Below are positions 1-64,000 of a stretch of 64,000 nt of DNA, one piece after another. Made by a program: the position numbers and the translations under genes. Positions within the stretch are counted from its first letter, which is position 1. Each line of letters opens with the position of its first letter. This stretch comes from Rhizobium sp. 9140 (GTDB lineage Bacteria > Pseudomonadota > Alphaproteobacteria > Rhizobiales > Rhizobiaceae): positions 62,001 to 126,000 of the forward strand of contig NZ_FJUR01000002.1 of the NCBI RefSeq assembly GCF_900067135.1, given 5' to 3'. The notes under the pieces were generated by a model. The model ran no database searches. It saw only the letters and a program-made list of their open reading frames with translations, and was not told the DNA's origin.

Positions 1-1190
1 TCGGCATCTCGCCCGAGAATCTCAGCGGCGTCGCGTTCGCAGATTTCACCCATCCCGACGATCTTGAAGCCGACGTGCGCCTTTTCAACGAGGTCCTGGC
101 CCGGCGGCGCGACGGTTACACCATAGAAAAGCGTTACATCCGCCCGGATAAGGCGCCGCTCGATGTCCGGATCCACTTCGCCGCCATGCGGGATGGCGAA
201 GGAGAGGTCGTTCGGTTTATCACGCAGGTGGAAGACATCACCCAGGCGAAGGATGCGGAGCGTCAGCTTGCCGAACGTGCGGCACAGCTGGAACTGGCAC
301 TGGAATCCGTCAGAGGCGGGTTCTGGCAGCTCGATATTCCCGCCCGGACCTTCGAAACATCCGATCGTCTTGCGCAGTATATCGACGGCCCGGAGGCCGC
401 GCGACTCGACCTCGAGGCCTATCTCGGCAAGATCAGTCGGCTGGACATGGCCGCTGCCGATCTCACGCCCCTCATCGAGGGCTCGATCAACCAGAACGTT
501 GCCGAATACCGGTTGAACACCATTGTCGGAGAGCGGTGGATGCGCTGCGACCGTCGCCTGCTGCGGGACGCGGATGGCCGGCCGCTGAAGATCGTGGGTA
601 TGGCGATTGATTTCACCGAGGAACATCACCAGATCGAGCGCCTGAAGCGCAATTCGCAGACGGACAGCCTGACCGGGCTTTTGAACCGGCGTGGCCTTGA
701 GGCGCGCTTCCCGCAGATGAGCTCTTCATCCGGCTATGCCGTTCTGGCCATCGACCTCGATGGCTTCAAGCAGGTGAACGACAGCTACGGCCATGCGGCC
801 GGCGACACCGTCCTTCAAGAAGCTGCCAACCGGTTGATGTCATGCGTCCGCGGCGATGATCTCGTAAGCCGGGTGGGCGGGGACGAGTTCGTCGTTGTCA
901 TCGCCGGCGATAGGGAAACGGGCGTCGCCGTTGCCAACCGCATGGTCGGTACGATGCGCACACCGTTCTCGCTCGGCGACTCCGGCGCAGATGCGGATGT
1001 CCTGGTAGACGTGCGCGCAAGCATCGGCGGTGTATGGGCTGTGGTCAACAGTGAACTCGACGGCATGATCGCGCATGCGGATACGTTCCTGTACCGCGTG
1101 AAAGCTTCGGGGAAAGATGGGGTCGGCTTCGACCGGCAAGCCTTCCCGTTACGGACCATCCACGACGAGAGTGCCGGGCATCACGATTGA
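1..1190 (+). CDS. PAS-GGDEF diguanylate cyclase, 5' end missing
   Basis: Makes cyclic di-GMP from two GTP as a cytoplasmic signalling enzyme. The frame is open from base 3 and reads as PAS sequence before the first internal GTG at 75, so the gene starts left of the window. Visible order: end of one PAS domain, a second PAS-like segment (about 300-620), then a GGDEF domain from about 690. The active-site motif RVGGDEF is intact near 870-890, and the inhibitory I-site RGDD lies exactly five residues before GGDEF, so product feedback is expected. No EAL domain follows; the protein ends 90 residues after the motif. No membrane segment is seen in the part present. Which signal the PAS domains read is unknown. 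Confidence 0.9.
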   Translation, partial: GISPENLSGVAFADFTHPDDLEADVRLFNEVLARRRDGYTIEKRYIRPDKAPLDVRIHFAAMRDGEGEVVRFITQVEDITQAKDAERQLAERAAQLELALESVRGGFWQLDIPARTFETSDRLAQYIDGPEAARLDLEAYLGKISRLDMAAADLTPLIEGSINQNVAEYRLNTIVGERWMRCDRRLLRDADGRPLKIVGMAIDFTEEHHQIERLKRNSQTDSLTGLLNRRGLEARFPQMSSSSGYAVLAIDLDGFKQVNDSYGHAAGDTVLQEAANRLMSCVRGDDLVSRVGGDEFVVVIAGDRETGVAVANRMVGTMRTPFSLGDSGADADVLVDVRASIGGVWAVVNSELDGMIAHADTFLYRVKASGKDGVGFDRQAFPLRTIHDESAGHHD

Positions 1191-1245
1191 CGCGGCGCTC
1201 TCCTAGACAGCCACGATCGATCGGTGACCTCGATCACGACCGGGA

Positions 1246-3312
1246 TCAAGCCAGAACGGGCAGTGTTCCCACGATGCGAAGCGCCAGGCCCTCATAGGGT
1301 TCGAGGTTGATTGTCAGCGCTCCGTTTTCCTGAAGGTCGCCTTCGATCGTTTCACCAATCATGTCGACCACCGGGCCGGGCGTGACGTTTGGCAGCACGA
1401 TCACCTCTTCCAGCGCCGTATCGCCGAAGTTCAGCGCGGTCACCTGCGTGCCGCGCCCGTCGGGCAGCTCGTGCACCATCACGAGAAGTCCTGGCGCCGT
1501 CGTGTCGGGGATCATCATCTGCCGGCTGGCGGCAAAGCCATAGGCTTCCCGGACGGCAAGGAGCCGCTTCAGCTGGCTGGCGAAGGAGTCCGGTTGCGTC
1601 AGCTGCTCCGTCACCGGGCCGTAGAGCGCGCGGGCGCGCGGAACGCCCTCGGCCGATTGTCCCGCATCCGACTGACCCGTGAGGTCATACGCGCCGCGCT
1701 CGATCCACCGGGTATCGCCATCTCCCATCAGATGCTGCACGTCGTCGGGGCTCACCGGCAGGGCGCCGACCAGATCCCAGCCGGACAGAGCGAAGATGCC
1801 GGGCTGGAACGCGTTGTACATGACGAGCAGCAGATGGATCTTGCGGATGAGCTTCACCGTGTCCTCGTCGATCGTGTCGAGATCGGCGATGTTGAGGGCA
1901 GCCGTGATGACGCTGGCAGTAGTGCAGGCGATACCGTTCGTGACGAAGGGCAGGTTGTAGGGGGCATTCGCGCCGGACAACCGCTCGCGGATCACGTCAC
2001 GCAGGTGCATGCGCAACGTCCGGCCCTGCCAGGTTTGGCCGCTGAAACTGTAGATGTCGTCCGCATGCAGCGTCCAGAAATGCACAAGCTCCGTGGTCAG
2101 CTCGTCATGGTTCTGAAGCGCGTGGATAAGGGATGCGGGATCGATGCCGAACTCGTGCACCGTGCGCAGCATCATGCGCAGCCATTCGGTGTTCCCGGTC
2201 AGAAGCGCATGGTGATAAGCGGGGCGTGTGATGAAATCATAGGAGAGATCGGCGCCGCCTTTCGACATCGCAGCGATGTCGTCGACCGTCAGGTTAAGTT
2301 CCTGGAACGAGAAGCCGCCCGCCTTGCGCACCATCCCGGCAAGCAGAGCGTTGCCCGTCAGCGACAGCGGATGGCTTTCGGACCACGCAGGGCCGTCCAG
2401 CCGGCGCTCGACGCCAAGGAAGCCGTTGGCATCGAGGCGAAGACCGCGGGCGCCGAGCTGGTCGATGGAGTGGAGGGCATCGCCGATGATCATCTGCTGG
2501 GCCGCGAAGGTCGGATCCAGCCAGTTGAGGCTCGGCTGCCCTTCCTTGAAATAGTGGAGATAGACCCAGCGGCGCAGCTTGCCATCCACGCCCTCGACCG
2601 GCGCCGTCGCGCTCCAGTCGGTCTCCTTCACGCCCGGCTCGAAGAAGATAACGCGCTGGAGCTGGCCAACGATGAAGCCCTTTTCCTTAAGGTAATCGAC
2701 CGCTTCCGTGCCCAGGTTCACCGCATCGCGCCCCTCTGGCACCTCGGGCAGGTGCGACCATTCCTCCTCGGGGATCTCCACCATGTGGTAGAGGCCGGGA
2801 TAGGAACCATACTTCATCTCGGCGAGCCGGAAGTCTGCGCCTTTGCCGGTGTGGGAGGGGATAACGTCGTCGATGACGATCGCGTTGAAGGCGGCAGCCA
2901 TGCGGCTGATGGCCACGAACTCTTCCGTCGTGCCGAACGCCGGATCGATATCGAAGCCGATGCGGTCGAAGTTGCCGTCGATGGTCGGCGTGTAGGCGCC
3001 ATCCTTCAGGCCACCCGATCGTTTCGTGGGACCGACATGGATACCGCGCACGCCGATCGAAGAGAGGGCCGACCAGAGTTGGGGATCGCCCAGCGTCTTC
3101 AGCACCGAGTCTCCTTCCCGCGTGATGACGGAAGGCGGGTAAGCCGTGAACCAGACCGAAGCAAAGGCAGAGGCCGAGCGCGGGCGCGGCTCAGCATAAG
3201 GTCGTTGCCAGAAACGCCCCTGTCCACCGTAATTTTCGGCAAACTGTCGCGCCTGATACAGCATGGAGGAGGATACCAGGTTCTCGATATCGTCTTTGAT
3301 AGGTGATGTCAT
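1246..3312 (-). CDS. treS: GH13 trehalose synthase-like (maltose glucosylmutase family)
   Basis: 688-residue GH13 enzyme. The catalytic triad is visible as RLDANGF (nucleophile Asp), FQELNL (acid/base Glu) and QNHDELT (second Asp). The last motif is typical of trehalose synthases, which interconvert maltose and trehalose. A C-terminal beta domain ends the protein at about residue 685. No signal peptide, so cytoplasmic. I place the start at 3312 (MTSPIKDD); the frame stays open to 3453 but that extension looks non-coding. No strong Shine-Dalgarno precedes 3312. Other GH13 transglycosidases acting on short alpha-glucans are possible, so the substrate is an inference. It stands alone, tail-to-tail with the diguanylate cyclase. 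Confidence 0.75.
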
Positions 3313-3534
3313 CTCAGCTTCTGATCCCGCGCCTGTGCATGGCCGTGCCTTTGGTCCATGCTGATCGATGTAGGCGTCGCGCGGCGAAAGGAAACGGCAA
3401 CGTCGAACTTCAGTCGACGGTCTGGCGCCGGAATGGGATGACGATGATGCCACGAGCCGACAGGCTCGAAATCGCCAAACGCCGGCGCAGCAAGGTTCTA
3501 ATGCCTTGATCGCGACCGGCGTGGCAGGTTTCTC

Positions 3535-3563
3535 GGCGGCCGCTTGCAGGTGAAGCGGCCGCC
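3535..3563 (-). terminator. Hairpin after the small membrane protein gene
   Basis: An 11-bp perfect inverted repeat (GGCGGCCGCTT at 3535-3545 and its complement at 3553-3563) with a 7-base loop lies 8 bases past the stop of the gene ending at 3571. No clear U-run follows on the minus strand, so termination is probable rather than certain. Confidence 0.5.
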
Positions 3564-3570
3564 TTATAGA

Positions 3571-3771
3571 TTAGTTTGCCGGCGGTGTTGCGGGTGCCGG
3601 AGCCGGCGTGGTGGTGGCCGGCGGTGTCGTTGTCGGTGCGGGAGCAGGTGTCGAAGCTGCCGGCGGCGTGACGGGCGGAGCCGGAGCCGGCTCAGGCGTG
3701 CGCAGGACGCTCCAGAGAACGATGACGACGATGACGGCGACGACGGCTGCGATAATGGTGTTGCGGTTCAA
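3571..3771 (-). CDS. Small proline/alanine/threonine-rich membrane protein
   Basis: 66 residues: one N-terminal membrane segment (residues 5-24, almost all Ala/Val/Ile) followed by about 40 residues made only of Pro, Ala, Thr and a few others (APAPTTTPPATT type). It is a single-pass inner-membrane protein with its tail probably in the periplasm. The start is TTG at 3771, chosen because a full AAGGAGG lies five bases before it. Similar small proteins are common in rhizobia and unnamed. An inverted repeat sits just upstream (3784-3800). Function unknown. Confidence 0.65.
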   Translation of the reverse strand: MNRNTIIAAVVAVIVVIVLWSVLRTPEPAPAPPVTPPAASTPAPAPTTTPPATTTPAPAPATPPAN

Positions 3772-3783
3772 TTTTGCCTCCTT

Positions 3784-3800
3784 GGTTAGCTACACTAACC
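3784..3800. promoter_or_regulatory. Inverted repeat GGTTAG-N5-CTAACC in the leader
   Basis: Perfect 6-5-6 inverted repeat 13 bases before the TTG start of the small membrane protein. It overlaps the region just upstream of the ribosome-binding site and could be an operator or an RNA hairpin. The rest of 3801-3906 shows nothing recognisable. Confidence 0.35.
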
Positions 3801-3906
3801 TATCCGCGAAAGCAGAATTGTCCAAGCTTTTCATGAAAGAAGCGGACTACGGCAGCGTTTCCACCAACACGCTGCCTGACAATCGAGCGGCGCTGTCGCT
3901 GCTTGC

Positions 3907-4731
3907 CTATTTTGCGAGGAACGCCAGCGCCCGGGCGACAAAGGCTTCATGATACTGGAAGATGCCGCCATGTCCGGCATCGTCATAGATCACGAGGTCC
4001 GCGTTTGGGATGCGTCTGGCGAGATCTTTCGAGTTGACAGTGGGCACCATCTTGTCCTGATCGCCATTGGCGATGAGCACGGGCTGGCGGATTGCAGCGA
4101 GATCCTGCGGCCTCTGCAGACCCCATGCCTTGATAGCCTTCAGCTGGCGAAGGAACGCGACCAGGGCAATCGGTTTGTCCCGATCCGCCTTGCGCTCTTT
4201 CAGCCGGTCGAGAAAAGCACTCGCCGCTCTGCGGCCGTTCGCGGTGGAAGTGAAGAAGAGATAGTATTTCGGATCGCGAAAGGTCAGCATCCCCTTCAGG
4301 ATCGGGATCCGCGAGACGGCGCCCACTTTGCTGATGCCGTCTCCGCCTGCGGGTCCGGTGCCGGTGAGGATGAGCTTGCGGACGAGATGCGGCGCCTTCA
4401 GGGCGACGTCCTGTGCGACGAACCCGCCGAGCGAAAAGCCGAGAATATCGACGGTGCCCAGACCCAGCGCGTGGATGAAGGCACTGGCGTCGTCCGCCAT
4501 CTCGCCGATCGTCAGCGGCGCCTTGCCGCCGGAGGCCCCGACGCCGCGGTAGTTATAGGCAATCACGGTGCGCGTTGCGGTGAGGCCATCGACGATGCGC
4601 GGGTCGAAATTGTCTAACGTGGCGCCCCAGTGATTGAACATGACCAGAGGAACATCCGCTCCGCCGCCAAGCTGCCGGTAGACAAAGGTGGTGCCTGCGA
4701 TATCGACGCTTTTCGTCGGCACGTCTTCCAC
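3907..4731 (-). CDS. Alpha/beta hydrolase; start region probably frameshifted
   Basis: 274 residues from a GTG at 4731. The nucleophile elbow GFSLGG, the HWG oxyanion region, the acidic GDQD and the late histidine in AGHGG show a complete alpha/beta-hydrolase fold. It is cytoplasmic and its substrate is unknown; the family includes haloperoxidase- and esterase-like enzymes. The GTG has no ribosome-binding site. An ATG at 4769 starts a short reading frame (MTEARTSHISK) that would join this gene in frame if the A-run at 4736-4739 had one more base, giving ISKNLVEDVPTK. So either the gene has a one-base deletion or the read does. Two operator-like sites lie at 4846-4888. It is a single-gene unit. 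Confidence 0.85.
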   Translation of the reverse strand: MEDVPTKSVDIAGTTFVYRQLGGGADVPLVMFNHWGATLDNFDPRIVDGLTATRTVIAYNYRGVGASGGKAPLTIGEMADDASAFIHALGLGTVDILGFSLGGFVAQDVALKAPHLVRKLILTGTGPAGGDGISKVGAVSRIPILKGMLTFRDPKYYLFFTSTANGRRAASAFLDRLKERKADRDKPIALVAFLRQLKAIKAWGLQRPQDLAAIRQPVLIANGDQDKMVPTVNSKDLARRIPNADLVIYDDAGHGGIFQYHEAFVARALAFLAK

Positions 4732-4845
4732 GAGATTTTGCTGATGTGCGACGTGCGGGCTTCGGTCATGTGCGTCTTCTCGATTCCTGATCGGTGGCCG
4801 TTGCCCAGCAGCGAGGGGAGCCCCGGTGGTTGCAATGCTTTAAAC

Positions 4846-4862
4846 ATGATGATTGTCATCAT
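4846..4862. promoter_or_regulatory. Class A TetR operator candidate (hydrolase)
   Basis: Perfect palindrome ATGATGA-TTG-TCATCAT, 77 bases before the probable ATG of the hydrolase. It differs in only two central bases from the site at 27655-27671 in front of the TetR gene at 27017, which suggests that this regulator controls the hydrolase. Confidence 0.6.
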
Positions 4863-4874
4863 TGATAGCTTTAT

Positions 4875-4888
4875 ATTATGACCGTAAT
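4875..4888. promoter_or_regulatory. Class B TetR operator candidate (hydrolase)
   Basis: ATTATGACCGTAAT, whose complement differs by a single base from ATTACGATCATAAT at 30184-30197 in front of the TetR gene at 30223. It lies 12 bases from the class A site, so the hydrolase promoter may answer to both regulators. Confidence 0.5.
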
Positions 4889-4985
4889 CTTTTTGTCAAT
4901 CGGCACGCGTCAATATTCGAGACGAGGTCCGACGACGACGCCCTTGTCCTGATCCCGTAAATCTGACAAAAACCGTCAGCTTAGC

Positions 4986-5960
4986 GTGGCATTCGATGGC
5001 GTCGTGGGTTTGTCGATCTGCAGGCCGATGAACGGGTTTCAAGCAAGCGGGCATTTCATCATGAGCTTCTGGCATACGATGTCGTGGAAGACGGACGGGA
5101 TCACCGTGTCGGCTCCGGTGCAGTGGCGGCAGCTGGATGGCATGGTGACGGTGCTCTGGGAGGCGGAAAGCCAGGCCGGGGCCAGCGGCTACTATCTGGC
5201 GGATGATCCCCGCATCATGTTCTTCTTCAACGACGTTTCGCCGAACGTGCGCATTTCAAACTGCAGCGATGATTTCACCCGCAACGCGCGCGCCATGCCG
5301 CGAGCCGTCTATGTGCCCGCAGGCATGCCGATGTGGACCACAAGCCGGAGCGCGCACCGCTTCAGCCATCTCAATCTCCATCTGCACAAGGATCGGATTC
5401 TTCGCTACCTCTCCCCGTCGGTCGGCAGTTCCTGCGCGCAGGCGGCGCTTCGCCGTCCGGCCGAACTTCACGATATCGCCGGTATCGACGCGCTCGCGCG
5501 GCTGCTTGCAACCGAGATCCGGTCTCCGACCAAACATGCCGTCTATGCCGAGAGCCTCGTCGGCAGCATCGTGGCGGGGCTGCTCGATATTCCAGCCGAA
5601 GCCGATCAAAGGGCCGGAGGCCGCCTGACACAGGCGCAGATGAACAAGCTGCTGATGCATGTGGACAAGGTCGGCGGCTATCGCATGTCGGTGGCCGACA
5701 TGGCGGCGACCGTCGGGCTCTCGGAAAGCTGGTTCTCGAGCGTCTTCAAGAAGACGACCGGCCAGACGCCGCTGCAATGGCAGCTCTGCAAGCGGATCGA
5801 ACAGGCCAAGCAGATGCTCGGCAAGGGTGACCTGCCGGTGGCCAGCATCGCAGCCCAACTCGGCTTTTCCGATCAGGCGCACCTGACCAAGGTGTTTCGG
5901 CAGGTAGAGGGCGAGACGCCGGCGGCGTGGCGGCGTCTGCAACAGATCCGCTCGCTCTGA
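4986..5960 (+). CDS. AraC-family regulator, siderophore-linked
   Basis: Up to 324 residues. The C-terminal hundred hold two helix-turn-helix units (MSVADMAATVGLSESWFSS and VASIAAQLGFSDQAHLTKVF), typical AraC/XylS. The N-terminal two thirds is a ligand-binding region of the kind found in siderophore-responsive activators. It converges on the TonB-dependent receptor and sits in an iron-uptake locus, so ferric-siderophore sensing is likely but inferred. The start is uncertain: GTG at 4986, ATG at 5028 and ATG at 5061 are all in frame and none has a convincing ribosome-binding site. Confidence 0.85.
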   Translation: MAFDGVVGLSICRPMNGFQASGHFIMSFWHTMSWKTDGITVSAPVQWRQLDGMVTVLWEAESQAGASGYYLADDPRIMFFFNDVSPNVRISNCSDDFTRNARAMPRAVYVPAGMPMWTTSRSAHRFSHLNLHLHKDRILRYLSPSVGSSCAQAALRRPAELHDIAGIDALARLLATEIRSPTKHAVYAESLVGSIVAGLLDIPAEADQRAGGRLTQAQMNKLLMHVDKVGGYRMSVADMAATVGLSESWFSSVFKKTTGQTPLQWQLCKRIEQAKQMLGKGDLPVASIAAQLGFSDQAHLTKVFRQVEGETPAAWRRLQQIRSL

Positions 5961-5961
5961 C

Positions 5962-5991
5962 GCCCGCCCGGCGCGTGATGCGCAGGCGGGC
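5962..5991. terminator. Shared hairpin between convergent genes
   Basis: GCCCGCC (5962-5968) pairs with GGCGGGC (5985-5991), and an inner GCGC pair extends the stem. It lies between the stops of the AraC gene and the TonB-dependent receptor. No T-run follows on either strand. Confidence 0.4.
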
Positions 5992-6006
5992 ATCTGCGCC
6001 GTCAGT

Positions 6007-8139
6007 TCACCACGTCTGGCGAAGCGTCGCCATCAGCTTTCGGCCGGGATTGTAGTAGACCGCACCCGAATCTGTGCTGGCGATGTGCTTCTCGTCGAAC
6101 ACGTTGTTGACGTTCAGCTGGAACGTCGTGTTCTCCTGAACCCTGTAGGTGTAGGCCACGTCGAACACGACGGCGCTTTCCGACGTCTTCGTATTCTCGA
6201 TGTCGGTATAGTAGGAGTCGAGGTAGCGTGCACCGACGCCGAAGGTCATGTCGCCGCGCGCGCCCTGTCCTGCCAGCGTGTATGTACCCCAGATCGAGGC
6301 GAGGTGCTCAGGCACGCGCATCAACCGGTTGCCGTCATTGGCGCCGCCCGGCTCCTCGATCTTGGAATCGATGTAGCTATAGGCCGCGATGATGTCGATC
6401 TGGTCCGTGACTTCCGCCTTGGCTTCCAGTTCGAAGCCGCGATGCCGCACCTTTTCCACCGTCTGCGGCAGGTAGGTTACCTGATCGTAGACGGTGATGT
6501 TGCCCTTGGTCAGGTCGTAGACGGATGCGGTGATGAGGGCGGGGAAGGCTTCCGGACGGTACTTGATGCCGAGTTCGTACTGCTTGCCGGTCGTCGGGTC
6601 CGCGCCGGAGGCAGGCGGTGCCGCGGATTCGGCATAGCTGATGTAGGGTGCCAGTTCCTCGGTGATCTTGTAGCTCGCACCGATGCGCTTGGTGAATTCG
6701 CTGTGATTGCCCGACGACGTGGAGCCGGCGAGGAGATCGGTTTCGCTGAGATCCAGCCAGTCGTTGCGCAGGCCGACGCTGACCGTCAGCTTGTCGAAGA
6801 AGGTCAGGTCCTGCTGCATGTAGACGGCGGCCGTCTTCTGGTCGTTGTCAACGCTGGAATAGGGCGACAGGCTGCCCGGCCCACCGGAGTAGATCGGGTT
6901 TTCCCAGTCGATCGATGGCGCCGATGTGTAGAAGTTATCGGTGTCGGACTCGAATCTGTTGTACTCGGTGCCGAACAGCGTCCGGCTCTCGACAGTGTCG
7001 GTGCGGGTTTCGTAGACGAGGTTCGCATCGATGATGAACTGCTCGGACGACTTGTTGCTGCCGAAGAAGTAGCGGCTTGCGGTGGTCGAGCCATCGGTTG
7101 GCGTTCCCCCGATATAGGCGCTGCCGAACCCGTCGTTGAGGTTGCTGTAGCGCGCGTTGGACCCAAAGCTCAGGCCGTTGCCGAAGTCGTGGTCGAACAT
7201 GACGCTGTAGCTGTTGCGGTTCGTATCGCGGAAATAATAGTCCGGCTCGCCGAAGAAGGTGTCCCGGTCGAAATCCGTGCCAAGCGGATGTCCGCCGCTG
7301 CCGGGAACGCCGTCTTTGTCGAGGTGATCGAAGACGACGGTCAGGTTCGTGGCCGCATCCGGGCGCCAGGTCAGGCCGCCCATGATGAAGTTCTCGTCGT
7401 CCTGCGAATAGTCGTATTCGGCATCGGCGCGCTGGAACTTGCCCGTGAGGCGGTAGGACAGCGTGTCGTCGCCGGTGAGGTTGTCGCCGAAGTCGAAGCC
7501 GAGTTCCTTGTGCGCGAACGAGCCGCCGGTGCCGTAGACCTCGCCGAAACGCTCCCGCTTTGGTGTCTTGGTGACGTAGTTGACCGAGCCGCCCGGCTCG
7601 GCCGCGCCGAAGCCGGAGGAGCTTGCCCCCTTCAGCACCTCGATCCGCTCATAGGCGTAAGGCTCTTCCCGCGTGCCGGCAAAGGTCCGGCCGATCGCAA
7701 GGCCATCACGGTAGGTGTAGGGCGTGAAGCCGCGAATGTCGAAATAGTCGTATCGGTCGTCCGAGCCGTAGAAGTCGGTGATGACACCGGCGGTATACTG
7801 GACCACCTGCTCGACGGTATCCGCGCCGCGCTGCTCGATCTCCTTCGAGGTGATGACGGAGACGGAGGCCGGCGCCTTCAGGATGTCCGTCGGCAGCTTG
7901 CCGGTGGCGGTCGTTTCCGTGGCGACGATGGATTGCGAATCATTGTCCGTGTTGAGCACCGTTCCGCTCGACCCGCCCTGGACGACAATGGTTTCGAGCG
8001 CCGTCGCGCCGCTCGCCGCGTCCTGGGCAGATGCGATGGTCGGCGACAGGGCGGCCAGTGCGGTGCAGCCGAGAAGGATGGCGCCCCGGTGGGAAAGCGG
8101 CGCGAGCCTCCGGTGGGTGCGTGTTCTATCGATATCCAT
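6007..8139 (-). CDS. TonB-dependent siderophore receptor
   Basis: 710-residue outer-membrane receptor of the FhuA/FoxA type, importing a ferric siderophore with energy from TonB-ExbBD. A signal peptide (about residues 1-38) ends ASAQD, then a TonB-box-like ETIVV, the plug domain (about 75-200, with IEVLKGASSSGFG and GGSVNYVTK) and a 22-strand barrel ending in a terminal aromatic (RQTW). The length is normal. Which siderophore it binds cannot be read. It diverges from the ABC importer at 8434 and converges with the AraC gene, forming one iron-uptake locus, so iron repression is expected. Confidence 0.93.
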   Translation of the reverse strand: MDIDRTRTHRRLAPLSHRGAILLGCTALAALSPTIASAQDAASGATALETIVVQGGSSGTVLNTDNDSQSIVATETTATGKLPTDILKAPASVSVITSKEIEQRGADTVEQVVQYTAGVITDFYGSDDRYDYFDIRGFTPYTYRDGLAIGRTFAGTREEPYAYERIEVLKGASSSGFGAAEPGGSVNYVTKTPKRERFGEVYGTGGSFAHKELGFDFGDNLTGDDTLSYRLTGKFQRADAEYDYSQDDENFIMGGLTWRPDAATNLTVVFDHLDKDGVPGSGGHPLGTDFDRDTFFGEPDYYFRDTNRNSYSVMFDHDFGNGLSFGSNARYSNLNDGFGSAYIGGTPTDGSTTASRYFFGSNKSSEQFIIDANLVYETRTDTVESRTLFGTEYNRFESDTDNFYTSAPSIDWENPIYSGGPGSLSPYSSVDNDQKTAAVYMQQDLTFFDKLTVSVGLRNDWLDLSETDLLAGSTSSGNHSEFTKRIGASYKITEELAPYISYAESAAPPASGADPTTGKQYELGIKYRPEAFPALITASVYDLTKGNITVYDQVTYLPQTVEKVRHRGFELEAKAEVTDQIDIIAAYSYIDSKIEEPGGANDGNRLMRVPEHLASIWGTYTLAGQGARGDMTFGVGARYLDSYYTDIENTKTSESAVVFDVAYTYRVQENTTFQLNVNNVFDEKHIASTDSGAVYYNPGRKLMATLRQTW

Positions 8140-8394
8140 GTGCAGTATCCAGATTGACGTGACGCGAGGGCGGCCGGCCGGGCCGGTCGGTAGTCCGGGT
8201 GGGTTCGCACTGCGCGTCTGCGTGATATCTCGCCGTCCAGTTCGCTCGACTGCGTGTTCGTCCCCGCGTACCCTATAACTGGAGGAATTTTATCGAGTAT
8301 TGTCGAATCCACCGGTTTTGTAGAATCCGATGCCTAACTATCCAACTTTCCGAGGTGGGGTTGCTTTACCGTTGACGCCACGGAATGAAGCTGA

Positions 8395-8410
8395 AAGTTG
8401 AGGTCAACTT
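8395..8410. promoter_or_regulatory. 16-bp palindrome before the siderophore ABC operon
   Basis: AAGTTGA-GG-TCAACTT, a perfect palindrome ending 23 bases before the start of the binding-protein gene, within the 293-base divergent promoter region 8140-8433. It could be bound by the AraC protein or an iron regulator. I saw no clear Irr or RirA consensus in the rest of the region. Confidence 0.5.
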
Positions 8411-8433
8411 ATGTCCGTTGAAGGGTTCGGGAG

Positions 8434-9426
8434 ATGAGATATTTCCGCTTCGCCACGCAGATCGTCATGGCTGTCTGGCTGCTTATGCAGGGTCATGCGC
8501 TGGCAGCCCAGGGCGACGCCTATCCCATCACCATCCGGCATGCGTTCGGTACAACGGTCATTGAAAAGAAGCCGGAGCGCGTGGCGGCCGTCGCTTGGGC
8601 AAATCACGAAGTGCCGCTTGCGCTCGGCATCGTTCCCGTCGGCATGGCGCGCGCCAATTTTGGCGACGACGACAATGACGGGATCCTTCCCTGGGTAAAG
8701 GCACGTCTGGACGAACTGGGTGGCGAGACGCCAGTGCTTTTCGACGAAGGCGACGGTATCGACTTCGAAGCGGTCGCAGCGACCCATCCTGATGTTATTC
8801 TCGCGGCCTATTCCGGTATCAGCCAGGCAGATTACGACACGCTGAGCCAGATCGCACCCGTCATTGCCTATCCCCAAGCGCCCTGGTCCACCGACTGGCG
8901 CGAGACGATCCGGCTCGACAGCGCCGGGCTTGGAATGGCGAAGGAGGGCGAGGCGCTGATTGCCGGGATCGAGGCCGACATCGCCAGCACGCTCGCCGGG
9001 CATCCGGAGTTGAAGGGCAAATCGGCAATGTTCATCACGCATCTGAGCGCGTCGGACCTCAGCATCATCAATTTCTACACGACCAATGACACGCGGGTGA
9101 AGTTCTTCGCAGATCTGGGGCTGGCCTCGCCGAAAAGCGTTATCGAGGCATCGCAGCCGGGGAAATATTCCGGTTCCGTCAGCGCCGAGCAGATCGATGC
9201 GTTCGATGACGTCGATATTCTCGTGACCTACGGAGATCAGGCGCTTTTCGATTCGCTCAAGGCCAATCCGCTGACGCGGCACATGCCGGCGGTGGCGAAC
9301 GGAGCGCTCGTGATGCTCGGCAACGATCCGGTGGGCAACGCCGCCAACCCGACGCCGCTTTCGATCCGCTGGGTGCTGAAGGATTATGTCTCGCGGCTGG
9401 GCGCGGCGGCCAAGACCCGGAAATGA
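8434..9426 (+). CDS. Iron-siderophore ABC transporter, periplasmic binding protein
   Basis: 330 residues, FecB/FepB/FhuD class (helical-backbone binding protein). An N-terminal signal peptide runs to about residue 25 (HALAAQG). Typical segments are PERVAAVAWANHEVPLALG at the start of the mature domain and the late NPLTRHMPAVANG. It delivers the ferric siderophore from the receptor to the inner-membrane permease. First gene of an operon whose neighbours overlap by four bases each (ATGA at 9423). Confidence 0.92.
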   Translation: MRYFRFATQIVMAVWLLMQGHALAAQGDAYPITIRHAFGTTVIEKKPERVAAVAWANHEVPLALGIVPVGMARANFGDDDNDGILPWVKARLDELGGETPVLFDEGDGIDFEAVAATHPDVILAAYSGISQADYDTLSQIAPVIAYPQAPWSTDWRETIRLDSAGLGMAKEGEALIAGIEADIASTLAGHPELKGKSAMFITHLSASDLSIINFYTTNDTRVKFFADLGLASPKSVIEASQPGKYSGSVSAEQIDAFDDVDILVTYGDQALFDSLKANPLTRHMPAVANGALVMLGNDPVGNAANPTPLSIRWVLKDYVSRLGAAAKTRK

Positions 9427-10469
9427 CATCGGCCGCGATCAAAAACCCCGCCCGTCGCCACGGCATCGTCGCCCGCTCCAGCCGGATGCGCGGGCTCTGG
9501 CTTCTCGTGCTCGTCGCCGTGCTCGCGCTGCTTGCCGCGCTGTCGGTCACCATCGGCACACGCGATGTTGCCTGGGCGGAGATCAGGACGGCGCTGGGCG
9601 GCGCGCAGGAGACGATCGGTCAGGCGGCGGTCGCACTTCGTCTTCCACGCACCCTTCTTGCCGTGCTTGCTGGGGCCGCACTCGGGCTTGCCGGCGCGAT
9701 CATGCAGGGCGTTACGCGCAATCCGCTCGCAGATCCCGGCATTCTCGGCGTGAATATGGGGGCCTCTCTTGCCGTGGTCATCGGCGTGGCCTGGTTCGGG
9801 GTGACCTCGGCGCATGCCTATATCTGGACGGCGATTTCGGGTGCGGGCGGTGCTGCAGTGTTCGTCTATACGATCGGATCGCTCGGTCGCGGCGGTGCGA
9901 CGCCGCTCAAGCTGGCGCTGGCGGGTGCCGCGACCTCCGTCGCCTTCGCCTCGCTGGTCATCGCGATCGTTCTGCCACGCGGCGATATCGCAGGCGGCAT
10001 CCATGCCTGGCAGATCGGCGGCGTCGGCGGTGCCACCTATCAACGCGTCGTTCCCGTCCTGCCGTTTCTCGGCGTCGGCTTTGCCATCAGCCTCCTTTCC
10101 GCCCGCAAGCTGAACGCGCTGGCTCTCGGCGACGATGTGGCCGCTGGCCTTGGCGAGCATGTCGCCGCCGCCCGTGCCGTCGCTTCGCTCGGCGCGATCC
10201 TGCTTTGCGGCGCGACAACAGCTGTTTGCGGTCCGATTGGCTTCCTCGGCCTCGTAGTGCCGCACCTTTGCCGGACACTGATCGGCGTCGATCACCGGTG
10301 GCTGCTGCCGTTCTCGGCCCTTGGCGGCGCGGCCCTGCTGCTCGGCGCCGATATTCTCGGACGCATCGTTGCGCGGCCGGGTGAAATCGATGTCGGCATC
10401 ATCACCGCGCTCATCGGCGCCCCGTTCTTCATCTGGATCGTGCGGCGGCAGCGGGTGAGGGAGCTGTGA
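9423..10469 (+). CDS. Iron-siderophore ABC permease 1 (FecCD family)
   Basis: 348 residues with about nine membrane segments. FecCD signatures include RLPRTLLAVLAGAALGLAG, MQGVTRNPLADPGILG and the cytoplasmic GPIGFLGLVVPHLCR loop that contacts the ATPase. It pairs with the next gene as the inner-membrane channel. The first 35 residues are a basic cytoplasmic tail. The start ATG overlaps the stop of the binding-protein gene, which implies translational coupling. Confidence 0.93.
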   Translation: MTSAAIKNPARRHGIVARSSRMRGLWLLVLVAVLALLAALSVTIGTRDVAWAEIRTALGGAQETIGQAAVALRLPRTLLAVLAGAALGLAGAIMQGVTRNPLADPGILGVNMGASLAVVIGVAWFGVTSAHAYIWTAISGAGGAAVFVYTIGSLGRGGATPLKLALAGAATSVAFASLVIAIVLPRGDIAGGIHAWQIGGVGGATYQRVVPVLPFLGVGFAISLLSARKLNALALGDDVAAGLGEHVAAARAVASLGAILLCGATTAVCGPIGFLGLVVPHLCRTLIGVDHRWLLPFSALGGAALLLGADILGRIVARPGEIDVGIITALIGAPFFIWIVRRQRVREL

Positions 10470-11506
10470 GCGTGCCGTCCCGGACAATCGATTTCCTTGC
10501 CGATCATCGCCGTCGTCGTGCACGCCGTCATTCGATGGCGCTCGGCCTTTTGCTCGCGCTGATGGTCGTTGTCTTCGGCATAACCCTCTCCGTCGGCAAA
10601 AGCATCGTCGCGCCACTGGATGTCCTCAGAGTGCTCTCGGGCGAGCCGGTTCCCGGCACGTCCTTCACCGTCGGGCAACTGCGCCTGCCGCGCGCGGTCC
10701 TCTCGGTTGTCTCCGGCCTCTGCTTCGGGCTCGGCGGCGTCGCCTTTCAGATCATGCTGCGCAATCCGCTGGCGAGCCCGGATATTATCGGCATCACCTC
10801 GGGCGCGGGTGCCGCAGCGGTGTTTGCCATCGTCGTCCTCCAGATGTCGGGGCCGGTTGTGTCGCTGCTGGCTGTCGGGGCCGGGCTTGGCGTCGCCTTG
10901 CTCGTCTACGGATTGTCGTTCCGAAATGGCGTCGGTGGCACGCGTCTCATTCTGGTCGGCATCGGCGTTTCCGCCATGCTGCAAAGCGTCATCGCCTATA
11001 TCCTCTCCACCGCGCCCTCCTGGAGCCTGCAGGAGGCGATGCGCTGGCTGACGGGCAGCGTCAACGGCGCCCAGTTGCAGCAGGCCCTGCCGCTTCTTCT
11101 GGCGCTTGCCGTCTTCGGCGGCATTCTCCTCGGCCGCACCCGCGATCTCGAAGCGCTGAGGCTCGGCGACGATACCGCGTCGGCCCTCGGTGTTCGCGTC
11201 TCGCAAACCCGAATGCTGGTCATCGTCTCCGCCGTCGGCATGATTGCGGCGGCCACCGCCGTCACCGGGCCGATTGCCTTCGTCGCCTTCCTCGCAGGCC
11301 CTATCGCCGCACGCATCGTTCGCTCAAACGGATCTCTGCTCCTGCCGGCAGCGCTCGTCGGGGCGATCCTCGTTCTCGTCGGCGATTATGTCGGGCAGGT
11401 GCTGCTGCCCAGCCGCTACCCGGTCGGCGTCATTACCGGCGCTCTCGGCGCGCCATACCTCATTTTCCTGATTGTCCGCGTCAACCGGACAGGAGGTTCG
11501 CTGTGA
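10466..11506 (+). CDS. Iron-siderophore ABC permease 2 (FecCD family)
   Basis: 346 residues, second half of the permease pair. RLPRAVLSVVSGLCFGLGG, MLRNPLASPDIIG and GPIAFVAFLAGPIAARI match the first permease position for position. The GTG start at 10466 overlaps the previous stop by four bases. The order binding protein, two permeases, ATPase is that of fepBDGC/fecBCDE systems. Confidence 0.93.
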   Translation: MSVPSRTIDFLADHRRRRARRHSMALGLLLALMVVVFGITLSVGKSIVAPLDVLRVLSGEPVPGTSFTVGQLRLPRAVLSVVSGLCFGLGGVAFQIMLRNPLASPDIIGITSGAGAAAVFAIVVLQMSGPVVSLLAVGAGLGVALLVYGLSFRNGVGGTRLILVGIGVSAMLQSVIAYILSTAPSWSLQEAMRWLTGSVNGAQLQQALPLLLALAVFGGILLGRTRDLEALRLGDDTASALGVRVSQTRMLVIVSAVGMIAAATAVTGPIAFVAFLAGPIAARIVRSNGSLLLPAALVGAILVLVGDYVGQVLLPSRYPVGVITGALGAPYLIFLIVRVNRTGGSL

Positions 11507-12312
11507 CCAATCATTCCCTCGTCGCAACGGGGCTTTCCGCAGGTTATGACGGCAAGGAGATCCTGAACGGGCTCGATCTGACGATCCCCTCCGGCCGGAT
11601 CACCGTGATCGTCGGCGCCAATGCCTGTGGGAAATCCACCTTCCTGCGCACGCTGTCGCGGCTGCTTGTCCCGACGAAGGGACATGTGCTGCTCGATGGC
11701 AGGTCGATCCACCGCACGCCGGCGCGTCAGCTCGCCCGCACGCTCGGCCTTCTGCCGCAAGCGCCCATCGCGCCGGAGGGCATGACCGTCGCCGATCTCG
11801 TCAGCCGTGGTCGTCATCCCCACAAGAGCCTGTTCTCTCGCTGGACGCGCAGCGACGACGAGGCCGTGGATGGCGCGCTCGCCGCGACGAAAACCTTCGA
11901 TCTCGCCGAGAGGCCCGTCGACGAGCTTTCCGGCGGCCAGCGCCAGCGGGTCTGGATCGCCATGGCGCTGGCCCAGGAGACCGAAATCCTGTTGCTGGAC
12001 GAGCCCACGACCTTCCTCGACATCAACCATCAGATCGAGGTGCTCGACCTCCTCACGGATCTCAACCGCGAGCGCGGCACGACGGTCGTCATGGTGCTGC
12101 ACGATCTCAACCTCGCGGCCCGCTATGCCGATGATCTCGTCGCCATGGCCGGGGGACGGATTTACGCTTTCGGCACGCCCGAAGCGGTGCTGACGGAAGA
12201 CATGGTCCGCGAGGTCTTCGGCCTCGAAAGCCGCATCATTAAAGATCCCCTGTCGGGCCGCCCCATGATGCTGCCCATCGGGCGCCACAGGATGGCCGGT
12301 AGCGGGAGTTGA
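11503..12312 (+). CDS. Iron-siderophore ABC transporter ATPase
   Basis: 269 residues, FepC/FecE class. Walker A GANACGKST (about residues 38-46, with Ala-Cys in place of the usual Gly-Cys or Gly-Ser), signature LSGGQRQRVWIAMALAQ, Walker B LLLDEPTTFLD and the switch histidine in MVLHDLNLA. It powers import through the two permeases. GTG start, four-base overlap with the upstream gene. Confidence 0.94.
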   Translation: MTNHSLVATGLSAGYDGKEILNGLDLTIPSGRITVIVGANACGKSTFLRTLSRLLVPTKGHVLLDGRSIHRTPARQLARTLGLLPQAPIAPEGMTVADLVSRGRHPHKSLFSRWTRSDDEAVDGALAATKTFDLAERPVDELSGGQRQRVWIAMALAQETEILLLDEPTTFLDINHQIEVLDLLTDLNRERGTTVVMVLHDLNLAARYADDLVAMAGGRIYAFGTPEAVLTEDMVREVFGLESRIIKDPLSGRPMMLPIGRHRMAGSGS

Positions 12313-12372
12313 TCTCCAGCCCTGGCGGATGTTACGCCGCATCGAGACCCTGCATGCTGATGGAGAAAGCCC

Positions 12373-12888
12373 ATGACGACTACGGATTACACGGCCTTCG
12401 TCGCCGCGCTGGCCGGCGAGGGGCAGCCGATGGCGGCCTATGCCGCGCTGGAGGCCCTGACGCAGGCTCTGGTTGGGGTGAAGCTCTTCACCATCATGAC
12501 GAGTGACACGACCACCCGCGTGGCCGAGCGGGTCTATTCCAATATGCCGGAGCAATATCCGGTTTTCGGCACCAAGCCCTATAACGAGACGCACTGGTCC
12601 GACATCACCCTCACGCGGCAGCAGACCTTCGTGGCGAACACGATCGAGGAGATCGCGGAGGTATTCGGCGATTACGAACTCATCGATTCCCTCGGCTGCC
12701 AGTCGGTCATCAACGTGCCGATCGTCGTCGGAGGAACCGTGATCGGCACCATCAACTGCCTGCACGAGACCGGTTTCTACACGCCGGAACGCGTTGCGGC
12801 GGCCGAGGCGCTGAAGCTTCCCGGCGCGGTCTGCATGCTGCTGGCCGCAAGCGGCAGGACGGACAGCGAGAACGTCGCCGTCGTTTGA
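12373..12888 (+). CDS. GAF-domain protein
   Basis: 171 residues forming one GAF-like domain (YAALEALTQALVGVKLFTIM at the start, INVPIVVGGTVIGTINCLHE in the middle). No enzymatic or DNA-binding domain is attached. It lies 60 bases after the siderophore ATPase on the same strand, so it may be cotranscribed. GAF domains of this stand-alone kind bind small molecules or act as methionine sulfoxide reductases; the single Cys pattern of fRMsr is not evident, so I leave the role open. Confidence 0.75.
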   Translation: MTTTDYTAFVAALAGEGQPMAAYAALEALTQALVGVKLFTIMTSDTTTRVAERVYSNMPEQYPVFGTKPYNETHWSDITLTRQQTFVANTIEEIAEVFGDYELIDSLGCQSVINVPIVVGGTVIGTINCLHETGFYTPERVAAAEALKLPGAVCMLLAASGRTDSENVAVV

Positions 12889-12912
12889 ATCGAGCGCCGG
12901 CCCGGTCTCCGC

Positions 12913-13803
12913 TCAGACGTCCGGCTGCTGGATCGATTGCAGCAGCGTTTCGCGCGCCGAGCGCAGGTGCTGCCGGCAGGCGCGCTCGACCGTCGGCAGG
13001 TCGCGGGTTTTCAGTGCCGCGATGTACTCCAGATGTTCCTGCACCGCCCGCGCGTTGCGCTCGCGGTCATTCGCCTTGTTCCACTGGTAGTGATAGTGGA
13101 AGACGATGGTGATGATGTCATAGAAATCGATGATAAAGCGATTGCTCGACGAGCGATGCACCAGAAGGTGGAAGCGCTCGTCGAGCTCCGAGAAATCGCG
13201 GTACCGCGTGTCGATGTTCGCCAGCATGTCGCGATGGAGCGTCTCCATCTCCTCAAGATCGTGCCAAGCCGGATGATCTTCCGGCAGAGCGGCGAAACCG
13301 GCGGCGGAGCGAAGCTCGAACATTTCGCGGATTTCAGTGAGTTCCAGCGCGAAATCACGGGTAAAGCCCTTCAGCACCCAATGACTGTTCGGCCGCTTTT
13401 CGATCAGCCCGAAACGACTGAAGCGGATCAGGAATTCGCGCACGCTGGTCGTACCCGTGCCGATATCGCGGGCAAGCTCCAGCTCGTTGATCTGCATGCC
13501 CGGCTCGGCGCCTCCGGCAAGGATCCGTCGCATGAAGCTCCGCTCGATGATCTCCGCGAGCGAGCTGGTCTCCTCGGCGGGAAAGAAATCGGCAGGTTGC
13601 GGCGCGCGCAGCATCGCCTTGGCGCGCTTGTCCCAGGAAATGATCTCCAGCGCCTTCAGGCGTGCGAGAATGGTGCGCACCGTCGTACGGCTGACGCCCA
13701 GCGACGTGCCGAGTTCAAGCTCCGAGGGAAGCGCCTCGGTTTCCGTGATGAGGGTCAGACACCGGTTGAAGGCGTCCTTGAAGACCGTGTTCTGTTTTGC
13801 CAT
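12913..13803 (-). CDS. GntR/FCD regulator with two winged-helix segments
   Basis: 296 residues. Residues 5-65 look like one GntR winged helix (LPSELELGTSLGVSRTTVRT), residues 78-145 like a second (ELARDIGTGTTSVREFLIRF), and 150-285 are an FCD ligand-binding domain with the metal-site pattern DERFH and the late QHLRSA. Ordinary FadR-type regulators have one winged helix and about 230 residues. The ATG at 13803 is preceded by GGAAACGAG. It diverges from the aldo/keto reductase. A shared motif at 13854 and 15078 is a good candidate operator, so it likely controls the reductase and the sugar importer. Confidence 0.85.
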   Translation of the reverse strand: MAKQNTVFKDAFNRCLTLITETEALPSELELGTSLGVSRTTVRTILARLKALEIISWDKRAKAMLRAPQPADFFPAEETSSLAEIIERSFMRRILAGGAEPGMQINELELARDIGTGTTSVREFLIRFSRFGLIEKRPNSHWVLKGFTRDFALELTEIREMFELRSAAGFAALPEDHPAWHDLEEMETLHRDMLANIDTRYRDFSELDERFHLLVHRSSSNRFIIDFYDIITIVFHYHYQWNKANDRERNARAVQEHLEYIAALKTRDLPTVERACRQHLRSARETLLQSIQQPDV

Positions 13804-13853
13804 TCTCGTTTCCGGTGCGGTGGGCGGGTGCATAATACAAGTTGACGGAAAAC

Positions 13854-13871
13854 TGTCTATTGTAGATAAAA
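13854..13871. promoter_or_regulatory. Candidate GntR operator, copy 1
   Basis: TGTCTATTGTAGATAAAA lies between the GntR gene and the aldo/keto reductase. It matches 14 of 18 positions with the copy at 15078-15095 before the sugar-binding protein gene. Confidence 0.45.
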
Positions 13872-13965
13872 TAACAAATCGACGGATCCTGAGAGCCCAC
13901 TTGGTGCTGACCAAGACGGCTCGACCGTGGTTTGGATAGCAGGCGTTCAGACGGAAGATGATGCG

Positions 13966-14985
13966 ATGAAGACGCGTAAGATCGGCACGACAGACCTCTC
14001 CGTCACGGAATACAGTTTTGGCACCGCGCCGCTGGGCGGGATGTATCGCACCTGCCCGCGCGACACGGCGATGGAGACGCTGGAAGCTGCCTGGAATTCC
14101 GGCATGCGGTTTTTCGATACGGCCCCGTGGTATGGCTTTGGCCTCGCCGAGCGTCGAGTCGGCGATTTTCTGCGCGACAAGCCATCCGGCCATTACGTGC
14201 TTTCCACGAAGGTCGGTCGGCTGTTGCGTCCCGTTGCCGATGACAAGGTGCCGGATTTCGGTTTCGTCGATCCGCTGCCCTTCGAAACGGACTACGACTA
14301 TTCCTATGACGGCATCATGCGCTCGGTGGAGTTCAGCTACGCCCGCATGGGCCTGAACCGCCTCGACATCCTGTTCGTGCACGATATCGGCGTCTACACC
14401 CATGGCGCCGAGCGCAACGCCGTCTACCTCAGGCAGTTGCTCGATGGCGGCCTGAAGGCGCTGGATGCGCTGAAGTCAAGCGGCGCCATCTCCGCCTACG
14501 GTCTGGGTGTCAACGAAGTCCCGGTCTGCCTCGACGTGATGCGCGCGGCCGATCTCGACTGCATTCTTCTCGCCGGACGCTACACGCTGCTCGACCGGAC
14601 CGCCGTCTCGGAGCTGCTGCCGCTCTGCGCCGCGAAAAAGACCTCGCTGGTCGTGGGCGGCGTGTTCAACTCCGGCATCCTCGCGACAGGCGCGGTCGAT
14701 GGCGCGCATTTCGATTACGGGCCGGCCTCGGCGGAGGTTCTCGAAAAGGTGGCCGCCATGGAGAAGATCGCGGCGTCTCAGGGCGTGCCGCTGGCCGCTC
14801 CGGCCATGCAGTTTCCGCTGCAAAACCCGCTGGTCGCTTCCGTCCTTCTCGGCACGGCCAGGCCTTCCAGCCTGACGCGCAACATGGCGCTCGAGGCTCG
14901 CCGGCTTCAGCCCGAAGACTTTGGGCCATACGATGCGCATACCCTTGTCGCGCCGCCTCTGGGAACGGAGGCCGTGCGCGTTTGA
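13966..14985 (+). CDS. Aldo/keto reductase, sugar dehydrogenase type
   Basis: 339 residues from ATG 13966 (GGAAG nine bases before). The aldo/keto reductase tetrad is visible: Asp and Tyr in DTAPWYGFGLAER, Lys in STKVGR, His in FVHDIG. The family resemblance is to D-threo-aldose/L-fucose 1-dehydrogenases, which oxidise a free sugar to a lactone with NAD(P). It sits between a GntR regulator and a periplasmic sugar-binding protein, so it probably starts breakdown of the imported sugar. The exact sugar is not readable. Confidence 0.85.
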   Translation: MKTRKIGTTDLSVTEYSFGTAPLGGMYRTCPRDTAMETLEAAWNSGMRFFDTAPWYGFGLAERRVGDFLRDKPSGHYVLSTKVGRLLRPVADDKVPDFGFVDPLPFETDYDYSYDGIMRSVEFSYARMGLNRLDILFVHDIGVYTHGAERNAVYLRQLLDGGLKALDALKSSGAISAYGLGVNEVPVCLDVMRAADLDCILLAGRYTLLDRTAVSELLPLCAAKKTSLVVGGVFNSGILATGAVDGAHFDYGPASAEVLEKVAAMEKIAASQGVPLAAPAMQFPLQNPLVASVLLGTARPSSLTRNMALEARRLQPEDFGPYDAHTLVAPPLGTEAVRV

Positions 14986-15077
14986 CCGGCGGCAAGGCAG
15001 GGCCGGGGAGGGCTCTGTTGACCGTGAGGATGCCGGTTGCAAGTTCGTCAGTCTTGGGTTAGCGTCCCACGATAATA

Positions 15078-15095
15078 TGTTTTTTATAGATAAAG
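15078..15095. promoter_or_regulatory. Candidate GntR operator, copy 2
   Basis: TGTTTTTTATAGATAAAG, 70 bases before the sugar-binding protein gene. The core TTTATAGATAAA is itself a near palindrome. The two copies share TAGATAAA and the leading TGT. Downstream, the segment GTTGGAGGAGAAC occurs twice (15121 and 15147), the second being the ribosome-binding site. Confidence 0.45.
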
Positions 15096-15165
15096 ATCGT
15101 ATCGCCGCGTCTTCGGTACGGTTGGAGGAGAACGAAACAAGACGTTGTTGGAGGAGAACAACACC

Positions 15166-16170
15166 ATGACACTGCTGAACCATATTCTTTCGCGTCGCGC
15201 CTTTGCACGTCGGTCGCTTGCAAGCGTTGCCGGCGCGGCGGTCATCGCCACGATGATGCCGATGGGCGCCTTCGCGCAAGACGTCACCATTCCGATCATC
15301 GTCAAGGACACGACCTCGTTCTACTGGCAGATCGTTCTCGCCGGCGCGCGCGCGGCCGGAAAGGACCTCGGCGTCAACGTGCCGGAGCTCGGCGCACAGG
15401 CGGAAACCGATGTGAACGGCCAGATCAGCATTCTGGAGAATGCGGTTGCCGGCAGCCCCGCAGCCATCGTCATTTCGCCGACGGAGTTCAAGGCGCTCGG
15501 CAAGCCGGTCGACGAAGCCGCCAAGTCGGTTCCGATCATCGGCATCGATTCCGGCGCCGACTCCAAGGCCTTCAGTTCGTTCCTCACGACCGACAACGTT
15601 CAGGGCGGGCGGATTGCGGCCGATGGTCTGGCTGCGGCGATCAAGCAGGCGACCGGCAAGGACGAAGGCGAGATCGCCATCATCACCAATACGCCTGGCG
15701 CCGGCTCGCTGGAGCAGCGCAAGGAAGGCTTCCTCGACCAGATCAAGTCCAAATATCCGGGCCTGAAGGTCGTCGCCGACAAGTACGCCGATGGTCAGGC
15801 CTCGACCGGCCTCAACATCATGACCGACCTCATCACCGCCAACCCGAACCTCGTCGGCGTCTTCGCCTCCAACCTGATCATGGCGCAGGGCGTCGGTCAG
15901 GCCATTGCCGAGAACAAGCTGGGCGAGAAGGTCAAGGTCATCGGATTCGACAGCGACGAGAAGACGGTCGGCTTCCTCAAGGAAGGCGTGCTCGCCGGCC
16001 TCGTGGTGCAGGATCCCTACCGCATGGGCTATGACGGCATCAAGACAGCCCTTGCCGTCTCCAAGAAGGAGAAGGTGGAGGCCAACGTGGATACCGGCGC
16101 AAACCTCGTGACGAAGGCCAACATGGCAGATCCGAAGATCGACGCTCTTCTCAATCCCAAGATCAACTGA
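15166..16170 (+). CDS. Sugar ABC transporter periplasmic binding protein (RbsB type)
   Basis: 334 residues from ATG 15166, preceded by GGAGGAGAACAACACC. The N-terminus SRRAFARRS followed by a hydrophobic stretch and AFAQD looks like a Tat signal peptide. The mature part is a two-lobed type I sugar-binding protein (AAIVISPTEFKALGKPVDEA; VIGFDSDEKTVGFLKEG). It would feed the ABC importer whose ATPase gene follows at 16294, but that gene is cut by an insertion element, so the system cannot work as it stands here. Confidence 0.9.
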   Translation: MTLLNHILSRRAFARRSLASVAGAAVIATMMPMGAFAQDVTIPIIVKDTTSFYWQIVLAGARAAGKDLGVNVPELGAQAETDVNGQISILENAVAGSPAAIVISPTEFKALGKPVDEAAKSVPIIGIDSGADSKAFSSFLTTDNVQGGRIAADGLAAAIKQATGKDEGEIAIITNTPGAGSLEQRKEGFLDQIKSKYPGLKVVADKYADGQASTGLNIMTDLITANPNLVGVFASNLIMAQGVGQAIAENKLGEKVKVIGFDSDEKTVGFLKEGVLAGLVVQDPYRMGYDGIKTALAVSKKEKVEANVDTGANLVTKANMADPKIDALLNPKIN

Positions 16171-16293
16171 AGATAGTCGGACGGGAGGGCGCTGCGAGAG
16201 CGGAGCCTTGCCGTCCGACGATCAACGCGGTCGCGGCGCACCTCGTCTGGGCGAGGTTGCCGCGCGCGTGCGCGACCTCGAGAGGAGAGCCGA

Positions 16294-16468
16294 ATGACCG
16301 GATTGAACGATGTGAGCCACCGGCATGACGCGGAGGTCGAGGCGCTTTCGGGCGGCCCCGTCGCCAAGGGCGCGCCGATCCTCGAACTCCGCGGCCTGCA
16401 CAAACGCTACGGAACGGTGGAAGCGCTGCGGCCTGCCTCCATCACCTTCCTTTCGGGCGAAATCCACG
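16294..16468 (+). pseudogene. Sugar ABC ATPase (RbsA type), truncated by IS21
   Basis: Begins normally with an unstructured leader and then the start of the first ATPase domain (ILELRGLHKRYGTVEALRPA, then SGEIH). The next expected element, the Walker A loop of VGENGAGKST type, never appears because the insertion element begins at 16469. Only about 58 codons of roughly 500 remain. The permease expected downstream is absent too. Confidence 0.88.
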
Positions 16469-16496
16469 TGTCAACGGCGGAGTAAAATCCTGCCAC
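16469..16496 (+). repeat. IS21 left terminal inverted repeat
   Basis: Starts TGTCAACGGCGGAGTAAAAT and ends CCAC. It pairs imperfectly, 18 of 28 positions, with the right end at 18947-18974. Confidence 0.75.
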
Positions 16497-16525
16497 GCGG
16501 CGGCGCAAAAGTCGGCCACTTGTGG

Positions 16526-16581
16526 CGCGCGCATGAGACCGCCGGGAGGGCTTAGGCCCGAGCGGGGGTCTCATGCGCGCG
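16526..16581. repeat. 15-bp inverted repeat inside the IS end
   Basis: CGCGCGCATGAGACC (16526-16540) and its perfect complement (16567-16581) enclose 26 bases. It lies between the left IS end and the istB stop. It can fold as a strong hairpin in either RNA and may end istAB transcription or block transcription entering from the host gene. Confidence 0.6.
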
Positions 16582-16600
16582 TTGCGATTTTCGAAGGGCG

Positions 16601-17359
16601 TCAGCCGGCCTTTCGGGCGCGGCTTTGGGCGAGACGATAGCTGTCGCCGTTCATCTCGAGGATGCTGACGTGATGGGTGATGCGGTCGAGCAAAGCGCCG
16701 GTCAGGCGCTCGGACCCCAAGGTTTCCGTCCATTCGTCAAAAGGAAGGTTGCTGGTGATCAGGGTCGCGCCTCGCTCGTATCGTTGCGAGATCAGCTCGA
16801 ACAGCAATTCCGCGCCGGTCTTTGACAGCGGCACGAAGCCCAGTTCATCGATGATCAACAGCTGGTAGGCGGCCATCTGCTTCTGGAACCGGATGAGACG
16901 CCGCTCGTCGCGCGCCTCCATCATCTCGCTGACCAGTGCGGCCGCTGTCGTGAACCCAACGGACAGGCCCTTCTGGCAGGCGGCCAGGCCGAGGCCGAGC
17001 GCCACATGGGTCTTGCCCGTGCCGCTGGGGCCGAGAGCGATAACGTTCTCCCTGCGCTCGATCCATTCGCAGCGCGCCAGTTCCAGCACCTGCATCCTGT
17101 TCAGCTTTGGGATGGCGGCGAAGTCGAAACTGTCGAGGCTTTTGACGACCGGGAACCTGGCCGCCTTGATGCGACGCTCGACCTTGCGACGGTCCCGTTC
17201 GATCATCTCCCGCTCGGCAAGCCGGGTGAGGTATCCGACATGATCGACGCCTTCGGTGGCGCACAGCCGGGCCAGCTTCTGGTACTCGCGCTGGAAACTC
17301 GGCAGCTTCAGGGTTTTGAGATAATGGGTGAGAAGGATCTCGGGTGCTTGGGTGTTCAT
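16601..17359 (-). CDS. istB: IS21 transposition helper ATPase IstB
   Basis: 252-residue AAA+ ATPase that assembles with the IstA transposase and selects target DNA. Walker A is GPSGTGKTHVALGLG (about residues 106-120) and Walker B LLIIDELGF. IstB-type features include the C-terminal HHVSILEMNGDSYRL. The ATG at 17359 overlaps the istA stop by four bases, so it is translated by coupling. Full length. Confidence 0.95.
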   Translation of the reverse strand: MNTQAPEILLTHYLKTLKLPSFQREYQKLARLCATEGVDHVGYLTRLAEREMIERDRRKVERRIKAARFPVVKSLDSFDFAAIPKLNRMQVLELARCEWIERRENVIALGPSGTGKTHVALGLGLAACQKGLSVGFTTAAALVSEMMEARDERRLIRFQKQMAAYQLLIIDELGFVPLSKTGAELLFELISQRYERGATLITSNLPFDEWTETLGSERLTGALLDRITHHVSILEMNGDSYRLAQSRARKAG

Positions 17360-18852
17360 GCGACTTCTCCCGCATCCGACGACAGGAGACGCATATACGC
17401 CTTCGCCGATGTCGTCTCGACCGTCGCCCTCGGCAAATACGGGTAGATGGACAGGTCCAGTCTGGGCGGCCGGCGTTCCACCCGGCACAGGATCAGATGC
17501 TTGACGGCGTCAAAGCCAATGGCGCCAAGCTGGATCGCCTGCTTCACCGCCGCATGCAGATCGGCGAGTTCGAAGCTCTCCAGCAGGCGGAGGACCTGCA
17601 CGTACTCACGCCGGCCGTGTTTGGCCATGCGGCCTTCCATCAACCGGCGCAGCGTAGCGAACTCTTGCGGCAAGTCCCAGCCCTGGAGGGGCGCTGCCTG
17701 ATCCAGCGAATTGATCTTCTGCTCGATCAGCGGCAGGTAATGGACAGGATCGAAGACGACGTCTTCCCGTTCCCAGCACCGAGGATGGCGGGCGATGATC
17801 TCGCCACGGCCACCAATGACCACTTCGTTGACATAGCCGCGCACCCACACATCCTGATGGCCATAGGCGACCGGGACGGAATAGTCGTTGGTCTTGTAGC
17901 GCACCAGCGACTGCGCCGTCACCTTGGCACTTGCCTGGTCGCAGGCATCAAATGGCGAGGCTGGCAAGGCGCGCATGGCAGCCAGATCGCGCCGCAAGCG
18001 CTCGCCGATCGTCTCGCTCTCGCCGCGCAGCCTGTCGCGCTGGCGCTTCCGGCACTGCTCCTCCAGAAAGGTGTTGAACGCCTCCCATGTCGCAAACTGC
18101 GGGATCGGTACCATGAAGTTGCGCCGGGCATAGCCGACGAGACCCTCGACGTTCCCCTTGTCGTTGCCCTTGCCGGGACGGCCATAGCGATCCCGGATAA
18201 GGTAGTGGGACAGGAAGCCGCTGAACAACGTCGCGCGCTTGCGGGTGCCGTCAGGCAAAATCTTCGCCACCAGGCAACGGTCGTTGTCGTAGACGATCGA
18301 TTGCGGCACGGCGCCGAAGAAAGCGAACGCATGGACATGGCCATCGACCCAGGCCTCGGCCACTGCCGCCGGATAGGCCCGCACGTAGCAGCCGTCGCTG
18401 TGCGGAAGGTCGAGCACGAAGAAATGCGCCTTCTGCTCGACACCGCCGATGACCACCATCGCCTCACCGAAATCGGCCTGCGCATGGCCGGGCGGATGCG
18501 ACAGCGGCACGAACACTTCCTGGCGGCGCTGATCCCGCTCGCGCATGTAATCCTTGATGATCGTATAGCCGCCAGTGAACCCGCATTCGTCTCGAAGCCG
18601 GTCAAACACCCGCTTGGCCGTATGGCGCTGCTTGCGCGGCACTTGTCTGTCTTCGTCCAGCCAGTGATCGATCGTCGAGACAAACGCATCCAGCTTGGGC
18701 CGCCGGATCGGTGATTGTCGCTGATAGCCAGGTGGCGTCGAATAGGACAGCATCTTGGAAACGCTGTCGCGCGATATGTTGAAATGCTTTGCAGCCTGAC
18801 GCCGGCTCATGCCTTCCGAGCAAGCCAGTCGAACCTTCAGATATAATTCCAC
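17356..18852 (-). CDS. istA: IS21 transposase IstA
   Basis: 498 residues with an N-terminal helix-turn-helix (GMSRRQAAKHFNISRDSVSK), then an rve-type DDE catalytic core: Asp in AQADFGEA, Asp in VYDNDR and Glu in KGNVEGLVGYARRNF. The C-terminal domain is complete. The start is a GTG at 18852. Cuts and joins the element's ends. No frameshift or internal stop, so probably active. Confidence 0.95.
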   Translation of the reverse strand: MELYLKVRLACSEGMSRRQAAKHFNISRDSVSKMLSYSTPPGYQRQSPIRRPKLDAFVSTIDHWLDEDRQVPRKQRHTAKRVFDRLRDECGFTGGYTIIKDYMRERDQRRQEVFVPLSHPPGHAQADFGEAMVVIGGVEQKAHFFVLDLPHSDGCYVRAYPAAVAEAWVDGHVHAFAFFGAVPQSIVYDNDRCLVAKILPDGTRKRATLFSGFLSHYLIRDRYGRPGKGNDKGNVEGLVGYARRNFMVPIPQFATWEAFNTFLEEQCRKRQRDRLRGESETIGERLRRDLAAMRALPASPFDACDQASAKVTAQSLVRYKTNDYSVPVAYGHQDVWVRGYVNEVVIGGRGEIIARHPRCWEREDVVFDPVHYLPLIEQKINSLDQAAPLQGWDLPQEFATLRRLMEGRMAKHGRREYVQVLRLLESFELADLHAAVKQAIQLGAIGFDAVKHLILCRVERRPPRLDLSIYPYLPRATVETTSAKAYMRLLSSDAGEVA

Positions 18853-18946
18853 GGTATAGATCCCCAGGCCCTCCTGCGCTCATTGCAGAAGAGAAATAGG
18901 TGGCCGACTTTTACGCCGCCCGAAGCGGGACAATCCCGCCGCTACC

Positions 18947-18974
18947 GTGGTCTAATTTTGCACCGCCGCTCTCA
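18947..18974 (-). repeat. IS21 right terminal inverted repeat
   Basis: Read on the minus strand it starts TGAGAGCGGCGGTGCAAAAT and ends CCAC. It defines the right edge of the element at 18974, inside the patD coding sequence. Confidence 0.7.
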
Positions 18975-19434
18975 TCATCAGCGGGTAGTTCCACGGCGCG
19001 ATGGAGCCGACGACACCGATCGCATCGCGCCGGATCATCGAGGTGTGTCCGGGCAGATATTCGCCCGCTACCGGCCCGTTCAGCATGCGGATGGCGCCGG
19101 CAAAAAACCGCCAGCAATCGACGATCGCCGGGATCTCGTCGTTGCGCACGGCATGCAGCGGCTTGCCGCAATTGAGCGCCTCGAGGCTTGCGAACCCGTC
19201 CGCGTCACGCTCGATCGCATCGGCGATCCGCAGGAGATAGGTCGAACGCTCGGCCGGTGTCGTGCGCGACCATGTGGTGAAGGCGCGCTCGGCGGCGTCT
19301 ACCGCCGCATCGATCTGCCCGTGCGACGCCTCGGCAAGCGCAAGGATTTTCGCGCCGGTCTTCGGGTTGAGGATCTGCTCTTCCGCCTCCGTGCCGGCTT
19401 CGAAGCGCGCGCCGATCAAAAGGTCCGTGTCCAT
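18975..19434 (-). pseudogene. patD: Gamma-aminobutyraldehyde dehydrogenase PatD, 3' part lost
   Basis: The first 153 codons of an aldehyde dehydrogenase, start ATG 19434 with AGGAG before it. Segments such as NCGKPLHAVRNDEIPAIVD, GEYLPGHTSMIRRD and SIAPWNYPLMM correspond closely to E. coli PatD (YdcW), which oxidises 4-aminobutanal in putrescine breakdown. The catalytic Cys and Glu lie in the missing two thirds. Reading continues a few codons into the IS end and stops. It is the last gene of the ydcSTUV operon, as in E. coli. Confidence 0.9.
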
Positions 19435-19459
19435 GGTCGATCTCCTGTTCAGGTTCGTA

Positions 19460-20275
19460 TCATTTGCCCGCGCCGGCAATGCGGTCGCCATCGCGGGTGA
19501 GGAAGTAGGCGGCAAGGATGGGCAAAAGCGTCACCAGCACGACGACCATGGCGACCACATTGGTCACCGGCCGCTGGCGCGGACGGATCAGCTCTTCCAG
19601 CATCCAGATCGGCAATGTCGATTGCTGTCCGGCGGTAAATGTCGTGACGATGACCTCGTCGAAGGACAGCGCGAAGGCGAGCATGCCGCCGGCCAGAAGC
19701 GCTGTCGCGATGTTCGGCAGGATGACGTAGCGAAACGTCTGGAAGCCATCGGCCCCGAGATCCATGGACGCTTCCACCAGCGAGCCCGACAGGCGGCGAA
19801 AGCGGGCGACAGCATTGTTGTAGACGACGACGATGCAGAACGTGGCATGGCCGAGCACGATGGTGAACAACGAGAACGGAATATCCGCCATCGAGAAGGC
19901 CGACCGGAGCGCGATGCCAGTGATGATGCCTGGCAGGGCGATCGGCAGGATGACGAGCAGCGACACTGCCTCGCGTCCGAAGAAGGCGGAGCGGGAAACG
20001 GCGGCGGCGCAGAGCGTGCCGAGCACGAGGGCGATGGCCGTCGCAAGGCTCGCCACCTTCACCGACAGCATGAGCGCCGCCCAGACATCCGGCCGGTTCC
20101 AGGTGACGGCAAACCATTGCAGCGTCAGCCCCGGCGGCGGAAAGCGATAGCTCTTCTCCTCGGTGGTAAAGGCATAGAGGAAGATCAGCAGGATCGGCAG
20201 ATGCAGGAACAGCAGGCCGACACAAGCCGAGATCTTCAGGGGTAGCGGCGCCCGGTCGAGACGGTCAGAGCGCAT
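19460..20275 (-). CDS. ydcV: Putrescine/spermidine-type ABC permease 2 (YdcV/PotC)
   Basis: 271 residues with six membrane segments. The permease EAA loop is [20 protein letters not shown] near residue 165. The start ATG lies 11 bases inside the upstream permease gene, so the two are coupled. It forms the channel with YdcU. It ends 25 bases before the truncated patD. Confidence 0.9.
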
Positions 20276-21227
20276 CGAAAGCTCCCATGCGGCGGGCGGC
20301 CCAGAGGTAGGCGCTCATGATGACGATGGGGACCAGCGTGAAGGCGGCAGCGAGGGGCAGGTTGCCGGCGGTGCCTTGCTGCGCATAGACCGCCTGCCCG
20401 ATGAAGAGGCGGGAGGAGCCGATGATCTGCGGGATGATGTAGTCGCCGAGCGTCAGCGAGAAGGTGAAGATGGAGCCGGCGACGATACCCGGCAGCGCAA
20501 GCGGCAGCAGTACATGACGAAACGTCTGGCGCGGACGGGCGCCGAGATCGGCCGAGGCTTCGACAAGACTGCCGGATACCCGTTCGAGCGCCGCCTGTAT
20601 CGGCAGGATCATGAAGGGCAGCCACACATAGACGAAGACCATGAAGGTGCCTGTATAGCTGACCGAGAGCGAGTTGCCGCCGATAAAGGGTATCGCGAGC
20701 CAGGCATCGAGAAGCCAGATGAGATGCAGCTTTGTAAACAGCCAGGTGAGAATGCCCTCCTTCGCAAGGATCAGCTTCCAGGCGTAGATCTTCACGAGGT
20801 AGCTCGACCAGAGCGGCAGCATGACACCGAGATAGAAGACGGCCTTCCAGACGCCCTGCGCATAGCGCGCGGCATAGTAGGCGATGGGAAAGGCGATGAC
20901 GATCGAGGCCAGCGTCACGCTCGCTGCCATCAGGACGGTGCGCAGGATGATGTCGAAATTCGCGTCCGAGAAAAGCTGCCGGTAGGTGGCAAGCGTCGGC
21001 TCGTAGGTCACAAGGCCGGAGAAATCGTCGATGGCGAAAAGGCTCTGGGCGAGGAAGATCGCGAGCGAGCCGAGATAGACGACGCCGAGCCAAAGGAGCG
21101 GCAGGCAGAGAAGCAAGGCCAGAAACAGCTTGGGGTGCCGCCAGAAGATATCTGAAAGGCGACCCGTCCCAGGCCTGCCCGGGGTCATCGTCGCATTGCC
21201 CTGGTGAACCTGCGAGGCCATCGCCAT
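20265..21227 (-). CDS. ydcU: Putrescine/spermidine-type ABC permease 1 (YdcU/PotB)
   Basis: 320 residues from ATG 21227, which shares one base with the TGA of the ATPase gene. It has six membrane segments after a cytoplasmic N-terminus ([20 protein letters not shown] is the first). The EAA loop is [20 protein letters not shown]. Partner of YdcV. Confidence 0.9.
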
Positions 21228-22222
21228 CAGGCTTCCTCCATCACGTGGAGGTCCTGCCGGTCGAAGGCGAACGTTATGGGTATGCCGTTGGCGGGAACGG
21301 GCGTGCCGGCCGGGAGCGATGCGACGATACGCTGGCCGCCGCAATCGAGCGTCAGCCGGTTGATCGGGCCGAGAAAGCTCGCGGCAATCGGCACGCCGGT
21401 GAGCCCCAGCTGATCATCGGCGGGCGTTCCGAGCAGGATCGACTCCGGACGCAGGCTGGCGGCGGGGGCGTCGAGGCCAAGCCGCTGGCATTGTTCGCGG
21501 GAGAGAACGTTGGAGGAGCCGACGAAATCGGCGACGAACCGCGTCTTCGGGCGGCGGTAGATCTCTTCGGGCGTCCCCACCTGTCGCACCTTGCCCTCTT
21601 GAAAAACGGCCACCCGGTCGGCCATCGACAGGGCCTCGCTCTGGTCGTGGGTGACGAAGATGAAGGTGAGGCCGAGCGTCTTCTGAAGGGTCTTCAGCTC
21701 TTCCTGCATCTGCTCGCGCAGCTTCAGGTCCAGCGCGCCCAGGGGTTCGTCCAGCAGCAGCACGCGTGGCCGGTTGACGAGCGCCCGGGCCAGAGCCACG
21801 CGCTGGCGCTGGCCGCCGGAGAGCTGGCCGGGTTTGCGCGCGCCATAGCCGGGCAGGGCGACCATCGCCAGCGCTTCCTTCGCCGCCCGCCTCCGCTCGG
21901 TCTTCCCCATGCCCTTGACCATCAGCCCGTAGGCGACGTTGTCGAGGATGGAGAGGTGCGGAAACAGCGCGTAGTCCTGAAAGACCGTGTTAACGTTGCG
22001 CCGGTAGGGCGGCACGCCTTCCGCCGTCTCGCCAAAGATCTCGATATGGCCGGATGTCGGCTGCTCGAAGCCGGCGACGAGCCGCAGGCAGGTCGTCTTG
22101 CCGGAGCCCGAGGGGCCGAGCATGGCGAAGAACTCGCCGTCCGCAACCGCGAGATCGACGCCATCGACGGCGCGCACGCTGCCGAAATGGCGCGAGACGT
22201 TTTCGAAGAGGATGGCGGTCAT
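21227..22222 (-). CDS. ydcT: Putrescine/spermidine-type ABC ATPase (YdcT/PotA)
   Basis: 331 residues from ATG 22222 (GGAG six bases before; an ATG-less extension to 22240 is less likely). Walker A GPSGSGKTT, Q-loop VFQDYALFPH, signature LSGGQRQRVALARAL, Walker B LLLDEPLGALD and switch His in FVTHDQSEAL are all present. A TOBE domain follows (about residues 240-325). The gene is separated from the binding-protein gene by a long palindromic repeat. Confidence 0.93.
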   Translation of the reverse strand: MTAILFENVSRHFGSVRAVDGVDLAVADGEFFAMLGPSGSGKTTCLRLVAGFEQPTSGHIEIFGETAEGVPPYRRNVNTVFQDYALFPHLSILDNVAYGLMVKGMGKTERRRAAKEALAMVALPGYGARKPGQLSGGQRQRVALARALVNRPRVLLLDEPLGALDLKLREQMQEELKTLQKTLGLTFIFVTHDQSEALSMADRVAVFQEGKVRQVGTPEEIYRRPKTRFVADFVGSSNVLSREQCQRLGLDAPAASLRPESILLGTPADDQLGLTGVPIAASFLGPINRLTLDCGGQRIVASLPAGTPVPANGIPITFAFDRQDLHVMEEA

Positions 22223-22345
22223 TGTGGCTCCATTGGGCAAGGACGAATGTCGTGACGGTGTGCCGTGTCCGTGGTCTGCGGGGGGGGCGGGAGGCGCCTT
22301 GTGCAGTGGTCGATGGCGCCATCTTCACGCGTACCAGACCCGCGA

Positions 22346-22448
22346 CGTCATCCTCGGGCTTGTCCTGAGGATCTGAGCCCTTCATCGGGAAATCGACGTT
22401 ATGCGCGGTCGCTTTCAGCAGATCCTCGGGACAAGCCCGAGGATGACG
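22346..22448. repeat. Rhizobial RIME-like palindromic element
   Basis: Two 30-base arms (22346-22375 and 22419-22448) are inverted copies of each other with one mismatch, 43 bases apart. Each contains the CCTCGGGCTTGTCC core of rhizobial intergenic mosaic elements. The element sits in the transcript between the binding-protein gene and its ATPase, the usual place for a hairpin that protects or ends the upstream message. Confidence 0.8.
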
Positions 22449-22487
22449 GAGGAGAGAGAGATGAGGCGGTCGGCATGCTGTCTCGCG

Positions 22488-23648
22488 TCACCGCCCGCCA
22501 ATGACGCCGATATAGTCGGACACCCAGCGGTGGTAAGGCACGCATTCGCTCTGGCCGGCGCATTTGGCAACCGGCGTCTTCCAGAACTTCACCTTGTCGA
22601 AGTTCTCGTAGCCATTGGTCTTGCAGCCTTCGTCCGTCAGCAGCGCATTGCCTTTGCAGGCAGCGCCGACGGAAGGATTGGCGCCGAACCAGGCGGACAC
22701 ATCGCCCTGAACCTTGGGCGAAAGCGAATGCTCCATCCACATATAGGCGCAGTTCGGGTGGGCGCTTTCGGAGGACAGCATCGTCGTATCGGCCCAGCCG
22801 GTCGTGCCTTCCTCCGGGAAGACGGCGGCGATCGGCTGCTTTTCGGCCGTCAGCAGATTGACCTGAAACGGCCACGAGCCGGAGGCGACAACGCCTTCGT
22901 TCTTGAAGTCGTCGATCTGGATCATGGCGTCGTGCCAGTAGCGGCCGACCAGCGTGCGCTGGACACGAAGAATATCGAGTGCCGCCTTGTACTGTTCCTC
23001 GTTCAGCTCGTAAGGGTCCTTGATGCCGAGTTCCGGCTTGTGCGCCATCAGGTAGTTGGCGGCGTCCGCGACGTGGATCGGCCCGTCATAGGCCTGAACG
23101 CGGCCCTTGTTGGACTTGCCGTCCGGCAGGGTCATCTCCTCGAAGACCACCTTCCAGCTTTTCGGCGGTTCACCCTTGAACGCCTCGGTATTGTACATCA
23201 GCACGTTCGGACCCCAGACATAGGGGGTGCCGTAGTGGACGCCCTTGACCGTGTGCCAGGGTGCATCCTGCATGCGGGCATCCAGCGTCTTCCAGCTGGG
23301 AATGAGGTCGGTGTTCACCGGCTGCACACGCTTGCCGGCCACAAGACGGAGTGACGCGTCGCCGGATGCGGTGACGAGGTCAAAGCCGCCTTCGTTCATC
23401 AGCGCGACCATTTCGTCGGAGGTCGCGGCTGTCTTCACCGAGACCTTGCAGCCGCTCGATTTCTCGAAATCTGTAACCCAGTCATAGGCTTTGTCGGTCT
23501 CGCCGCGCTCGATATAGCCGGCCCATGCCACGATCGACAGTTCGCCTTCGCCCTTGCCAAGCGTCTTCAAAGGCTCCTGTGCAATGGCGGACGTGGCAAA
23601 GGCAAGCGAGAGGGCAAGGGTGGTGCAGGACTTCAGAATCTTGATCAT
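22488..23648 (-). CDS. ydcS: Putrescine/polyamine periplasmic binding protein YdcS
   Basis: 386 residues, PotD-type binding protein with a signal peptide (to about residue 23, AIAQE). It matches remembered E. coli YdcS segments nearly word for word: SVKTAATSDEMVALM, DLVTASGDASLRL, GKSNKGRVQAYDGPI and GWADTTML. It captures putrescine or a related amine for YdcTUV. First gene of the operon; the LysR gene lies upstream in the same direction, 118 bases away. Four cysteines near the C-terminus (for example AACKGNALLTDEGCK) may form disulfides. Confidence 0.93.
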   Translation of the reverse strand: MIKILKSCTTLALSLAFATSAIAQEPLKTLGKGEGELSIVAWAGYIERGETDKAYDWVTDFEKSSGCKVSVKTAATSDEMVALMNEGGFDLVTASGDASLRLVAGKRVQPVNTDLIPSWKTLDARMQDAPWHTVKGVHYGTPYVWGPNVLMYNTEAFKGEPPKSWKVVFEEMTLPDGKSNKGRVQAYDGPIHVADAANYLMAHKPELGIKDPYELNEEQYKAALDILRVQRTLVGRYWHDAMIQIDDFKNEGVVASGSWPFQVNLLTAEKQPIAAVFPEEGTTGWADTTMLSSESAHPNCAYMWMEHSLSPKVQGDVSAWFGANPSVGAACKGNALLTDEGCKTNGYENFDKVKFWKTPVAKCAGQSECVPYHRWVSDYIGVIGGR

Positions 23649-23745
23649 CTGTGGTCTCCCGGTTCGGCCGTTGTTCGGCTCGTCTGTTCCCGGAAAGAAA
23701 GGTGCCGCGCTTCTGCCGCATTCGCAAATTCATTAAACAGATAGC

Positions 23746-23762
23746 CGGTATCGGTTTTACCG
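23746..23762. promoter_or_regulatory. Inverted repeat CGGTA-N7-TACCG upstream of ydcS
   Basis: Lies just past the LysR stop and about 100 bases before ydcS. The arm spacing would suit a LysR or other dimeric regulator, but it is short and could be chance. Confidence 0.3.
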
Positions 23763-23766
23763 AAAG

Positions 23767-24678
23767 CTAGTTGCGTCCGCGCCCGCTGCGCAGATTTTCC
23801 ACGACGCCGATGAAATCACGCGCGGACTGTGGCAGGCTCGATCCTTTCCGCCAGACCATTCCGACCTGCACCACGGGCAGGGCGCCGGACACGTCGCGGC
23901 TTTCGATCCGGTCGCCTTCCAGAGACCAGGGCCGATAGACGAGATCCGGCAGGAGCGCGATACCGGCGCCGGTGGCAACAAGGCTGCGCACGGCTTCCAC
24001 CGAGCGGGTGCGGAACGCCACATGCGGACGGGCGCCGAGGGCAGCGAGCAGTTTGCCGGTGTTTTCCTCGATTTCGTCCACCGTCAGCATGATCAGCGGC
24101 TCCTGCGCGACATCCGATATCGAAATGATATCGGCCGAGACGAGCCGATGGCCGAGCGGCAGCCAGAGCCTGTAGGGCGAGGTCTCGATGATCTCCGCCT
24201 GCAGCGCCATGCGATCGCGCAGGTTGGAAATGACCATCACGGCGACATCGAGCTCGCCGCCGACGAGAAGATGTTCGAGATAGGAACCGTTGTCCTCTAT
24301 CGCGCTGACATCGACCGAGGGGAATGCCCGGCGATAGCGCGCCAGAAGATCCGACAGAACATAGCCCGCCACCAGCGACGTCACGCCGAGATTGAGCTTG
24401 CCCGTCGCGGCTTCCGGTGTTTCGGCAAACGAGCGGCGGGCATCTTGCACGCCTGCCAGGATCTTCGTCGCATGGCGCAGAAACTGGTGCCCGTTATGGG
24501 TGATATGCAGGCCGCGCGGATGCCTGTCGAAGAGCGCCACGCCGAGATCGCTTTCAAGTTCCTTGATCGCTTCGGTGATCGAGGATTGTGAGATGGACAG
24601 ATTCTGTGCCGCCCGGGTGACAGACCCCTGTTCGGCAACGGCAACGAAGAACTGAAGCTGGCGGAGCGTGAAGGCCAT
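23767..24678 (-). CDS. LysR-family transcriptional regulator
   Basis: 303 residues. The N-terminal winged helix is classical (FTLRQLQFFVAVAEQGSVTR, then SISQSSITEAIKELE). A two-lobed effector domain starts near residue 90 (LNLGVTSLVAGYVLSDLL). It stands directly upstream of ydcS, so polyamine-dependent control of that operon is a reasonable guess; the same-strand rather than divergent arrangement weakens it a little. Confidence 0.88.
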   Translation of the reverse strand: MAFTLRQLQFFVAVAEQGSVTRAAQNLSISQSSITEAIKELESDLGVALFDRHPRGLHITHNGHQFLRHATKILAGVQDARRSFAETPEAATGKLNLGVTSLVAGYVLSDLLARYRRAFPSVDVSAIEDNGSYLEHLLVGGELDVAVMVISNLRDRMALQAEIIETSPYRLWLPLGHRLVSADIISISDVAQEPLIMLTVDEIEENTGKLLAALGARPHVAFRTRSVEAVRSLVATGAGIALLPDLVYRPWSLEGDRIESRDVSGALPVVQVGMVWRKGSSLPQSARDFIGVVENLRSGRGRN

Positions 24679-24744
24679 CCCTTGGTTATCGGGATGTGGC
24701 TGCGGCTTGGCAAGTCCTGCGGTGACCGGAACGGTACGCTTGTC

Positions 24745-25248
24745 TTACGGGTTTGTCCCCCGTCCGATGAGCAGCTCGGACAGCGTCACCGGCCGCAGCC
24801 CTTGTGCATCCACGCCGACATCGAACTGCCGCAGCATCGGCTTCAGGCGTCCGTGCGAATGCCCATGGAGATCGATCGATTTCTTGCCCATCTTATTCCA
24901 GGTGCGGAACGCGTAGTGGCAGAGAATCAGATGTTGACCGTCGAGAAGGATCTCTGCATAGGCCTGAACACTCGACCAGCCTTTCGCTGCGGTCGTCGTT
25001 TCCGGATCGTTGTTGCCAATGATGAGGTGCTTGCGGCCATTCAAGGCGTCGAGCAATGCCGCGCAGTCGCCCCGCGGCGAGATGACGTCGCCCAAATGCC
25101 AGACCTCGTCATCCTCTCCGACGATGGCGTTCCAATTTGCGATCAGAGCAGCATCGTGGTCGGCCATTGTGGAAAACGGGCGGCGGTCGATGCGCAGGAC
25201 GCGCGGATCGCCGAAATGCGTGTCGCTGGTAAAGTAGATCATCGGCAT
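24745..25248 (-). CDS. Calcineurin-like metallophosphoesterase
   Basis: 167 residues with the metal-binding motifs of the family: SDTHFGD (Asp, His), GDVIS, GNND, LCHYAF and HGHSHG, and ISPRGDCAALLDALNGRKHL between them. A cytoplasmic phosphohydrolase of the kind often called predicted phosphoesterase in phage and bacterial genomes; substrate unknown. No ribosome-binding site is obvious before ATG 25248. Confidence 0.85.
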   Translation of the reverse strand: MPMIYFTSDTHFGDPRVLRIDRRPFSTMADHDAALIANWNAIVGEDDEVWHLGDVISPRGDCAALLDALNGRKHLIIGNNDPETTTAAKGWSSVQAYAEILLDGQHLILCHYAFRTWNKMGKKSIDLHGHSHGRLKPMLRQFDVGVDAQGLRPVTLSELLIGRGTNP

Positions 25249-25343
25249 GATCTGGCGCCGGTGCGGACGAGATCAACCCGTTAAAAGCCCGTCGATGGTC
25301 GTGCCGCTTGACCCAAGTGGATCAGCGCCACACGTTCCAGCCT

Positions 25344-25517
25344 ATGAAAGAACCGCGCTACACGAAATCCAACCTTCCCCAGAAGATCTGTGCCGCCTGC
25401 GGACGACCATTCGCATGGCGCAAGAAGTGGGCGCGCGACTGGGACGACGTCAAGACGTGCTCGGAACGTTGCAAGGGGGAACTGCGTCGGAAGACATCAG
25501 CAGGGTCACCCGCGTAA
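25344..25517 (+). CDS. DUF2256 small zinc-ribbon-like protein
   Basis: 57 residues from ATG 25344. It shows the DUF2256 pattern of a CxxC pair (KICAACGRPFAWRKKWARDW) and a later CSERC pair, four cysteines that probably bind zinc. In some genomes this family occurs with a photolyase or cryptochrome gene, but none is present here. An upstream in-frame TTG at 25308 is possible. Function unknown. Confidence 0.75.
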   Translation: MKEPRYTKSNLPQKICAACGRPFAWRKKWARDWDDVKTCSERCKGELRRKTSAGSPA

Positions 25518-25639
25518 GCGAGCTTGGCACGTCCTGAATGGCGCGCGGCGCTCCTGGAAAACGCATGTTCGGGCGATTACGCCACGCCCACCGGACTATA
25601 CTCCGCGGCAGGCTCGTCTATAGAGTCTCGCAGGAATGC

Positions 25640-25670
25640 GCAGATCTTTCCGCTCTCGGCGGAGATCTGC
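25640..25670. promoter_or_regulatory. Hairpin in the leader of the MFS gene
   Basis: GCAGATCT (25640-25647) pairs with AGATCTGC (25663-25670), with an inner CCG/CGG pair. It lies 29 bases before the transporter start. It may be a terminator for the DUF2256 transcript or part of the leader. The remainder of 25518-25698 shows nothing else. Confidence 0.35.
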
Positions 25671-25698
25671 CTTTGCGCTGCGGAATGGGGATGGCGAT

Positions 25699-27012
25699 AT
25701 GGCGTCGATGACGATGGATGAAGCGCTGGATCGTGCCGGCACGGGTCGGTTCCAGCGCAGGCTGCTCGGCGTGTTCGGTCTCGTGTGGACGGCCGATGCC
25801 ATGCAGGTGCTCGCCGTGGGTTTTACGGCTGCCTCCATCGCGGCAACCTTTGAACTGACCGTGCCGCAGGCGCTGCAGACGGGGACGCTGTTCTTCCTCG
25901 GAATGCTCATCGGCGCCGTTGTCTTCGGGCGGCTCGCGGACCGTTGGGGTCGTCGGCGCGTGCTTCTGCTCACCGTCGCCTGTGACGCCGTGTTCGGGAC
26001 GCTCTCGATTTTCGCGCCGGATTTCACGAGCCTGCTGGCCTTGCGGTTTCTCACCGGCGTCGCGGTCGGTGGCACGCTGCCGGTCGATTACGCCATGATG
26101 GCGGAGTTCCTGCCGGCGCGAAACCGCGGCCGCTGGCTCGTCATGCTGGAAGGCTTCTGGGCGGTGGGCACGCTGGTGATCGCGCTCGCTGCCTGGGCGG
26201 CAAGTGTCGCCGGCGTGGCGGATGCCTGGCGCTACATCTTCGCGGTCACCGCGCTGCCGGCCATCATTGGCGTCGGCCTTCGCGTCTTCGTGCCGGAATC
26301 GCCCTACTACCTTCTGCGTGCAGGCCGGACGGAGGACGCGAAAGCTATCGTCAACCGCATGCTGGTGATGCATGGCAAGCTTGCTCTCACGGCCGGCGAA
26401 CGGCTGGTCGCGGCGCCGAAAACAGCGTCCGAAGGCGTCTTCTCGCCACCCTTGCGCCGTCGCAGCCTGCTGATCCTCGCCGTCTGGTTTCTGGTCTCCG
26501 TTTCCTATTACGGCATCTTTACATGGATGCCGGCGCGCCTTGCGAGCGAGGGCTTCGGCTTCGTGCGCGGCTATGGTTTCCTGGTGTTCGTGGCTCTGGC
26601 GCAGATCCCCGGCTATGCACTCGCCGCTTTTGGTGTGGAGCGGTGGGGACGGCGGCCGACGCTGATCGGCTTCTGCCTTCTCTCCGCGCTCGGCTGCCTG
26701 CTGTTCGTCCTGTCTCCGGACGATGTTCTGATCGGGGCGTCGCTGCTTGTGATGAGCTTCGCCCTGCTTGGAACATGGGGTGCGCTTTATGCCTTCACCC
26801 CGGAACTCTACCCCACGGCCTCCCGCGCCACCGGCATGGGTGCCGCAGGCGCGGTCGCGCGGCTCGGCGGCCTCATCGCTCCGACGCTGATGACCTTCGT
26901 CGTGACCTTCGGGGTCGGTGTGGCGGTCGGGCTCTTTGCAGCGCTCCTCGTCTGCGCCGCTTTCGCGGCCCGCCTGATCGATGCGGAAACGCGGCAGGCA
27001 TCGCTCGCCTGA
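25699..27012 (+). CDS. Major facilitator transporter, sugar/organic-anion porter type
   Basis: 437 residues from ATG 25699. Twelve membrane segments; the family loop motif GRLADRWGRRRVLLL is between segments 2 and 3, and a second copy VERWGRRPTL comes after segment 8. RNRGRW and PESPYYLLRAGR resemble the sugar-porter/SV2-like branch, whose bacterial members carry sugars, aromatic acids or nicotinate. It converges on the TetR gene at 27017, four bases away. Substrate unknown. Confidence 0.85.
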   Translation: MASMTMDEALDRAGTGRFQRRLLGVFGLVWTADAMQVLAVGFTAASIAATFELTVPQALQTGTLFFLGMLIGAVVFGRLADRWGRRRVLLLTVACDAVFGTLSIFAPDFTSLLALRFLTGVAVGGTLPVDYAMMAEFLPARNRGRWLVMLEGFWAVGTLVIALAAWAASVAGVADAWRYIFAVTALPAIIGVGLRVFVPESPYYLLRAGRTEDAKAIVNRMLVMHGKLALTAGERLVAAPKTASEGVFSPPLRRRSLLILAVWFLVSVSYYGIFTWMPARLASEGFGFVRGYGFLVFVALAQIPGYALAAFGVERWGRRPTLIGFCLLSALGCLLFVLSPDDVLIGASLLVMSFALLGTWGALYAFTPELYPTASRATGMGAAGAVARLGGLIAPTLMTFVVTFGVGVAVGLFAALLVCAAFAARLIDAETRQASLA

Positions 27013-27016
27013 AGCG

Positions 27017-27604
27017 TTATCGGCAAAGCAGTCCGTCAGACGCCTTGGCCTCGGAAACCCCGCCCTCCGCCTTGATCCAGGCGCGCGTTTCCCGAAGCAC
27101 CTCGTCGGAAAGCTCGGGATCAACGATGGCGCGGGAGAGAATGATCGCGCCGACCATCGCGGCCCAGCTGCCGATGACGGCCCGTCGCATTTCAGGACTC
27201 GTGTCGCCATCCTCCGCCCGGCTCATGCGCGCAATCTGTGTCTGCAGGCCTTCTGTAATTGCGGTCCGCGCCGCGGTACCCTGATGACGGCTTTCGGCGC
27301 TCAAGCCGGCGATCGGGCAGCCGGCGCCTGGATTGTCGCGATGACGCGGGGTAAGATACTGATCCAGATAGGCCGCGATATCCTGCGTCTCGTTCACCTG
27401 CGCGCGGAAGGTGCTGGCCAAGGCTTGGGCCACCAGATCGTCTTTCGAGGTGAAGTGGCCGTAGAACCCGCCATGCGTAAGGCCGGCGGCCTTCATCACC
27501 TCGGAGACGGTGACCGCCTCGAAACCCTTTTCCCGAAACAGCCTGCTGGCCGCATCCAGAATCCGCAGGCGGTTTTCCGCCATCTGTTCCCGACTGACCT
27601 TCAT
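27017..27604 (-). CDS. TetR-family regulator, likely electrophile-sensing
   Basis: 195 residues from ATG 27604. The helix-turn-helix is VSEVMKAAGLTHGGFYGHF. The C-terminal domain is of the LmrA/YxaF type and carries a cysteine at residue 96 (GAGCPIAGL) in the position matched by Cys102 of the second TetR in this window. A 17-bp operator-like site lies 51 bases upstream, and near-copies stand before the SDR-AcuI operon and the alpha/beta hydrolase. So it probably represses itself and those genes until a reactive compound is met. This mechanism is an inference. Confidence 0.9.
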   Translation of the reverse strand: MKVSREQMAENRLRILDAASRLFREKGFEAVTVSEVMKAAGLTHGGFYGHFTSKDDLVAQALASTFRAQVNETQDIAAYLDQYLTPRHRDNPGAGCPIAGLSAESRHQGTAARTAITEGLQTQIARMSRAEDGDTSPEMRRAVIGSWAAMVGAIILSRAIVDPELSDEVLRETRAWIKAEGGVSEAKASDGLLCR

Positions 27605-27654
27605 GTCGATCGTCTCCCCAGTCCTTGCCGCACATCGCCGTGCCGGCAGCAATC

Positions 27655-27671
27655 ATGATTGTTGTCATCAT
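27655..27671. promoter_or_regulatory. Class A TetR operator candidate (autoregulation)
   Basis: ATGATTGTTGTCATCAT, upstream of the TetR gene, differs from the hydrolase site at 4846 at two central bases only. Arms ATGAT and ATCAT are inverted copies. Confidence 0.6.
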
Positions 27672-27809
27672 TGTAAAGGTTGCAACCTGCGAAGGCAATG
27701 GCCGGCCTTTGGTGCTTGCAACCGTATTTCCCGCCGGGCACCTCGTCGGCGCACCTCGTCGACACGGACACCGAAGAACGGTCTCCCGAACAAAGCCATT
27801 GACAGTTTC

Positions 27810-27823
27810 ATGATGATCATCAT
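27810..27823. promoter_or_regulatory. Perfect palindrome ATGATGATCATCAT
   Basis: 14 bases, 60 bases before the SDR start. It has the same arms as the 4846 site (ATGATGA and TCATCAT) without the three-base spacer, so it may be a variant or second site of the same regulator. Confidence 0.45.
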
Positions 27824-27836
27824 AAATAATCCGCAG

Positions 27837-27853
27837 ATGACCATCGTCATCAT
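27837..27853. promoter_or_regulatory. Class A TetR operator candidate (SDR-AcuI operon)
   Basis: ATGACCATCGTCATCAT, 31 bases before the TTG start of the SDR gene. The right half GTCATCAT and the ATGA start are identical to the other two class A sites. Confidence 0.5.
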
Positions 27854-27883
27854 TAGAACCTATTCGCAAAGCGAGAGTGCATC

Positions 27884-28672
27884 TTGTCCAAACTCCCAGC
27901 AGTTCTCATCACCGGCGCATCCACCGGTATCGGCGAAGTCTATGCCGAGCGTTTTGCCCGTCGCGGCCATGACCTCGTTCTTGTCGCTCGCAACAAAACC
28001 CGGCTCGATGCCGTTGCGGCGCGGCTGATCCAGGAAACCGGCGTCGCCATCGATATAATTCAGGCCGACCTTACCCTCGTCTCCGACCTCGAAATCGTCG
28101 AGGCGCGTCTCCGCGACGATACGACGATCGGCGTGCTGATCAACAATGCCGGCGGCAATCTGCGCGGCGGCTTCCTCACCCAGACGCCGGACGACGTGGC
28201 CCGGCTTGTGGCTTTGAACACGACCGCCGTCGTTCGTCTGGCTAGCGCCGTCGCACCGCGCTTTGCCGAAGCCGGTACGGGTGCTATCGTCAATATCTCG
28301 TCGGTCGTGGGCCTTGCACCCGAATTCGCCATGTCGGTCTATGGCGCCACCAAGGCTTTCGTCACCTTCCTGTCGCAGAGCCTCAGCGTCGAGCTCGGAC
28401 CGAAGGGCGTCTATGTCCAGGCCGTGCTTCCCGCCGCCACCCGCACCGAGATCTGGGAGCATTCCGGCATCGACGTCAATACGATGAGCGGCGTCATGGA
28501 AGTCGCAGAACTGGTCGATGCCGCGCTTGTCGGCTATGATCGCCGTGAAGCCGTGACCATCCCGCCGCTGCCCGATGCTGCCCAGTGGGAAACCTATCAG
28601 ACGGCACGTCAGGCGATGCTTCCCAACACCCGGCAGGAGCATGCTGCCGAGCGCTACCGCACTGCGGGCTAA
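27884..28672 (+). CDS. Short-chain dehydrogenase/reductase
   Basis: 262 residues from a TTG at 27884. Nucleotide-binding TGASTGIG (residues 10-17), NNAGG, catalytic Ser in NISSVVG and YGATK show a complete classical SDR. The arginine-rich segment after the first strand (VARNKTRLDAVAARL) favours NADPH. Substrate unknown. It shares an operon with acuI (37 bases apart) and lies behind two TetR-type operators, which points to carbonyl or quinone reduction. Confidence 0.9.
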   Translation: MSKLPAVLITGASTGIGEVYAERFARRGHDLVLVARNKTRLDAVAARLIQETGVAIDIIQADLTLVSDLEIVEARLRDDTTIGVLINNAGGNLRGGFLTQTPDDVARLVALNTTAVVRLASAVAPRFAEAGTGAIVNISSVVGLAPEFAMSVYGATKAFVTFLSQSLSVELGPKGVYVQAVLPAATRTEIWEHSGIDVNTMSGVMEVAELVDAALVGYDRREAVTIPPLPDAAQWETYQTARQAMLPNTRQEHAAERYRTAG

Positions 28673-28709
28673 GGTGCATGCCGACATTGTCTTCAACAGG
28701 AACACCAAA

Positions 28710-29696
28710 ATGACATTCAAAGCTTTGCTTACCACCAAGGATGGCGATGTGTTTTCCACGAGGGTTGTTGACCTCACCGAAGCCGACCTTATGGACGGCG
28801 ATGTGACGGTGGACGTGGATTACTCGACCGTGAACTACAAGGACGGGATGGCGATCACCGGTCGCGTTCCGGTCATCGAGCGCTTCCCGCTCGTGCCGGG
28901 CATCGATCTCGCAGGAACGGTATCGGCGTCGTCGCATCCCGATTTCAAGGTTGGCGACCGCGTTGTCGCCAATGGCTGGGGCCTGAGCCAGAGCCATCAT
29001 GGCGGCTATGCCCAGAAGGCGCGGCTAAGCGGCGATTGGCTGGTCAAGCTTCCCGACACGCTGTCGACCAAAGATGCCATGGCCATCGGCACGGCCGGCT
29101 ACACCGCCATGCTCTCCGTACTGGCGCTCGAACATGGCGGCATCACGCCTGACAAAGGCGATATCCTCGTGACCGGTGCCAATGGCGGCGTCGGATCGGT
29201 CGCCATCACGCTCCTGTCCGGCCTCGGATATCGCGTTGTTGCGTCCACCGGACGCCTCGAGGAGGAAGCCTATCTTCGGGAGCTCGGGGCAGCCGAAGTC
29301 ATCGACCGCAAGACGCTTTCGGAGCCGGGTGCGCCCGTCGCGACACCGCGCTGGGCCGGCGCCATCGACAGTGTCGGTAGCCACACATTGGTGAATGTGC
29401 TGGCGCAGACGAAGTACCGCGGCATCGTCACGGCCTGCGGCCTGGCCCAGGGCCGCGACCTCCCGGCAACGGTTCTGCCGTTCATCCTGCGCAACATCAC
29501 GCTTGCCGGTATCGACTCGGTCAACGCCCCGCAGGTCGTACGCCTTCAAGCCTGGGAGCGCCTCGGGCGCGATCTCGATTTGAAGAAGCTTGCGCGGACG
29601 ACGACAGTCATCGGACTTGAGCAGGTGCCAGCTGTCGCCGAGAGCATTCTGGGCGGGCATGTTCAAGGCCGCACGATCGTGGACGTCAATCTCTAA
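28710..29696 (+). CDS. acuI: Acrylyl-CoA/quinone oxidoreductase AcuI (YhdH)
   Basis: 328 residues from ATG 28710 (AGGAACACC before it). A zinc-free medium-chain reductase: TGANGGVGSVAITLLSGLGY is the NADPH-binding loop, and the segments NYKDGMAITGRVP and GGYAQKARLSGDWLVKLP match the AcuI/YhdH group. E. coli AcuI reduces toxic acrylyl-CoA to propionyl-CoA. A wider role in reducing alpha,beta-unsaturated carbonyls fits the TetR-controlled context. Confidence 0.9.
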   Translation: MTFKALLTTKDGDVFSTRVVDLTEADLMDGDVTVDVDYSTVNYKDGMAITGRVPVIERFPLVPGIDLAGTVSASSHPDFKVGDRVVANGWGLSQSHHGGYAQKARLSGDWLVKLPDTLSTKDAMAIGTAGYTAMLSVLALEHGGITPDKGDILVTGANGGVGSVAITLLSGLGYRVVASTGRLEEEAYLRELGAAEVIDRKTLSEPGAPVATPRWAGAIDSVGSHTLVNVLAQTKYRGIVTACGLAQGRDLPATVLPFILRNITLAGIDSVNAPQVVRLQAWERLGRDLDLKKLARTTTVIGLEQVPAVAESILGGHVQGRTIVDVNL

Positions 29697-29736
29697 ACCA
29701 AACCGCCGGCCTTTTCGGGGTCGGCATTCAAAAGCG

Positions 29737-29774
29737 ACAAAGGCCGCGTGTCGATGACGACGCGCGGCCTTTGT
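29737..29774 (+). terminator. Terminator of the SDR-acuI operon
   Basis: A 12-bp perfect stem (ACAAAGGCCGCG at 29737-29748, complement at 29763-29774) with a 14-base loop lies 40 bases after the acuI stop. It is followed by TTCAT only, so termination in this direction is moderately supported. Confidence 0.65.
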
Positions 29775-29816
29775 TCATCTGGGATCGTTGGATGATCTCG
29801 AGGTATCGCAGACGAC

Positions 29817-30093
29817 CTACCGCCCTCGACCGAATGTTTCGCGGCAGAGTGCGGCAGGGAAATATGCGGACGACCGACTGGGCGATGGAGGATTCCGCGA
29901 CGCCGCGGAATTGCCGATGCCTGCATTGTTGACGAAGAGGTCAATCTTGCCTGCCCGCGCAACGACATCCGCGCCAAACGCGGTAGAGGAAGCGTCGCAC
30001 CCCAGAATTGTCACGCCCCCGGAACCGTCGTTGTTAATTTTCCGGCTGGTTCCAAAAACGACAAAGCCGGCTCAGGCAAGGCCTTTGGCGGTG
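29817..30093 (-). pseudogene. Degraded short-chain dehydrogenase
   Basis: On the minus strand the frame reads TAKGLA, a stop (TGA), then AGFVVFGTSRKIN, GVTILGCD and DLFVNNAGIG, which is the first part of an SDR. After NNAGIG the match continues one frame over as GVAESSIAQS and then fades. The glycine-rich start and the YxxxK region are missing. So it has an internal stop, a frameshift and truncations at both ends. It fills most of the 525-base gap between acuI and the second TetR gene. Confidence 0.75.
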
Positions 30094-30180
30094 GCGTCGT
30101 CAACCCACGGGATGCACCCCTTACGATAACCGCCCCGCATTTCAGCGCCGGAGGCTGTTGTCTTACCGGATTAAATTGAT

Positions 30181-30197
30181 ATGATTACGATCATAAT
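30181..30197. promoter_or_regulatory. Class B TetR operator candidate (autoregulation)
   Basis: ATGATTACGATCATAAT, with inverted arms ATGAT and ATCAT and an overlapping ATTACGATCATAAT. It ends 25 bases before the TetR start, overlapping the likely promoter. The 14-base core recurs with one change at 4875-4888 before the alpha/beta hydrolase. Confidence 0.55.
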
Positions 30198-30222
30198 TAC
30201 ATAGCAATATAAGGGACGCGTC

Positions 30223-30813
30223 ATGCGATATGAAAAAGGCCGGAAGGATGCCTCGCGCCGCCGGATCATGGATGTTGCTGTCGATCGGTTCCGCACCAAT
30301 GGAATTGCCGGCTCCGGCCTCGCCGCGATCATGAAGGATGCGGGGATGACCAATGGGGCTTTCTATCCGCACTTTCCTTCCAAGGCCGATCTGGTGCGGG
30401 AGACCGTTTCGGATGCTCTGAGCCAGCAGGCCACCTGGCTGCGCGGTGTGTTGGACGAAGGCGGCCTCGACCGTATCGTCGATATCTATCTCTCGCCCGA
30501 TCACCGCGACGAGCCGGGGAAGGGCTGCGCCTCTGCAGCACTCCTTCCGGAGCTTTCCCGGCAGCCGGAGGAAACGCGCGGCATGTATGCCGAGCAGTCC
30601 CGTGTCCTCGTGCTCCAGCTTGCGGAAGCGCTTCCGGCAGATGTCGAGAACAGGGAAGACGTGGCGACGGCGATCTTCGCCTTGCTGATCGGAACGCTTC
30701 AGCTCTCACGCGCTGTCGATGCCAAGGTCTCGGATCGCATCCTGCAGGCTGGAAAAGACGCGATCGGCGTTCTGGTCGGCCGTTCGCGCATGTCCGCCTC
30801 TGACGTGGATTAA
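30223..30813 (+). CDS. TetR-family regulator, second of the same type
   Basis: 196 residues. Helix-turn-helix LAAIMKDAGMTNGAFYPHFP. The C-terminal domain resembles that of the regulator at 27017, including YLSPDHRDEPGKGCASAAL, where Cys102 aligns with Cys96 of the other. The two proteins are clearly paralogues with different operators. It probably represses itself and, through the 4875 site, the hydrolase. The 215 bases after the gene (30814-31028) show no gene or signal I can support. Confidence 0.9.
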   Translation: MRYEKGRKDASRRRIMDVAVDRFRTNGIAGSGLAAIMKDAGMTNGAFYPHFPSKADLVRETVSDALSQQATWLRGVLDEGGLDRIVDIYLSPDHRDEPGKGCASAALLPELSRQPEETRGMYAEQSRVLVLQLAEALPADVENREDVATAIFALLIGTLQLSRAVDAKVSDRILQAGKDAIGVLVGRSRMSASDVD

Positions 30814-31028
30814 CCTCGAGTTCCTCATGAAGACCGGGCGCAACATCGCCCTCAAAGATACGCCCAATGCCGTATCGACGGACGCAGCAGACCGAAATTA
30901 ACGCGCGAAAGCCTTTGTCGAAACAAGCCGCGCCAAGGGCAAGGGCTTGATCAAGTTCGGATCGTACGTTCAAGATGATCGTAGCGGGTTTGGGATACCT
31001 TGCCCGCTACGGTTGGTTCTAGCGGCGA

Positions 31029-32039
31029 TCAGCTTTTCGGTTTTTCGTGGTGACCGCCGAAGGCGAAGCGCATGGCCGACAGCAGCTTGTCGCCGAACTC
31101 GGCTTCGCCCTGCGAGGTGAAGCGCTGGTAGAGCGCAGACGAGAGAACAGGCACGGGCACACCGGTGTCGATCGCCGCCTTGACCGTCCAGCGGCCCTCG
31201 CCGGAGTCCGACACTCGGCCGCTGAACCCCGCGAGTTCCGGATCGGTCTTCAGCGCGCCTGCCGTAAGATCGAGCAGCCAGGAACTGACGACGCTGCCAT
31301 GGCGCCAGACTTCGGCGATGGCGGCGAGATCGAGATCGAACTGATAGTATTTTGGCTGTTGCAGCGGGCTGGTTTCCGCATCGGCGGCGCGATCGGCCTT
31401 GCCGGCATTGGCCGCTTTCAGAAGGTTCATACCCTCCGCATAGGCCGCCATCATGCCGTATTCGATGCCGTTATGGACCATCTTGACGAAGTGGCCGGAG
31501 CCGCTCGGTCCGCAATGGAGATAGCCGCGATCCGCGGTCTTCATGTTCTCGCTAACGTCGGCCGGATCGATATCGCCGCCCGGCGCGAGCGTCGCGAAGA
31601 TGGGGTCGAGGTGGCGCACGGCATCGTCCGGCCCGCCGATCATCAGGCAATAGCCGCGATCCAGACCCCACACGCCGCCGCTCGTTCCCACGTCCACATA
31701 GTTTAGCGATCGGGCCGAGAGGCGCTCGGCGCGGTCGACGTCGTCGTGGTAGAAGGAGTTGCCACCGTCGATGATGATGTCGCCTGGCACCATATGGGCT
31801 GCCACGCGCTCGAGGTTTTCATCGGTGATCGCCGCCGGCAGCATCAGCCATACCGCGGCCGGCTTTGCGAGCTTCGCCACCAGCTCTTCCACAGAGGTGG
31901 CACCAACAGCGCCTTCTGCAACGAGGGCCGCGACACTCGCCGGGTTGATGTCGTAAACGACGCATTCATGGCCCCCGCGCAGCAGGCGGCGCACCATATT
32001 GGCGCCCATCCTGCCCAGTCCCATCATTCCGATCTGCAT
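31029..32039 (-). CDS. gnd: 6-phosphogluconate dehydrogenase, decarboxylating
   Basis: 336 residues from ATG 32039 (AGGAAGG upstream). Oxidises and decarboxylates 6-phosphogluconate to ribulose 5-phosphate. MGLGRMGANMVRRL is the coenzyme loop, DIIIDGGNSFYHDD and VGTSGGVWGL the substrate region, and KMVHNGIEYGMMAAYAEG carries the catalytic Lys and Asn. The short length puts it in the YqeC/GndA group of about 300-340 residues, often NAD-dependent, rather than the 470-residue form. Probably cotranscribed with the antiporter gene 107 bases upstream. Confidence 0.93.
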   Translation of the reverse strand: MQIGMMGLGRMGANMVRRLLRGGHECVVYDINPASVAALVAEGAVGATSVEELVAKLAKPAAVWLMLPAAITDENLERVAAHMVPGDIIIDGGNSFYHDDVDRAERLSARSLNYVDVGTSGGVWGLDRGYCLMIGGPDDAVRHLDPIFATLAPGGDIDPADVSENMKTADRGYLHCGPSGSGHFVKMVHNGIEYGMMAAYAEGMNLLKAANAGKADRAADAETSPLQQPKYYQFDLDLAAIAEVWRHGSVVSSWLLDLTAGALKTDPELAGFSGRVSDSGEGRWTVKAAIDTGVPVPVLSSALYQRFTSQGEAEFGDKLLSAMRFAFGGHHEKPKS

Positions 32040-32146
32040 TGGATTGAAACCTTCCTGCTTCTGTCGCCGGTTGCTGGCGGCAGACGGTATGTAGGCCGTT
32101 TCAGGCCCGAGGGAACCTCCCGCCGGCGGCGGTTCGCGTGCTTCCC

Positions 32147-33790
32147 TCATGTCGGAGAACTCAGGCGTGCCTCCGTCAGGTCGATCTCGCGCACGATCCT
32201 GCGCGCCATCTGGTCGGGCAGCTTGCGTGCGCGGGCCATCTTGAGGATCTGGTCCCGCTCGGCGCGCGCGCCGGCAAGCCGCAGGATCCGTTCGATCTCC
32301 TCCACCTTACGGATCTGGTCGTTCTCGTCGCCGGACCGCGACCGCCCGTCGATGCGCTGGCGATAGACCTCCATCAGGCGCGTGCCGACATCGGCATAGA
32401 GATCGGCGTCGTTCCGGCCGTTGCCGAGGCGATGTTGCGTGGCTTCGATGGTCTTGATCGCGGCTTCCGCAGCGGCAATGCGGGCATCGTCCTCCTCGCG
32501 CTGGTGGGAGGGTTCGGGCGGCAGTTCGAGATCCTGCAGCAACGCCGGCAGCGCGATGCTTGCCGCCACCAGCGAGACGATGATGACGCCGGCTGCCAGG
32601 AAGATCACCAGATCGCGCGCGGGGAAGGGCGCACCGTCGTTCATGACCAGCGGCAGTGTCAGAATACCGGCCAGCGTGATCGCGCCGCGCACACCCGCGA
32701 CAGAGATAGCGATGACGAGACGCCAGCTCGGCTTGTGAATCACCTCTCCACGACGGGCCGCCTTGAACAGCGTGAAGCGCAACGACACCCAGACCCAGGC
32801 CAATCTGAGTCCTGCCAGCGCCAGCGTGATGGCGACGACGTAGTAGCCGAGCCAGATCGGATGCAGGTGGCCCGTGTCGCTGACGATGCGCGCCGCACCC
32901 GAAGCGATGCCCGGAAGCTGTTCGCCGAGCAGCACGAAGATGATGCCGTTCATGGTGAACTGGACCGTATCCCACACGGCGGCGCGGCGCACGCGGGTCA
33001 CGGCGAGCACCTTGCCGCGCTGCTCCTCGTAGCTCATGGCGATGCCGGCTGCGACGGCCGCGAGAATGCCGGAGCAATGCAGGTGTTCCGCCAGCAGATA
33101 GGCACCGAACGGAATGAGGATGCTGATGAGGATCTGCGAGCCGGTCTCCTCGCCAAGCTTGCGCGACACGATGTCCTTGGCGCGCGTCACCAGCCATGTC
33201 ATCCCCAATCCGACGGCGATGCCGCCGATCGCAAGCCACAGGAACGTCAGCACCGCTTCGCCGGCAGAAAACGTGCCGGTGAGCGTGGCGGCGATCGCAA
33301 AGCGCATGCAGACGAGGCCGGACGCATCGTTGAGGAGCGACTCCCCTTCGAGAATATGCATCACGCGCTTGGGAATCGGTACCCGAGCGGTGATGGCGGA
33401 GACGGCGATCGGGTCGGTCGGCGAGAGGATGGCGGCGAGGGCGAACGCGACGGGAAGCGGGATCGCCGGCACCATCCAATGGATGAAGAAGCCGATGCCG
33501 AGAACCGTGAAGATGACGAGCCCGAGCGCAAGCTCCAGAATGGTACCCTTATCATGGAACAGCCCTTCCTTGGGAATGCGCCAGCCGTCGAGAAACAGCA
33601 GCGGTGGCAGGAACAGCAGGAAGAACAGCGTCGGCTCCAGCGTGATCGCGGAACCCGTCACCGTGGCCAGCAGCGCACCGAGCCCGATCTGCACGAGCGG
33701 TACCGGCACGGCGATCGGCGACATCCGCGCCAGCATACCGCTGATCACCACGGCCAGCAGCAGGAACAGGGAAATCGTCACGCCTTCCAT
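32147..33790 (-). CDS. CPA1-family Na+/H+ antiporter
   Basis: 547 residues from ATG 33790 (AAAGGA before it). About twelve membrane segments fill residues 5-410, with the ion-site sequences ILSPTDPIAVSAI and EGESLLNDASGLV typical of NhaP/NHE exchangers. A charged cytoplasmic tail of about 130 residues with helical, glutamate- and arginine-rich sequence follows. It exchanges Na+ or K+ for H+ across the inner membrane. It lies 43 bases after the GH15 gene. Confidence 0.92.
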   Translation of the reverse strand: MEGVTISLFLLLAVVISGMLARMSPIAVPVPLVQIGLGALLATVTGSAITLEPTLFFLLFLPPLLFLDGWRIPKEGLFHDKGTILELALGLVIFTVLGIGFFIHWMVPAIPLPVAFALAAILSPTDPIAVSAITARVPIPKRVMHILEGESLLNDASGLVCMRFAIAATLTGTFSAGEAVLTFLWLAIGGIAVGLGMTWLVTRAKDIVSRKLGEETGSQILISILIPFGAYLLAEHLHCSGILAAVAAGIAMSYEEQRGKVLAVTRVRRAAVWDTVQFTMNGIIFVLLGEQLPGIASGAARIVSDTGHLHPIWLGYYVVAITLALAGLRLAWVWVSLRFTLFKAARRGEVIHKPSWRLVIAISVAGVRGAITLAGILTLPLVMNDGAPFPARDLVIFLAAGVIIVSLVAASIALPALLQDLELPPEPSHQREEDDARIAAAEAAIKTIEATQHRLGNGRNDADLYADVGTRLMEVYRQRIDGRSRSGDENDQIRKVEEIERILRLAGARAERDQILKMARARKLPDQMARRIVREIDLTEARLSSPT

Positions 33791-33833
33791 GATCGTCCTT
33801 TCATCCGTCGCAAGGTTCGTCCGTTCTTTATGG

Positions 33834-35657
33834 TCAGCCGTCCAGCCCGACCGTGACGTCGGGGGTGCCATCGGACCGCTCGTCGGCCGGTCCCTTGCGC
33901 CGGGACAGGTTGAGCGCCGTATTGATGACGCCGATGTGGCTGAAGGCCTGCGGGAAGTTTCCGAGCAGGCGCCTGTCCTTCGGGTCGTACTCCTCGGAGA
34001 GAAGCCCGACATCGTTGGAGAGCGCCAGCAGGCGTTTGAACAGCGCCTGCGCATCCTCCCGCCTGCCAATGAGGTTGAGCGCATCGGCGAGCCAGAAGGA
34101 GCAGGCAAGGAACACGCCTTCGTCCGACGGTAATCCGTCGTCGGTCTCGCCGGTGCGGTAGCGAAGGACGAAGCCGTCGCTGGTCAGATGACGTTCGATG
34201 GCTTCCACCGTGCCGACATAGCGCGGATCGTCGGGCGACAGGAAGCCGACCATGCCGATCTGCAGCACGCTCGCATCCAGCGCTTTCGAGCCATAGGCCT
34301 GGACGAAACTGTTGAGTGCGGGATCGAAGGCCCTGGCGCAGACCTCTGCATGGATCTCGTCGGCGACCTTGCGCCAGCGGCGGGAAGCGTCGTGCTCTCC
34401 CGCCTCTTCCGCCATCAGTGCCACCCGGTCGAAGGCGACCCAGGCCATGACCTTGGAATAGGTGAAATGCTGTCGCTCGCCGCGAACCTCCCAGATGCCC
34501 TCGTCCGGATCGCGCCAGACGCGCTCGAGAAACGGCATCAGGACATCGCCGATCTCGGCGCCGCGGGGGTGACGCGCAAGGCCGCCCTTGGAGGCCTGCA
34601 TCAGCGCGTCCGCGACCTCGCCATAGACATCGAGCTGGAACTGTTCGGAGGCGGCATTGCCGATACGCACCGGCTGCGAGTTCTCGTAGCCCGCAAGCCA
34701 TGAGGCTTCCCATTCCCGGAGATTGCGCTCGCCCGCCACGCCATACATGATCTGCATCTGCTCAGGCGCGCCCGCCACCGCGCGCAGCAGCCAGTTCCGC
34801 CAGGCGCTCGCTTCTTCGTAGTAGCCGAGCTTCATCAGGGCCAGAAGCGTCAATGTCGCATCGCGAAGCCAGCAATAGCGGTAGTCCCAGTTGCGCGTGC
34901 CGCCCAGTTTCTCCGGCAGCGACGTGGTGACGGCGGCCACGATACCGCCTGTCGGCATGTAGGTCAGCGCTTTCAGCGTGATCAGCGATCGCTTGACCGG
35001 CCCCGTCCACCCATCGACATCAGGGCACCGCCCGGTGAACTCGCGCCAGAAGCTCTCTGTTGCCTCCAAAGCGGCCTCCGCATCCACCGGCTTCGGCCGC
35101 GGCAGGTAGGAGGAACAGAAGGTCAGTGCGAAGGTCAGCCGATCGCCCTTTTCAACGGTGAATGCGCCCGTCACCCGCCTGTCGTTGCCGGTCAGGGGCG
35201 CGGCCGAATGCAGGATGAGCATATCCGGTCCCGCGACCGCCGTGACCACGCCCTCCTCTTCGAACGACATCCATGGCACGGTCTGCCCGTAATCGAAACG
35301 CGCCATGAATTCGAAATCGAAGGCAACGGTGCCCTCTATGCCCTCGACGATGCGGATGATGTTGCTCGACCCGTCCCGGAGCGGCATGAAATCGTGGATG
35401 ACGGCCTTGCCCGTTGCCGTCTCGAACGTCGTCTCGAGGATCAGCGTATCCTCGCGGTAGGCGCGCCGCGTCCGGAAGGCGCCGTCTGCCGGCGCGATCT
35501 TCCACCGGCCGTTCGTCTCGTCGCCGAGAAGGGCCGCAAGGCAGGCCGGCGAATCGAAGCGGGGCAGGCAGAGCCAGTCGATCGAGCCGTTTCTTCCCAC
35601 CAGTGCAGCGGTCTCGCAGTCGCCGATGAGCGCGTAATCCTCGATCCTTGTCGACAT
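33834..35657 (-). CDS. GH15-family glucoamylase/trehalase-like enzyme
   Basis: 607 residues from ATG 35657, GGAGG seven bases before it. The N-terminal domain starts IEDYALIGDCETAALVG-type and contains IDWLCLPRFDSPA, a hallmark of bacterial GH15 proteins. The (alpha/alpha)6 catalytic domain has RNWDYRYCWLRDA and the late glutamate region LLSEEYDPKDRRLLGNFPQAFSH. No signal peptide, so it acts inside the cell. Mycobacterial relatives are trehalases and others split short alpha-glucans. The window also holds a trehalose-synthase-like gene, so trehalose is a plausible substrate. Confidence 0.88.
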   Translation of the reverse strand: MSTRIEDYALIGDCETAALVGRNGSIDWLCLPRFDSPACLAALLGDETNGRWKIAPADGAFRTRRAYREDTLILETTFETATGKAVIHDFMPLRDGSSNIIRIVEGIEGTVAFDFEFMARFDYGQTVPWMSFEEEGVVTAVAGPDMLILHSAAPLTGNDRRVTGAFTVEKGDRLTFALTFCSSYLPRPKPVDAEAALEATESFWREFTGRCPDVDGWTGPVKRSLITLKALTYMPTGGIVAAVTTSLPEKLGGTRNWDYRYCWLRDATLTLLALMKLGYYEEASAWRNWLLRAVAGAPEQMQIMYGVAGERNLREWEASWLAGYENSQPVRIGNAASEQFQLDVYGEVADALMQASKGGLARHPRGAEIGDVLMPFLERVWRDPDEGIWEVRGERQHFTYSKVMAWVAFDRVALMAEEAGEHDASRRWRKVADEIHAEVCARAFDPALNSFVQAYGSKALDASVLQIGMVGFLSPDDPRYVGTVEAIERHLTSDGFVLRYRTGETDDGLPSDEGVFLACSFWLADALNLIGRREDAQALFKRLLALSNDVGLLSEEYDPKDRRLLGNFPQAFSHIGVINTALNLSRRKGPADERSDGTPDVTVGLDG

Positions 35658-35777
35658 TCGACATCCTCCGATAGGCCATGCTCGTCAGGCCAGCCTTGCG
35701 GATGGCCCGAGCGGTGACACCGCTAAAGCATTGAAGCGGAGAGGTCGAGGATTGCGATTCGCGCAGATATGCCTTAT

Positions 35778-35797
35778 ATGTACTTACGTTTCTACAT
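35778..35797. promoter_or_regulatory. Inverted repeat before the toxin-antitoxin pair
   Basis: ATGTA and TACAT, ten bases apart, lie just before the antitoxin ribosome-binding site. Phd-type antitoxins bind such repeats to repress their own operon. The arms are short. Confidence 0.35.
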
Positions 35798-35807
35798 GGA
35801 GGTTCCC

Positions 35808-36062
35808 ATGAAGCATACCCGACTTTCGAGTCGTGAACTCAATCACGATGTGAGCAGCGCTAAAAAGGCGGCGCTGAAGGGGCCGGTCGTTATCACCGAC
35901 CGGGGGCGCCCGTCGCATGTGCTGATGACCTACGAATCCTATGAACGCCTGACCGGGACGCGCCGCAGCCTCGTCGATGCCCTCTCCATGCCTGGCTTGT
36001 CGGAAATCGATTTCAACACGCCACGCGCAAACATCGCGGGTCGCGACGTGGATCTGTCTTGA
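35808..36062 (+). CDS. Phd/YefM-family antitoxin
   Basis: 84 residues from ATG 35808 (GGAGG six bases before). The N-terminus TRLSSRELNHDVSSAKKAAL and the segment VVITDRGRPSHVLMTYESYE match the Phd/YefM fold, which binds DNA as a dimer. The C-terminal tail would wrap and neutralise the PIN toxin encoded next. An earlier in-frame start at 35769 has no ribosome-binding site. Confidence 0.88.
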   Translation: MKHTRLSSRELNHDVSSAKKAALKGPVVITDRGRPSHVLMTYESYERLTGTRRSLVDALSMPGLSEIDFNTPRANIAGRDVDLS

Positions 36063-36481
36063 AATATCTCCTCGATACCAACGTCATTTCGGAACTGCGG
36101 AAACTCGGTGACGGCAAGGCGGACGAAAATGTGGCGGACTGGGTTCGAGGGCAGGACGCCGACGATCTCTGCCTGTCCGCCATCACCATTCTGGAGCTCG
36201 AACGCGGTGTGCGGGGCGTCCAGCGCCGCGATCCGGCACAGGGCGCGCGGTTGCGCACCTGGCTTGATCATCACGTGCGGCCGGGGTTCTCTGGAAGGAT
36301 CCTCGCCATCGACGATGCGATCGCGACCCGCTGCGCCCATCTTCACATTCCCGACCGGCGCAACGAGGCAGACGCCCTGATCGCTGCCACGGGTCTCGTC
36401 CATGGCCTCTCCGTCGTCACACGCAACATCCGCGATTTCGAAGGCACCGGCGTCGTCGTGATCGACCCCTGGCGCGGGTGA
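36059..36481 (+). CDS. PIN-domain toxin (VapC/FitB type)
   Basis: 140-residue predicted ribonuclease. The acidic PIN residues are Asp6 (LLDTNVISE), a glutamate in ILELERGV, and an aspartate in NEADALIAATG, with the closing VVTRNIRDFEGTG. It starts with TTG inside the antitoxin stop (TTGA overlap), so toxin output depends on antitoxin translation. Most like FitB/StbB-type toxins paired with Phd antitoxins. The RNA target is unknown. Confidence 0.9.
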   Translation: MKYLLDTNVISELRKLGDGKADENVADWVRGQDADDLCLSAITILELERGVRGVQRRDPAQGARLRTWLDHHVRPGFSGRILAIDDAIATRCAHLHIPDRRNEADALIAATGLVHGLSVVTRNIRDFEGTGVVVIDPWRG

Positions 36482-36508
36482 GATGCATCGTCGATAGACG
36501 CTGACGCG

Positions 36509-36832
36509 TCAGTAGTTGCCCCCATCGCCGCCATCCGGTTGGTGGGCTGGCAGGGCCGGTTCGGGATCGATGGTCGGTTGAAGGTTTCGCAGCATGTCTG
36601 CCGCGTGGCGAAGCGCACGCTGCCGGTCGTCCTCAGTCAGATGCTCCGCACCGGAGGACACGCGTTCCAGCCCGGGCACATCCCCCTCAGCGACGACGTT
36701 CTGCTGCGCGCGAAGGTCCCGGATCTGGCGTAGGGCTGCGTCGATCAACCGCGCGACATCCCGGTGGTCCAACGTCTCCACATCGTTTGACGCCGTTACC
36801 AACTCGACGATCAGTTCGTTCACCGTCTCCAT
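36509..36832 (-). CDS. Hypothetical protein
   Basis: 107 residues from ATG 36832, with AGGA nearby; the frame is open to 36949 but the extension looks non-coding. The sequence is acidic and helical (METVNELIVELVTASNDVET, ALRQIRDLRAQQN) and ends in a Pro/Gly-rich tail. I recognise no family. It converges on the PIN toxin gene and lies downstream of the exonuclease gene. Confidence 0.6.
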   Translation of the reverse strand: METVNELIVELVTASNDVETLDHRDVARLIDAALRQIRDLRAQQNVVAEGDVPGLERVSSGAEHLTEDDRQRALRHAADMLRNLQPTIDPEPALPAHQPDGGDGGNY

Positions 36833-36908
36833 CCCATCGTCCTTTCCGGGGCACCCCGTTCGCAGTCTTGAAATGTGATCGTCCCGCTGTTCACAGAAGG
36901 CCTGAAAT

Positions 36909-37499
36909 TTAGGCCTTTCGGCACCGGCAGGCATCGTAACCTCCGGCAAACAGCCGGCCGGCCTGCATGCCGATCCTCAGTGGCACATCCCTGACATGGG
37001 CAACGTGCAGTGCAATGGCCATGGCGATCGACGCTTCTGCGCATATCGCCGCGTCTTCCCCGGCATTGTGGTGCCGGAAGGTGAGGCCGAGGTGGCCGGC
37101 CAGGATGTTCAGGCGGTGGGAGCCGAGATGCGGCCACACCCGCTGCGCCATCTTCACCGAACAGAGATAGGAAAGATCGGGATAGCTCTGCCGGTAGACA
37201 TCAAGGCAGGCGCGCCAGACGCTGAAGTCGAAGGATGCGTTGTGCGCGATCATCGTCGCGCCCCTAAAGTCGTCGGCAAACTCGTCCATGACCTCCGGAA
37301 ACTCCGCCGCATCCTCCACATGCTCCGGCCGGATGCCATGGATGGCAACGTTGAAGGAGGAGAAGCGCATGTCACGCGGACGGATGAGACGTTCCTCAAC
37401 CCGCACGACCCGTCCATCCTCGATCCACGCAAGCCCGACCGAACAGGCGCTGCCGCGTTGTTCGTTGGCTGTTTCGAAATCGATGGCGATCGTCTTCAC
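36909..37499 (-). CDS. DnaQ-like 3'-5' exonuclease (DEDDh)
   Basis: 196 residues. The exonuclease motifs are in order: AIDFETAN (Asp7, Glu9), IAHNASFDFSVW (Asp) and HHNAGEDAAICAE (His, Asp), the DEDDh set of the epsilon-subunit family. It degrades DNA or RNA from the 3' end in the cytoplasm. No BRCT or polymerase domain is attached, and the specific pathway is unclear. Its C-terminal tail is cysteine/arginine-rich (DACRCRKA). Confidence 0.9.
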   Translation of the reverse strand: MKTIAIDFETANEQRGSACSVGLAWIEDGRVVRVEERLIRPRDMRFSSFNVAIHGIRPEHVEDAAEFPEVMDEFADDFRGATMIAHNASFDFSVWRACLDVYRQSYPDLSYLCSVKMAQRVWPHLGSHRLNILAGHLGLTFRHHNAGEDAAICAEASIAMAIALHVAHVRDVPLRIGMQAGRLFAGGYDACRCRKA

Positions 37500-37675
37500 G
37501 TCCGGTATCCGTCTGCCGTTTCCCTCTCGGCATACTGGCTGGAGCGTGATTTGGCAAAGGGAGAGACGCTCGTCGAACCGCCATGATGTCTGGGAACGTC
37601 AAGCCCGGACCATGGTGCGCGGTCGCGCCAGCCCTATCTAAGGCGAGAAGACCTGACAGAAAGGACCGCCGCGCC

Positions 37676-38377
37676 ATGAAACCCCACGTCATTTGCCTGA
37701 TGATCACCTCGCCGGACGGCAGCCTTCATCCGAGCCGCTGGACAAAGAGCCCGGATGGTAAGCGGTCCGACTGGACGACGCTTTACGAAAAGATCCACAC
37801 GGAACATGCCGGCAATGCCTGGATGGTCGGGCGGGTGACGATGGCGGAGATGTCGAAGGCCAAGGCCCATCCGCCGACGGGACCTGTGGACGTCGCGCGC
37901 CCGCACCACTTCGCCCGGCCGGGCGCGTCGACCTTCGCCATCGCACTCGACCCGGGTGGCAAGCTGCATTTCGCAGGCGACGAGCTTTTCGGCGATCATA
38001 TCGTCGTGTTGCTCGGTCCCGATGTACCCGACAGCCATCTGGCGGAACTGGCCGGCGACGGCGTTTCCTATGTCGTGTCGGACAAGAAGGCGCTCGACCT
38101 CCATGCCATGCTGACACTCCTTGGGCAGGAACTCGGCATCACCCGCATCCTTCTGGAAGGCGGGGCGAACGTGAACGGGTCGATGCTGGCGGCGGGGCTC
38201 GTCGATGAGATCAGCCTCGTCATCGCACCGGCGCTGGAAGGCCGCGCCGACAGCGACCGGGTCATCGCATTCGGAGAGGAGGGTCTCGCGGGCAAGATCG
38301 AGCTGTCTCTGAAATCCTGCGACGTCCTCGCACACGGCGCCATCCACGTCCGTTACGACGTGCGTGCGTCGAGCTGA
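37676..38377 (+). CDS. RibD C-terminal/dihydrofolate reductase-like protein
   Basis: 233 residues from ATG 37676 (AAAGGA eleven bases before). Starts VICLMITSPDGSLH; other family features are WMVGRVTM, VLLGPDVPDSHLAEL and ITRILLEGGANVNGSML, matching the RibD C-terminal reductase fold that binds NADPH. Stand-alone members in rhizobia have unknown substrates. No riboflavin gene is nearby. Its stop overlaps the coding extension of the next gene, which starts 17 bases later. Confidence 0.85.
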   Translation: MKPHVICLMITSPDGSLHPSRWTKSPDGKRSDWTTLYEKIHTEHAGNAWMVGRVTMAEMSKAKAHPPTGPVDVARPHHFARPGASTFAIALDPGGKLHFAGDELFGDHIVVLLGPDVPDSHLAELAGDGVSYVVSDKKALDLHAMLTLLGQELGITRILLEGGANVNGSMLAAGLVDEISLVIAPALEGRADSDRVIAFGEEGLAGKIELSLKSCDVLAHGAIHVRYDVRASS

Positions 38378-38393
38378 GGCGATAGGAGCGGGG

Positions 38394-39287
38394 ATGGAGT
38401 CGAAGTCCGAAAAGCCGCTGGAGAGCGATCCGGGTTCTCGTCCTGAACCGGACGATGAAGCGGCGCCCGGCGGCATCGTCTCATTTTCCTATGACCGGAT
38501 GACGGTCGACCAGTTCCGGCATCGCTTTCCCCGCGCTCGCTGGCGCGACGACATCAAGGCGTGGTGGGTTCCGGGAAAGACGGCACCTCGCCGGATCGGG
38601 CGGTGGCTGGCGGAACAGGAGGCCGAAGCGGATGCGCACGCCGATGCCCGCGGACGCGACGCCTTCGCCTTCGAACCGATCGTCAGCCCCTATCTCGAGC
38701 TCGGGCGGGCCGGCTTCCAGATCCGCACGCCCTACTCGAAAACGGTGGTCGAGGAGCTGCGGGAAATCCGGTTTGCACGTTGGGATGGGGATTTGCGCCT
38801 CTGGCATGTTCCCTTCCGCTCATTCGAAGATCTGCGCAGCCACTGGCCCGCCATCGAGGCGGCAGCGCGTCGGAACGAGCCGGCCGAGCGGGCGCGGCGC
38901 GCGGAAGAGCGAAAGGGCACCGAAGACGATCTGAAATCCAAGGCCCGCTCCACCGAGCGCCGCAAGCACCGCTATCCCTTGCTGCCTGACGATCTGCCGC
39001 CGCCCGGCATGCCGGTGGCGATCTCCTACGGCATCGTGGTCTTCACCGAGATCCCCGGCGAACTGGTCGATTACGCTGCTGTCTCCGATTTTTACCCGGG
39101 CGCGACGGGAAACCATGTCTGGGGCCTCTGGCGCGCGCCGTCCCTCGATGAGCTGCTGTCGACGTGGCCGGCAAAAGCGATCCCGGACCCGCCGGGCGAC
39201 TGGTGGATGCCGACGATCGAGGAGCTGAGGCCCGCGCGCCGCGCCGCCCGGGTTCGCGAGGGTAGCGACACGGTGCGCAGGCGATGA
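38394..39287 (+). CDS. Protein with two HARP-like repeats
   Basis: 297 residues from ATG 38394 (GGAGCGGGG before it). Two segments share a pattern: residues 30-60 (FSYDRMTVDQFRHRFPRARW, then W-W-V-P) and 109-141 (ARWDGDLRLWHVPF). Both have the ARW, D, W, VP spacing of the HARP motif that binds DNA forks in SMARCAL1-like helicases, but no helicase is present. A charged linker (residues 160-200) leads to a third, weaker Trp-rich region (VWGLWRAPSLDELLSTWP). The resemblance is by eye. It overlaps the next gene by four bases. Confidence 0.7.
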   Translation: MESKSEKPLESDPGSRPEPDDEAAPGGIVSFSYDRMTVDQFRHRFPRARWRDDIKAWWVPGKTAPRRIGRWLAEQEAEADAHADARGRDAFAFEPIVSPYLELGRAGFQIRTPYSKTVVEELREIRFARWDGDLRLWHVPFRSFEDLRSHWPAIEAAARRNEPAERARRAEERKGTEDDLKSKARSTERRKHRYPLLPDDLPPPGMPVAISYGIVVFTEIPGELVDYAAVSDFYPGATGNHVWGLWRAPSLDELLSTWPAKAIPDPPGDWWMPTIEELRPARRAARVREGSDTVRRR

Positions 39288-39574
39288 GTGGGGGCAAGGC
39301 GGCCGATGAACAGATGGCGTTCGAACAGGCTTTCGCGCGGCTGCCGAGCGGCTACATCGAAGGCGCGTTCGAAGGCCGGCCATGGGGCGCGATCGTTCGC
39401 CGATCCACCGATCATCGACGCGTCTGGCTGTTTGCACGGGACCTCAGGGGCAATGACATCGTCAGCTTCAACCTCTACCGGACTGCGTCAGGCGGTGCCG
39501 TCCTGAAGCCCTGCGAAATGTCATCGGACAAGGTCACAGCCTTTGTCATCGGTTTCAAACCCGCTGTAGAATGA
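39284..39574 (+). CDS. Small partner protein, translationally coupled
   Basis: 96 residues. The ATG lies in an ATGA overlap with the HARP-like gene, so the two are made together. One compact domain is suggested (SGYIEGAFEGRPWGAIVRRS, RVWLFARDLRGNDIVSFNLY) with no family I can name. It has no membrane or signal segment. Confidence 0.75.
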   Translation: MSGGKAADEQMAFEQAFARLPSGYIEGAFEGRPWGAIVRRSTDHRRVWLFARDLRGNDIVSFNLYRTASGGAVLKPCEMSSDKVTAFVIGFKPAVE

Positions 39575-39585
39575 GCTTCCGCCCG

Positions 39586-39611
39586 GGAACAAACATTGCA
39601 AGCGAGGGGTT
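39586..39611 (+). promoter_or_regulatory. EcfG-type general stress promoter
   Basis: GGAAC (39586-39590), 17 bases, then GGTT (39608-39611). This fits the alphaproteobacterial EcfG consensus GGAAC-N16/17-CGTT with one change. It stands 33 bases before the PRC-barrel start, leaving room for a short leader with AAGGAGG. Confidence 0.65.
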
Positions 39612-39643
39612 ACAATTGGACAGCAATCAAGGAGGACCATCCA

Positions 39644-39940
39644 ATGGATCACAGCAGTCACGTTCGCCTTTCGCCCACCGAGTTGACCCCGGCTGTCCTT
39701 GAAGGCGCGACAATTTATGGTGCCGATGACCACAAGGTCGGCAAGCTCGACCACATGCACGGCACGGGTGTCGGCGGCAAGGCGATCATCGATGTCGGCG
39801 GCTTCCTGGGTATCGGCGCGAAGCCGGTTGCAGTCCCCTTGAGCGACCTCGAGTTCATGCGCGACGAAGACGGTGACATCCATGCCGTGACGACCTGGAC
39901 CAAGGATCAGCTTAAGGACATGCCTGAGCACCGCGACTGA
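39644..39940 (+). CDS. PRC-barrel domain protein, probably stress-induced
   Basis: 98 residues from ATG 39644 (AAGGAGG before it). PRC-barrel signature: EGATIYGADDHKVGKLDHMH and GGFLGIGAKPVAVPLSDLEF. These small cytoplasmic proteins are common in rhizobial stress regulons and their function is poorly known. The EcfG-like promoter in front supports that role here. It has its own terminator. Confidence 0.88.
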   Translation: MDHSSHVRLSPTELTPAVLEGATIYGADDHKVGKLDHMHGTGVGGKAIIDVGGFLGIGAKPVAVPLSDLEFMRDEDGDIHAVTTWTKDQLKDMPEHRD

Positions 39941-39964
39941 TCACGTCGAACCTTTTATCGTAAG

Positions 39965-39989
39965 AGCCCGGACATCGTGCCGGGCTTTT
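39965..39989 (+). terminator. Rho-independent terminator of the PRC-barrel gene
   Basis: AGCCCGG (39965-39971) pairs with CCGGGCT (39980-39986) and runs straight into TTTT. Confidence 0.85.
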
Positions 39990-40014
39990 GCATGTCTGGG
40001 ATACCCGACCGGGC

Positions 40015-40389
40015 TTACACGTCGAGAACATCGACGAAGGCGTCGGGAAAGTTCTTCCGTGCAAGAGGCTCGTTAAGCTTCAGCAGCGCCTGATAGGATG
40101 CCGGATCGAAATCGCGTTCGGCCGGCAGGAGCTCTCGTCCGAACAGGCGGGACAGGCGTTCGCCATCCAGGTTTCCGCGCTCGAAGGGTTCTGTGCCAAA
40201 ATAGTGCCAGAGCGAATGCACGAAGGCGGTGTCGGCAAGCCCGACCGACTTGTCGAGGGTAGGATGCCGGCGCCATTGCCCAAGAACGGTCACTTTCGAA
40301 TTTGCCCTGCGAAGCGTGAACTGCCACTGCGTTCCAGACAGTCCGGCCGGAAAGCCGCGGTGCTTCGTCATTTCCGGAACTTTTGCCAT
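40015..40389 (-). CDS. Hypothetical protein
   Basis: 124 residues from ATG 40389, with GGAAGAG before it. No family recognised. Visible features are a basic start (TKHRGFPAGLSGTQWQFTLR), FVHSLWHYFGTEPFERGNLD in the middle and DPASYQALLKLNEPLARKNF near the end. The codon use looks genuine and the antisense frame does not. It is divergent from recX. Confidence 0.65.
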   Translation of the reverse strand: MAKVPEMTKHRGFPAGLSGTQWQFTLRRANSKVTVLGQWRRHPTLDKSVGLADTAFVHSLWHYFGTEPFERGNLDGERLSRLFGRELLPAERDFDPASYQALLKLNEPLARKNFPDAFVDVLDV

Positions 40390-40734
40390 GCGTCCATCTC
40401 TTCCGGGTCACGTTTCAAGATATGCCTTCGACAACGCTCCGGGGCATCCCAATGCGTTGTCGAAGGCTTAGTGCCGGTCCATAGCACAGGGAAGCCCGTG
40501 GGAAAACGCGTTCTTGACGGTCCGCGTGTTAGGCTGGTGTGGTCGTATCATGGGCGGTTTCAAGCAAAGAAGGGCGGATTCCGGACCACGATGTCGTCAA
40601 CGGTCTTTGACATAAGTGAGCGCTCTGCGGTTTATGGACAGGATCCTGTCAGGGATTTTTCACGCTGGCTCGCAAAGAAAATAGATGGGCGGAACGTGCC
40701 GTTCACGTCCGCTTTTGAATCGAGGAAGACGTCA
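40390..40734. other. 345-base region without a supported gene
   Basis: Between the divergent hypothetical gene and recX. It contains the 14-bp inverted repeat at 40424-40467 and then lower-GC sequence. The recX frame is open through it (MSSTVFDISERSAVYGQDP and on) but lacks a good start signal, so I did not include it in recX. No LexA box of the GTTC-N7-GTTC type was found. Confidence 0.5.
40424..40467. repeat. 14-bp perfect inverted repeat
   Basis: GCCTTCGACAACGC and its exact complement flank 16 bases. It lies 34 bases before the divergent hypothetical gene and 268 before recX. It has no T-run, so a terminator is unlikely; a protein site or leader structure is possible. Confidence 0.6.
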
Positions 40735-41316
40735 GTGCATGACTCCGACAAGGAAGGACGCGATAAAAACGAGGAGGCCGGGCTCTCTCCCATCCCTACG
40801 CCTCGTATGCTATCCTGGACCCGCAACTCAGCGGCCTATCGGCTGGGTAAGCAGATGCATACCGAAAAGCAATTATCCGACGCCATCGCCCGCAAGGCGC
40901 GCGAAAAATTTGAGGGTATCAGCGAAGAGCAAGTCACGGCCCTCTCTGCCTTCGCAGTCGCCTTCGGTTACGACAACAACGCGCTTGATGACGTTGCCTA
41001 TGCGGATGTTGCGACGCGCTCGGGCCAGCAGAGTGGACGCTCCCGACGTGCAATCTCGCAGCGGCTCGTCGTCAAGGGCATTGATCGCGAGACGGCAACC
41101 GCGGCCGTCGCAGACGTGGACGACCTCAAGGCTGCGATAATCCTTGCCCGCAAGCGGGCCTTCGGTCCCTTTCGCAAGGTGGCACCGGACGATAAGCGCA
41201 AGATGAAGGAGCTTTCCGCTTTCGCCCGCGGCGGGTTCGCTTTCGAGACCGGTCGCAGAGTCTACGACATGACGCGCGACGAAGCTGAGGAGATCCTGAG
41301 AGGCGATCGACTATAG
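40735..41316 (+). CDS. recX: Recombination regulator RecX
   Basis: 193 residues from GTG 40735, chosen for GAGGAAG ten bases before. Helical RecX repeats are visible: TEKQLSDAIARKAREKF, RRAISQRLVVKGIDRETA and FARGGFAFETGRRVYDM. It binds RecA filaments and limits their activity. As in other rhizobia it is a separate locus, away from recA. Confidence 0.85.
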   Translation: MHDSDKEGRDKNEEAGLSPIPTPRMLSWTRNSAAYRLGKQMHTEKQLSDAIARKAREKFEGISEEQVTALSAFAVAFGYDNNALDDVAYADVATRSGQQSGRSRRAISQRLVVKGIDRETATAAVADVDDLKAAIILARKRAFGPFRKVAPDDKRKMKELSAFARGGFAFETGRRVYDMTRDEAEEILRGDRL

Positions 41317-41359
41317 TGTCTTCGCATTGATGCGCGGCGACACGCTACATAGACGTCAG

Positions 41360-41433
41360 AAAAAAAACCATGCGCGGCGCTGAGACAATCGCTAGCCGGT
41401 CATTCGCCGGTGAAGTCCATGTCAGCGCCGCGC
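41360..41433 (-). terminator. Terminator for the minus-strand small gene
   Basis: A 12-bp perfect stem (GCGCGGCGCTGA 41372-41383, complement 41422-41433) is followed, on the minus strand, by ATGG and eight Ts (41360-41367). The loop is long, 38 bases. It lies about 100 bases after the stop at 41530. The remaining bases 41317-41529 hold nothing else. Confidence 0.55.
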
Positions 41434-41529
41434 TTATGGTCTGAAAAGAGAATGCTTGGCGACGTTCTCTGTTCCATCAATCGGCGTCACCCTGATGTCG
41501 GCAGGAAGACGTTATCGAAGGATTTTGCC

Positions 41530-41751
41530 TCAGGTATCCGACATGGAGGGAAGATGGAGTTCCACCTCGCGGCGCTCCTCGTCACTCATGGGCTCGACCT
41601 TTTCCTTCCAGAAGGCATCCGCCTCTGGCGCATCGTCTTCCCAGGCTCGCGTGCTGACGATGTTGTCGTCCACCTTCGCCTTGCGGCGGCCGCCGAGCGC
41701 CAGATATTCCTCGGCGATCTTCTTGGACGGTGTCGTGGTCTTGTCTTCCAT
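41530..41751 (-). CDS. Small hypothetical protein
   Basis: 73 residues from ATG 41751, preceded by AGAGGA. Highly charged and probably helical (SKKIAEEYLALGGRRKAKVD, DAFWKEKVEPMSDEERREVE). No family name known to me. It has its own terminator and diverges from the hypothetical gene at 41952. Confidence 0.6.
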   Translation of the reverse strand: MEDKTTTPSKKIAEEYLALGGRRKAKVDDNIVSTRAWEDDAPEADAFWKEKVEPMSDEERREVELHLPSMSDT

Positions 41752-41951
41752 GATGCGATCCTCTTGACGTTTGGCGCCTGTCGAGCCCGTTGTGCCGGTC
41801 TCTCGCGCAAACGACCATTGGAACACTGCGAAAGACGCCGTTAACGGACGTGGCTGCGGTGATAACAGACGGCCTCTCGATTCGTTCCGGTCCTGAGGGT
41901 GTCGCAGGACTGGAAAGGCCGATGCTTGTTCGCAAGCACGAGGAGAAAAAC

Positions 41952-42311
41952 GTGATCGTAAAAGAGATCAGCGGCGAGGTGGACGGTCGGTATGCCCGCA
42001 TCGATGGCGAACTCGTTCCGCTCGCCTCCACCGTCTGGGTGAAGGGCGCCACCTACACCAACCCGTTCACGCCGCCTCTCCACGACGTGGGAAACCCCAA
42101 AGACCGGGAATTTCTGGTGGTCGTCCTCCAGAAACAGCGGGTCGTTCTCACCAAGGACCGTGCGGACCGTGATGCGGATGGTTTGGTCGTCTCCATGACG
42201 CGAGAAAAACACGTCGGTCTCTACGCTATCGAGAATCCGGCTTACGTACCAGCCTCCGGTCTTTCTTTCACACTCGGGCCATTGATCGCGCATCTCACGG
42301 TGTCGTCATGA
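41952..42311 (+). CDS. Hypothetical protein
   Basis: 119 residues from GTG 41952, selected because AGGAG lies six bases before it; an ATG at 41922 is in frame too. Beta-rich sequence (VIVKEISGEVDGRYARIDGE, FLVVVLQKQRVVLTKDRADR). No family recognised. It lies 160 bases before the kinase operon. Confidence 0.55.
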   Translation: MIVKEISGEVDGRYARIDGELVPLASTVWVKGATYTNPFTPPLHDVGNPKDREFLVVVLQKQRVVLTKDRADRDADGLVVSMTREKHVGLYAIENPAYVPASGLSFTLGPLIAHLTVSS

Positions 42312-42471
42312 GCCGGCGTCCTTGTCTTCCCGCGGTTTCGATCCATATCCGCCCGCGTTGACGACGGAACGCGTTGTGCAGTGATCGTCTGCAATGATAC
42401 AGCGCGTTGCGCGACAGCTCCGTCGCCATCTGCTTCCGTACCGTCGCCGCTCCTACCTCGCCGAGATTCCG

Positions 42472-45400
42472 ATGACAGATATCAATCAGCCCAGAACATC
42501 GAGCCTCAAGCTCGGTCTTGATCCTGTCGTCGCCTTCAGCCTTGCCGGAGCGCTGGTCTTCTTCCTGATCAGCGGCGCCGTCGCCTATCTCAACCTGCAT
42601 ACCTTGCGCGACAACAACGACAAGATCGTCCATACCCACGAGGTCATCGTGGCGCTTGGCAAGCTTCTGTCGAGTGCGCAGGATGCGGAAACCGGGCAGC
42701 GTGGCTTCCTGCTGACGGACAATGCCCGCTATCTCGATCCTTACAATGTCGCCGTCCTTGCCGTTCCCCGGCACCTCAACGATATTGCCCGGCTGGTGCA
42801 GAACAATCCCGCACAAGAGCGCCGTATCGAGGCGATCCGTCTCAGCGTCGATGCCAAGTTCGCCGAGTTGAGAGAAACTATCGAGCTGCGCCGGAGCCAA
42901 GGCCTTCCGGCAGCGCTTGCCGTCGTCAACTCGGATCGCGGCAAGGCGGCGATGGACGCCATTCGATCACAGCTTTTCGAGATGGGACAGGAAGAAACGC
43001 GCCAGCGGCAGCAGTGGCTGAGCGAGATGGACGACGCCTATGGCACCGCCCTCGTTAGCAGCATCTTTTCCGGCATTCTGGGGCTTCTCCTGACGGTTGC
43101 CATCGGCGTCCTCATCCGCCGCGCCACCCTTGCGCGCCGCCGAGAGGACTGGCTGCAGGCAGGGCAGGTGGGCCTCAGCACCGCGGTCATGGGCGACCAG
43201 CGCACGGAGCAGCTGGGCGACAGTATTCTCACCTTTCTGGCGGACTATGCCGGAGCCCTAGCGGGCGCGATTTTCGTCGGTGACAGGGGCATTTTCCAAC
43301 GGTCCTCGACCTATGGCGTTCCCGATGGCGCGGACATTCCGCGTCAGTTCAAGCTGCGGGAAGGCCTGCTCGGGCAGGCGGCGGCCGGCGAGAAGGCGGT
43401 GTTGGTCGCGGATGTTCCCGATGGCTACCTGTCCTTCGGCTCGGCGCTCGGGGGCGATAAGCCTCGGCACCTGGTCATTTCCCCTGCCATCATCGATGGG
43501 GAGGTCAATGCGGTGATCGAGCTGGGATTCCTCCGCCCGATCGACGAGAGCGTTCTCGCTCTGCTGGAGCAGGCGGCCGCATCGATCGCGACCGCCGTCC
43601 GGTCGGCAAACTACCGCACCGACCTTCAGAACCTTCTGGCCGAAACCCAGCGCCAATCCGAGGAACTGCAAGTCCAGAGCGAAGAGCTGCGGGTTTCCAA
43701 CGAAGAGCTGGAGGAGCAGGGCCGGGCGCTGAAGGAATCCCAGGCGAAGCTCGAGCAGCAGCAGGTGGAACTCGAACAGACCAATTCGCAGCTGGAAGAG
43801 CAGACGCGCCAGCTGGAAACGCAGCGCGACGATCTGGAGCGCGTCAACGGGGCGGTGCAACTGAAGGCGCGTGAGCTGGAGCAGGCCAGCCGCTACAAAT
43901 CCGACTTCCTCGCTAACATGTCGCACGAGTTGCGCACGCCGCTCAACTCGCTGCTGATTCTCGCAAAGCTGCTCGCCGACAATTCCGAGGACAACCTGAC
44001 CGGCGAACAGGTGAAGTACGCCCAGACGATCGAATCCTCCGGCAACGACCTTCTCACCCTGATCAACGACATCCTCGATCTCTCGAAGATCGAGGCAGGG
44101 CACATCGATATTCGCCCGGAGGCGGTTTCTGTCGAGCGGCTTGCCAACAATCTGCGGCAGGTGTTCGATCCCGTGGCGAAGAACAAGCAACTTGATTTCG
44201 CGGTGGAGATCGCGCCGGAATGCCCGCCGGTGATCGAGACCGATTTGCAGCGGCTTGAACAGGTTTTGAAGAATCTCCTGTCCAACGCGTTCAAGTTCAC
44301 CTCCGCCGGCAAGGTATCCGTGTCCATCCGTCGTGCTGGGATAAGGCATGGCGGCGGGGAGGGGCAGGTCGCGCTCGCCGTCACCGACAGCGGCATCGGC
44401 ATCCCCGAGGACCAGCAGCGCAACATCTTCGAGGCCTTCCATCAGGCCGACGGCACGATCAGCCGTCGTTATGGCGGAACGGGCCTCGGCCTGTCGATCT
44501 CCCGCGAGCTCGTTCGTCTGCTGGGCGGGGCGATCCATCTGGAGAGCCAGCCGGGTCAGGGCAGCACGTTTACGATCACCGTCCCGGAAACCTACGACGC
44601 GACGCGGGTCGCCGCGCGGCAGCCGCGCGAGAGCGCTGCGGCGGCGCCTGCCGCACCTGCACCTGTGCGCCCCCCGGTCGGCACTGCCATGATCGAGCAA
44701 CGCGAGACACCTGCCGTTTCCAGGGCACGTCTCGTGGAAGACGACCGCGCCGCACCGTTCGACAACAAGCGCGTGCTGCTGATCATCGAGGACGACGTGA
44801 CGTTCGCGGCGATCCTGCGGGACCTCTCGCGCGAGATGGGCTTCCGCACGCTGGTTGCCGGCACGGCGCAGGAGGCTCTGGAGCTCGCCCGCCAATTCAT
44901 GCCGAGCGCCATCGTGCTCGATGTCGGCCTTCCTGACCAGTCAGGGCTCTCGGTCCTCGACCGGCTGAAGCGCGACGTGCAGACGCGGCATATTCCCATC
45001 CACATGGTTTCGGGCGACGACCATACGGAAACGGCGCTCTCGCTTGGTGCCGTCGGCTACATGCTGAAGCCGGTGAAACGCGAGCAGCTGGTCGAGGTGC
45101 TGCAGAAGCTCGAGGCGAAACTTTCGCAGCGGGTGCACCGCGTGCTGATCGTCGAGGACAACGACGTCCAGCGCGAGGCGGTGGCGCGCCTCCTCACCTC
45201 CCACGACGTGGAGACAGTGACCGCGGGAACCGCGGCCGAATGCCTGAAGCTCCTGCAGGAGCAGACTTTCGACTGCATCGTTCTCGATCTCTCGCTGCCC
45301 GATGCCTCCGGCTATTCGCTGCTGGAGACGCTGAGCCAGGACAGCGAAAGCGCCTTCCCGCCGGTCATCGTTTATACCGGCCGTGTGCTGTCGGCCGATG

Positions 45401-45954
45401 ACGAACTGCAACTGCGCCGCTATTCCAAGTCGATCATCATCAAGGGCGCGAAATCGCCGGAGCGGCTCTTGGACGAGGTCAGTCTGTTTCTGCACCAGGT
45501 CGTGTCCGACCTGCCTGCCGAGCAGCAGAAGATGATCCGCAAGGCCCGCAGCCGTGACGCGCTTCTGGAAGGCCGCCGCATCCTCGTCGTCGAGGACGAT
45601 GTGCGCAACGTCTATGCGTTGACCAATATTCTTGAGCCGCGCGGCGCCGTGATCGAGATCGCGCGCAACGGACAGGAAGCGCTGGATGCGCTGGCAAAAT
45701 CGACAGGCCAGCCGGGTACCGGCATCGATCTCGTGCTGATGGACGTGATGATGCCGGTCATGGACGGCCTGACGGCGACGCGGGAGATCCGGAAGAACAC
45801 CCAATGGAAGAAGCTGCCGATCATCACCCTCACGGCCAAAGCCATGCCCGACGACCAGCAGCGCTGCATCGAGGCCGGGGCGAACGACTACATGGCAAAA
45901 CCGCTCGACGTTGAGAAACTGCTGTCGCTTGTTCGCGTCTGGATGCCGCGATGA
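42472..45954 (+). CDS. CHASE3-GAF hybrid histidine kinase with three receivers
   Basis: 1160 residues from ATG 42472. Order: membrane segment (about 19-41), periplasmic CHASE3 sensor, membrane segment (about 190-215), GAF (about 230-380), long Gln/Glu-rich coiled coil (385-475), kinase with His485 (MSHELRTPLN), ATPase with NLLSNAFKF, DSGIGIP and GGTGLGLS, then receivers with Asp817, Asp939 and Asp1091. The third receiver (LMDVMMPVMDG) is the most canonical. It senses an outside signal and can pass phosphate within itself. No output domain. It overlaps cheR by four bases. Confidence 0.93.
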   Translation: MTDINQPRTSSLKLGLDPVVAFSLAGALVFFLISGAVAYLNLHTLRDNNDKIVHTHEVIVALGKLLSSAQDAETGQRGFLLTDNARYLDPYNVAVLAVPRHLNDIARLVQNNPAQERRIEAIRLSVDAKFAELRETIELRRSQGLPAALAVVNSDRGKAAMDAIRSQLFEMGQEETRQRQQWLSEMDDAYGTALVSSIFSGILGLLLTVAIGVLIRRATLARRREDWLQAGQVGLSTAVMGDQRTEQLGDSILTFLADYAGALAGAIFVGDRGIFQRSSTYGVPDGADIPRQFKLREGLLGQAAAGEKAVLVADVPDGYLSFGSALGGDKPRHLVISPAIIDGEVNAVIELGFLRPIDESVLALLEQAAASIATAVRSANYRTDLQNLLAETQRQSEELQVQSEELRVSNEELEEQGRALKESQAKLEQQQVELEQTNSQLEEQTRQLETQRDDLERVNGAVQLKARELEQASRYKSDFLANMSHELRTPLNSLLILAKLLADNSEDNLTGEQVKYAQTIESSGNDLLTLINDILDLSKIEAGHIDIRPEAVSVERLANNLRQVFDPVAKNKQLDFAVEIAPECPPVIETDLQRLEQVLKNLLSNAFKFTSAGKVSVSIRRAGIRHGGGEGQVALAVTDSGIGIPEDQQRNIFEAFHQADGTISRRYGGTGLGLSISRELVRLLGGAIHLESQPGQGSTFTITVPETYDATRVAARQPRESAAAAPAAPAPVRPPVGTAMIEQRETPAVSRARLVEDDRAAPFDNKRVLLIIEDDVTFAAILRDLSREMGFRTLVAGTAQEALELARQFMPSAIVLDVGLPDQSGLSVLDRLKRDVQTRHIPIHMVSGDDHTETALSLGAVGYMLKPVKREQLVEVLQKLEAKLSQRVHRVLIVEDNDVQREAVARLLTSHDVETVTAGTAAECLKLLQEQTFDCIVLDLSLPDASGYSLLETLSQDSESAFPPVIVYTGRVLSADDELQLRRYSKSIIIKGAKSPERLLDEVSLFLHQVVSDLPAEQQKMIRKARSRDALLEGRRILVVEDDVRNVYALTNILEPRGAVIEIARNGQEALDALAKSTGQPGTGIDLVLMDVMMPVMDGLTATREIRKNTQWKKLPIITLTAKAMPDDQQRCIEAGANDYMAKPLDVEKLLSLVRVWMPR

Positions 45955-46790
45955 GTGATCTTTGCGCGTTGGAAAAGGTCGAGGATATCGAGATCCGGCT
46001 GCTGTTGGAAGCTCTTTACTCCCGATACCATTATGATTTTCGCGGCTACGCCATGGCATCCATCAAACGACGCCTGCGCCAGGCGCTGGAGCAGCTTCAT
46101 ATCTCCACCATTTCGGGGCTTCAGGAACGCCTTCTGCACGACCGGGACATGCTGCCGCAACTGCTTGGCTACCTGACCGTTCAGGTCAGTGAGATGTTTC
46201 GCGATCCCGACTATTTCCGTGCGATCCGCGAACAGGTCATACCGCATCTGCGGACCTACCCTTCGCTGAAAGTCTGGGTGGCTGGCTGCAGCCATGGCGA
46301 GGAACTCTATTCCCTCGTCGTCCTCTTTCGCGAGGAGGGGCTCGAAGACCGGACGCTGTTCTACGCGACCGACATCAGCCAGGACGCGTTGCAGATCGCG
46401 GAGGCCGGCGTCTATCCGCTCGACCGCATGCAGCTTTTCACCGAAAACCATCGTAAGTCAGGCGGCAAGTCGTCGCTCTCGGATTACTATCAGGCAGCCT
46501 ATGGCCGGGTATCCTTCGACCGGACACTGCGGCGCAACGTTGTGTTCTCCGATCACAGCCTCGTCACGGATGCCGTCTTTGGCGAGATGAACCTGGTTTC
46601 CTGTCGCAACGTGCTGATCTATTTCGATCGCACCCTACAGGATCGCGCGCTGGGCCTCTTCAAGGACTCGCTGCCACGAAACGGGTTCCTCGGCCTCGGC
46701 GCGAAGGAAAGCATCCGTTTTTCCGATCATGCTGGCGCGTTTCGCGACTTCGTGCGCGAGGAAAAGATCTACCAGAGGATCGGCGAATGA
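45951..46790 (+). CDS. cheR: CheR-type protein glutamate methyltransferase
   Basis: 279 residues. The all-helical N-terminal domain is followed by the SAM-binding WVAGCSHGEELYSLVV (about residues 102-117), YATDIS and CRNVLIYF. Methylates glutamates, in chemotaxis on receptor proteins using S-adenosylmethionine. No receptor, CheA or CheW is encoded in the operon, so the substrate may be the neighbouring kinase. ATGA overlaps on both sides. Confidence 0.93.
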   Translation: MSDLCALEKVEDIEIRLLLEALYSRYHYDFRGYAMASIKRRLRQALEQLHISTISGLQERLLHDRDMLPQLLGYLTVQVSEMFRDPDYFRAIREQVIPHLRTYPSLKVWVAGCSHGEELYSLVVLFREEGLEDRTLFYATDISQDALQIAEAGVYPLDRMQLFTENHRKSGGKSSLSDYYQAAYGRVSFDRTLRRNVVFSDHSLVTDAVFGEMNLVSCRNVLIYFDRTLQDRALGLFKDSLPRNGFLGLGAKESIRFSDHAGAFRDFVREEKIYQRIGE

Positions 46791-47362
46791 GCGACGTTCG
46801 CCCCCAAGCTGTCGTCATCGGTGCCTCTGCCGGTGCTTTGGAGGCCCTCACGCTCATCCTGCCGGCTTTGCCGGCCGATTTCCCAGTGCCGATCATGCTC
46901 GTCGTCCATATTCCCGGCGACAAACGCAGCGTGCTCGCCGAGCTGTTTCAGGCGAAATGCCGGATCAGAGTGATGGAGGTGGAGGACAAGGAGCCGCTGT
47001 CCGGCGGAACGGCCTATTTCGCGCCGCCCAACTATCATCTGCTCGTCGAAGGGAATAGAACGCTTTCACTCTCCAGCGACGAACCTGTGATGTACTCCCG
47101 ACCTTCCATCGATGTCCTTTTCGAGAGTGCTGCTGATGCGTTCGGGGGAGCGCTGATCGGCATCGTGCTCACCGGCGCCAATCACGACGGCGCCCGGGGC
47201 CTTCGTGCCATTTCGGATGCCGGCGGCCATGCCGTCGTTCAGGATCCGGCGACGGCTTTTGCCGCAGCAATGCCCGAAGGTGCAATCGCACGGTGTCCCG
47301 ACGCTCGAGTGTTGCCGCTTGACGCAATCGCGGCGTACCTTCAGAAGGTCGTATGCGCATGA
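46787..47362 (+). CDS. cheB: CheB-type methylesterase, no receiver domain
   Basis: 191 residues, only the catalytic domain. The triad is Ser14 (IGASAGA), His41 (VVHIPGD) and Asp134 (TGANHDGA). It removes methyl groups added by CheR. Chemotaxis CheB has an N-terminal receiver that turns it on; that part is missing, so control must come from elsewhere, perhaps the flanking kinases. It overlaps the next gene by ten bases. Confidence 0.93.
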   Translation: MSDVRPQAVVIGASAGALEALTLILPALPADFPVPIMLVVHIPGDKRSVLAELFQAKCRIRVMEVEDKEPLSGGTAYFAPPNYHLLVEGNRTLSLSSDEPVMYSRPSIDVLFESAADAFGGALIGIVLTGANHDGARGLRAISDAGGHAVVQDPATAFAAAMPEGAIARCPDARVLPLDAIAAYLQKVVCA

Positions 47363-48933
47363 CCCCCGTTACCTTTCTGCTGGTCGATGACCTGGAGGAA
47401 AACCTCCTCTCGCTGGAAGCCCTTCTGCGCCGCGACGGCCTGACGCTTCTCAAGGCGCGCTCCGGCGACCAGGCACTGGAACTCCTGCTGCAGCATGACG
47501 TGGCTCTGGCGCTGATCGACGTGCAGATGCCCGGCCTCGATGGCTTTGAGCTTGCCGAGCTGATGCGCGGCAACGAACGCACCCGCCGCGTGCCCATCAT
47601 TTTCGTCACGGCCGGCAGCACGGATGGAAAGCGCCGATTCCGCGGCTACGAGGCTGGAGCCGTCGATTTCATTCAGAAACCGATCGAAACCGACATTCTC
47701 CGGAGCAAGGCCGACGTCTTCTTCGAACTTTACCGGCAGCGCCAGCAAATCTCCGAGCAGCGCGACGAACTGGAGGCGCAGGCGCAGGCCCTGCGCGAAG
47801 CGGATCGCCGCAAGGATGAATTTCTGGCGACGCTGGCGCACGAGTTGCGCAATCCGCTGGCACCTCTGCGCCATGGGCTCGATGTGCTGCGCCGGAACCC
47901 GACAGGGGAGGCCGCCGAGGGCATTCGCGAGATGATGGATCGGCAGATGGTGCATCTGGTGCGGCTGATCGATGATTTGCTTGACGTTTCCCGCGTCAGC
48001 CAGGGCAAGATCGGACTGCGCAAGGAGCGCATCGCGGTCGAGACGATCATCCGGTCCGCCATTGAGGCGAGCCTTCCGCTCATCGACGCTTCCGGACACC
48101 GGCTGACCGTGGATCTGCCCGGCGAACCCCTCTGGCTGGATGCAGACCCGACCCGCATGGCGCAGGTCGTCGCCAACCTTCTCAACAATGCCGCGAAATA
48201 TACGCCGGCCGGCGGGCAGATCGGGATTGCGGTCCGCGCGCTGGGCGGCAGCGCCGTTATCGACGTCTCCGACAACGGCATCGGCATTCCCGAAACGCTG
48301 CAGTCCGACGTATTCCAGCTGTTCGCGCAGGTCGATGGTCATCTGGAGCGCGCGCAGGGCGGCCTGGGTATCGGGCTTGCCCTCGTCCGCCAACTCGTCG
48401 TTCTCCATGGCGGCACCGTCGAGGTTACGAGCGCCGGCACCGGCAAGGGGAGCGTTTTCACTGTTCGCCTTCCGCTTGGGCAAGCGCCTGACGTCGTCGC
48501 CGCGCCCGCTATCTTCATCGAGCCGACGACGGACGAGCCCCAGCATGGGGCGACACAGACGCCGCGTTCTCTGAAGGTGCTGATCGTGGATGACAATGTC
48601 ATCGTGGCGGATGCGCTCGGCTTGATGCTGGAAGAGATCGGCCATCAGTGCGAGGCGATCCATGACGGGCGCGAAGCGCTCGACGTCGCTACGCGCTTCC
48701 GGCCGGATGTCATCCTTCTCGATATCGGCCTGCCGGGCATGGACGGCTACGAAGTCTGCCGCGCCTTCCGCAACCAGGACCGGTTCAAGGCGACGACCAT
48801 CATCGCCCAGACGGGGTGGGGGCAGGACAAGGACAAGGTGAAGGCGCTCGAGGCGGGCTTTACCCATCACTTGACGAAGCCGGTCCTGATCGACGACCTT
48901 GAGCACCTGCTCAAAATGATCCCCGTCGCCTGA
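47353..48933 (+). CDS. Receiver-kinase-receiver hybrid histidine kinase
   Basis: 526 residues (ATG 47353; ATG 47359 overlaps the cheB stop as ATGA and is equally possible). N-terminal receiver with Asp56 (LIDVQMPGLDG), short coiled coil, kinase domain with His163 (LAHELRNPLAPLRHG), ATPase (NNAAKYTPAGG, DNGIGIP, GIGLALVRQL) and C-terminal receiver with Asp457 (LLDIGLPGMDG). Soluble. It likely receives phosphate from the first kinase of the operon and passes it on. No DNA-binding output is present. Confidence 0.93.
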   Translation: MRMTPVTFLLVDDLEENLLSLEALLRRDGLTLLKARSGDQALELLLQHDVALALIDVQMPGLDGFELAELMRGNERTRRVPIIFVTAGSTDGKRRFRGYEAGAVDFIQKPIETDILRSKADVFFELYRQRQQISEQRDELEAQAQALREADRRKDEFLATLAHELRNPLAPLRHGLDVLRRNPTGEAAEGIREMMDRQMVHLVRLIDDLLDVSRVSQGKIGLRKERIAVETIIRSAIEASLPLIDASGHRLTVDLPGEPLWLDADPTRMAQVVANLLNNAAKYTPAGGQIGIAVRALGGSAVIDVSDNGIGIPETLQSDVFQLFAQVDGHLERAQGGLGIGLALVRQLVVLHGGTVEVTSAGTGKGSVFTVRLPLGQAPDVVAAPAIFIEPTTDEPQHGATQTPRSLKVLIVDDNVIVADALGLMLEEIGHQCEAIHDGREALDVATRFRPDVILLDIGLPGMDGYEVCRAFRNQDRFKATTIIAQTGWGQDKDKVKALEAGFTHHLTKPVLIDDLEHLLKMIPVA

Positions 48934-48958
48934 AAAACCCCCTCCGCAAGTTTTTCAC

Positions 48959-48976
48959 TGAGAAAACGTTTTCTCA
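48959..48976. promoter_or_regulatory. LacI-family operator 1
   Basis: TGAGAAAACGTTTTCTCA, a perfect 18-bp palindrome with the central CG of LacI-type operators. Centred 32 bases before the next site, about three helical turns, so two dimers would sit on one face. Confidence 0.8.
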
Positions 48977-48991
48977 TTTGACTAAGCGCGT

Positions 48992-49007
48992 GAGAAAAGC
49001 TTTTCTC
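48992..49007. promoter_or_regulatory. LacI-family operator 2
   Basis: GAGAAAAGCTTTTCTC, a perfect 16-bp palindrome that differs from the first site in the two central bases. It ends 34 bases before the ATG of the repressor gene and would cover its promoter. Confidence 0.78.
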
Positions 49008-49041
49008 TGCACTAACAGCGGCAGGGAGGTTGCGGGACGCC

Positions 49042-50067
49042 ATGCGCGGCAAGGGAGGACGGCAGACGATCCGGGATCTTGCGGCCATGGCAGGGGTCAG
49101 CATTTCCACGGCGTCGAAGGCGCTGAACGACACGGGTCGCATGGGCGAGGAGACGCGCCAGCGGGTCAAGCGCGTCGCACGCGAGATCGGCTTTCGGCCG
49201 AACGCGCTGGCGCAGGGATTGTTGTCGAAGCGCAGCTTCACCATAGGCCTCCTGACGAACGACACCTACGGTCGCTTCACTCTGCCGGTCATGGCGGGCG
49301 TTTCCGAAGCCCTGGTCGATCGCGGCGTCTCGGTTTTCCTTTGCGCCATCGAGGACGATCCGGCGCTCGGTCAGGTGCATGTGGATGCGATGCTCGACAA
49401 GCAGGTGGACGGTATCATCGCTACGGGAAAACGCGTCGATCGTCGCTTGCCGATCGACCTGTCGGATGTGCCGGTGCCCGTGGTCTACGCCTTTACCGAG
49501 GGCGGACCGGACAGTGTGTCTTTCCGCTCGGACGATGCGCATGGCGCGACGCTCGCCGTGGAATGGCTGAAGGCGAGCGGGCGGCAACGGATCGTGCATG
49601 TGACCGGCCCGGAGGACTTCTTTTCGGTCCGCGAGCGGAGCGGCGCCTTTCGCGCAGTGATCGGGAAGGGGGCAAGCGTTCTCTTCGGCGAATGGTCGGA
49701 GACCTGGGGACGGGATGCCGTCGACAGGATCTGGGCTTCCCCCGGCGAGAAGCCCGATGGTCTCTTCTGCGGCAACGACCAGATCGCTCGGGGCGCGGTG
49801 GACGCTCTACGAGAACGCGGCATTCGTGTGCCTGAGGATGTTGCGATCGTCGGTTTCGACAATTGGGAGATTGTCGCAGCCCAGATGCGTCCGCCACTGA
49901 CATCGGTGGACATGGACCTGAAAGAACTCGGGCGTCAGGCGGGCCTGACCATCCTCGCGCTGGCGGAAGGCCAGCCCGTGGAGCCGGGCGTGAGAACGTT
50001 GCCGTGCCGGTTGGTGGTTCGGCAATCATGTGGGGTCGGGAGCCCCGAGACTGAGAAACGGCGCTGA
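49042..50067 (+). CDS. LacI-family repressor of the arabinofuranoside operon
   Basis: 341 residues from ATG 49042. Helix-turn-helix and hinge: TIRDLAAMAGVSISTASKAL and ARRIGFRPNALAQ-type, then a periplasmic-binding-protein-like effector domain (FTIGLLTNDTYGRFTLPVMA, DGLFCGNDQIARGAVDAL). It likely represses itself and the following genes through the twin palindromes and is released by a sugar. The binding-protein gene begins 25 bases later, so all six genes form one operon. Confidence 0.92.
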   Translation: MRGKGGRQTIRDLAAMAGVSISTASKALNDTGRMGEETRQRVKRVAREIGFRPNALAQGLLSKRSFTIGLLTNDTYGRFTLPVMAGVSEALVDRGVSVFLCAIEDDPALGQVHVDAMLDKQVDGIIATGKRVDRRLPIDLSDVPVPVVYAFTEGGPDSVSFRSDDAHGATLAVEWLKASGRQRIVHVTGPEDFFSVRERSGAFRAVIGKGASVLFGEWSETWGRDAVDRIWASPGEKPDGLFCGNDQIARGAVDALRERGIRVPEDVAIVGFDNWEIVAAQMRPPLTSVDMDLKELGRQAGLTILALAEGQPVEPGVRTLPCRLVVRQSCGVGSPETEKRR

Positions 50068-50092
50068 GGAGCGCCACAAGGGAGGAATGACC

Positions 50093-51331
50093 ATGATGAA
50101 AAAGCTTCTCGCTGCGACAAGCCTGCTCGCTCTGTCTCTGAGCCCAGGCCTCGCCTCGGCCGAAACCATCAATATGTGGGTGCGCACCGGCGTTGGCGAC
50201 GCCTTCAAGAATGTCGTCGCCGCCTACAATGCGGGCCATGAGGACAAGGTCGAGCTGACCGAAGTTCCTTTCTCGGAACTCGTGCAGAAATACGCGACCT
50301 CGATTGCCGGCGGTCAGGCGCCGGACGCGCTGTCGATGGACCTGATCTATACCCCGGCCTTCGCCGCTGCTGGCCAGCTCGAAGACCTAACCGACTGGGC
50401 AAAAAGCCTGCCCTACTTCAATGCCCTGTCGCCGTCGCATGTTCGTCTCGGCACCTATGAGGACAAGCTCTACGGCCTGCCATTGTCCGTCGAGACCTCC
50501 GTCTTCGCCTGGAACAAGGGCCTCTACCGCAAAGCCGGCCTCGACCCCGAAAAGGCACCCGCCAACTGGGACGAGATCACCGCGAACGCCGAGAAGATCC
50601 GCGCGCTCGGCGACGACACCTACGGCTTCTACTTTTCGGGCGGCGGCTGTGGCGGCTGCATGATCTTCACCTTCACGCCGCTCGTCTGGGGTGCGGGTGC
50701 CGATATATTGTCGGCAGACGGCAAGACTGCGACGCTGGATACACCGGAAATGCGCAAGGCGGTCGATATCTACCGCAATATGGTCAGGAAGGACCTCGTG
50801 CCATCGGGTGCGGCCAGTGACAACGGCACGAATTTTCTGTCCTTTACCAATGGCAAGATCGGCCAGCAGAGCCTTGGCGCCTTCGCCATCGGCACACTCG
50901 TCACCGAGCATCCGACGATCGATTTCGGCGTCACGCTGATCCCCGGCGTCAACGGGCAACCCTCGTCCTTTGCCGGCGGCGACAATGTGGTGGTGACCAA
51001 GGGCACGACCAAGCTAGAGCCGGTCAAGTCCTTCATCCAGTTCATCTATTCGGAAGAAGGCCAGAAGATCATGGCGAAGTACGGCAGCCTGCCGACCCGT
51101 GGCGATATCGCCGATGAGGTGTTGAAGGGTCTCGATCCGCGCATGGGCGTGGGCATGAAGGCGATCGCGGTCGCAAAGACGCCCTATACCCTGCAGTTCA
51201 ACGATCTGATCAACAGCGCCAACGGTCCTTGGGCAACCTTCATCAACGCCTCGATCTTCGGCGACGACGTCGATGGCGCGTTCTCTTCGGCACAGTCCGA
51301 GATGCAGTCGATCATCGACAGCGGCCAGTGA
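50093..51331 (+). CDS. Sugar ABC transporter periplasmic binding protein (family 1)
   Basis: 412 residues from ATG 50093, seven bases after GGAGG. Signal peptide to about residue 23 (GLASAET). The mature protein is a MalE/UgpB-type binding protein (KVELTEVPFSELVQKYATSI, YGLPLSVETSVFAWNKGLY). An unusual GGGCGGC run (near base 50640) holds two cysteines three apart. Likely ligand is an arabinofuranosyl oligosaccharide, judging from the GH127 gene in the operon. Confidence 0.9.
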   Translation: MMKKLLAATSLLALSLSPGLASAETINMWVRTGVGDAFKNVVAAYNAGHEDKVELTEVPFSELVQKYATSIAGGQAPDALSMDLIYTPAFAAAGQLEDLTDWAKSLPYFNALSPSHVRLGTYEDKLYGLPLSVETSVFAWNKGLYRKAGLDPEKAPANWDEITANAEKIRALGDDTYGFYFSGGGCGGCMIFTFTPLVWGAGADILSADGKTATLDTPEMRKAVDIYRNMVRKDLVPSGAASDNGTNFLSFTNGKIGQQSLGAFAIGTLVTEHPTIDFGVTLIPGVNGQPSSFAGGDNVVVTKGTTKLEPVKSFIQFIYSEEGQKIMAKYGSLPTRGDIADEVLKGLDPRMGVGMKAIAVAKTPYTLQFNDLINSANGPWATFINASIFGDDVDGAFSSAQSEMQSIIDSGQ

Positions 51332-51451
51332 TCCTCCCGCTGGTCGCCCACGGGCGGAGGAGGGAACGTATCCCCTCCGCCCGGTTCCTTCAGCGACCGC
51401 GCCCGGAATTGTTCGGGTCGTCGGTCGGACTGTGAAGTGTGAGATCTGCTC

Positions 51452-52369
51452 ATGACCGTCGTTTCCAACCTGTCGCCCGCTGCGGGACGCCCGAAACCGA
51501 GGTCGTCGGCCTGGCGTGGTCTACTGTACATCGCACCCGCCATGGCGCTCGTCCTCCTGTTCTTCGTCATTCCGGTGATAATGACGGCTTGGATGAGCCT
51601 GCATGCCTGGCCACTGATGGGCGCTCAGCGCTGGATCGGGATCAACAACTATATCCGTATGATCAATGACACGCGGTTTCTGTCGGCCCTGCGGTTCACG
51701 GCGCTTTACACGGTCGTTGCCACCATCGCGATCTTCGCCGTTGCCTTTCCGCTGGCGCTCTTTGTGGAAAAGCAGCGGCGTTTCGTGGGCGCCTATCGCA
51801 CGGTCATCTTCCTGCCCGTCGTCGTCGGGTTGGCCACTGCATCGCTCCTGTGGGTGTGGCTGGCCAATGTGGACAGTGGCTTCATCGGGCCACTCCTCAA
51901 AGCGCTTGGTATTGTCGAGCGCATCCCCAACCTGCTTGCCAGTTTCGACAGCGCGTTTCTGACCATCATCGTCATGGTCGTCTGGAAAATTGCGGGCTTC
52001 ACCATGATCATCCTGCTCACCGGCCTGCAGGCTATTCCGGCCGATATCGTCGAGGCGGCACGCATCGACGGGGCGAAGCGCTGGCAACGGTTTCGCTACC
52101 TGACACTTCCTTTGATGCGCCGCACGATCGCGCTGGCCCTCATCATCTCCGTCACCGGTTCAATCCTCGCCTTCGACCAGTTCTACATCATGACGGCCGG
52201 CGGACCCCAAAACCGGATGATCTCGGTCGTCTACTACATCTTCAACCAGTCCTTCGTGTCCTTCAACCTCGGCTACGGCGCCTCGCTCTCGATCGTGCTG
52301 CTCGCCATCCTCGTTGCCATCAGCATCGTGCAGCTCTGGCTGCTGAAGGTCGGAGACGACAAGGCATGA
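51452..52369 (+). CDS. Sugar ABC transporter permease 1 (MalF type)
   Basis: 305 residues with six membrane segments. The EAA loop VEAARIDGAKRWQRFRYLTL is near residue 205. Pairs with the next gene to form the channel. It follows the binding-protein gene after 120 bases, a usual gap where a binding protein is made in excess. Confidence 0.92.
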   Translation: MTVVSNLSPAAGRPKPRSSAWRGLLYIAPAMALVLLFFVIPVIMTAWMSLHAWPLMGAQRWIGINNYIRMINDTRFLSALRFTALYTVVATIAIFAVAFPLALFVEKQRRFVGAYRTVIFLPVVVGLATASLLWVWLANVDSGFIGPLLKALGIVERIPNLLASFDSAFLTIIVMVVWKIAGFTMIILLTGLQAIPADIVEAARIDGAKRWQRFRYLTLPLMRRTIALALIISVTGSILAFDQFYIMTAGGPQNRMISVVYYIFNQSFVSFNLGYGASLSIVLLAILVAISIVQLWLLKVGDDKA

Positions 52370-53307
52370 CCATGACACAAACAGCGCTCTCCCCGACCAT
52401 GACAGCGACCGGCGTCGCCATCGAGGTTCGACCGAACCCGGCGAACGAGGCCGCAAAGCTCGCCCGTGCGCGCCGCAAGCGCAATGGTGCGGTCGCCTAC
52501 CATACGGCCGGCGTCGCCATCGTCCTCTTCTTTCTTGCACCCTTTGCCATCGCCTTCCTTGCCTCGTTCCGCAGCGGTGCGGAAGGCATGACCCCGCCGC
52601 TGCCGCCTTGGCCAACGACGGGTTTCAGCCTCGATTCCTATCGCTCGCTCGATACGTTCGGTGCGGGTGTCTGGCAGCATACGCTGAACTCGCTGATCGT
52701 GTCGCTCGCCACCGTCGTGCTCACCGTCGCCATCAGCCTGCTCGCGGGCTACGGATTCTCACGCTATCGCTTCCCGCTGAAGAACACGCTGTTCGTGCTG
52801 ATTATCGCGACGCTGATGATCCCGTTTCAATCGATTCTGACGCCGCTGTTCATTATCCTGGCAAAGCTCGGGCTCAACAACTCGCTCTTCGGGCTGGTGC
52901 TGGTCTATGTCACGCTGCAGCTGCCCTTCTCCGTGTTCATGATGCGCAATGCCTTCGATGCCGTGCCGAAGGAGATTGAAGAGGCTGCGCGGATCGATGG
53001 GGCGCGGGACCTCAAGTTGCTGGTGCGCGTGCTCCTGCCGCTCGTCCTTCCAGGCGCCGCCACCGTTGCGATCTTCGCCTTCCTTAATGCCTGGAACGAG
53101 TTTCTCGCGGCGCTCGTGCTTCTCTCAAGCAACGACAACTACACCATGCCCGTCCTCATGATGGCCGTGCGGGCCGGCCGGCTCGGCGCGATCAACTGGG
53201 GCGCGGTCCAGGCCGGGGTGGTCGTCATGACGATCCCGTGCCTCGTCATTTTTCTTCTCCTCCAACGCTACTACATGCGCGGCCTCATGGCCGGCGCCGT
53301 CAAGTGA
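52366..53307 (+). CDS. Sugar ABC transporter permease 2 (MalG type)
   Basis: 313 residues from ATG 52366, overlapping the previous stop (ATGA). A 45-residue cytoplasmic leader precedes six membrane segments. EAA loop: EEAARIDGARDLKLLVRVLL. The C-terminus is the usual RYYMRGLMAGAVK of this family. Confidence 0.93.
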   Translation: MTMTQTALSPTMTATGVAIEVRPNPANEAAKLARARRKRNGAVAYHTAGVAIVLFFLAPFAIAFLASFRSGAEGMTPPLPPWPTTGFSLDSYRSLDTFGAGVWQHTLNSLIVSLATVVLTVAISLLAGYGFSRYRFPLKNTLFVLIIATLMIPFQSILTPLFIILAKLGLNNSLFGLVLVYVTLQLPFSVFMMRNAFDAVPKEIEEAARIDGARDLKLLVRVLLPLVLPGAATVAIFAFLNAWNEFLAALVLLSSNDNYTMPVLMMAVRAGRLGAINWGAVQAGVVVMTIPCLVIFLLLQRYYMRGLMAGAVK

Positions 53308-53334
53308 TGCCTCCTCATTCCGAAAGTGAAAGCC

Positions 53335-55296
53335 ATGGATAGCAACGTGCACACTGAAAACCAGACCCGCTCCCATTCCCGCAAAGACCGCAAATTCCGG
53401 CCGCTGCCGGTTCCGAGCGTCACGCTTGGCGGCCTCTTCGGCGAGCGGCAGGATGCGATCTGCGCAACGACGGCGAAGACGCTGCTCGACCGCTGTGTGG
53501 AAGCCGGCATGCTCACCGCGATCGACGTCAGCCTCCCGAGCCCCGGCGTCGTGCTGCCGATCCAGCCCTGGGACGGCTCCACCCAGATGTTCTGGGACAG
53601 CGATCTGGGTAAGTCGATCGAGACGGTCGCCTATTCGCTCTTCCGTTCGCCCAACCCCGAGCTTGAGGCCCGCGTCGACCAGATCGCCGATCTCTATGAG
53701 ACGCTGCAGGACGAGGACAGCTATCTGAACGCCTGGTTCCAGCGCGTTCAGCCCGGTCGCCGGTGGACGAACCTGCGGGATTTCCACGAACTCTACTGCG
53801 CCGGCCACCTGATCGAAGGGGCCGTCGCCTACTACCAGGCGACGGGTAAGCGCAAGCTTCTCGACGTTATGGCGCGCTTCGCGGACTATATGATCACCGT
53901 CTTCGGTCATAGCGAAGGCCAGATCCCCGGCTATGACGGACACGAGGAAATCGAGCTGGCGCTGGTCAAGCTTGCCCGCGTGACCGGCGAGCAGAAGTAT
54001 CTCGACCTGTCTAAATACTTCATCGACGAACGCGGCACCGAGCCGCATTTCTTCATCGATGAAGCGAAACGCGACGGTCGCGAGGCCAAGAAATTCGTCT
54101 TCCACAGCTTTGAATACAACCAGTCCCACCAGCCGGTGCGCGAGCAGACCCGCGTCGTTGGCCACGCCGTGCGTGCCATGTACCTCTATTCCGGCATGGC
54201 CGACATCGCGACGGAATATAGTGACGACAGCCTGACGGGCGCGCTCGAAACGCTCTGGAGCGATCTCGTCACCCGGCAGATGTACGTCACCGGCGGCATT
54301 GGCCCGTCCGCGGCGAACGAGGGCTTTACCGATCCCTACGACATGCCGAATGAGAGCGCCTACAACGAGACCTGCGCCTCGGTCGGCATCGTCTTCTGGG
54401 CCGCGCGCATGCTCGGCCGCGGCCCCGATCGCCGTTATGCCGATATCATGGAGCAGGCGCTCTACAACGGCGCGATGGTGGGTCTCTCGCTCGACGGAAC
54501 ACGCTTCTTCTACGACAACCCGCTGGAAAGCGCCGGCAAGCACCATCGCTGGACCTGGCATCCATGCCCGTGCTGCCCGCCGAACATCGCAAGGCTGCTC
54601 GCCTCCATCGGCTCCTATATGTATGCCGTCTCGGACGACGAGATTGCAGTTCATCTCTACGGAGAAGGCAAGGCGCGGTTCGAGATGGGAGGCGAAGAGG
54701 TCTCGCTGTCCCAGGAAACGCGCTACCCCTGGAATGGCGCCATCCGCTTCGATGTCGGTCTTGCCAAGCCTGCCCGCTTCACGCTGTCGCTGCGCATTCC
54801 CGCATGGTGCAAGGGGGCGATGCTCTCGGTCAACGGCGTGCCGGCCGATCTCGACGAAGTGATGGTCGATGGCTATGCGCGGATAGAGCGGGAATGGTCC
54901 GACAAGGACGAGATTGCGCTCGACCTGCCGCTCGCGCCGCGGCTTCTGCGGGCCAATCCGCTGATCCGCCAGGATGCCGGCCGCGTCGCGCTTGTGCGCG
55001 GTCCGCTGGTCTATTGCACGGAAGAGACGGATAACGGCACCGGTTTGCAGAGGCTGACGATCACCGGCGAGCCGGAATCCGCGACCGAACGTCCCATGCC
55101 CGGCCTGAACGATGCGATCTCGCTCGAAATCTCGGCCGAGCGGGACGAGGCCGACTGGGGCGAAACGCTCTATCGCGAGGCGCCGCCGCAGGCCACGAAG
55201 GTGACTGCACGTTTCGTTCCCTATCATCTCTGGGACAACCGGGAGCCGGGCGAAATGCTGGTCTGGATGCGCGACGGCAAGGGAGGGATGAAATGA
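53335..55296 (+). CDS. GH127 beta-L-arabinofuranosidase
   Basis: 653 residues from ATG 53335 (GTG 53326 is also in frame). GH127, formerly DUF1680. The zinc-thiolate active site is visible: Glu in ESAYNETCAS with its cysteine and the cysteine cluster HPCPCCPPN. An (alpha/alpha)6 barrel is followed by beta-sandwich domains. It releases L-arabinofuranose from beta-linked arabinooligosaccharides such as those on plant hydroxyproline-rich proteins. There is no signal peptide, so it acts on imported oligosaccharides. Confidence 0.9.
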   Translation: MDSNVHTENQTRSHSRKDRKFRPLPVPSVTLGGLFGERQDAICATTAKTLLDRCVEAGMLTAIDVSLPSPGVVLPIQPWDGSTQMFWDSDLGKSIETVAYSLFRSPNPELEARVDQIADLYETLQDEDSYLNAWFQRVQPGRRWTNLRDFHELYCAGHLIEGAVAYYQATGKRKLLDVMARFADYMITVFGHSEGQIPGYDGHEEIELALVKLARVTGEQKYLDLSKYFIDERGTEPHFFIDEAKRDGREAKKFVFHSFEYNQSHQPVREQTRVVGHAVRAMYLYSGMADIATEYSDDSLTGALETLWSDLVTRQMYVTGGIGPSAANEGFTDPYDMPNESAYNETCASVGIVFWAARMLGRGPDRRYADIMEQALYNGAMVGLSLDGTRFFYDNPLESAGKHHRWTWHPCPCCPPNIARLLASIGSYMYAVSDDEIAVHLYGEGKARFEMGGEEVSLSQETRYPWNGAIRFDVGLAKPARFTLSLRIPAWCKGAMLSVNGVPADLDEVMVDGYARIEREWSDKDEIALDLPLAPRLLRANPLIRQDAGRVALVRGPLVYCTEETDNGTGLQRLTITGEPESATERPMPGLNDAISLEISAERDEADWGETLYREAPPQATKVTARFVPYHLWDNREPGEMLVWMRDGKGGMK

Positions 55297-56468
55297 GCCT
55301 GGCTCAAGATGCCCGCTTACCCGTCTGGCCGGACGGAGCGATAGCCGGGCCTGACGGCGAAGACGGCGCTGCAACCGGGGGCGTTCGCCTGTCGGGGGTC
55401 CGAAAGTCCTTCGGCAGTCTCGACATCATCCATGGGATCGACCTGTCGATCCCGGAGGGTGCCTTCACCGTCTTCGTCGGCCCATCAGGCTGCGGAAAAT
55501 CCACATTGCTGCGCATGATTGCGGGGCTCGAGGAGGTGTCTGACGGGCTGATCGCCATCAAGGGACGCGATGTCACGGATCTCGATCCGTCGGATCGCGG
55601 CATTGCGATGGTCTTCCAGTCCTATGCGCTTTATCCTCATATGAGCGTTCGCGACAACCTTGCCTTCGGCCTGAAGATGGCGAATACCCCGAAGGCGGAG
55701 ATCGACCGGCGTGTCGCGGCGGCATCCGCCATCCTCAAGACCGACCATCTTCTCGACCGGCGTCCGGGGCAGCTTTCCGGCGGCCAGCGCCAGCGCGTTG
55801 CCATTGGCCGGGCCATCGTGCGCAAGCCGGACGTCTTCCTGTTCGACGAGCCACTGTCGAACCTCGACGCGGAGCTTCGTGTCTCCATGCGCATCGAGAT
55901 CGCCCGGCTCCACCGCGAACTCGGCAACACGATGATCTACGTGACGCACGACCAGACGGAAGCGATGACCCTGGCGGACATGATCGTGGTCTTGCGGGAA
56001 GGGCGGATCGAACAGGTCGGCAGCCCACGTGAGATTTACGAGAACCCGGCCAACAGCTTCGTCGCCGGCTTTATTGGGTCGCCGCGGATGAACCTTTTGA
56101 AAGCGAAGCGCGTGGGGCCGGAAAGTCTTGAGTTGGCCGATGCGTTGCTCATTGCGCCGTTTCCGACGGTATCGGGGGATCGCGAAGAGGACGTCACCTT
56201 CGGCATCCGGCCCGAGCATCTGACGGTCGGTCATCAGATCGTCGAGGGTCACTCGCTCACGGCAACCATCGACTTTTCGGAATATCTCGGTGGGACGCAG
56301 TATCTCTACTGCCAGCTCGCCGATCGCCAGACGGTAACCGTTGAGTACCGCTCACCCGATGCGGTCAAGCCCGGCGACCGCATCGTGCTGTCATGGTCGC
56401 AGGACGCGATCCGGCTGTTCGATACGACAGGCCTCCGCTTACGTAAGGACATCGGACAGCACATGTGA
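55293..56468 (+). CDS. Sugar ABC transporter ATPase (MsmK/UgpC type)
   Basis: 391 residues, start in an ATGA overlap with the GH127 gene. Walker A GPSGCGKSTLL, Q-loop VFQSYALYPHM, signature LSGGQRQRVAIGRAI, Walker B VFLFDEPLSNLD and switch His in YVTHDQTEAM are all present, with a C-terminal MOP/TOBE domain from about residue 270. It has an extra 30-residue N-terminal extension ahead of the domain. It powers import through the two permeases upstream. Last gene of the operon. Confidence 0.94.
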   Translation: MSLAQDARLPVWPDGAIAGPDGEDGAATGGVRLSGVRKSFGSLDIIHGIDLSIPEGAFTVFVGPSGCGKSTLLRMIAGLEEVSDGLIAIKGRDVTDLDPSDRGIAMVFQSYALYPHMSVRDNLAFGLKMANTPKAEIDRRVAAASAILKTDHLLDRRPGQLSGGQRQRVAIGRAIVRKPDVFLFDEPLSNLDAELRVSMRIEIARLHRELGNTMIYVTHDQTEAMTLADMIVVLREGRIEQVGSPREIYENPANSFVAGFIGSPRMNLLKAKRVGPESLELADALLIAPFPTVSGDREEDVTFGIRPEHLTVGHQIVEGHSLTATIDFSEYLGGTQYLYCQLADRQTVTVEYRSPDAVKPGDRIVLSWSQDAIRLFDTTGLRLRKDIGQHM

Positions 56469-56477
56469 GTCGCCCTG

Positions 56478-56747
56478 TCATCGCCTCGGCGGCTGGAAGC
56501 GCTCCAGTCGCTTGGCGACCTGGGTTTCCAGCAACGAGAAAGTGTCTGCAATGGTCTTCGCATCCGAGCTTGCCGTCATCGCCAGATGCACGATGCCGTC
56601 CAGCTTTTGAATGAGACGACCGGCTAAGCGGCGCTCCTTGTAGCTGAAGATGTCGCCACCGTGGACGAGAAGGCACAGGCTGTAGATATGCCTGATGGAG
56701 TGCCGCTCCGACGCCAAGTTGAGCCACTGCGCTCTCGTGATATGCAT
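56478..56747 (-). CDS. Small hypothetical protein
   Basis: 89 residues with an excellent ribosome-binding site (GGAGGAAAA directly before ATG 56747). Sequence is helical and basic (LNLASERHSIRHIYSLCLLV, ERRLAGRLIQKLDGIVHLAM). No family recognised. It converges on the ABC operon and lies downstream of the methyltransferase gene. Confidence 0.65.
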   Translation of the reverse strand: MHITRAQWLNLASERHSIRHIYSLCLLVHGGDIFSYKERRLAGRLIQKLDGIVHLAMTASSDAKTIADTFSLLETQVAKRLERFQPPRR

Positions 56748-56878
56748 TTTTCCTCCGGGCCAAGTGGAGGAAGACGACGGCGGACTAAAAAGAGTTTCAC
56801 GGCGCGTCAGTTTTTCGTTTCGTTACCGGCCACAGATTCGGCCGCGCAAGCGGCCGAACGAGACGCACGCCGAGCCGC

Positions 56879-57643
56879 TTACTGCGGCTTACGGATGGTG
56901 CCGTAGATGATGTTGCGGTTTGCGCCGAAGAAGACGCTCTTCTCCGCCTGCTGCCCTTCGAGGCTCGCCTCGATGATGGACCACATCTCCGACTGCGACC
57001 GCAGGAGAAGCGTCCAGTTCATCATCGTCTCCATGTAGCCGTCGTCGGGAACCTCCGTGGAGAAGTTGGCGAACAGGAACATCCCGCCGGGTTTCAGCAT
57101 CGAAAGGCACGTCTGCGTCAGCTTCACCGCGACCTTGTCGGCCAGGTAGTCGTAGAGGCCGGCCGCATAGATCAGGTCGAACTGCCCGAGACTGTAGGCA
57201 TTCTTCAGAAGTCCGCGGACCGAGCCGTCCATCGCGTCGATGGGCGTGCCGCTAAAGTCGCGCATGGTGCGGCCGACGCTCAGAGGGTCCTGGTCGAGTG
57301 CCACCCATCGCTTGATCCCGCCCTCACGTAGAGCGCGGGATGTCTCGGCCTCGCGGAGATGTCCTGCGGCAACCGCGAGCACTTCCGTCTCCGGACCCAC
57401 TTTGGCAGCGGTTTCATCTACGGTGCGGGTCAGCAGATCGCGACGTTCCCGGACCGCTACAGCGGACGGCGCGTTGCGCGTGTATTCGTAGAGTGTGCGC
57501 CCGAGCGGCGAGGCGCGCTCGACGTCGGCTGCGATATCCGCGTGGCCGTAGATGAAGTCGATCAGGCTTGCATCCCCGGAATAGCCGCGCGGCTTTTCGA
57601 ACGACCAGCGGGTGAACGGGTCGTTGTGAAAGTAAGCCGCCAC
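56879..57643 (-). CDS. Class I SAM-dependent methyltransferase; start region uncertain
   Basis: 254 residues from a GTG at 57643. Opens FHNDPFTRWSFEKPRGYSGD; SAM-binding region EVLAVAAGHLREAETS, then VALDQDPLSVGRTMRD and a late LKPGGMFLFANFS. It transfers a methyl group to an unknown acceptor. The real start is probably upstream: the same frame reads RQTPCQPSDHPVAAYFHN before the GTG, and the adjacent frame offers ATG 57708 with MLIGTLEEVC. Adding one base near 57675 joins them. So a one-base deletion, real or from sequencing, is likely. Confidence 0.82.
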   Translation of the reverse strand: MAAYFHNDPFTRWSFEKPRGYSGDASLIDFIYGHADIAADVERASPLGRTLYEYTRNAPSAVAVRERRDLLTRTVDETAAKVGPETEVLAVAAGHLREAETSRALREGGIKRWVALDQDPLSVGRTMRDFSGTPIDAMDGSVRGLLKNAYSLGQFDLIYAAGLYDYLADKVAVKLTQTCLSMLKPGGMFLFANFSTEVPDDGYMETMMNWTLLLRSQSEMWSIIEASLEGQQAEKSVFFGANRNIIYGTIRKPQ

Positions 57644-57797
57644 CGGATGATCAGAAGGCTGACAAGGCGTCTGACGATGCAGACCTCTTCAAGGGTTCCT
57701 ATTAACATGTAACAAAACCACTTCCCGTGGTCCGAGCGCAGCGTCTCAAACCTCCACCTATGGCGGAGGTCTATGACTTCATGATCCTGTCATCCGC

Positions 57798-58880
57798 TCA
57801 ATGTGCGTCGAACGGAATGTAATCCGTGTCATAGCCGAAATAGCGAGGACCGACGAGGGCGATGCCGGCGTCCGTCTTCCATTGCGGGTTGCAAGGGAAG
57901 GCGAGGGCGACGAGGCGCAGGCCGTAGCGCAACGAGTCCGCTGTCACCGGATTGCCGCTTTCGGCTTCCAGCAGCGTGATGAGATCCGGCGTCGTGCAGA
58001 CGATCTCGCCATTGCGCTCGGCCATCAGAAACTCGTTCTGGAAGTCGAGGCGGAACGTCTGGCCTTTCCAGTCCTCCACGCCATCGAACCGCGCCGTCCC
58101 CCGGGCAAAACCGCCGATGGTGCGGCGGTCGATGTCGGTCAGGCGGCCGTGGAAGAGGATGGAGGCCCCGAGCTTCCCGGCAATGGCGCCGACAGGATCG
58201 CCGTTCGAAAGGCGGCTTTCTCGAAGTTCGAGGCCGAGATTGGCGCAGAGCGACAGTGTGCCGCGAACGACGCAGGCCTTGGCCTGCTTGCCGCTCATCG
58301 GGTAGAACGCGAGTAGCGCCGAACCGCCCATCTCGACGGTCGCAGCACGCGCCAGCCGCTCCGTCCAGGCATTGCTGACCGTTTCGAGCACCAGTGCGTT
58401 GCCCTTGTCGTCGCAGAGAACCATAGGCGTCGCGGAGATGCCGTGTAGGGTGAAGGTCACCATCTGCAACTCCGGATAGGCCCTCCCCATGCCGTCGCCA
58501 TCGATCAGCGGCAGGCCTGCGGCCGCCGCCACCACGAAAGGTGTCGTGGAGTTGACGCCGCCCGCTTCGCCGCACAGCACGGCATCGATCTTGCGGCCGA
58601 GAAGCTGTTCCAGCTTGCGGAAGGCGGTGAGAAGCTCGTCGCCCCGCGGCAGCTTCTCCGTCATCACGGTCGGCGCTCCCATCATGCAGACGGGAACGAC
58701 GAGCGCGTCGTCGGCAAGCTCGCTGACGTCGATCAGTTCGACCGGACCATGTTTGCGAATGGCTTCCTTCGCCATGAGTTTGCCGACATAGGGATCGCCC
58801 CCGCCGCCCGTGCCGAGAATGGCGCCGCCGATGGCGATATCATCGAGATCTTCGGCATGGATCGTTCTCAGGATGTTCAT
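57798..58880 (-). CDS. DUF917 (S-methyl thiohydantoin desulfurase-like) protein 2
   Basis: 360 residues. The family pattern AIGGAILGTGGGGDPYVGK at residues 16-34 and GEAGGVNSTTPFVVAAAAGL, LIDGDGMGRAYPELQM in the middle are DUF917. The one characterised member branch acts on S-methyl thiohydantoins; the exact reaction here is unknown. It overlaps the other DUF917 gene by four bases (58877-58880) and is last in the operon. Confidence 0.88.
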   Translation of the reverse strand: MNILRTIHAEDLDDIAIGGAILGTGGGGDPYVGKLMAKEAIRKHGPVELIDVSELADDALVVPVCMMGAPTVMTEKLPRGDELLTAFRKLEQLLGRKIDAVLCGEAGGVNSTTPFVVAAAAGLPLIDGDGMGRAYPELQMVTFTLHGISATPMVLCDDKGNALVLETVSNAWTERLARAATVEMGGSALLAFYPMSGKQAKACVVRGTLSLCANLGLELRESRLSNGDPVGAIAGKLGASILFHGRLTDIDRRTIGGFARGTARFDGVEDWKGQTFRLDFQNEFLMAERNGEIVCTTPDLITLLEAESGNPVTADSLRYGLRLVALAFPCNPQWKTDAGIALVGPRYFGYDTDYIPFDAH

Positions 58881-59995
58881 GCACGCCGCTCCCCGCTTTG
58901 CACGCTGCTGTAGGCCATCGGTTCGAAGGTGAGGTCCGGGTAGCCGAAAGCCTTGGGGCCGACGATCTCCAGCGCGCGCGGCGTCTTCATGAGGTCGTGC
59001 ACCGGCAGGCCGATGACCGCAATGCGCTGGCCATAGCGCAGGATCTCCGTGGTCAGGGGCTCGCCGGTGTCGAGTTCCAGATTGATAATGAGGTCCGGCA
59101 CCATGGCGACGGCGACGTCATCCACCCAGAGAACGAGGTTCTCGTTCTGGATCGCGATCCGCGCCTGCGACCCCGCCCATCTGCCGACGCCCGACAGCAG
59201 CGCCTCGCCTCTCGCAAAGCCGCCGGTCAGTTCGCGGCGGATGTCCGTGATCTTGCCGGTGAAGAAGAGCGTTGCGCCCGTCTCCTCGACCACGCGTTCC
59301 ACGACGTTCTGACGCTTCAGGCGGGCGTCCAGAATGGTGCGCCCGATCTCCAGCGCCTGCGTGACGGTTCCGGGCACGGAGGTCTTCTTGACGAAATCTC
59401 CGCGCATCGGGGCGACGGCAAAGCCGGCGCCGGCCCCCATGGCAACGGAGGCATCACGCGCGAAGCGCTCCAGCCAGAACATGTCGACCATCTGCTTGAA
59501 GACCACGACGTTGCCCTTGTCGTCGGCAATGGCGGCCGGTGCGGCCGGTGCGCCATAGATCATGTAAGTGGTCATCTGGACTTCGGGAAATGCCCGGCCC
59601 ATGCCGTCGCCATCGACGACGGGAAGCCCGGCCATGGCGGCGGCGATGATCGGCTCGATGGCGTTCGCACCGCCGATTTCTGCCGAGATCATCGCGGAGA
59701 CGGTGACGCCGGCCGCTTCTTCGACGGCGCGCACCGCGCGGTAGCATTCGCCGCCCTCCTCGATCTTTTCGACGCCGACGACCGGCGCGCCGATGCCGCC
59801 GCACTCTGCTACCCAGGCATCGTCAGCCAGCGCTTCAAGCGGCAGCACGCGAACCTGCGCGCCCTTGCGCAGCAACTCGCGGGCACGCAGCATGCCGATA
59901 TAGGGATTGCCCCCGCCGCCGGTGCCGAGCAGGGCGGCCCCCATGGACAGCGGCACGAGGTCCTCTTCCTTGAGGAGGTAACCTTCAACCGGCAT
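58877..59995 (-). CDS. DUF917 (S-methyl thiohydantoin desulfurase-like) protein 1
   Basis: 372 residues from ATG 59995 (GGGAGAG before it), starting inside the hydantoinase gene by 11 bases. Same family as its neighbour: ALLGTGGGGNPYIGMLRA, EIGGANAIEPIIAAAMAGLP and VVDGDGMGRAFPEVQM are all conserved. The two copies differ widely elsewhere, so they are an old pair, perhaps forming a heteromer. Cytoplasmic. Confidence 0.88.
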   Translation of the reverse strand: MPVEGYLLKEEDLVPLSMGAALLGTGGGGNPYIGMLRARELLRKGAQVRVLPLEALADDAWVAECGGIGAPVVGVEKIEEGGECYRAVRAVEEAAGVTVSAMISAEIGGANAIEPIIAAAMAGLPVVDGDGMGRAFPEVQMTTYMIYGAPAAPAAIADDKGNVVVFKQMVDMFWLERFARDASVAMGAGAGFAVAPMRGDFVKKTSVPGTVTQALEIGRTILDARLKRQNVVERVVEETGATLFFTGKITDIRRELTGGFARGEALLSGVGRWAGSQARIAIQNENLVLWVDDVAVAMVPDLIINLELDTGEPLTTEILRYGQRIAVIGLPVHDLMKTPRALEIVGPKAFGYPDLTFEPMAYSSVQSGERRA

Positions 59996-61532
59996 GGAGC
60001 TCTCCCACGGCCTTGACGCGGATACGGGTGGCGTTGCCCGGCAGGTAAGCGAGCGGAACGTCCTCGACATCGACGATCTCGATGCTGTCAGGTGCAGCAC
60101 CTGCGGCAATCGCCGCATCGACCGCCCGCTGCTTGGCGTCTTCGAGCGCCTTGTCGCGGCCGAGTTCGGCCAGTGCATAGACGCGGTCGATTTCGCCGGA
60201 GACCTGCGCGATGGCCGCACCGACGGCGTTGGCGACGCCGAAATGTGCGGGCTTGATCACTTCAAGGCCACTCAGCGGGCCATCGACCAGGATGGAGCCG
60301 CCGCCGACCACGATGACGGGCAGCGGATCGGGCGAGAGGCGGGATTTCTCGACGCAGTCTTCCAGCATCGCGTGGATCTTCGCCTGCACGCGATCGATGA
60401 GATCGGGGGAGAGGTGCGAGACCTTTGCCGCATCGCCGAGCGAGGCACGGCCCGCCGCCACGGCCACATCGGTGGTGGTCAGCGTTTGCCCGCCGAAGAT
60501 CAACGCCTCGGTCTTGATGCGGTAACCGACGGAAACCGGGCCGACCTTGATGCCGCTGTCCGTTTCCACGACATGCGACCCGCCGCCGAGCCCGATCGAG
60601 AACACGTCGGGCATGCGGAAATTGGTGCGCACGCCGCCGACTTCCACGGCAATCGTCGCTTGACGCGGAAAACCCTTGTGCAGCGAGCCGACATCCGAGG
60701 TGGTGCCGCCGATATCGACCACGATGGCATCGCTGACGCCGGAGAGGAACGCCGCGCCGCGCATGGAGTTCGTCGGGCCGGAGGCGAAGGTCAGAACCGG
60801 GAATTTCTCGGCAAAGCTCGCATCCATCAGCGTGCCGTCGTTCTGAGTCAGGAAGAACTTTCCGGTGATGCCGGCCTCGCGGATGGCGTTGCGGAAGGCT
60901 TCGATGACGTGGGCGGAGAGGTCGCGCAGGCAGGCATTCATGATCGCCGCGTTCTCGCGCTCCAGTAGCCCGATGCGGCCGATATCGCTGGACATCGTGA
61001 TATGCACACCGGGAATTTCCGCTTCGAAGATGGCGCCGGCACGGCGTTCGAAATCGCTGGAGACCGGCGAGAAGACCGAGGTGATGGCGATGCTGCGGAT
61101 GCCCTTGGCGGCGATGTCGCGGGCGATGCCCTTCAGTTCGTCCTCATCGAGCGGCGAGATGATGCGGCCGTCGAACTCGTTGCCGCCATGGGCGAGATAG
61201 GCGTGGTTGCCGATCGACTGCTTCAGGTCCTCCGGCCAGTCGACCATTGGCGGCAGGGAGGCCGTGGCGGGCAGTCCGAGACGGACGGCCGCGGTCTGCG
61301 CGAGATCGCGGCGCTGGACGACGGCATTGGTGAAATGGGTCGTGCCGATCATCACGAAATCGACGGCCGAGGCTTCCATGCCAGATGCCGCCAGCACGTC
61401 GCGCAGCGCGTTGACGACGCCGCTCATCACGTCGGCAGTCGTTGCGGATTTGACGCCGGCGATCACCTCCGGTCCGTTCATGACCACGGCGTCCGTATTG
61501 GTGCCGCCGACATCGATGCCTATCCTAATCAT
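59985..61532 (-). CDS. Hydantoinase/oxoprolinase-family protein (HyuA-like)
   Basis: 515 residues from ATG 61532. The N-terminal ATPase fold is clear: RIGIDVGGTNTDAVVM, VMIGTTHFTNAVVQ, the later AIVVDIGGTTSDVGSLHKGF and VVGGGSILVDGPLSG. Such proteins use ATP to open hydantoin or 5-oxoproline rings. It is shorter than the 700-residue HyuA and has no HyuB partner; instead it is followed by two DUF917 genes, a common pairing. A TTG at 61541 is an alternative start. Confidence 0.9.
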   Translation of the reverse strand: MIRIGIDVGGTNTDAVVMNGPEVIAGVKSATTADVMSGVVNALRDVLAASGMEASAVDFVMIGTTHFTNAVVQRRDLAQTAAVRLGLPATASLPPMVDWPEDLKQSIGNHAYLAHGGNEFDGRIISPLDEDELKGIARDIAAKGIRSIAITSVFSPVSSDFERRAGAIFEAEIPGVHITMSSDIGRIGLLERENAAIMNACLRDLSAHVIEAFRNAIREAGITGKFFLTQNDGTLMDASFAEKFPVLTFASGPTNSMRGAAFLSGVSDAIVVDIGGTTSDVGSLHKGFPRQATIAVEVGGVRTNFRMPDVFSIGLGGGSHVVETDSGIKVGPVSVGYRIKTEALIFGGQTLTTTDVAVAAGRASLGDAAKVSHLSPDLIDRVQAKIHAMLEDCVEKSRLSPDPLPVIVVGGGSILVDGPLSGLEVIKPAHFGVANAVGAAIAQVSGEIDRVYALAELGRDKALEDAKQRAVDAAIAAGAAPDSIEIVDVEDVPLAYLPGNATRIRVKAVGELHAG

Positions 61533-61569
61533 GGGCTTCAAACCTCATTGCCTGTATTGTTTGCGCTTG

Positions 61570-62451
61570 TCATGTCTGACGATCCGCCGCTTGCCGCAGC
61601 GCGATCAGTTGTTCGGGTGTGGGGAGTTCGCCGTCGATCAGAGGGATGACGGGCCGGAGCGCTGCTTCCTCCGCCGAGATGACGGGTACGGAGGCGATCA
61701 GCAGGCGCGTATAGTCGTGGGACGGGTTCCCGAAGACGGCGTCCGACGTGCCGCGTTCCACGATAGCGCCGCGATAGAGGATGCTGACCTCGCGCGCGAA
61801 ATTGCGCATGAGGCTCAGATCGTGGGAAATGAACAGATAGGTCAGGCCCATTTGCCGGCCGAGATCGGCGAGCAGGTCCATGACCTTGGCCTGCACCGAG
61901 ACATCAAGCGCCGAGGTCGGCTCGTCCAGTACCAGCAATTTCGGCTCGACAGCGAGAGCCCGTGCGATCGCCACGCGCTGCTTCTGCCCGCCGGAAAGCT
62001 CGTGCGGGTACCGCTCGGCAAAGGCGGCGGGCAGCTGGACCATGTCGAGAAGGGTTCCGATCCGCGTGCGGCGCTCGCAGCGCGGGAAGCCATGGGCGTC
62101 CAGCGGGACGGCGATGGACTGGCCGACGGTGCGGCGGGGGTTGAGCGAGGAGCCGGGGTTCTGGAACACCATCTGCACGCGGCGGCCATGCGCCACCCCG
62201 TCGGAGCGGTCGTGAATGCTTCGCCCGTCGATCAGGATCTCGCCGCTGTCGGGCGTTTCCAGCCCCATGATCATGCGGGCGATCGTGGATTTGCCCGATC
62301 CGCTCTCGCCGGCAAGACCATAGACGCCACCGGCCGCAATCGCCATCGAGACATTTTCGACGGCTTGCAGCGCACCGGTCTTGCGGCCGAAGGCGTTGCG
62401 GATCGGGAAGGTTTTACAGAGGTTTTTCAGCTCCAGCATCGGTCCGCTCAT
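61570..62451 (-). CDS. Oligopeptide-type ABC transporter ATPase 2 (OppF/DppF)
   Basis: 293 residues from ATG 62451, overlapping the stop of the first ATPase (ATGA). Walker A GESGSGKSTIARMI, signature LSGGQKQRVAIARAL, Walker B LLVLDEPTSALDVS, switch His in FISHDLSLM and the C-terminal peptide-transporter element GNPSHDYTRLLIASVP. Works as a heterodimer with the neighbouring ATPase. Confidence 0.94.
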   Translation of the reverse strand: MSGPMLELKNLCKTFPIRNAFGRKTGALQAVENVSMAIAAGGVYGLAGESGSGKSTIARMIMGLETPDSGEILIDGRSIHDRSDGVAHGRRVQMVFQNPGSSLNPRRTVGQSIAVPLDAHGFPRCERRTRIGTLLDMVQLPAAFAERYPHELSGGQKQRVAIARALAVEPKLLVLDEPTSALDVSVQAKVMDLLADLGRQMGLTYLFISHDLSLMRNFAREVSILYRGAIVERGTSDAVFGNPSHDYTRLLIASVPVISAEEAALRPVIPLIDGELPTPEQLIALRQAADRQT

Positions 62452-63293
62452 GCCGGCACCCCGGCGGTTCCGAAGCGCCGCCCGCCGGTCAGGCGCGGCA
62501 CGGCGTCGATCAGGCTGCGGGTGTAGTCGTGCGATGGCGCTTCGAAGATCGCAGCGGTTTCGCCCTTCTCGACGATGACGCCCTTCTGCATGACGTAGAC
62601 GCTGTTGCACGTCTCGCGCACGACGCCCAGATTGTGGGTGATCATCAGAAGCGCAAGGCCGCGTGCCTCGACCAGATCTTTCAGCAGTTTCAGGATCTGT
62701 GCCTGCGTGGTGACGTCCAGCGCGGTTCCCGGCTCGTCGGCGATCAGAAGGTCGGTTTCGCTGAGCAGCGCCATGGCGATCAGCACGCGCTGGCGCATGC
62801 CGCCGGAAAGCTCGATCGGATAGGCGCGCGCCGCCCGCTCGGGATCGCGCATGCGCACCTGCGCCAGCGTTTCGTAGACCCTCTGCATCCGGTCTCTGGC
62901 AGCGCGGGCGCGGCCGAGGCGCCTGTCGGCATATTTCAGGATCGTTGCCATCTGGTCGGCGATGGTGAAGACCGGATTGAGCGAACTCATCGGGTCCTGA
63001 AACACCATCGACATCGCCGTGCCGCGCAGTTTCAGGCGTTCCTTCTCAGGCATGGCCAGGAGATCCGCGCCGTCATAATAGATCGCGCCGGAGGTGATGC
63101 GGGCAGGGGGCTGGCGCAGCAGACCCATGATGGCCTTCATCGTCACCGTCTTGCCGGACCCGCTTTCGCCGACCAGCGCCACCTGCGAGCGGGCGGGTAC
63201 ATCGAGGCTGACGCCATGCAGCACGGGCACGGTCTGGCCATAGGTGGTGAAGGAGACCGAGAGGTTCTCGACACGCAGGAGAGGGAAGCTCAT
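62448..63293 (-). CDS. Oligopeptide-type ABC transporter ATPase 1 (OppD/DppD)
   Basis: 281 residues from ATG 63293 (ATGA overlap with the permease). Walker [35 protein letters not shown], signature [15 protein letters not shown], Walker [17 protein letters not shown] and switch His in MITHNLGVV. It is some 45 residues shorter than typical OppD: the C-terminal iron-sulfur cysteine region is missing, the protein ending soon after the [17 protein letters not shown] element. Confidence 0.94.
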
Positions 63294-64000
63294 CGGACCT
63301 CCTGCACGTCGAAGAGGTCGCGCAAGCCATCGCCGAGCAGGTTGAAGCCCAGCGCGACGAACAGGATGGCAAGGCCCGGAAGCACCGGTTCCCACCAGAA
63401 ATCCGGCAGGAAGCCCGCGCCCTGCGCGACCATGGTGCCGAGATCGGGCGTTGGCGGCTGGATGCCGAGCCCGAGGAAGGAGAGCGAGGCGCCGACAAGG
63501 ATGACGAAGCCGCAATCGAGCGAGGTCTTGACCGCAATGGCGGAAACGCAGTTTGGCAGGATCTCACGGAAGAGGATGTGAAACTTGCTGGCACCGAGTG
63601 TTTCCGCAGCTTCGATGAATTCCTGCGTGCGGATTTGTTTGGTGATCGCGTAGATCAGCCGCGTATGCCAGGTCCACCAGAGTGCAGCGATGGCGAGCAG
63701 GGAATTGACGAGATCGGGCGACAGCACGGCGGCTACAGCCAGCGCCATGACAAGCGGGGGAAGCGCGAGCGCGATGTCCGTCACGCGCATGATGACCGTC
63801 TCGACCCAGCCGCCGAAATAGCCGGCGAGAAGGCCCAGAATTGTGCCGATGGGGACGGCGGTGCCGAGCACGACGAAGGCGAGCAGCAGCGAGATGCGCA
63901 TGCCGTAGATCGTGCGAGTGAAGATGTCGCGACCGACATTGTCCGTGCCGAACCAGAAGGTTAGCGATGGCGGCTGGTGGCGGACCCGGAAGTTGACGAC
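63290..64000 (-). CDS. Oligopeptide-type ABC permease (OppC/DppC), 5' end beyond the window
   Basis: 236 residues present; the frame is open to base 64000. It starts in the window at the periplasmic FGTDNVGRDIFTRTIYGMRI motif that marks OppC-type permeases. Membrane segments and the EAA loop EAAETLGASKFHILFREILP follow, and VGASLSFLGLGIQPPTPDLG closes the family pattern. It imports a peptide-like or modified amino-acid compound, likely the hydantoin-type substrate of the downstream genes. Confidence 0.92.
   Translation of the reverse strand, partial: VVNFRVRHQPPSLTFWFGTDNVGRDIFTRTIYGMRISLLLAFVVLGTAVPIGTILGLLAGYFGGWVETVIMRVTDIALALPPLVMALAVAAVLSPDLVNSLLAIAALWWTWHTRLIYAITKQIRTQEFIEAAETLGASKFHILFREILPNCVSAIAVKTSLDCGFVILVGASLSFLGLGIQPPTPDLGTMVAQGAGFLPDFWWEPVLPGLAILFVALGFNLLGDGLRDLFDVQEVR

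Follow-up and report, generated by a model that had tools for sequence, protein, structure and literature searches.

The window analysed here, a stretch of 64,000 nucleotides from the soil bacterium Rhizobium sp. 9140, probably carries a dispersed regulon governed by two paralogous TetR-type repressors, TetR1 and TetR2, in which the promoter of an alpha/beta hydrolase gene would be read by both proteins. Comparison with related loci provides the operator sites, the operon neighbours, the promoter layout and a correlation between recognition helix and operator type on which this reading builds. A preliminary description had joined the hydrolase, a short-chain dehydrogenase (SDR) and an AcuI-type reductase in one regulon through a single 17-bp operator. 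For these three genes the idea of a regulon is supported by comparison, with predicted sites, given that the TetR1 group keeps its operator and that such genes neighbour a TetR of this kind elsewhere; however, the hydrolase promoter adds a predicted site of a second type, which matches the paralogous TetR2.

The three 17-mers from which that description started occur exactly as given, at 4846-4862, 27655-27671 and 27837-27853, and share an identical right half, GTCATCAT. When up to three mismatches to ATGATNNTNGTCATCAT are allowed, both strands of the window contain 18 matches against 3.14 expected, a number reached in none of 100 shuffles of the window. We rejected the 17-bp register, since the core common to orthologous promoters is 14 bp long: the palindrome ATGAYNNNNRTCAT, usually paired in these promoters, stands beside the TetR start in 79 of the best 80 loci encoding TetR1 relatives, drawn from named genomes (region covering the 350 bp upstream of the match start and the first 60 bp within it), and base-shuffled versions of the same regions contain it in 1 of 1600 cases. 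The TetR1 group thus shows the palindromic operator at its own promoter, predicted from sequence, that is expected of the TetR family. The copy at 27655 lies 51 bp from the TetR1 ATG at 27604 (an alternative TTG start at 27652 is less likely), the copy ending at 27850 is 34 bp from the SDR start TTG 27884, and the copy at 4846 is separated by 77 bp from the position of a conserved hydrolase ATG (4769) and by 115 bp from GTG 4731. The strongest copy, ATGATGATCATCAT, had been absent from the earlier list; it is located at 27810-27823, 27 bp from the 27837 copy. An extra copy at 30181, found among the 50 places listed of 70, lies ahead of the second TetR gene.

An operator pair occurs in 67 of the best 80 TetR1-related loci. 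The 149 type-1 sites collected from these 80 loci are mostly spaced by 25-28 bp, with 28 bp (45 cases), 26 bp (14) and 25 bp (5) recurring and spacings of 3, 27, 29, 30, 104 and 143 bp seen once each. Read toward the divergent gene, TTGAC precedes the first operator by at most 14 nt in 66 of the 67 paired loci, which places this copy in the -35/-10 spacer; its partner is found near the expected transcription start. The segment 27799-27850 of the window has the same layout (Table 1). A generic promoter scan returned the TetR1 promoter as its sole prediction and none in 4600-5100, the hydrolase promoter region; the case for the SDR and hydrolase promoters rests on the conserved TTGACA. Both repressors carry the TetR_N helix-turn-helix above the Pfam gathering score of 24 (63.7 bits for TetR1, 38.8 for TetR2). 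On its other side, TetR1 is convergent with an MFS gene at 25636.

Table 1. Genes, promoter elements and predicted operators of the probable two-repressor regulon in the window.
Feature	Position	Strand	Remarks
Alpha/beta hydrolase gene	3907..4731	-	Abhydrolase_1 84.5 bits; start uncertain
Type-1 operator O2, hydrolase promoter (predicted)	4846..4862	.	register 4846-4859 in all four genomes compared
Type-2 operator O1', hydrolase promoter (predicted)	4875..4888	.	ATTACGGTCATAAT in gene sense; between -35 and -10
-35 TTGACA, hydrolase promoter	4894..4899	-	identical in 4/4 genomes; -10-like TATAAA at 4870-4875
TetR1 repressor gene	27017..27604	-	195 aa from ATG 27604; helix THGGFYGHF (His44), Cys96; TetR_N 63.7 bits
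Type-1 operator, TetR1's own promoter (predicted)	27655..27668	.	ATGATTGTTGTCAT; directly downstream of -10-like TACAAT
TetR1 promoter, -10-like TACAAT	27670..27675		
TetR1 promoter, TTGCCT	27693..27698		
-35 hexamer TTGACA, SDR-acuI promoter	27799..27804	+	TTGAC at same place in 66/67 paired loci
Type-1 operator O1, SDR-acuI promoter (predicted)	27810..27823	.	ATGATGATCATCAT; between -35 and AT-rich -10 region
Type-1 operator O2, SDR-acuI promoter (predicted)	27837..27850	.	ATGACCATCGTCAT; 27 bp from O1, near expected transcription start
SDR (short-chain dehydrogenase) gene	27884..28672	+	TTG start; adh_short 149.1 bits
AcuI-type acrylyl-CoA reductase gene	28710..29696	+	NF051456 490.8 bits, cut-off 440
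SDR2 relic	29859..30095	-	residues 20-101 of 269, 59% identity; divergent from TetR2
Type-2 operator before TetR2 (predicted)	30184..30197	.	ATTACGATCATAAT; overlaps type-1 register 30181-30194
TetR2, paralogous repressor gene	30223..30813	+	196 aa; helix TNGAFYPHF; 34% identical to TetR1

Abundant matches inside genes, which had been named beforehand as evidence against a regulon, are indeed obtained with the crude 17-mer (19 of the 28 loci returned at up to three mismatches lie inside a called ORF), but the sites separate once a scoring matrix built from orthologous promoters is used. Among the 14 places in the genome with W-flanked cores that were scored, five reach 7.0-14.7 and nine at least 15.4, and these nine comprise five sites of the window, with a maximum of 32.9 at O1 of the SDR-acuI promoter, and four others. 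The latter (C2:327498, C2:481594, C2:654516 and C2:1009918) were dropped as they have no partner site; C2:481594 coincides with the very beginning of a called ORF, and the only link among the four is a 3' remnant of acuI adjoining C2:654516. Judging by names read from translations, C2:327498 precedes an arabinofuranosidase-like and C2:481594 a thioesterase-like gene.

Operator type follows the second residue of the T-x-G-x-FY motif in the recognition helix, with His accompanying ATGA (type-1) and Asn accompanying ATTA (type-2) sites. We collected 144 TetR rows from the fetched loci, reduced them to 115 at 95% identity and scored operators within 260 bp. His rows had 84 type-1 sites, no type-2 site and 11 without a site, among them the TetR1 relatives of genomes G003 and G023; Asn rows had 12 type-2 sites, none with type-1 only, two hybrids, one with both types and one without a site, and all four Gln rows were site-less. 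The Asn row with both types is that of the present genome, where the two registers overlap. Counting the protein of this genome, nine TetR2 relatives within the family gave seven type-2 sites, one hybrid and one type-1 site; the last belongs to L168, a protein that carries His and whose sequence is closer to that of TetR2 than to that of TetR1. Twelve further relatives from the order gave six type-2 sites, one hybrid and five with neither type, all five of them His. For a plasmid set the prediction was written down beforehand, and 17 of 38 TetR2 matches, picked for organism spread, were fetched: Asn helices came with type-2 sites in five cases and none in six, His helices with type-1 sites in three and a hybrid in one, and two other helices with none. 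The opposite type alone was seen in none of these 17, eight of the 17 fetched stretches had no site, and in three plasmid loci the site lay over 1 kb upstream, ahead of the gene that opens a run on the same strand. In a tree of 32 hand-picked rows the His/Asn label changes once (support 46/80), and the correlation therefore reflects few independent events rather than phylogenetically independent ones. Nor is the code strict, since mixed half-sites occur upstream of L165 and L188 (both Asn) and L217 (His) and in the SDR promoter of G023.

The gene divergent from TetR1 relatives is typically an SDR; behind it, in varied order, come an FMN-dependent alkene reductase, an MDR-type reductase, a second SDR and an alpha/beta hydrolase, sometimes along with AcuI. 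Based on our own gene calls, with family names taken from one representative each, the contiguous divergent run of the best 80 loci contains the SDR cluster in 59, the alkene reductase in 35, the MDR-type reductase in 33, the hydrolase in 16 and AcuI in 2 cases; the flanking genes thus vary while the operator stays with the TetR in 79 of the 80. That AcuI belongs to the run in only 2 of these 80 loci speaks against our main reading. On plasmid At of Agrobacterium fabrum C58, the TetR is followed by a divergent SDR, an alkene reductase, an alpha/beta hydrolase and an NADP-dependent oxidoreductase, and this hydrolase is 67.6% identical to that of the window. In the TetR1 cluster of the present genome there is no alkene reductase, and the loci fetched around its two alkene reductase homologues on C1 contained neither operator type.

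Across 101 genomes searched at E <=1e-40, this one included, the hydrolase was detected in 8, TetR1 in 10 and both in 6. In G003 and G023 the hydrolase lies within 4 kb of the TetR1 relative, and 22-39 kb separate the two genes in this genome (G000) and in its congeners G001, G004 and G005, all four of which keep a type-1 operator at the displaced hydrolase promoter. These patterns are best read as a hydrolase (3907) that was formerly a member of the TetR1-divergent operon and was displaced with its predicted operator retained. An AraC-type gene (4986) is divergent from the hydrolase and also adjoins it in the three congeners. At the place that corresponds to 4769, the hydrolase genes of these congeners carry an in-frame ATG; relative to them, the gene of this strain has one base fewer near its start, which puts the conserved ATG out of frame and leaves GTG 4731 as the first codon of the open frame. 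The missing base may be real or an assembly error, and the hydrolase may consequently be poorly translated in this strain.

The displaced promoter also holds a site of the ATTAYNNNNRTAAT type, the operator type of TetR2 and its relatives, at the place where the promoters of relatives have a type-1 core. This site, O1', lacks the GCAAT flanks found around many type-2 sites and has flanks like those of the type-1 O1. At the same place the three congeners have ATTATGGTCGTAAT, ATTACGATCGTAAT and ATTACGACCGTAAT: all four genomes agree in the fixed letters of ATTAYNNNNRTAAT and differ only at the Y, N and R positions, in a promoter region of which 166 of 265 columns are also invariant. The ATTAYNNNNRTAAT class occurs at three places in the 5.43-Mb genome, which is the level of its backward control (also three places). 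Two of the three, the hydrolase and TetR2 promoters, are those that a reading with two repressors needs; no link is known for the third, C2:267018.

Each of the four genomes that carry the composite hydrolase promoter also has a TetR2 orthologue (92-100% identical). G003, which has a TetR1 relative and the hydrolase and no TetR2 orthologue (best match 37%), shows type-1 sites and no mixed pair at its hydrolase locus; G002 and G006 had no hydrolase match. Among the loci compared, a mixed operator pair was found nowhere outside these hydrolase promoters, and the composite promoter is probably one event common to the four related genomes. Mesorhizobium AR07 encodes a TetR2-type regulator that is accompanied by two type-2 sites; divergent from it are genes for an oxidoreductase, an alpha/beta hydrolase and an NADP-dependent oxidoreductase. 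G314 has a similar gene order, with one TAG in its TetR2 frame. The hydrolase is therefore found in operons of either repressor type. A complete SDR2 adjoins TetR2 in G004; residues 20-101 of this protein remain here, and the G005 locus showed no copy.

One cysteine (Cys96 in TetR1, Cys102 in TetR2) is shared by all 75 readable TetR1 rows and by all 16 rows on the TetR2 side; these residue counts leave out the six of the 80 loci in which no protein could be read from the match start (L055, L059, L060, L062, L063 and L089), which the operator count includes. The predicted TetR1 fold (mean pLDDT 85.8, with residues 44-46 in a short helix) is nearest to 2fd5, PA2196 with its operator (4l62) and NemR (4yze). 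Together, the conserved cysteine and the proximity of the fold to NemR suggest that TetR1 may sense electrophiles in the manner of NemR, and we claim membership in neither NemR nor AcuR.

From these comparisons we infer the following scheme of binding, repression, promoter origin, two-signal logic, sensing and ligand. TetR1 would bind ATGAYNNNNRTCAT at one site over its own promoter and at the pair of the SDR-acuI promoter, with one dimer in the -35/-10 spacer and another near the transcription start; TetR2 would bind ATTAYNNNNRTAAT ahead of its own gene. The hydrolase promoter, which probably arose from an ancestral type-1 pair, would combine a TetR1 site near the transcription start with a TetR2 site between -35 and -10. 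On the simplest reading repression is promoter occlusion by the dimers, and with sites for both proteins the hydrolase promoter would open only once both repressors have been released. The signal is probably an electrophile, such as an alpha,beta-unsaturated carbonyl, which would be sensed at the conserved cysteine and removed by the enzymes of the regulon, that is the reductases, including the AcuI-type enzyme, and the hydrolase. On this reading, the latter is a probable electrophile-detoxification gene under a two-repressor promoter. We also lean, by a small measure, towards a more specific proposal: that a change at one position of the recognition helix, His44 to Asn, switches the subfamily from ATGA to ATTA half-sites, and that in one genus of the family an ancestral type-1 pair changed at one site, in both half-sites, to the code of the sister repressor, yielding a two-input gate for the displaced hydrolase.

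A regulon with a single repressor, in which only TetR1 acts at the hydrolase, O1' being a type-1 site that has weakened and TetR2 acting on no genes beyond itself and its neighbours, would account for the position of O1' at the type-1 O1 place of relatives and for its O1 flanks in place of GCAAT, and the mixed half-sites near His-type TetRs indicate some tolerance of this kind. We nonetheless consider it unlikely, because the change at O1' is symmetric in both half-sites, with the same fixed letters in all four genomes, because the resulting sequence falls in the TetR2-operator class seen three times in this genome, and because TetR2 has remained intact in this genome even though the SDR2 gene beside it is reduced to a relic and the window yielded no c2-type reductase.

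With an identity of only 34% between TetR1 and TetR2, and with homotypic sites dominating (84 type-1 with His and 12 type-2 with Asn versus 2 hybrids), it appears improbable that heterodimers or cross-binding create one blended pool reading mixed half-sites and composite promoters, even if the hybrid half-sites upstream in L165, L188, L217 and the SDR promoter of G023 are of the sort such a pool would read. Still harder to credit is that the sites serve another regulator or have arisen by chance: the AraC-type protein 4986 is a candidate through its divergent position beside the hydrolase, conserved in three congeners, and the many genic matches of the crude 17-mer would fit chance, but the operator follows the TetR through varied flanking genes in 79 of the best 80 loci, and base shuffles yield 1 in 1600. 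We therefore retain the dispersed regulon of two repressors as the probable explanation.

For the strain itself, this would be an otherwise ordinary detoxification-type regulon. Its wider relevance lies in a readable operator code for a TetR subfamily, spanning dozens of genomes and pointing to a single candidate specificity residue, as well as in a putative natural case of a gene that left its operon, kept the site of its repressor and gained the site of a paralogous one. Such a case would show how a regulon can be rewired while the promoter layout stays fixed.

In Escherichia coli, NemR is a TetR-type sensor of electrophiles and bleach that controls the old-yellow-enzyme reductase NemA. The system described here resembles NemR-nemA in the proximity of the TetR1 fold to 4yze, in the conserved cysteine of the ligand domain in the TetR1 group and in the FMN alkene reductase of the divergent run (35 of the best 80 TetR1 relatives), whereas sequence similarity is low and the present genome combines an SDR, AcuI and a hydrolase, without an alkene reductase in the cluster, with two paralogous repressors. 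The 20 NCBIfam models listed for TetR1 include none with the name NemR, and the library may lack such a model. AcuR-acuI, which serves acrylate and DMSP regulation, likewise places an AcuI-type acrylyl-CoA reductase under a TetR-type repressor, as predicted here, and the AcuI of the window passes model NF051456 (490.8 bits against a cut-off of 440); TetR1, in contrast, scores 27.3 bits with the AcuR model NF051457, for which the cut-off is 247. The nearest solved folds are 2fd5 and PA2196 (3rd3, 4l62) of Pseudomonas aeruginosa, with 22-32% identity in the fold comparison, and 2fd5 is also nearest by sequence (5.9e-30 with a profile). AvaR1, ScbR-like proteins and other TetR repressors with palindromic operators belong to the same helix-turn-helix family, with similarity mostly in the N-terminal half that contains this motif, and promoter occlusion is their general scheme.

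The alpha/beta hydrolase gene is one base shorter between positions 4700 and 4770 of the window than its counterparts in three congeners (G001, G004 and G005), and because of this missing base the conserved ATG (4769) is out of frame with the remainder of the gene. The open frame present in the window begins at a GTG (4731). Next to TetR2, the paralogous repressor gene, lies the relic of a short-chain dehydrogenase (29859-30095), of which only residues 20-101 were found here, and an intact version adjoins TetR2 in G004.

Elsewhere in the source genome, a strong predicted type-1 operator, i.e. a TetR1-class palindrome with ATGA half-sites, is located at C2:654516. In the same stretch (L134 1503-1974), at a distance of ~170 bp, an acrylyl-CoA reductase (acuI) gene survives as a 3' remnant (66% identity over 64 residues). 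Together, site and remnant may represent another copy of the cluster that has degenerated. Single type-1-like palindromes also precede a thioesterase-like gene (C2:481594, L133) and an arabinofuranosidase-like gene (C2:327498, L132), both names being read from the translations.

Window positions 6007-12312, where further genes, on the plus strand, accompany the two tabulated below, look like an iron-siderophore uptake cluster.

Genes of the putative iron-siderophore uptake cluster
Gene	Window position	Strand	Remark
TonB-dependent siderophore receptor	6007-8139	minus	
Periplasmic binding protein	8434-9426	plus	adjoins the receptor gene

TetR2-like repressors with an Asn recognition helix occur in other genomes as well. 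G001 carries a second such gene (G001:C33:211076, L204; 77% identical, Asn helix), with neither a type-1 nor a type-2 (TetR2-class, ATTA half-sites) operator within 260 bp upstream. In a different phylum, a Rhodococcus opacus plasmid TetR (L213) likewise has Asn in its helix, and a predicted type-2 site (L213 138-151) lies upstream of an alpha/beta hydrolase gene in its neighbourhood.
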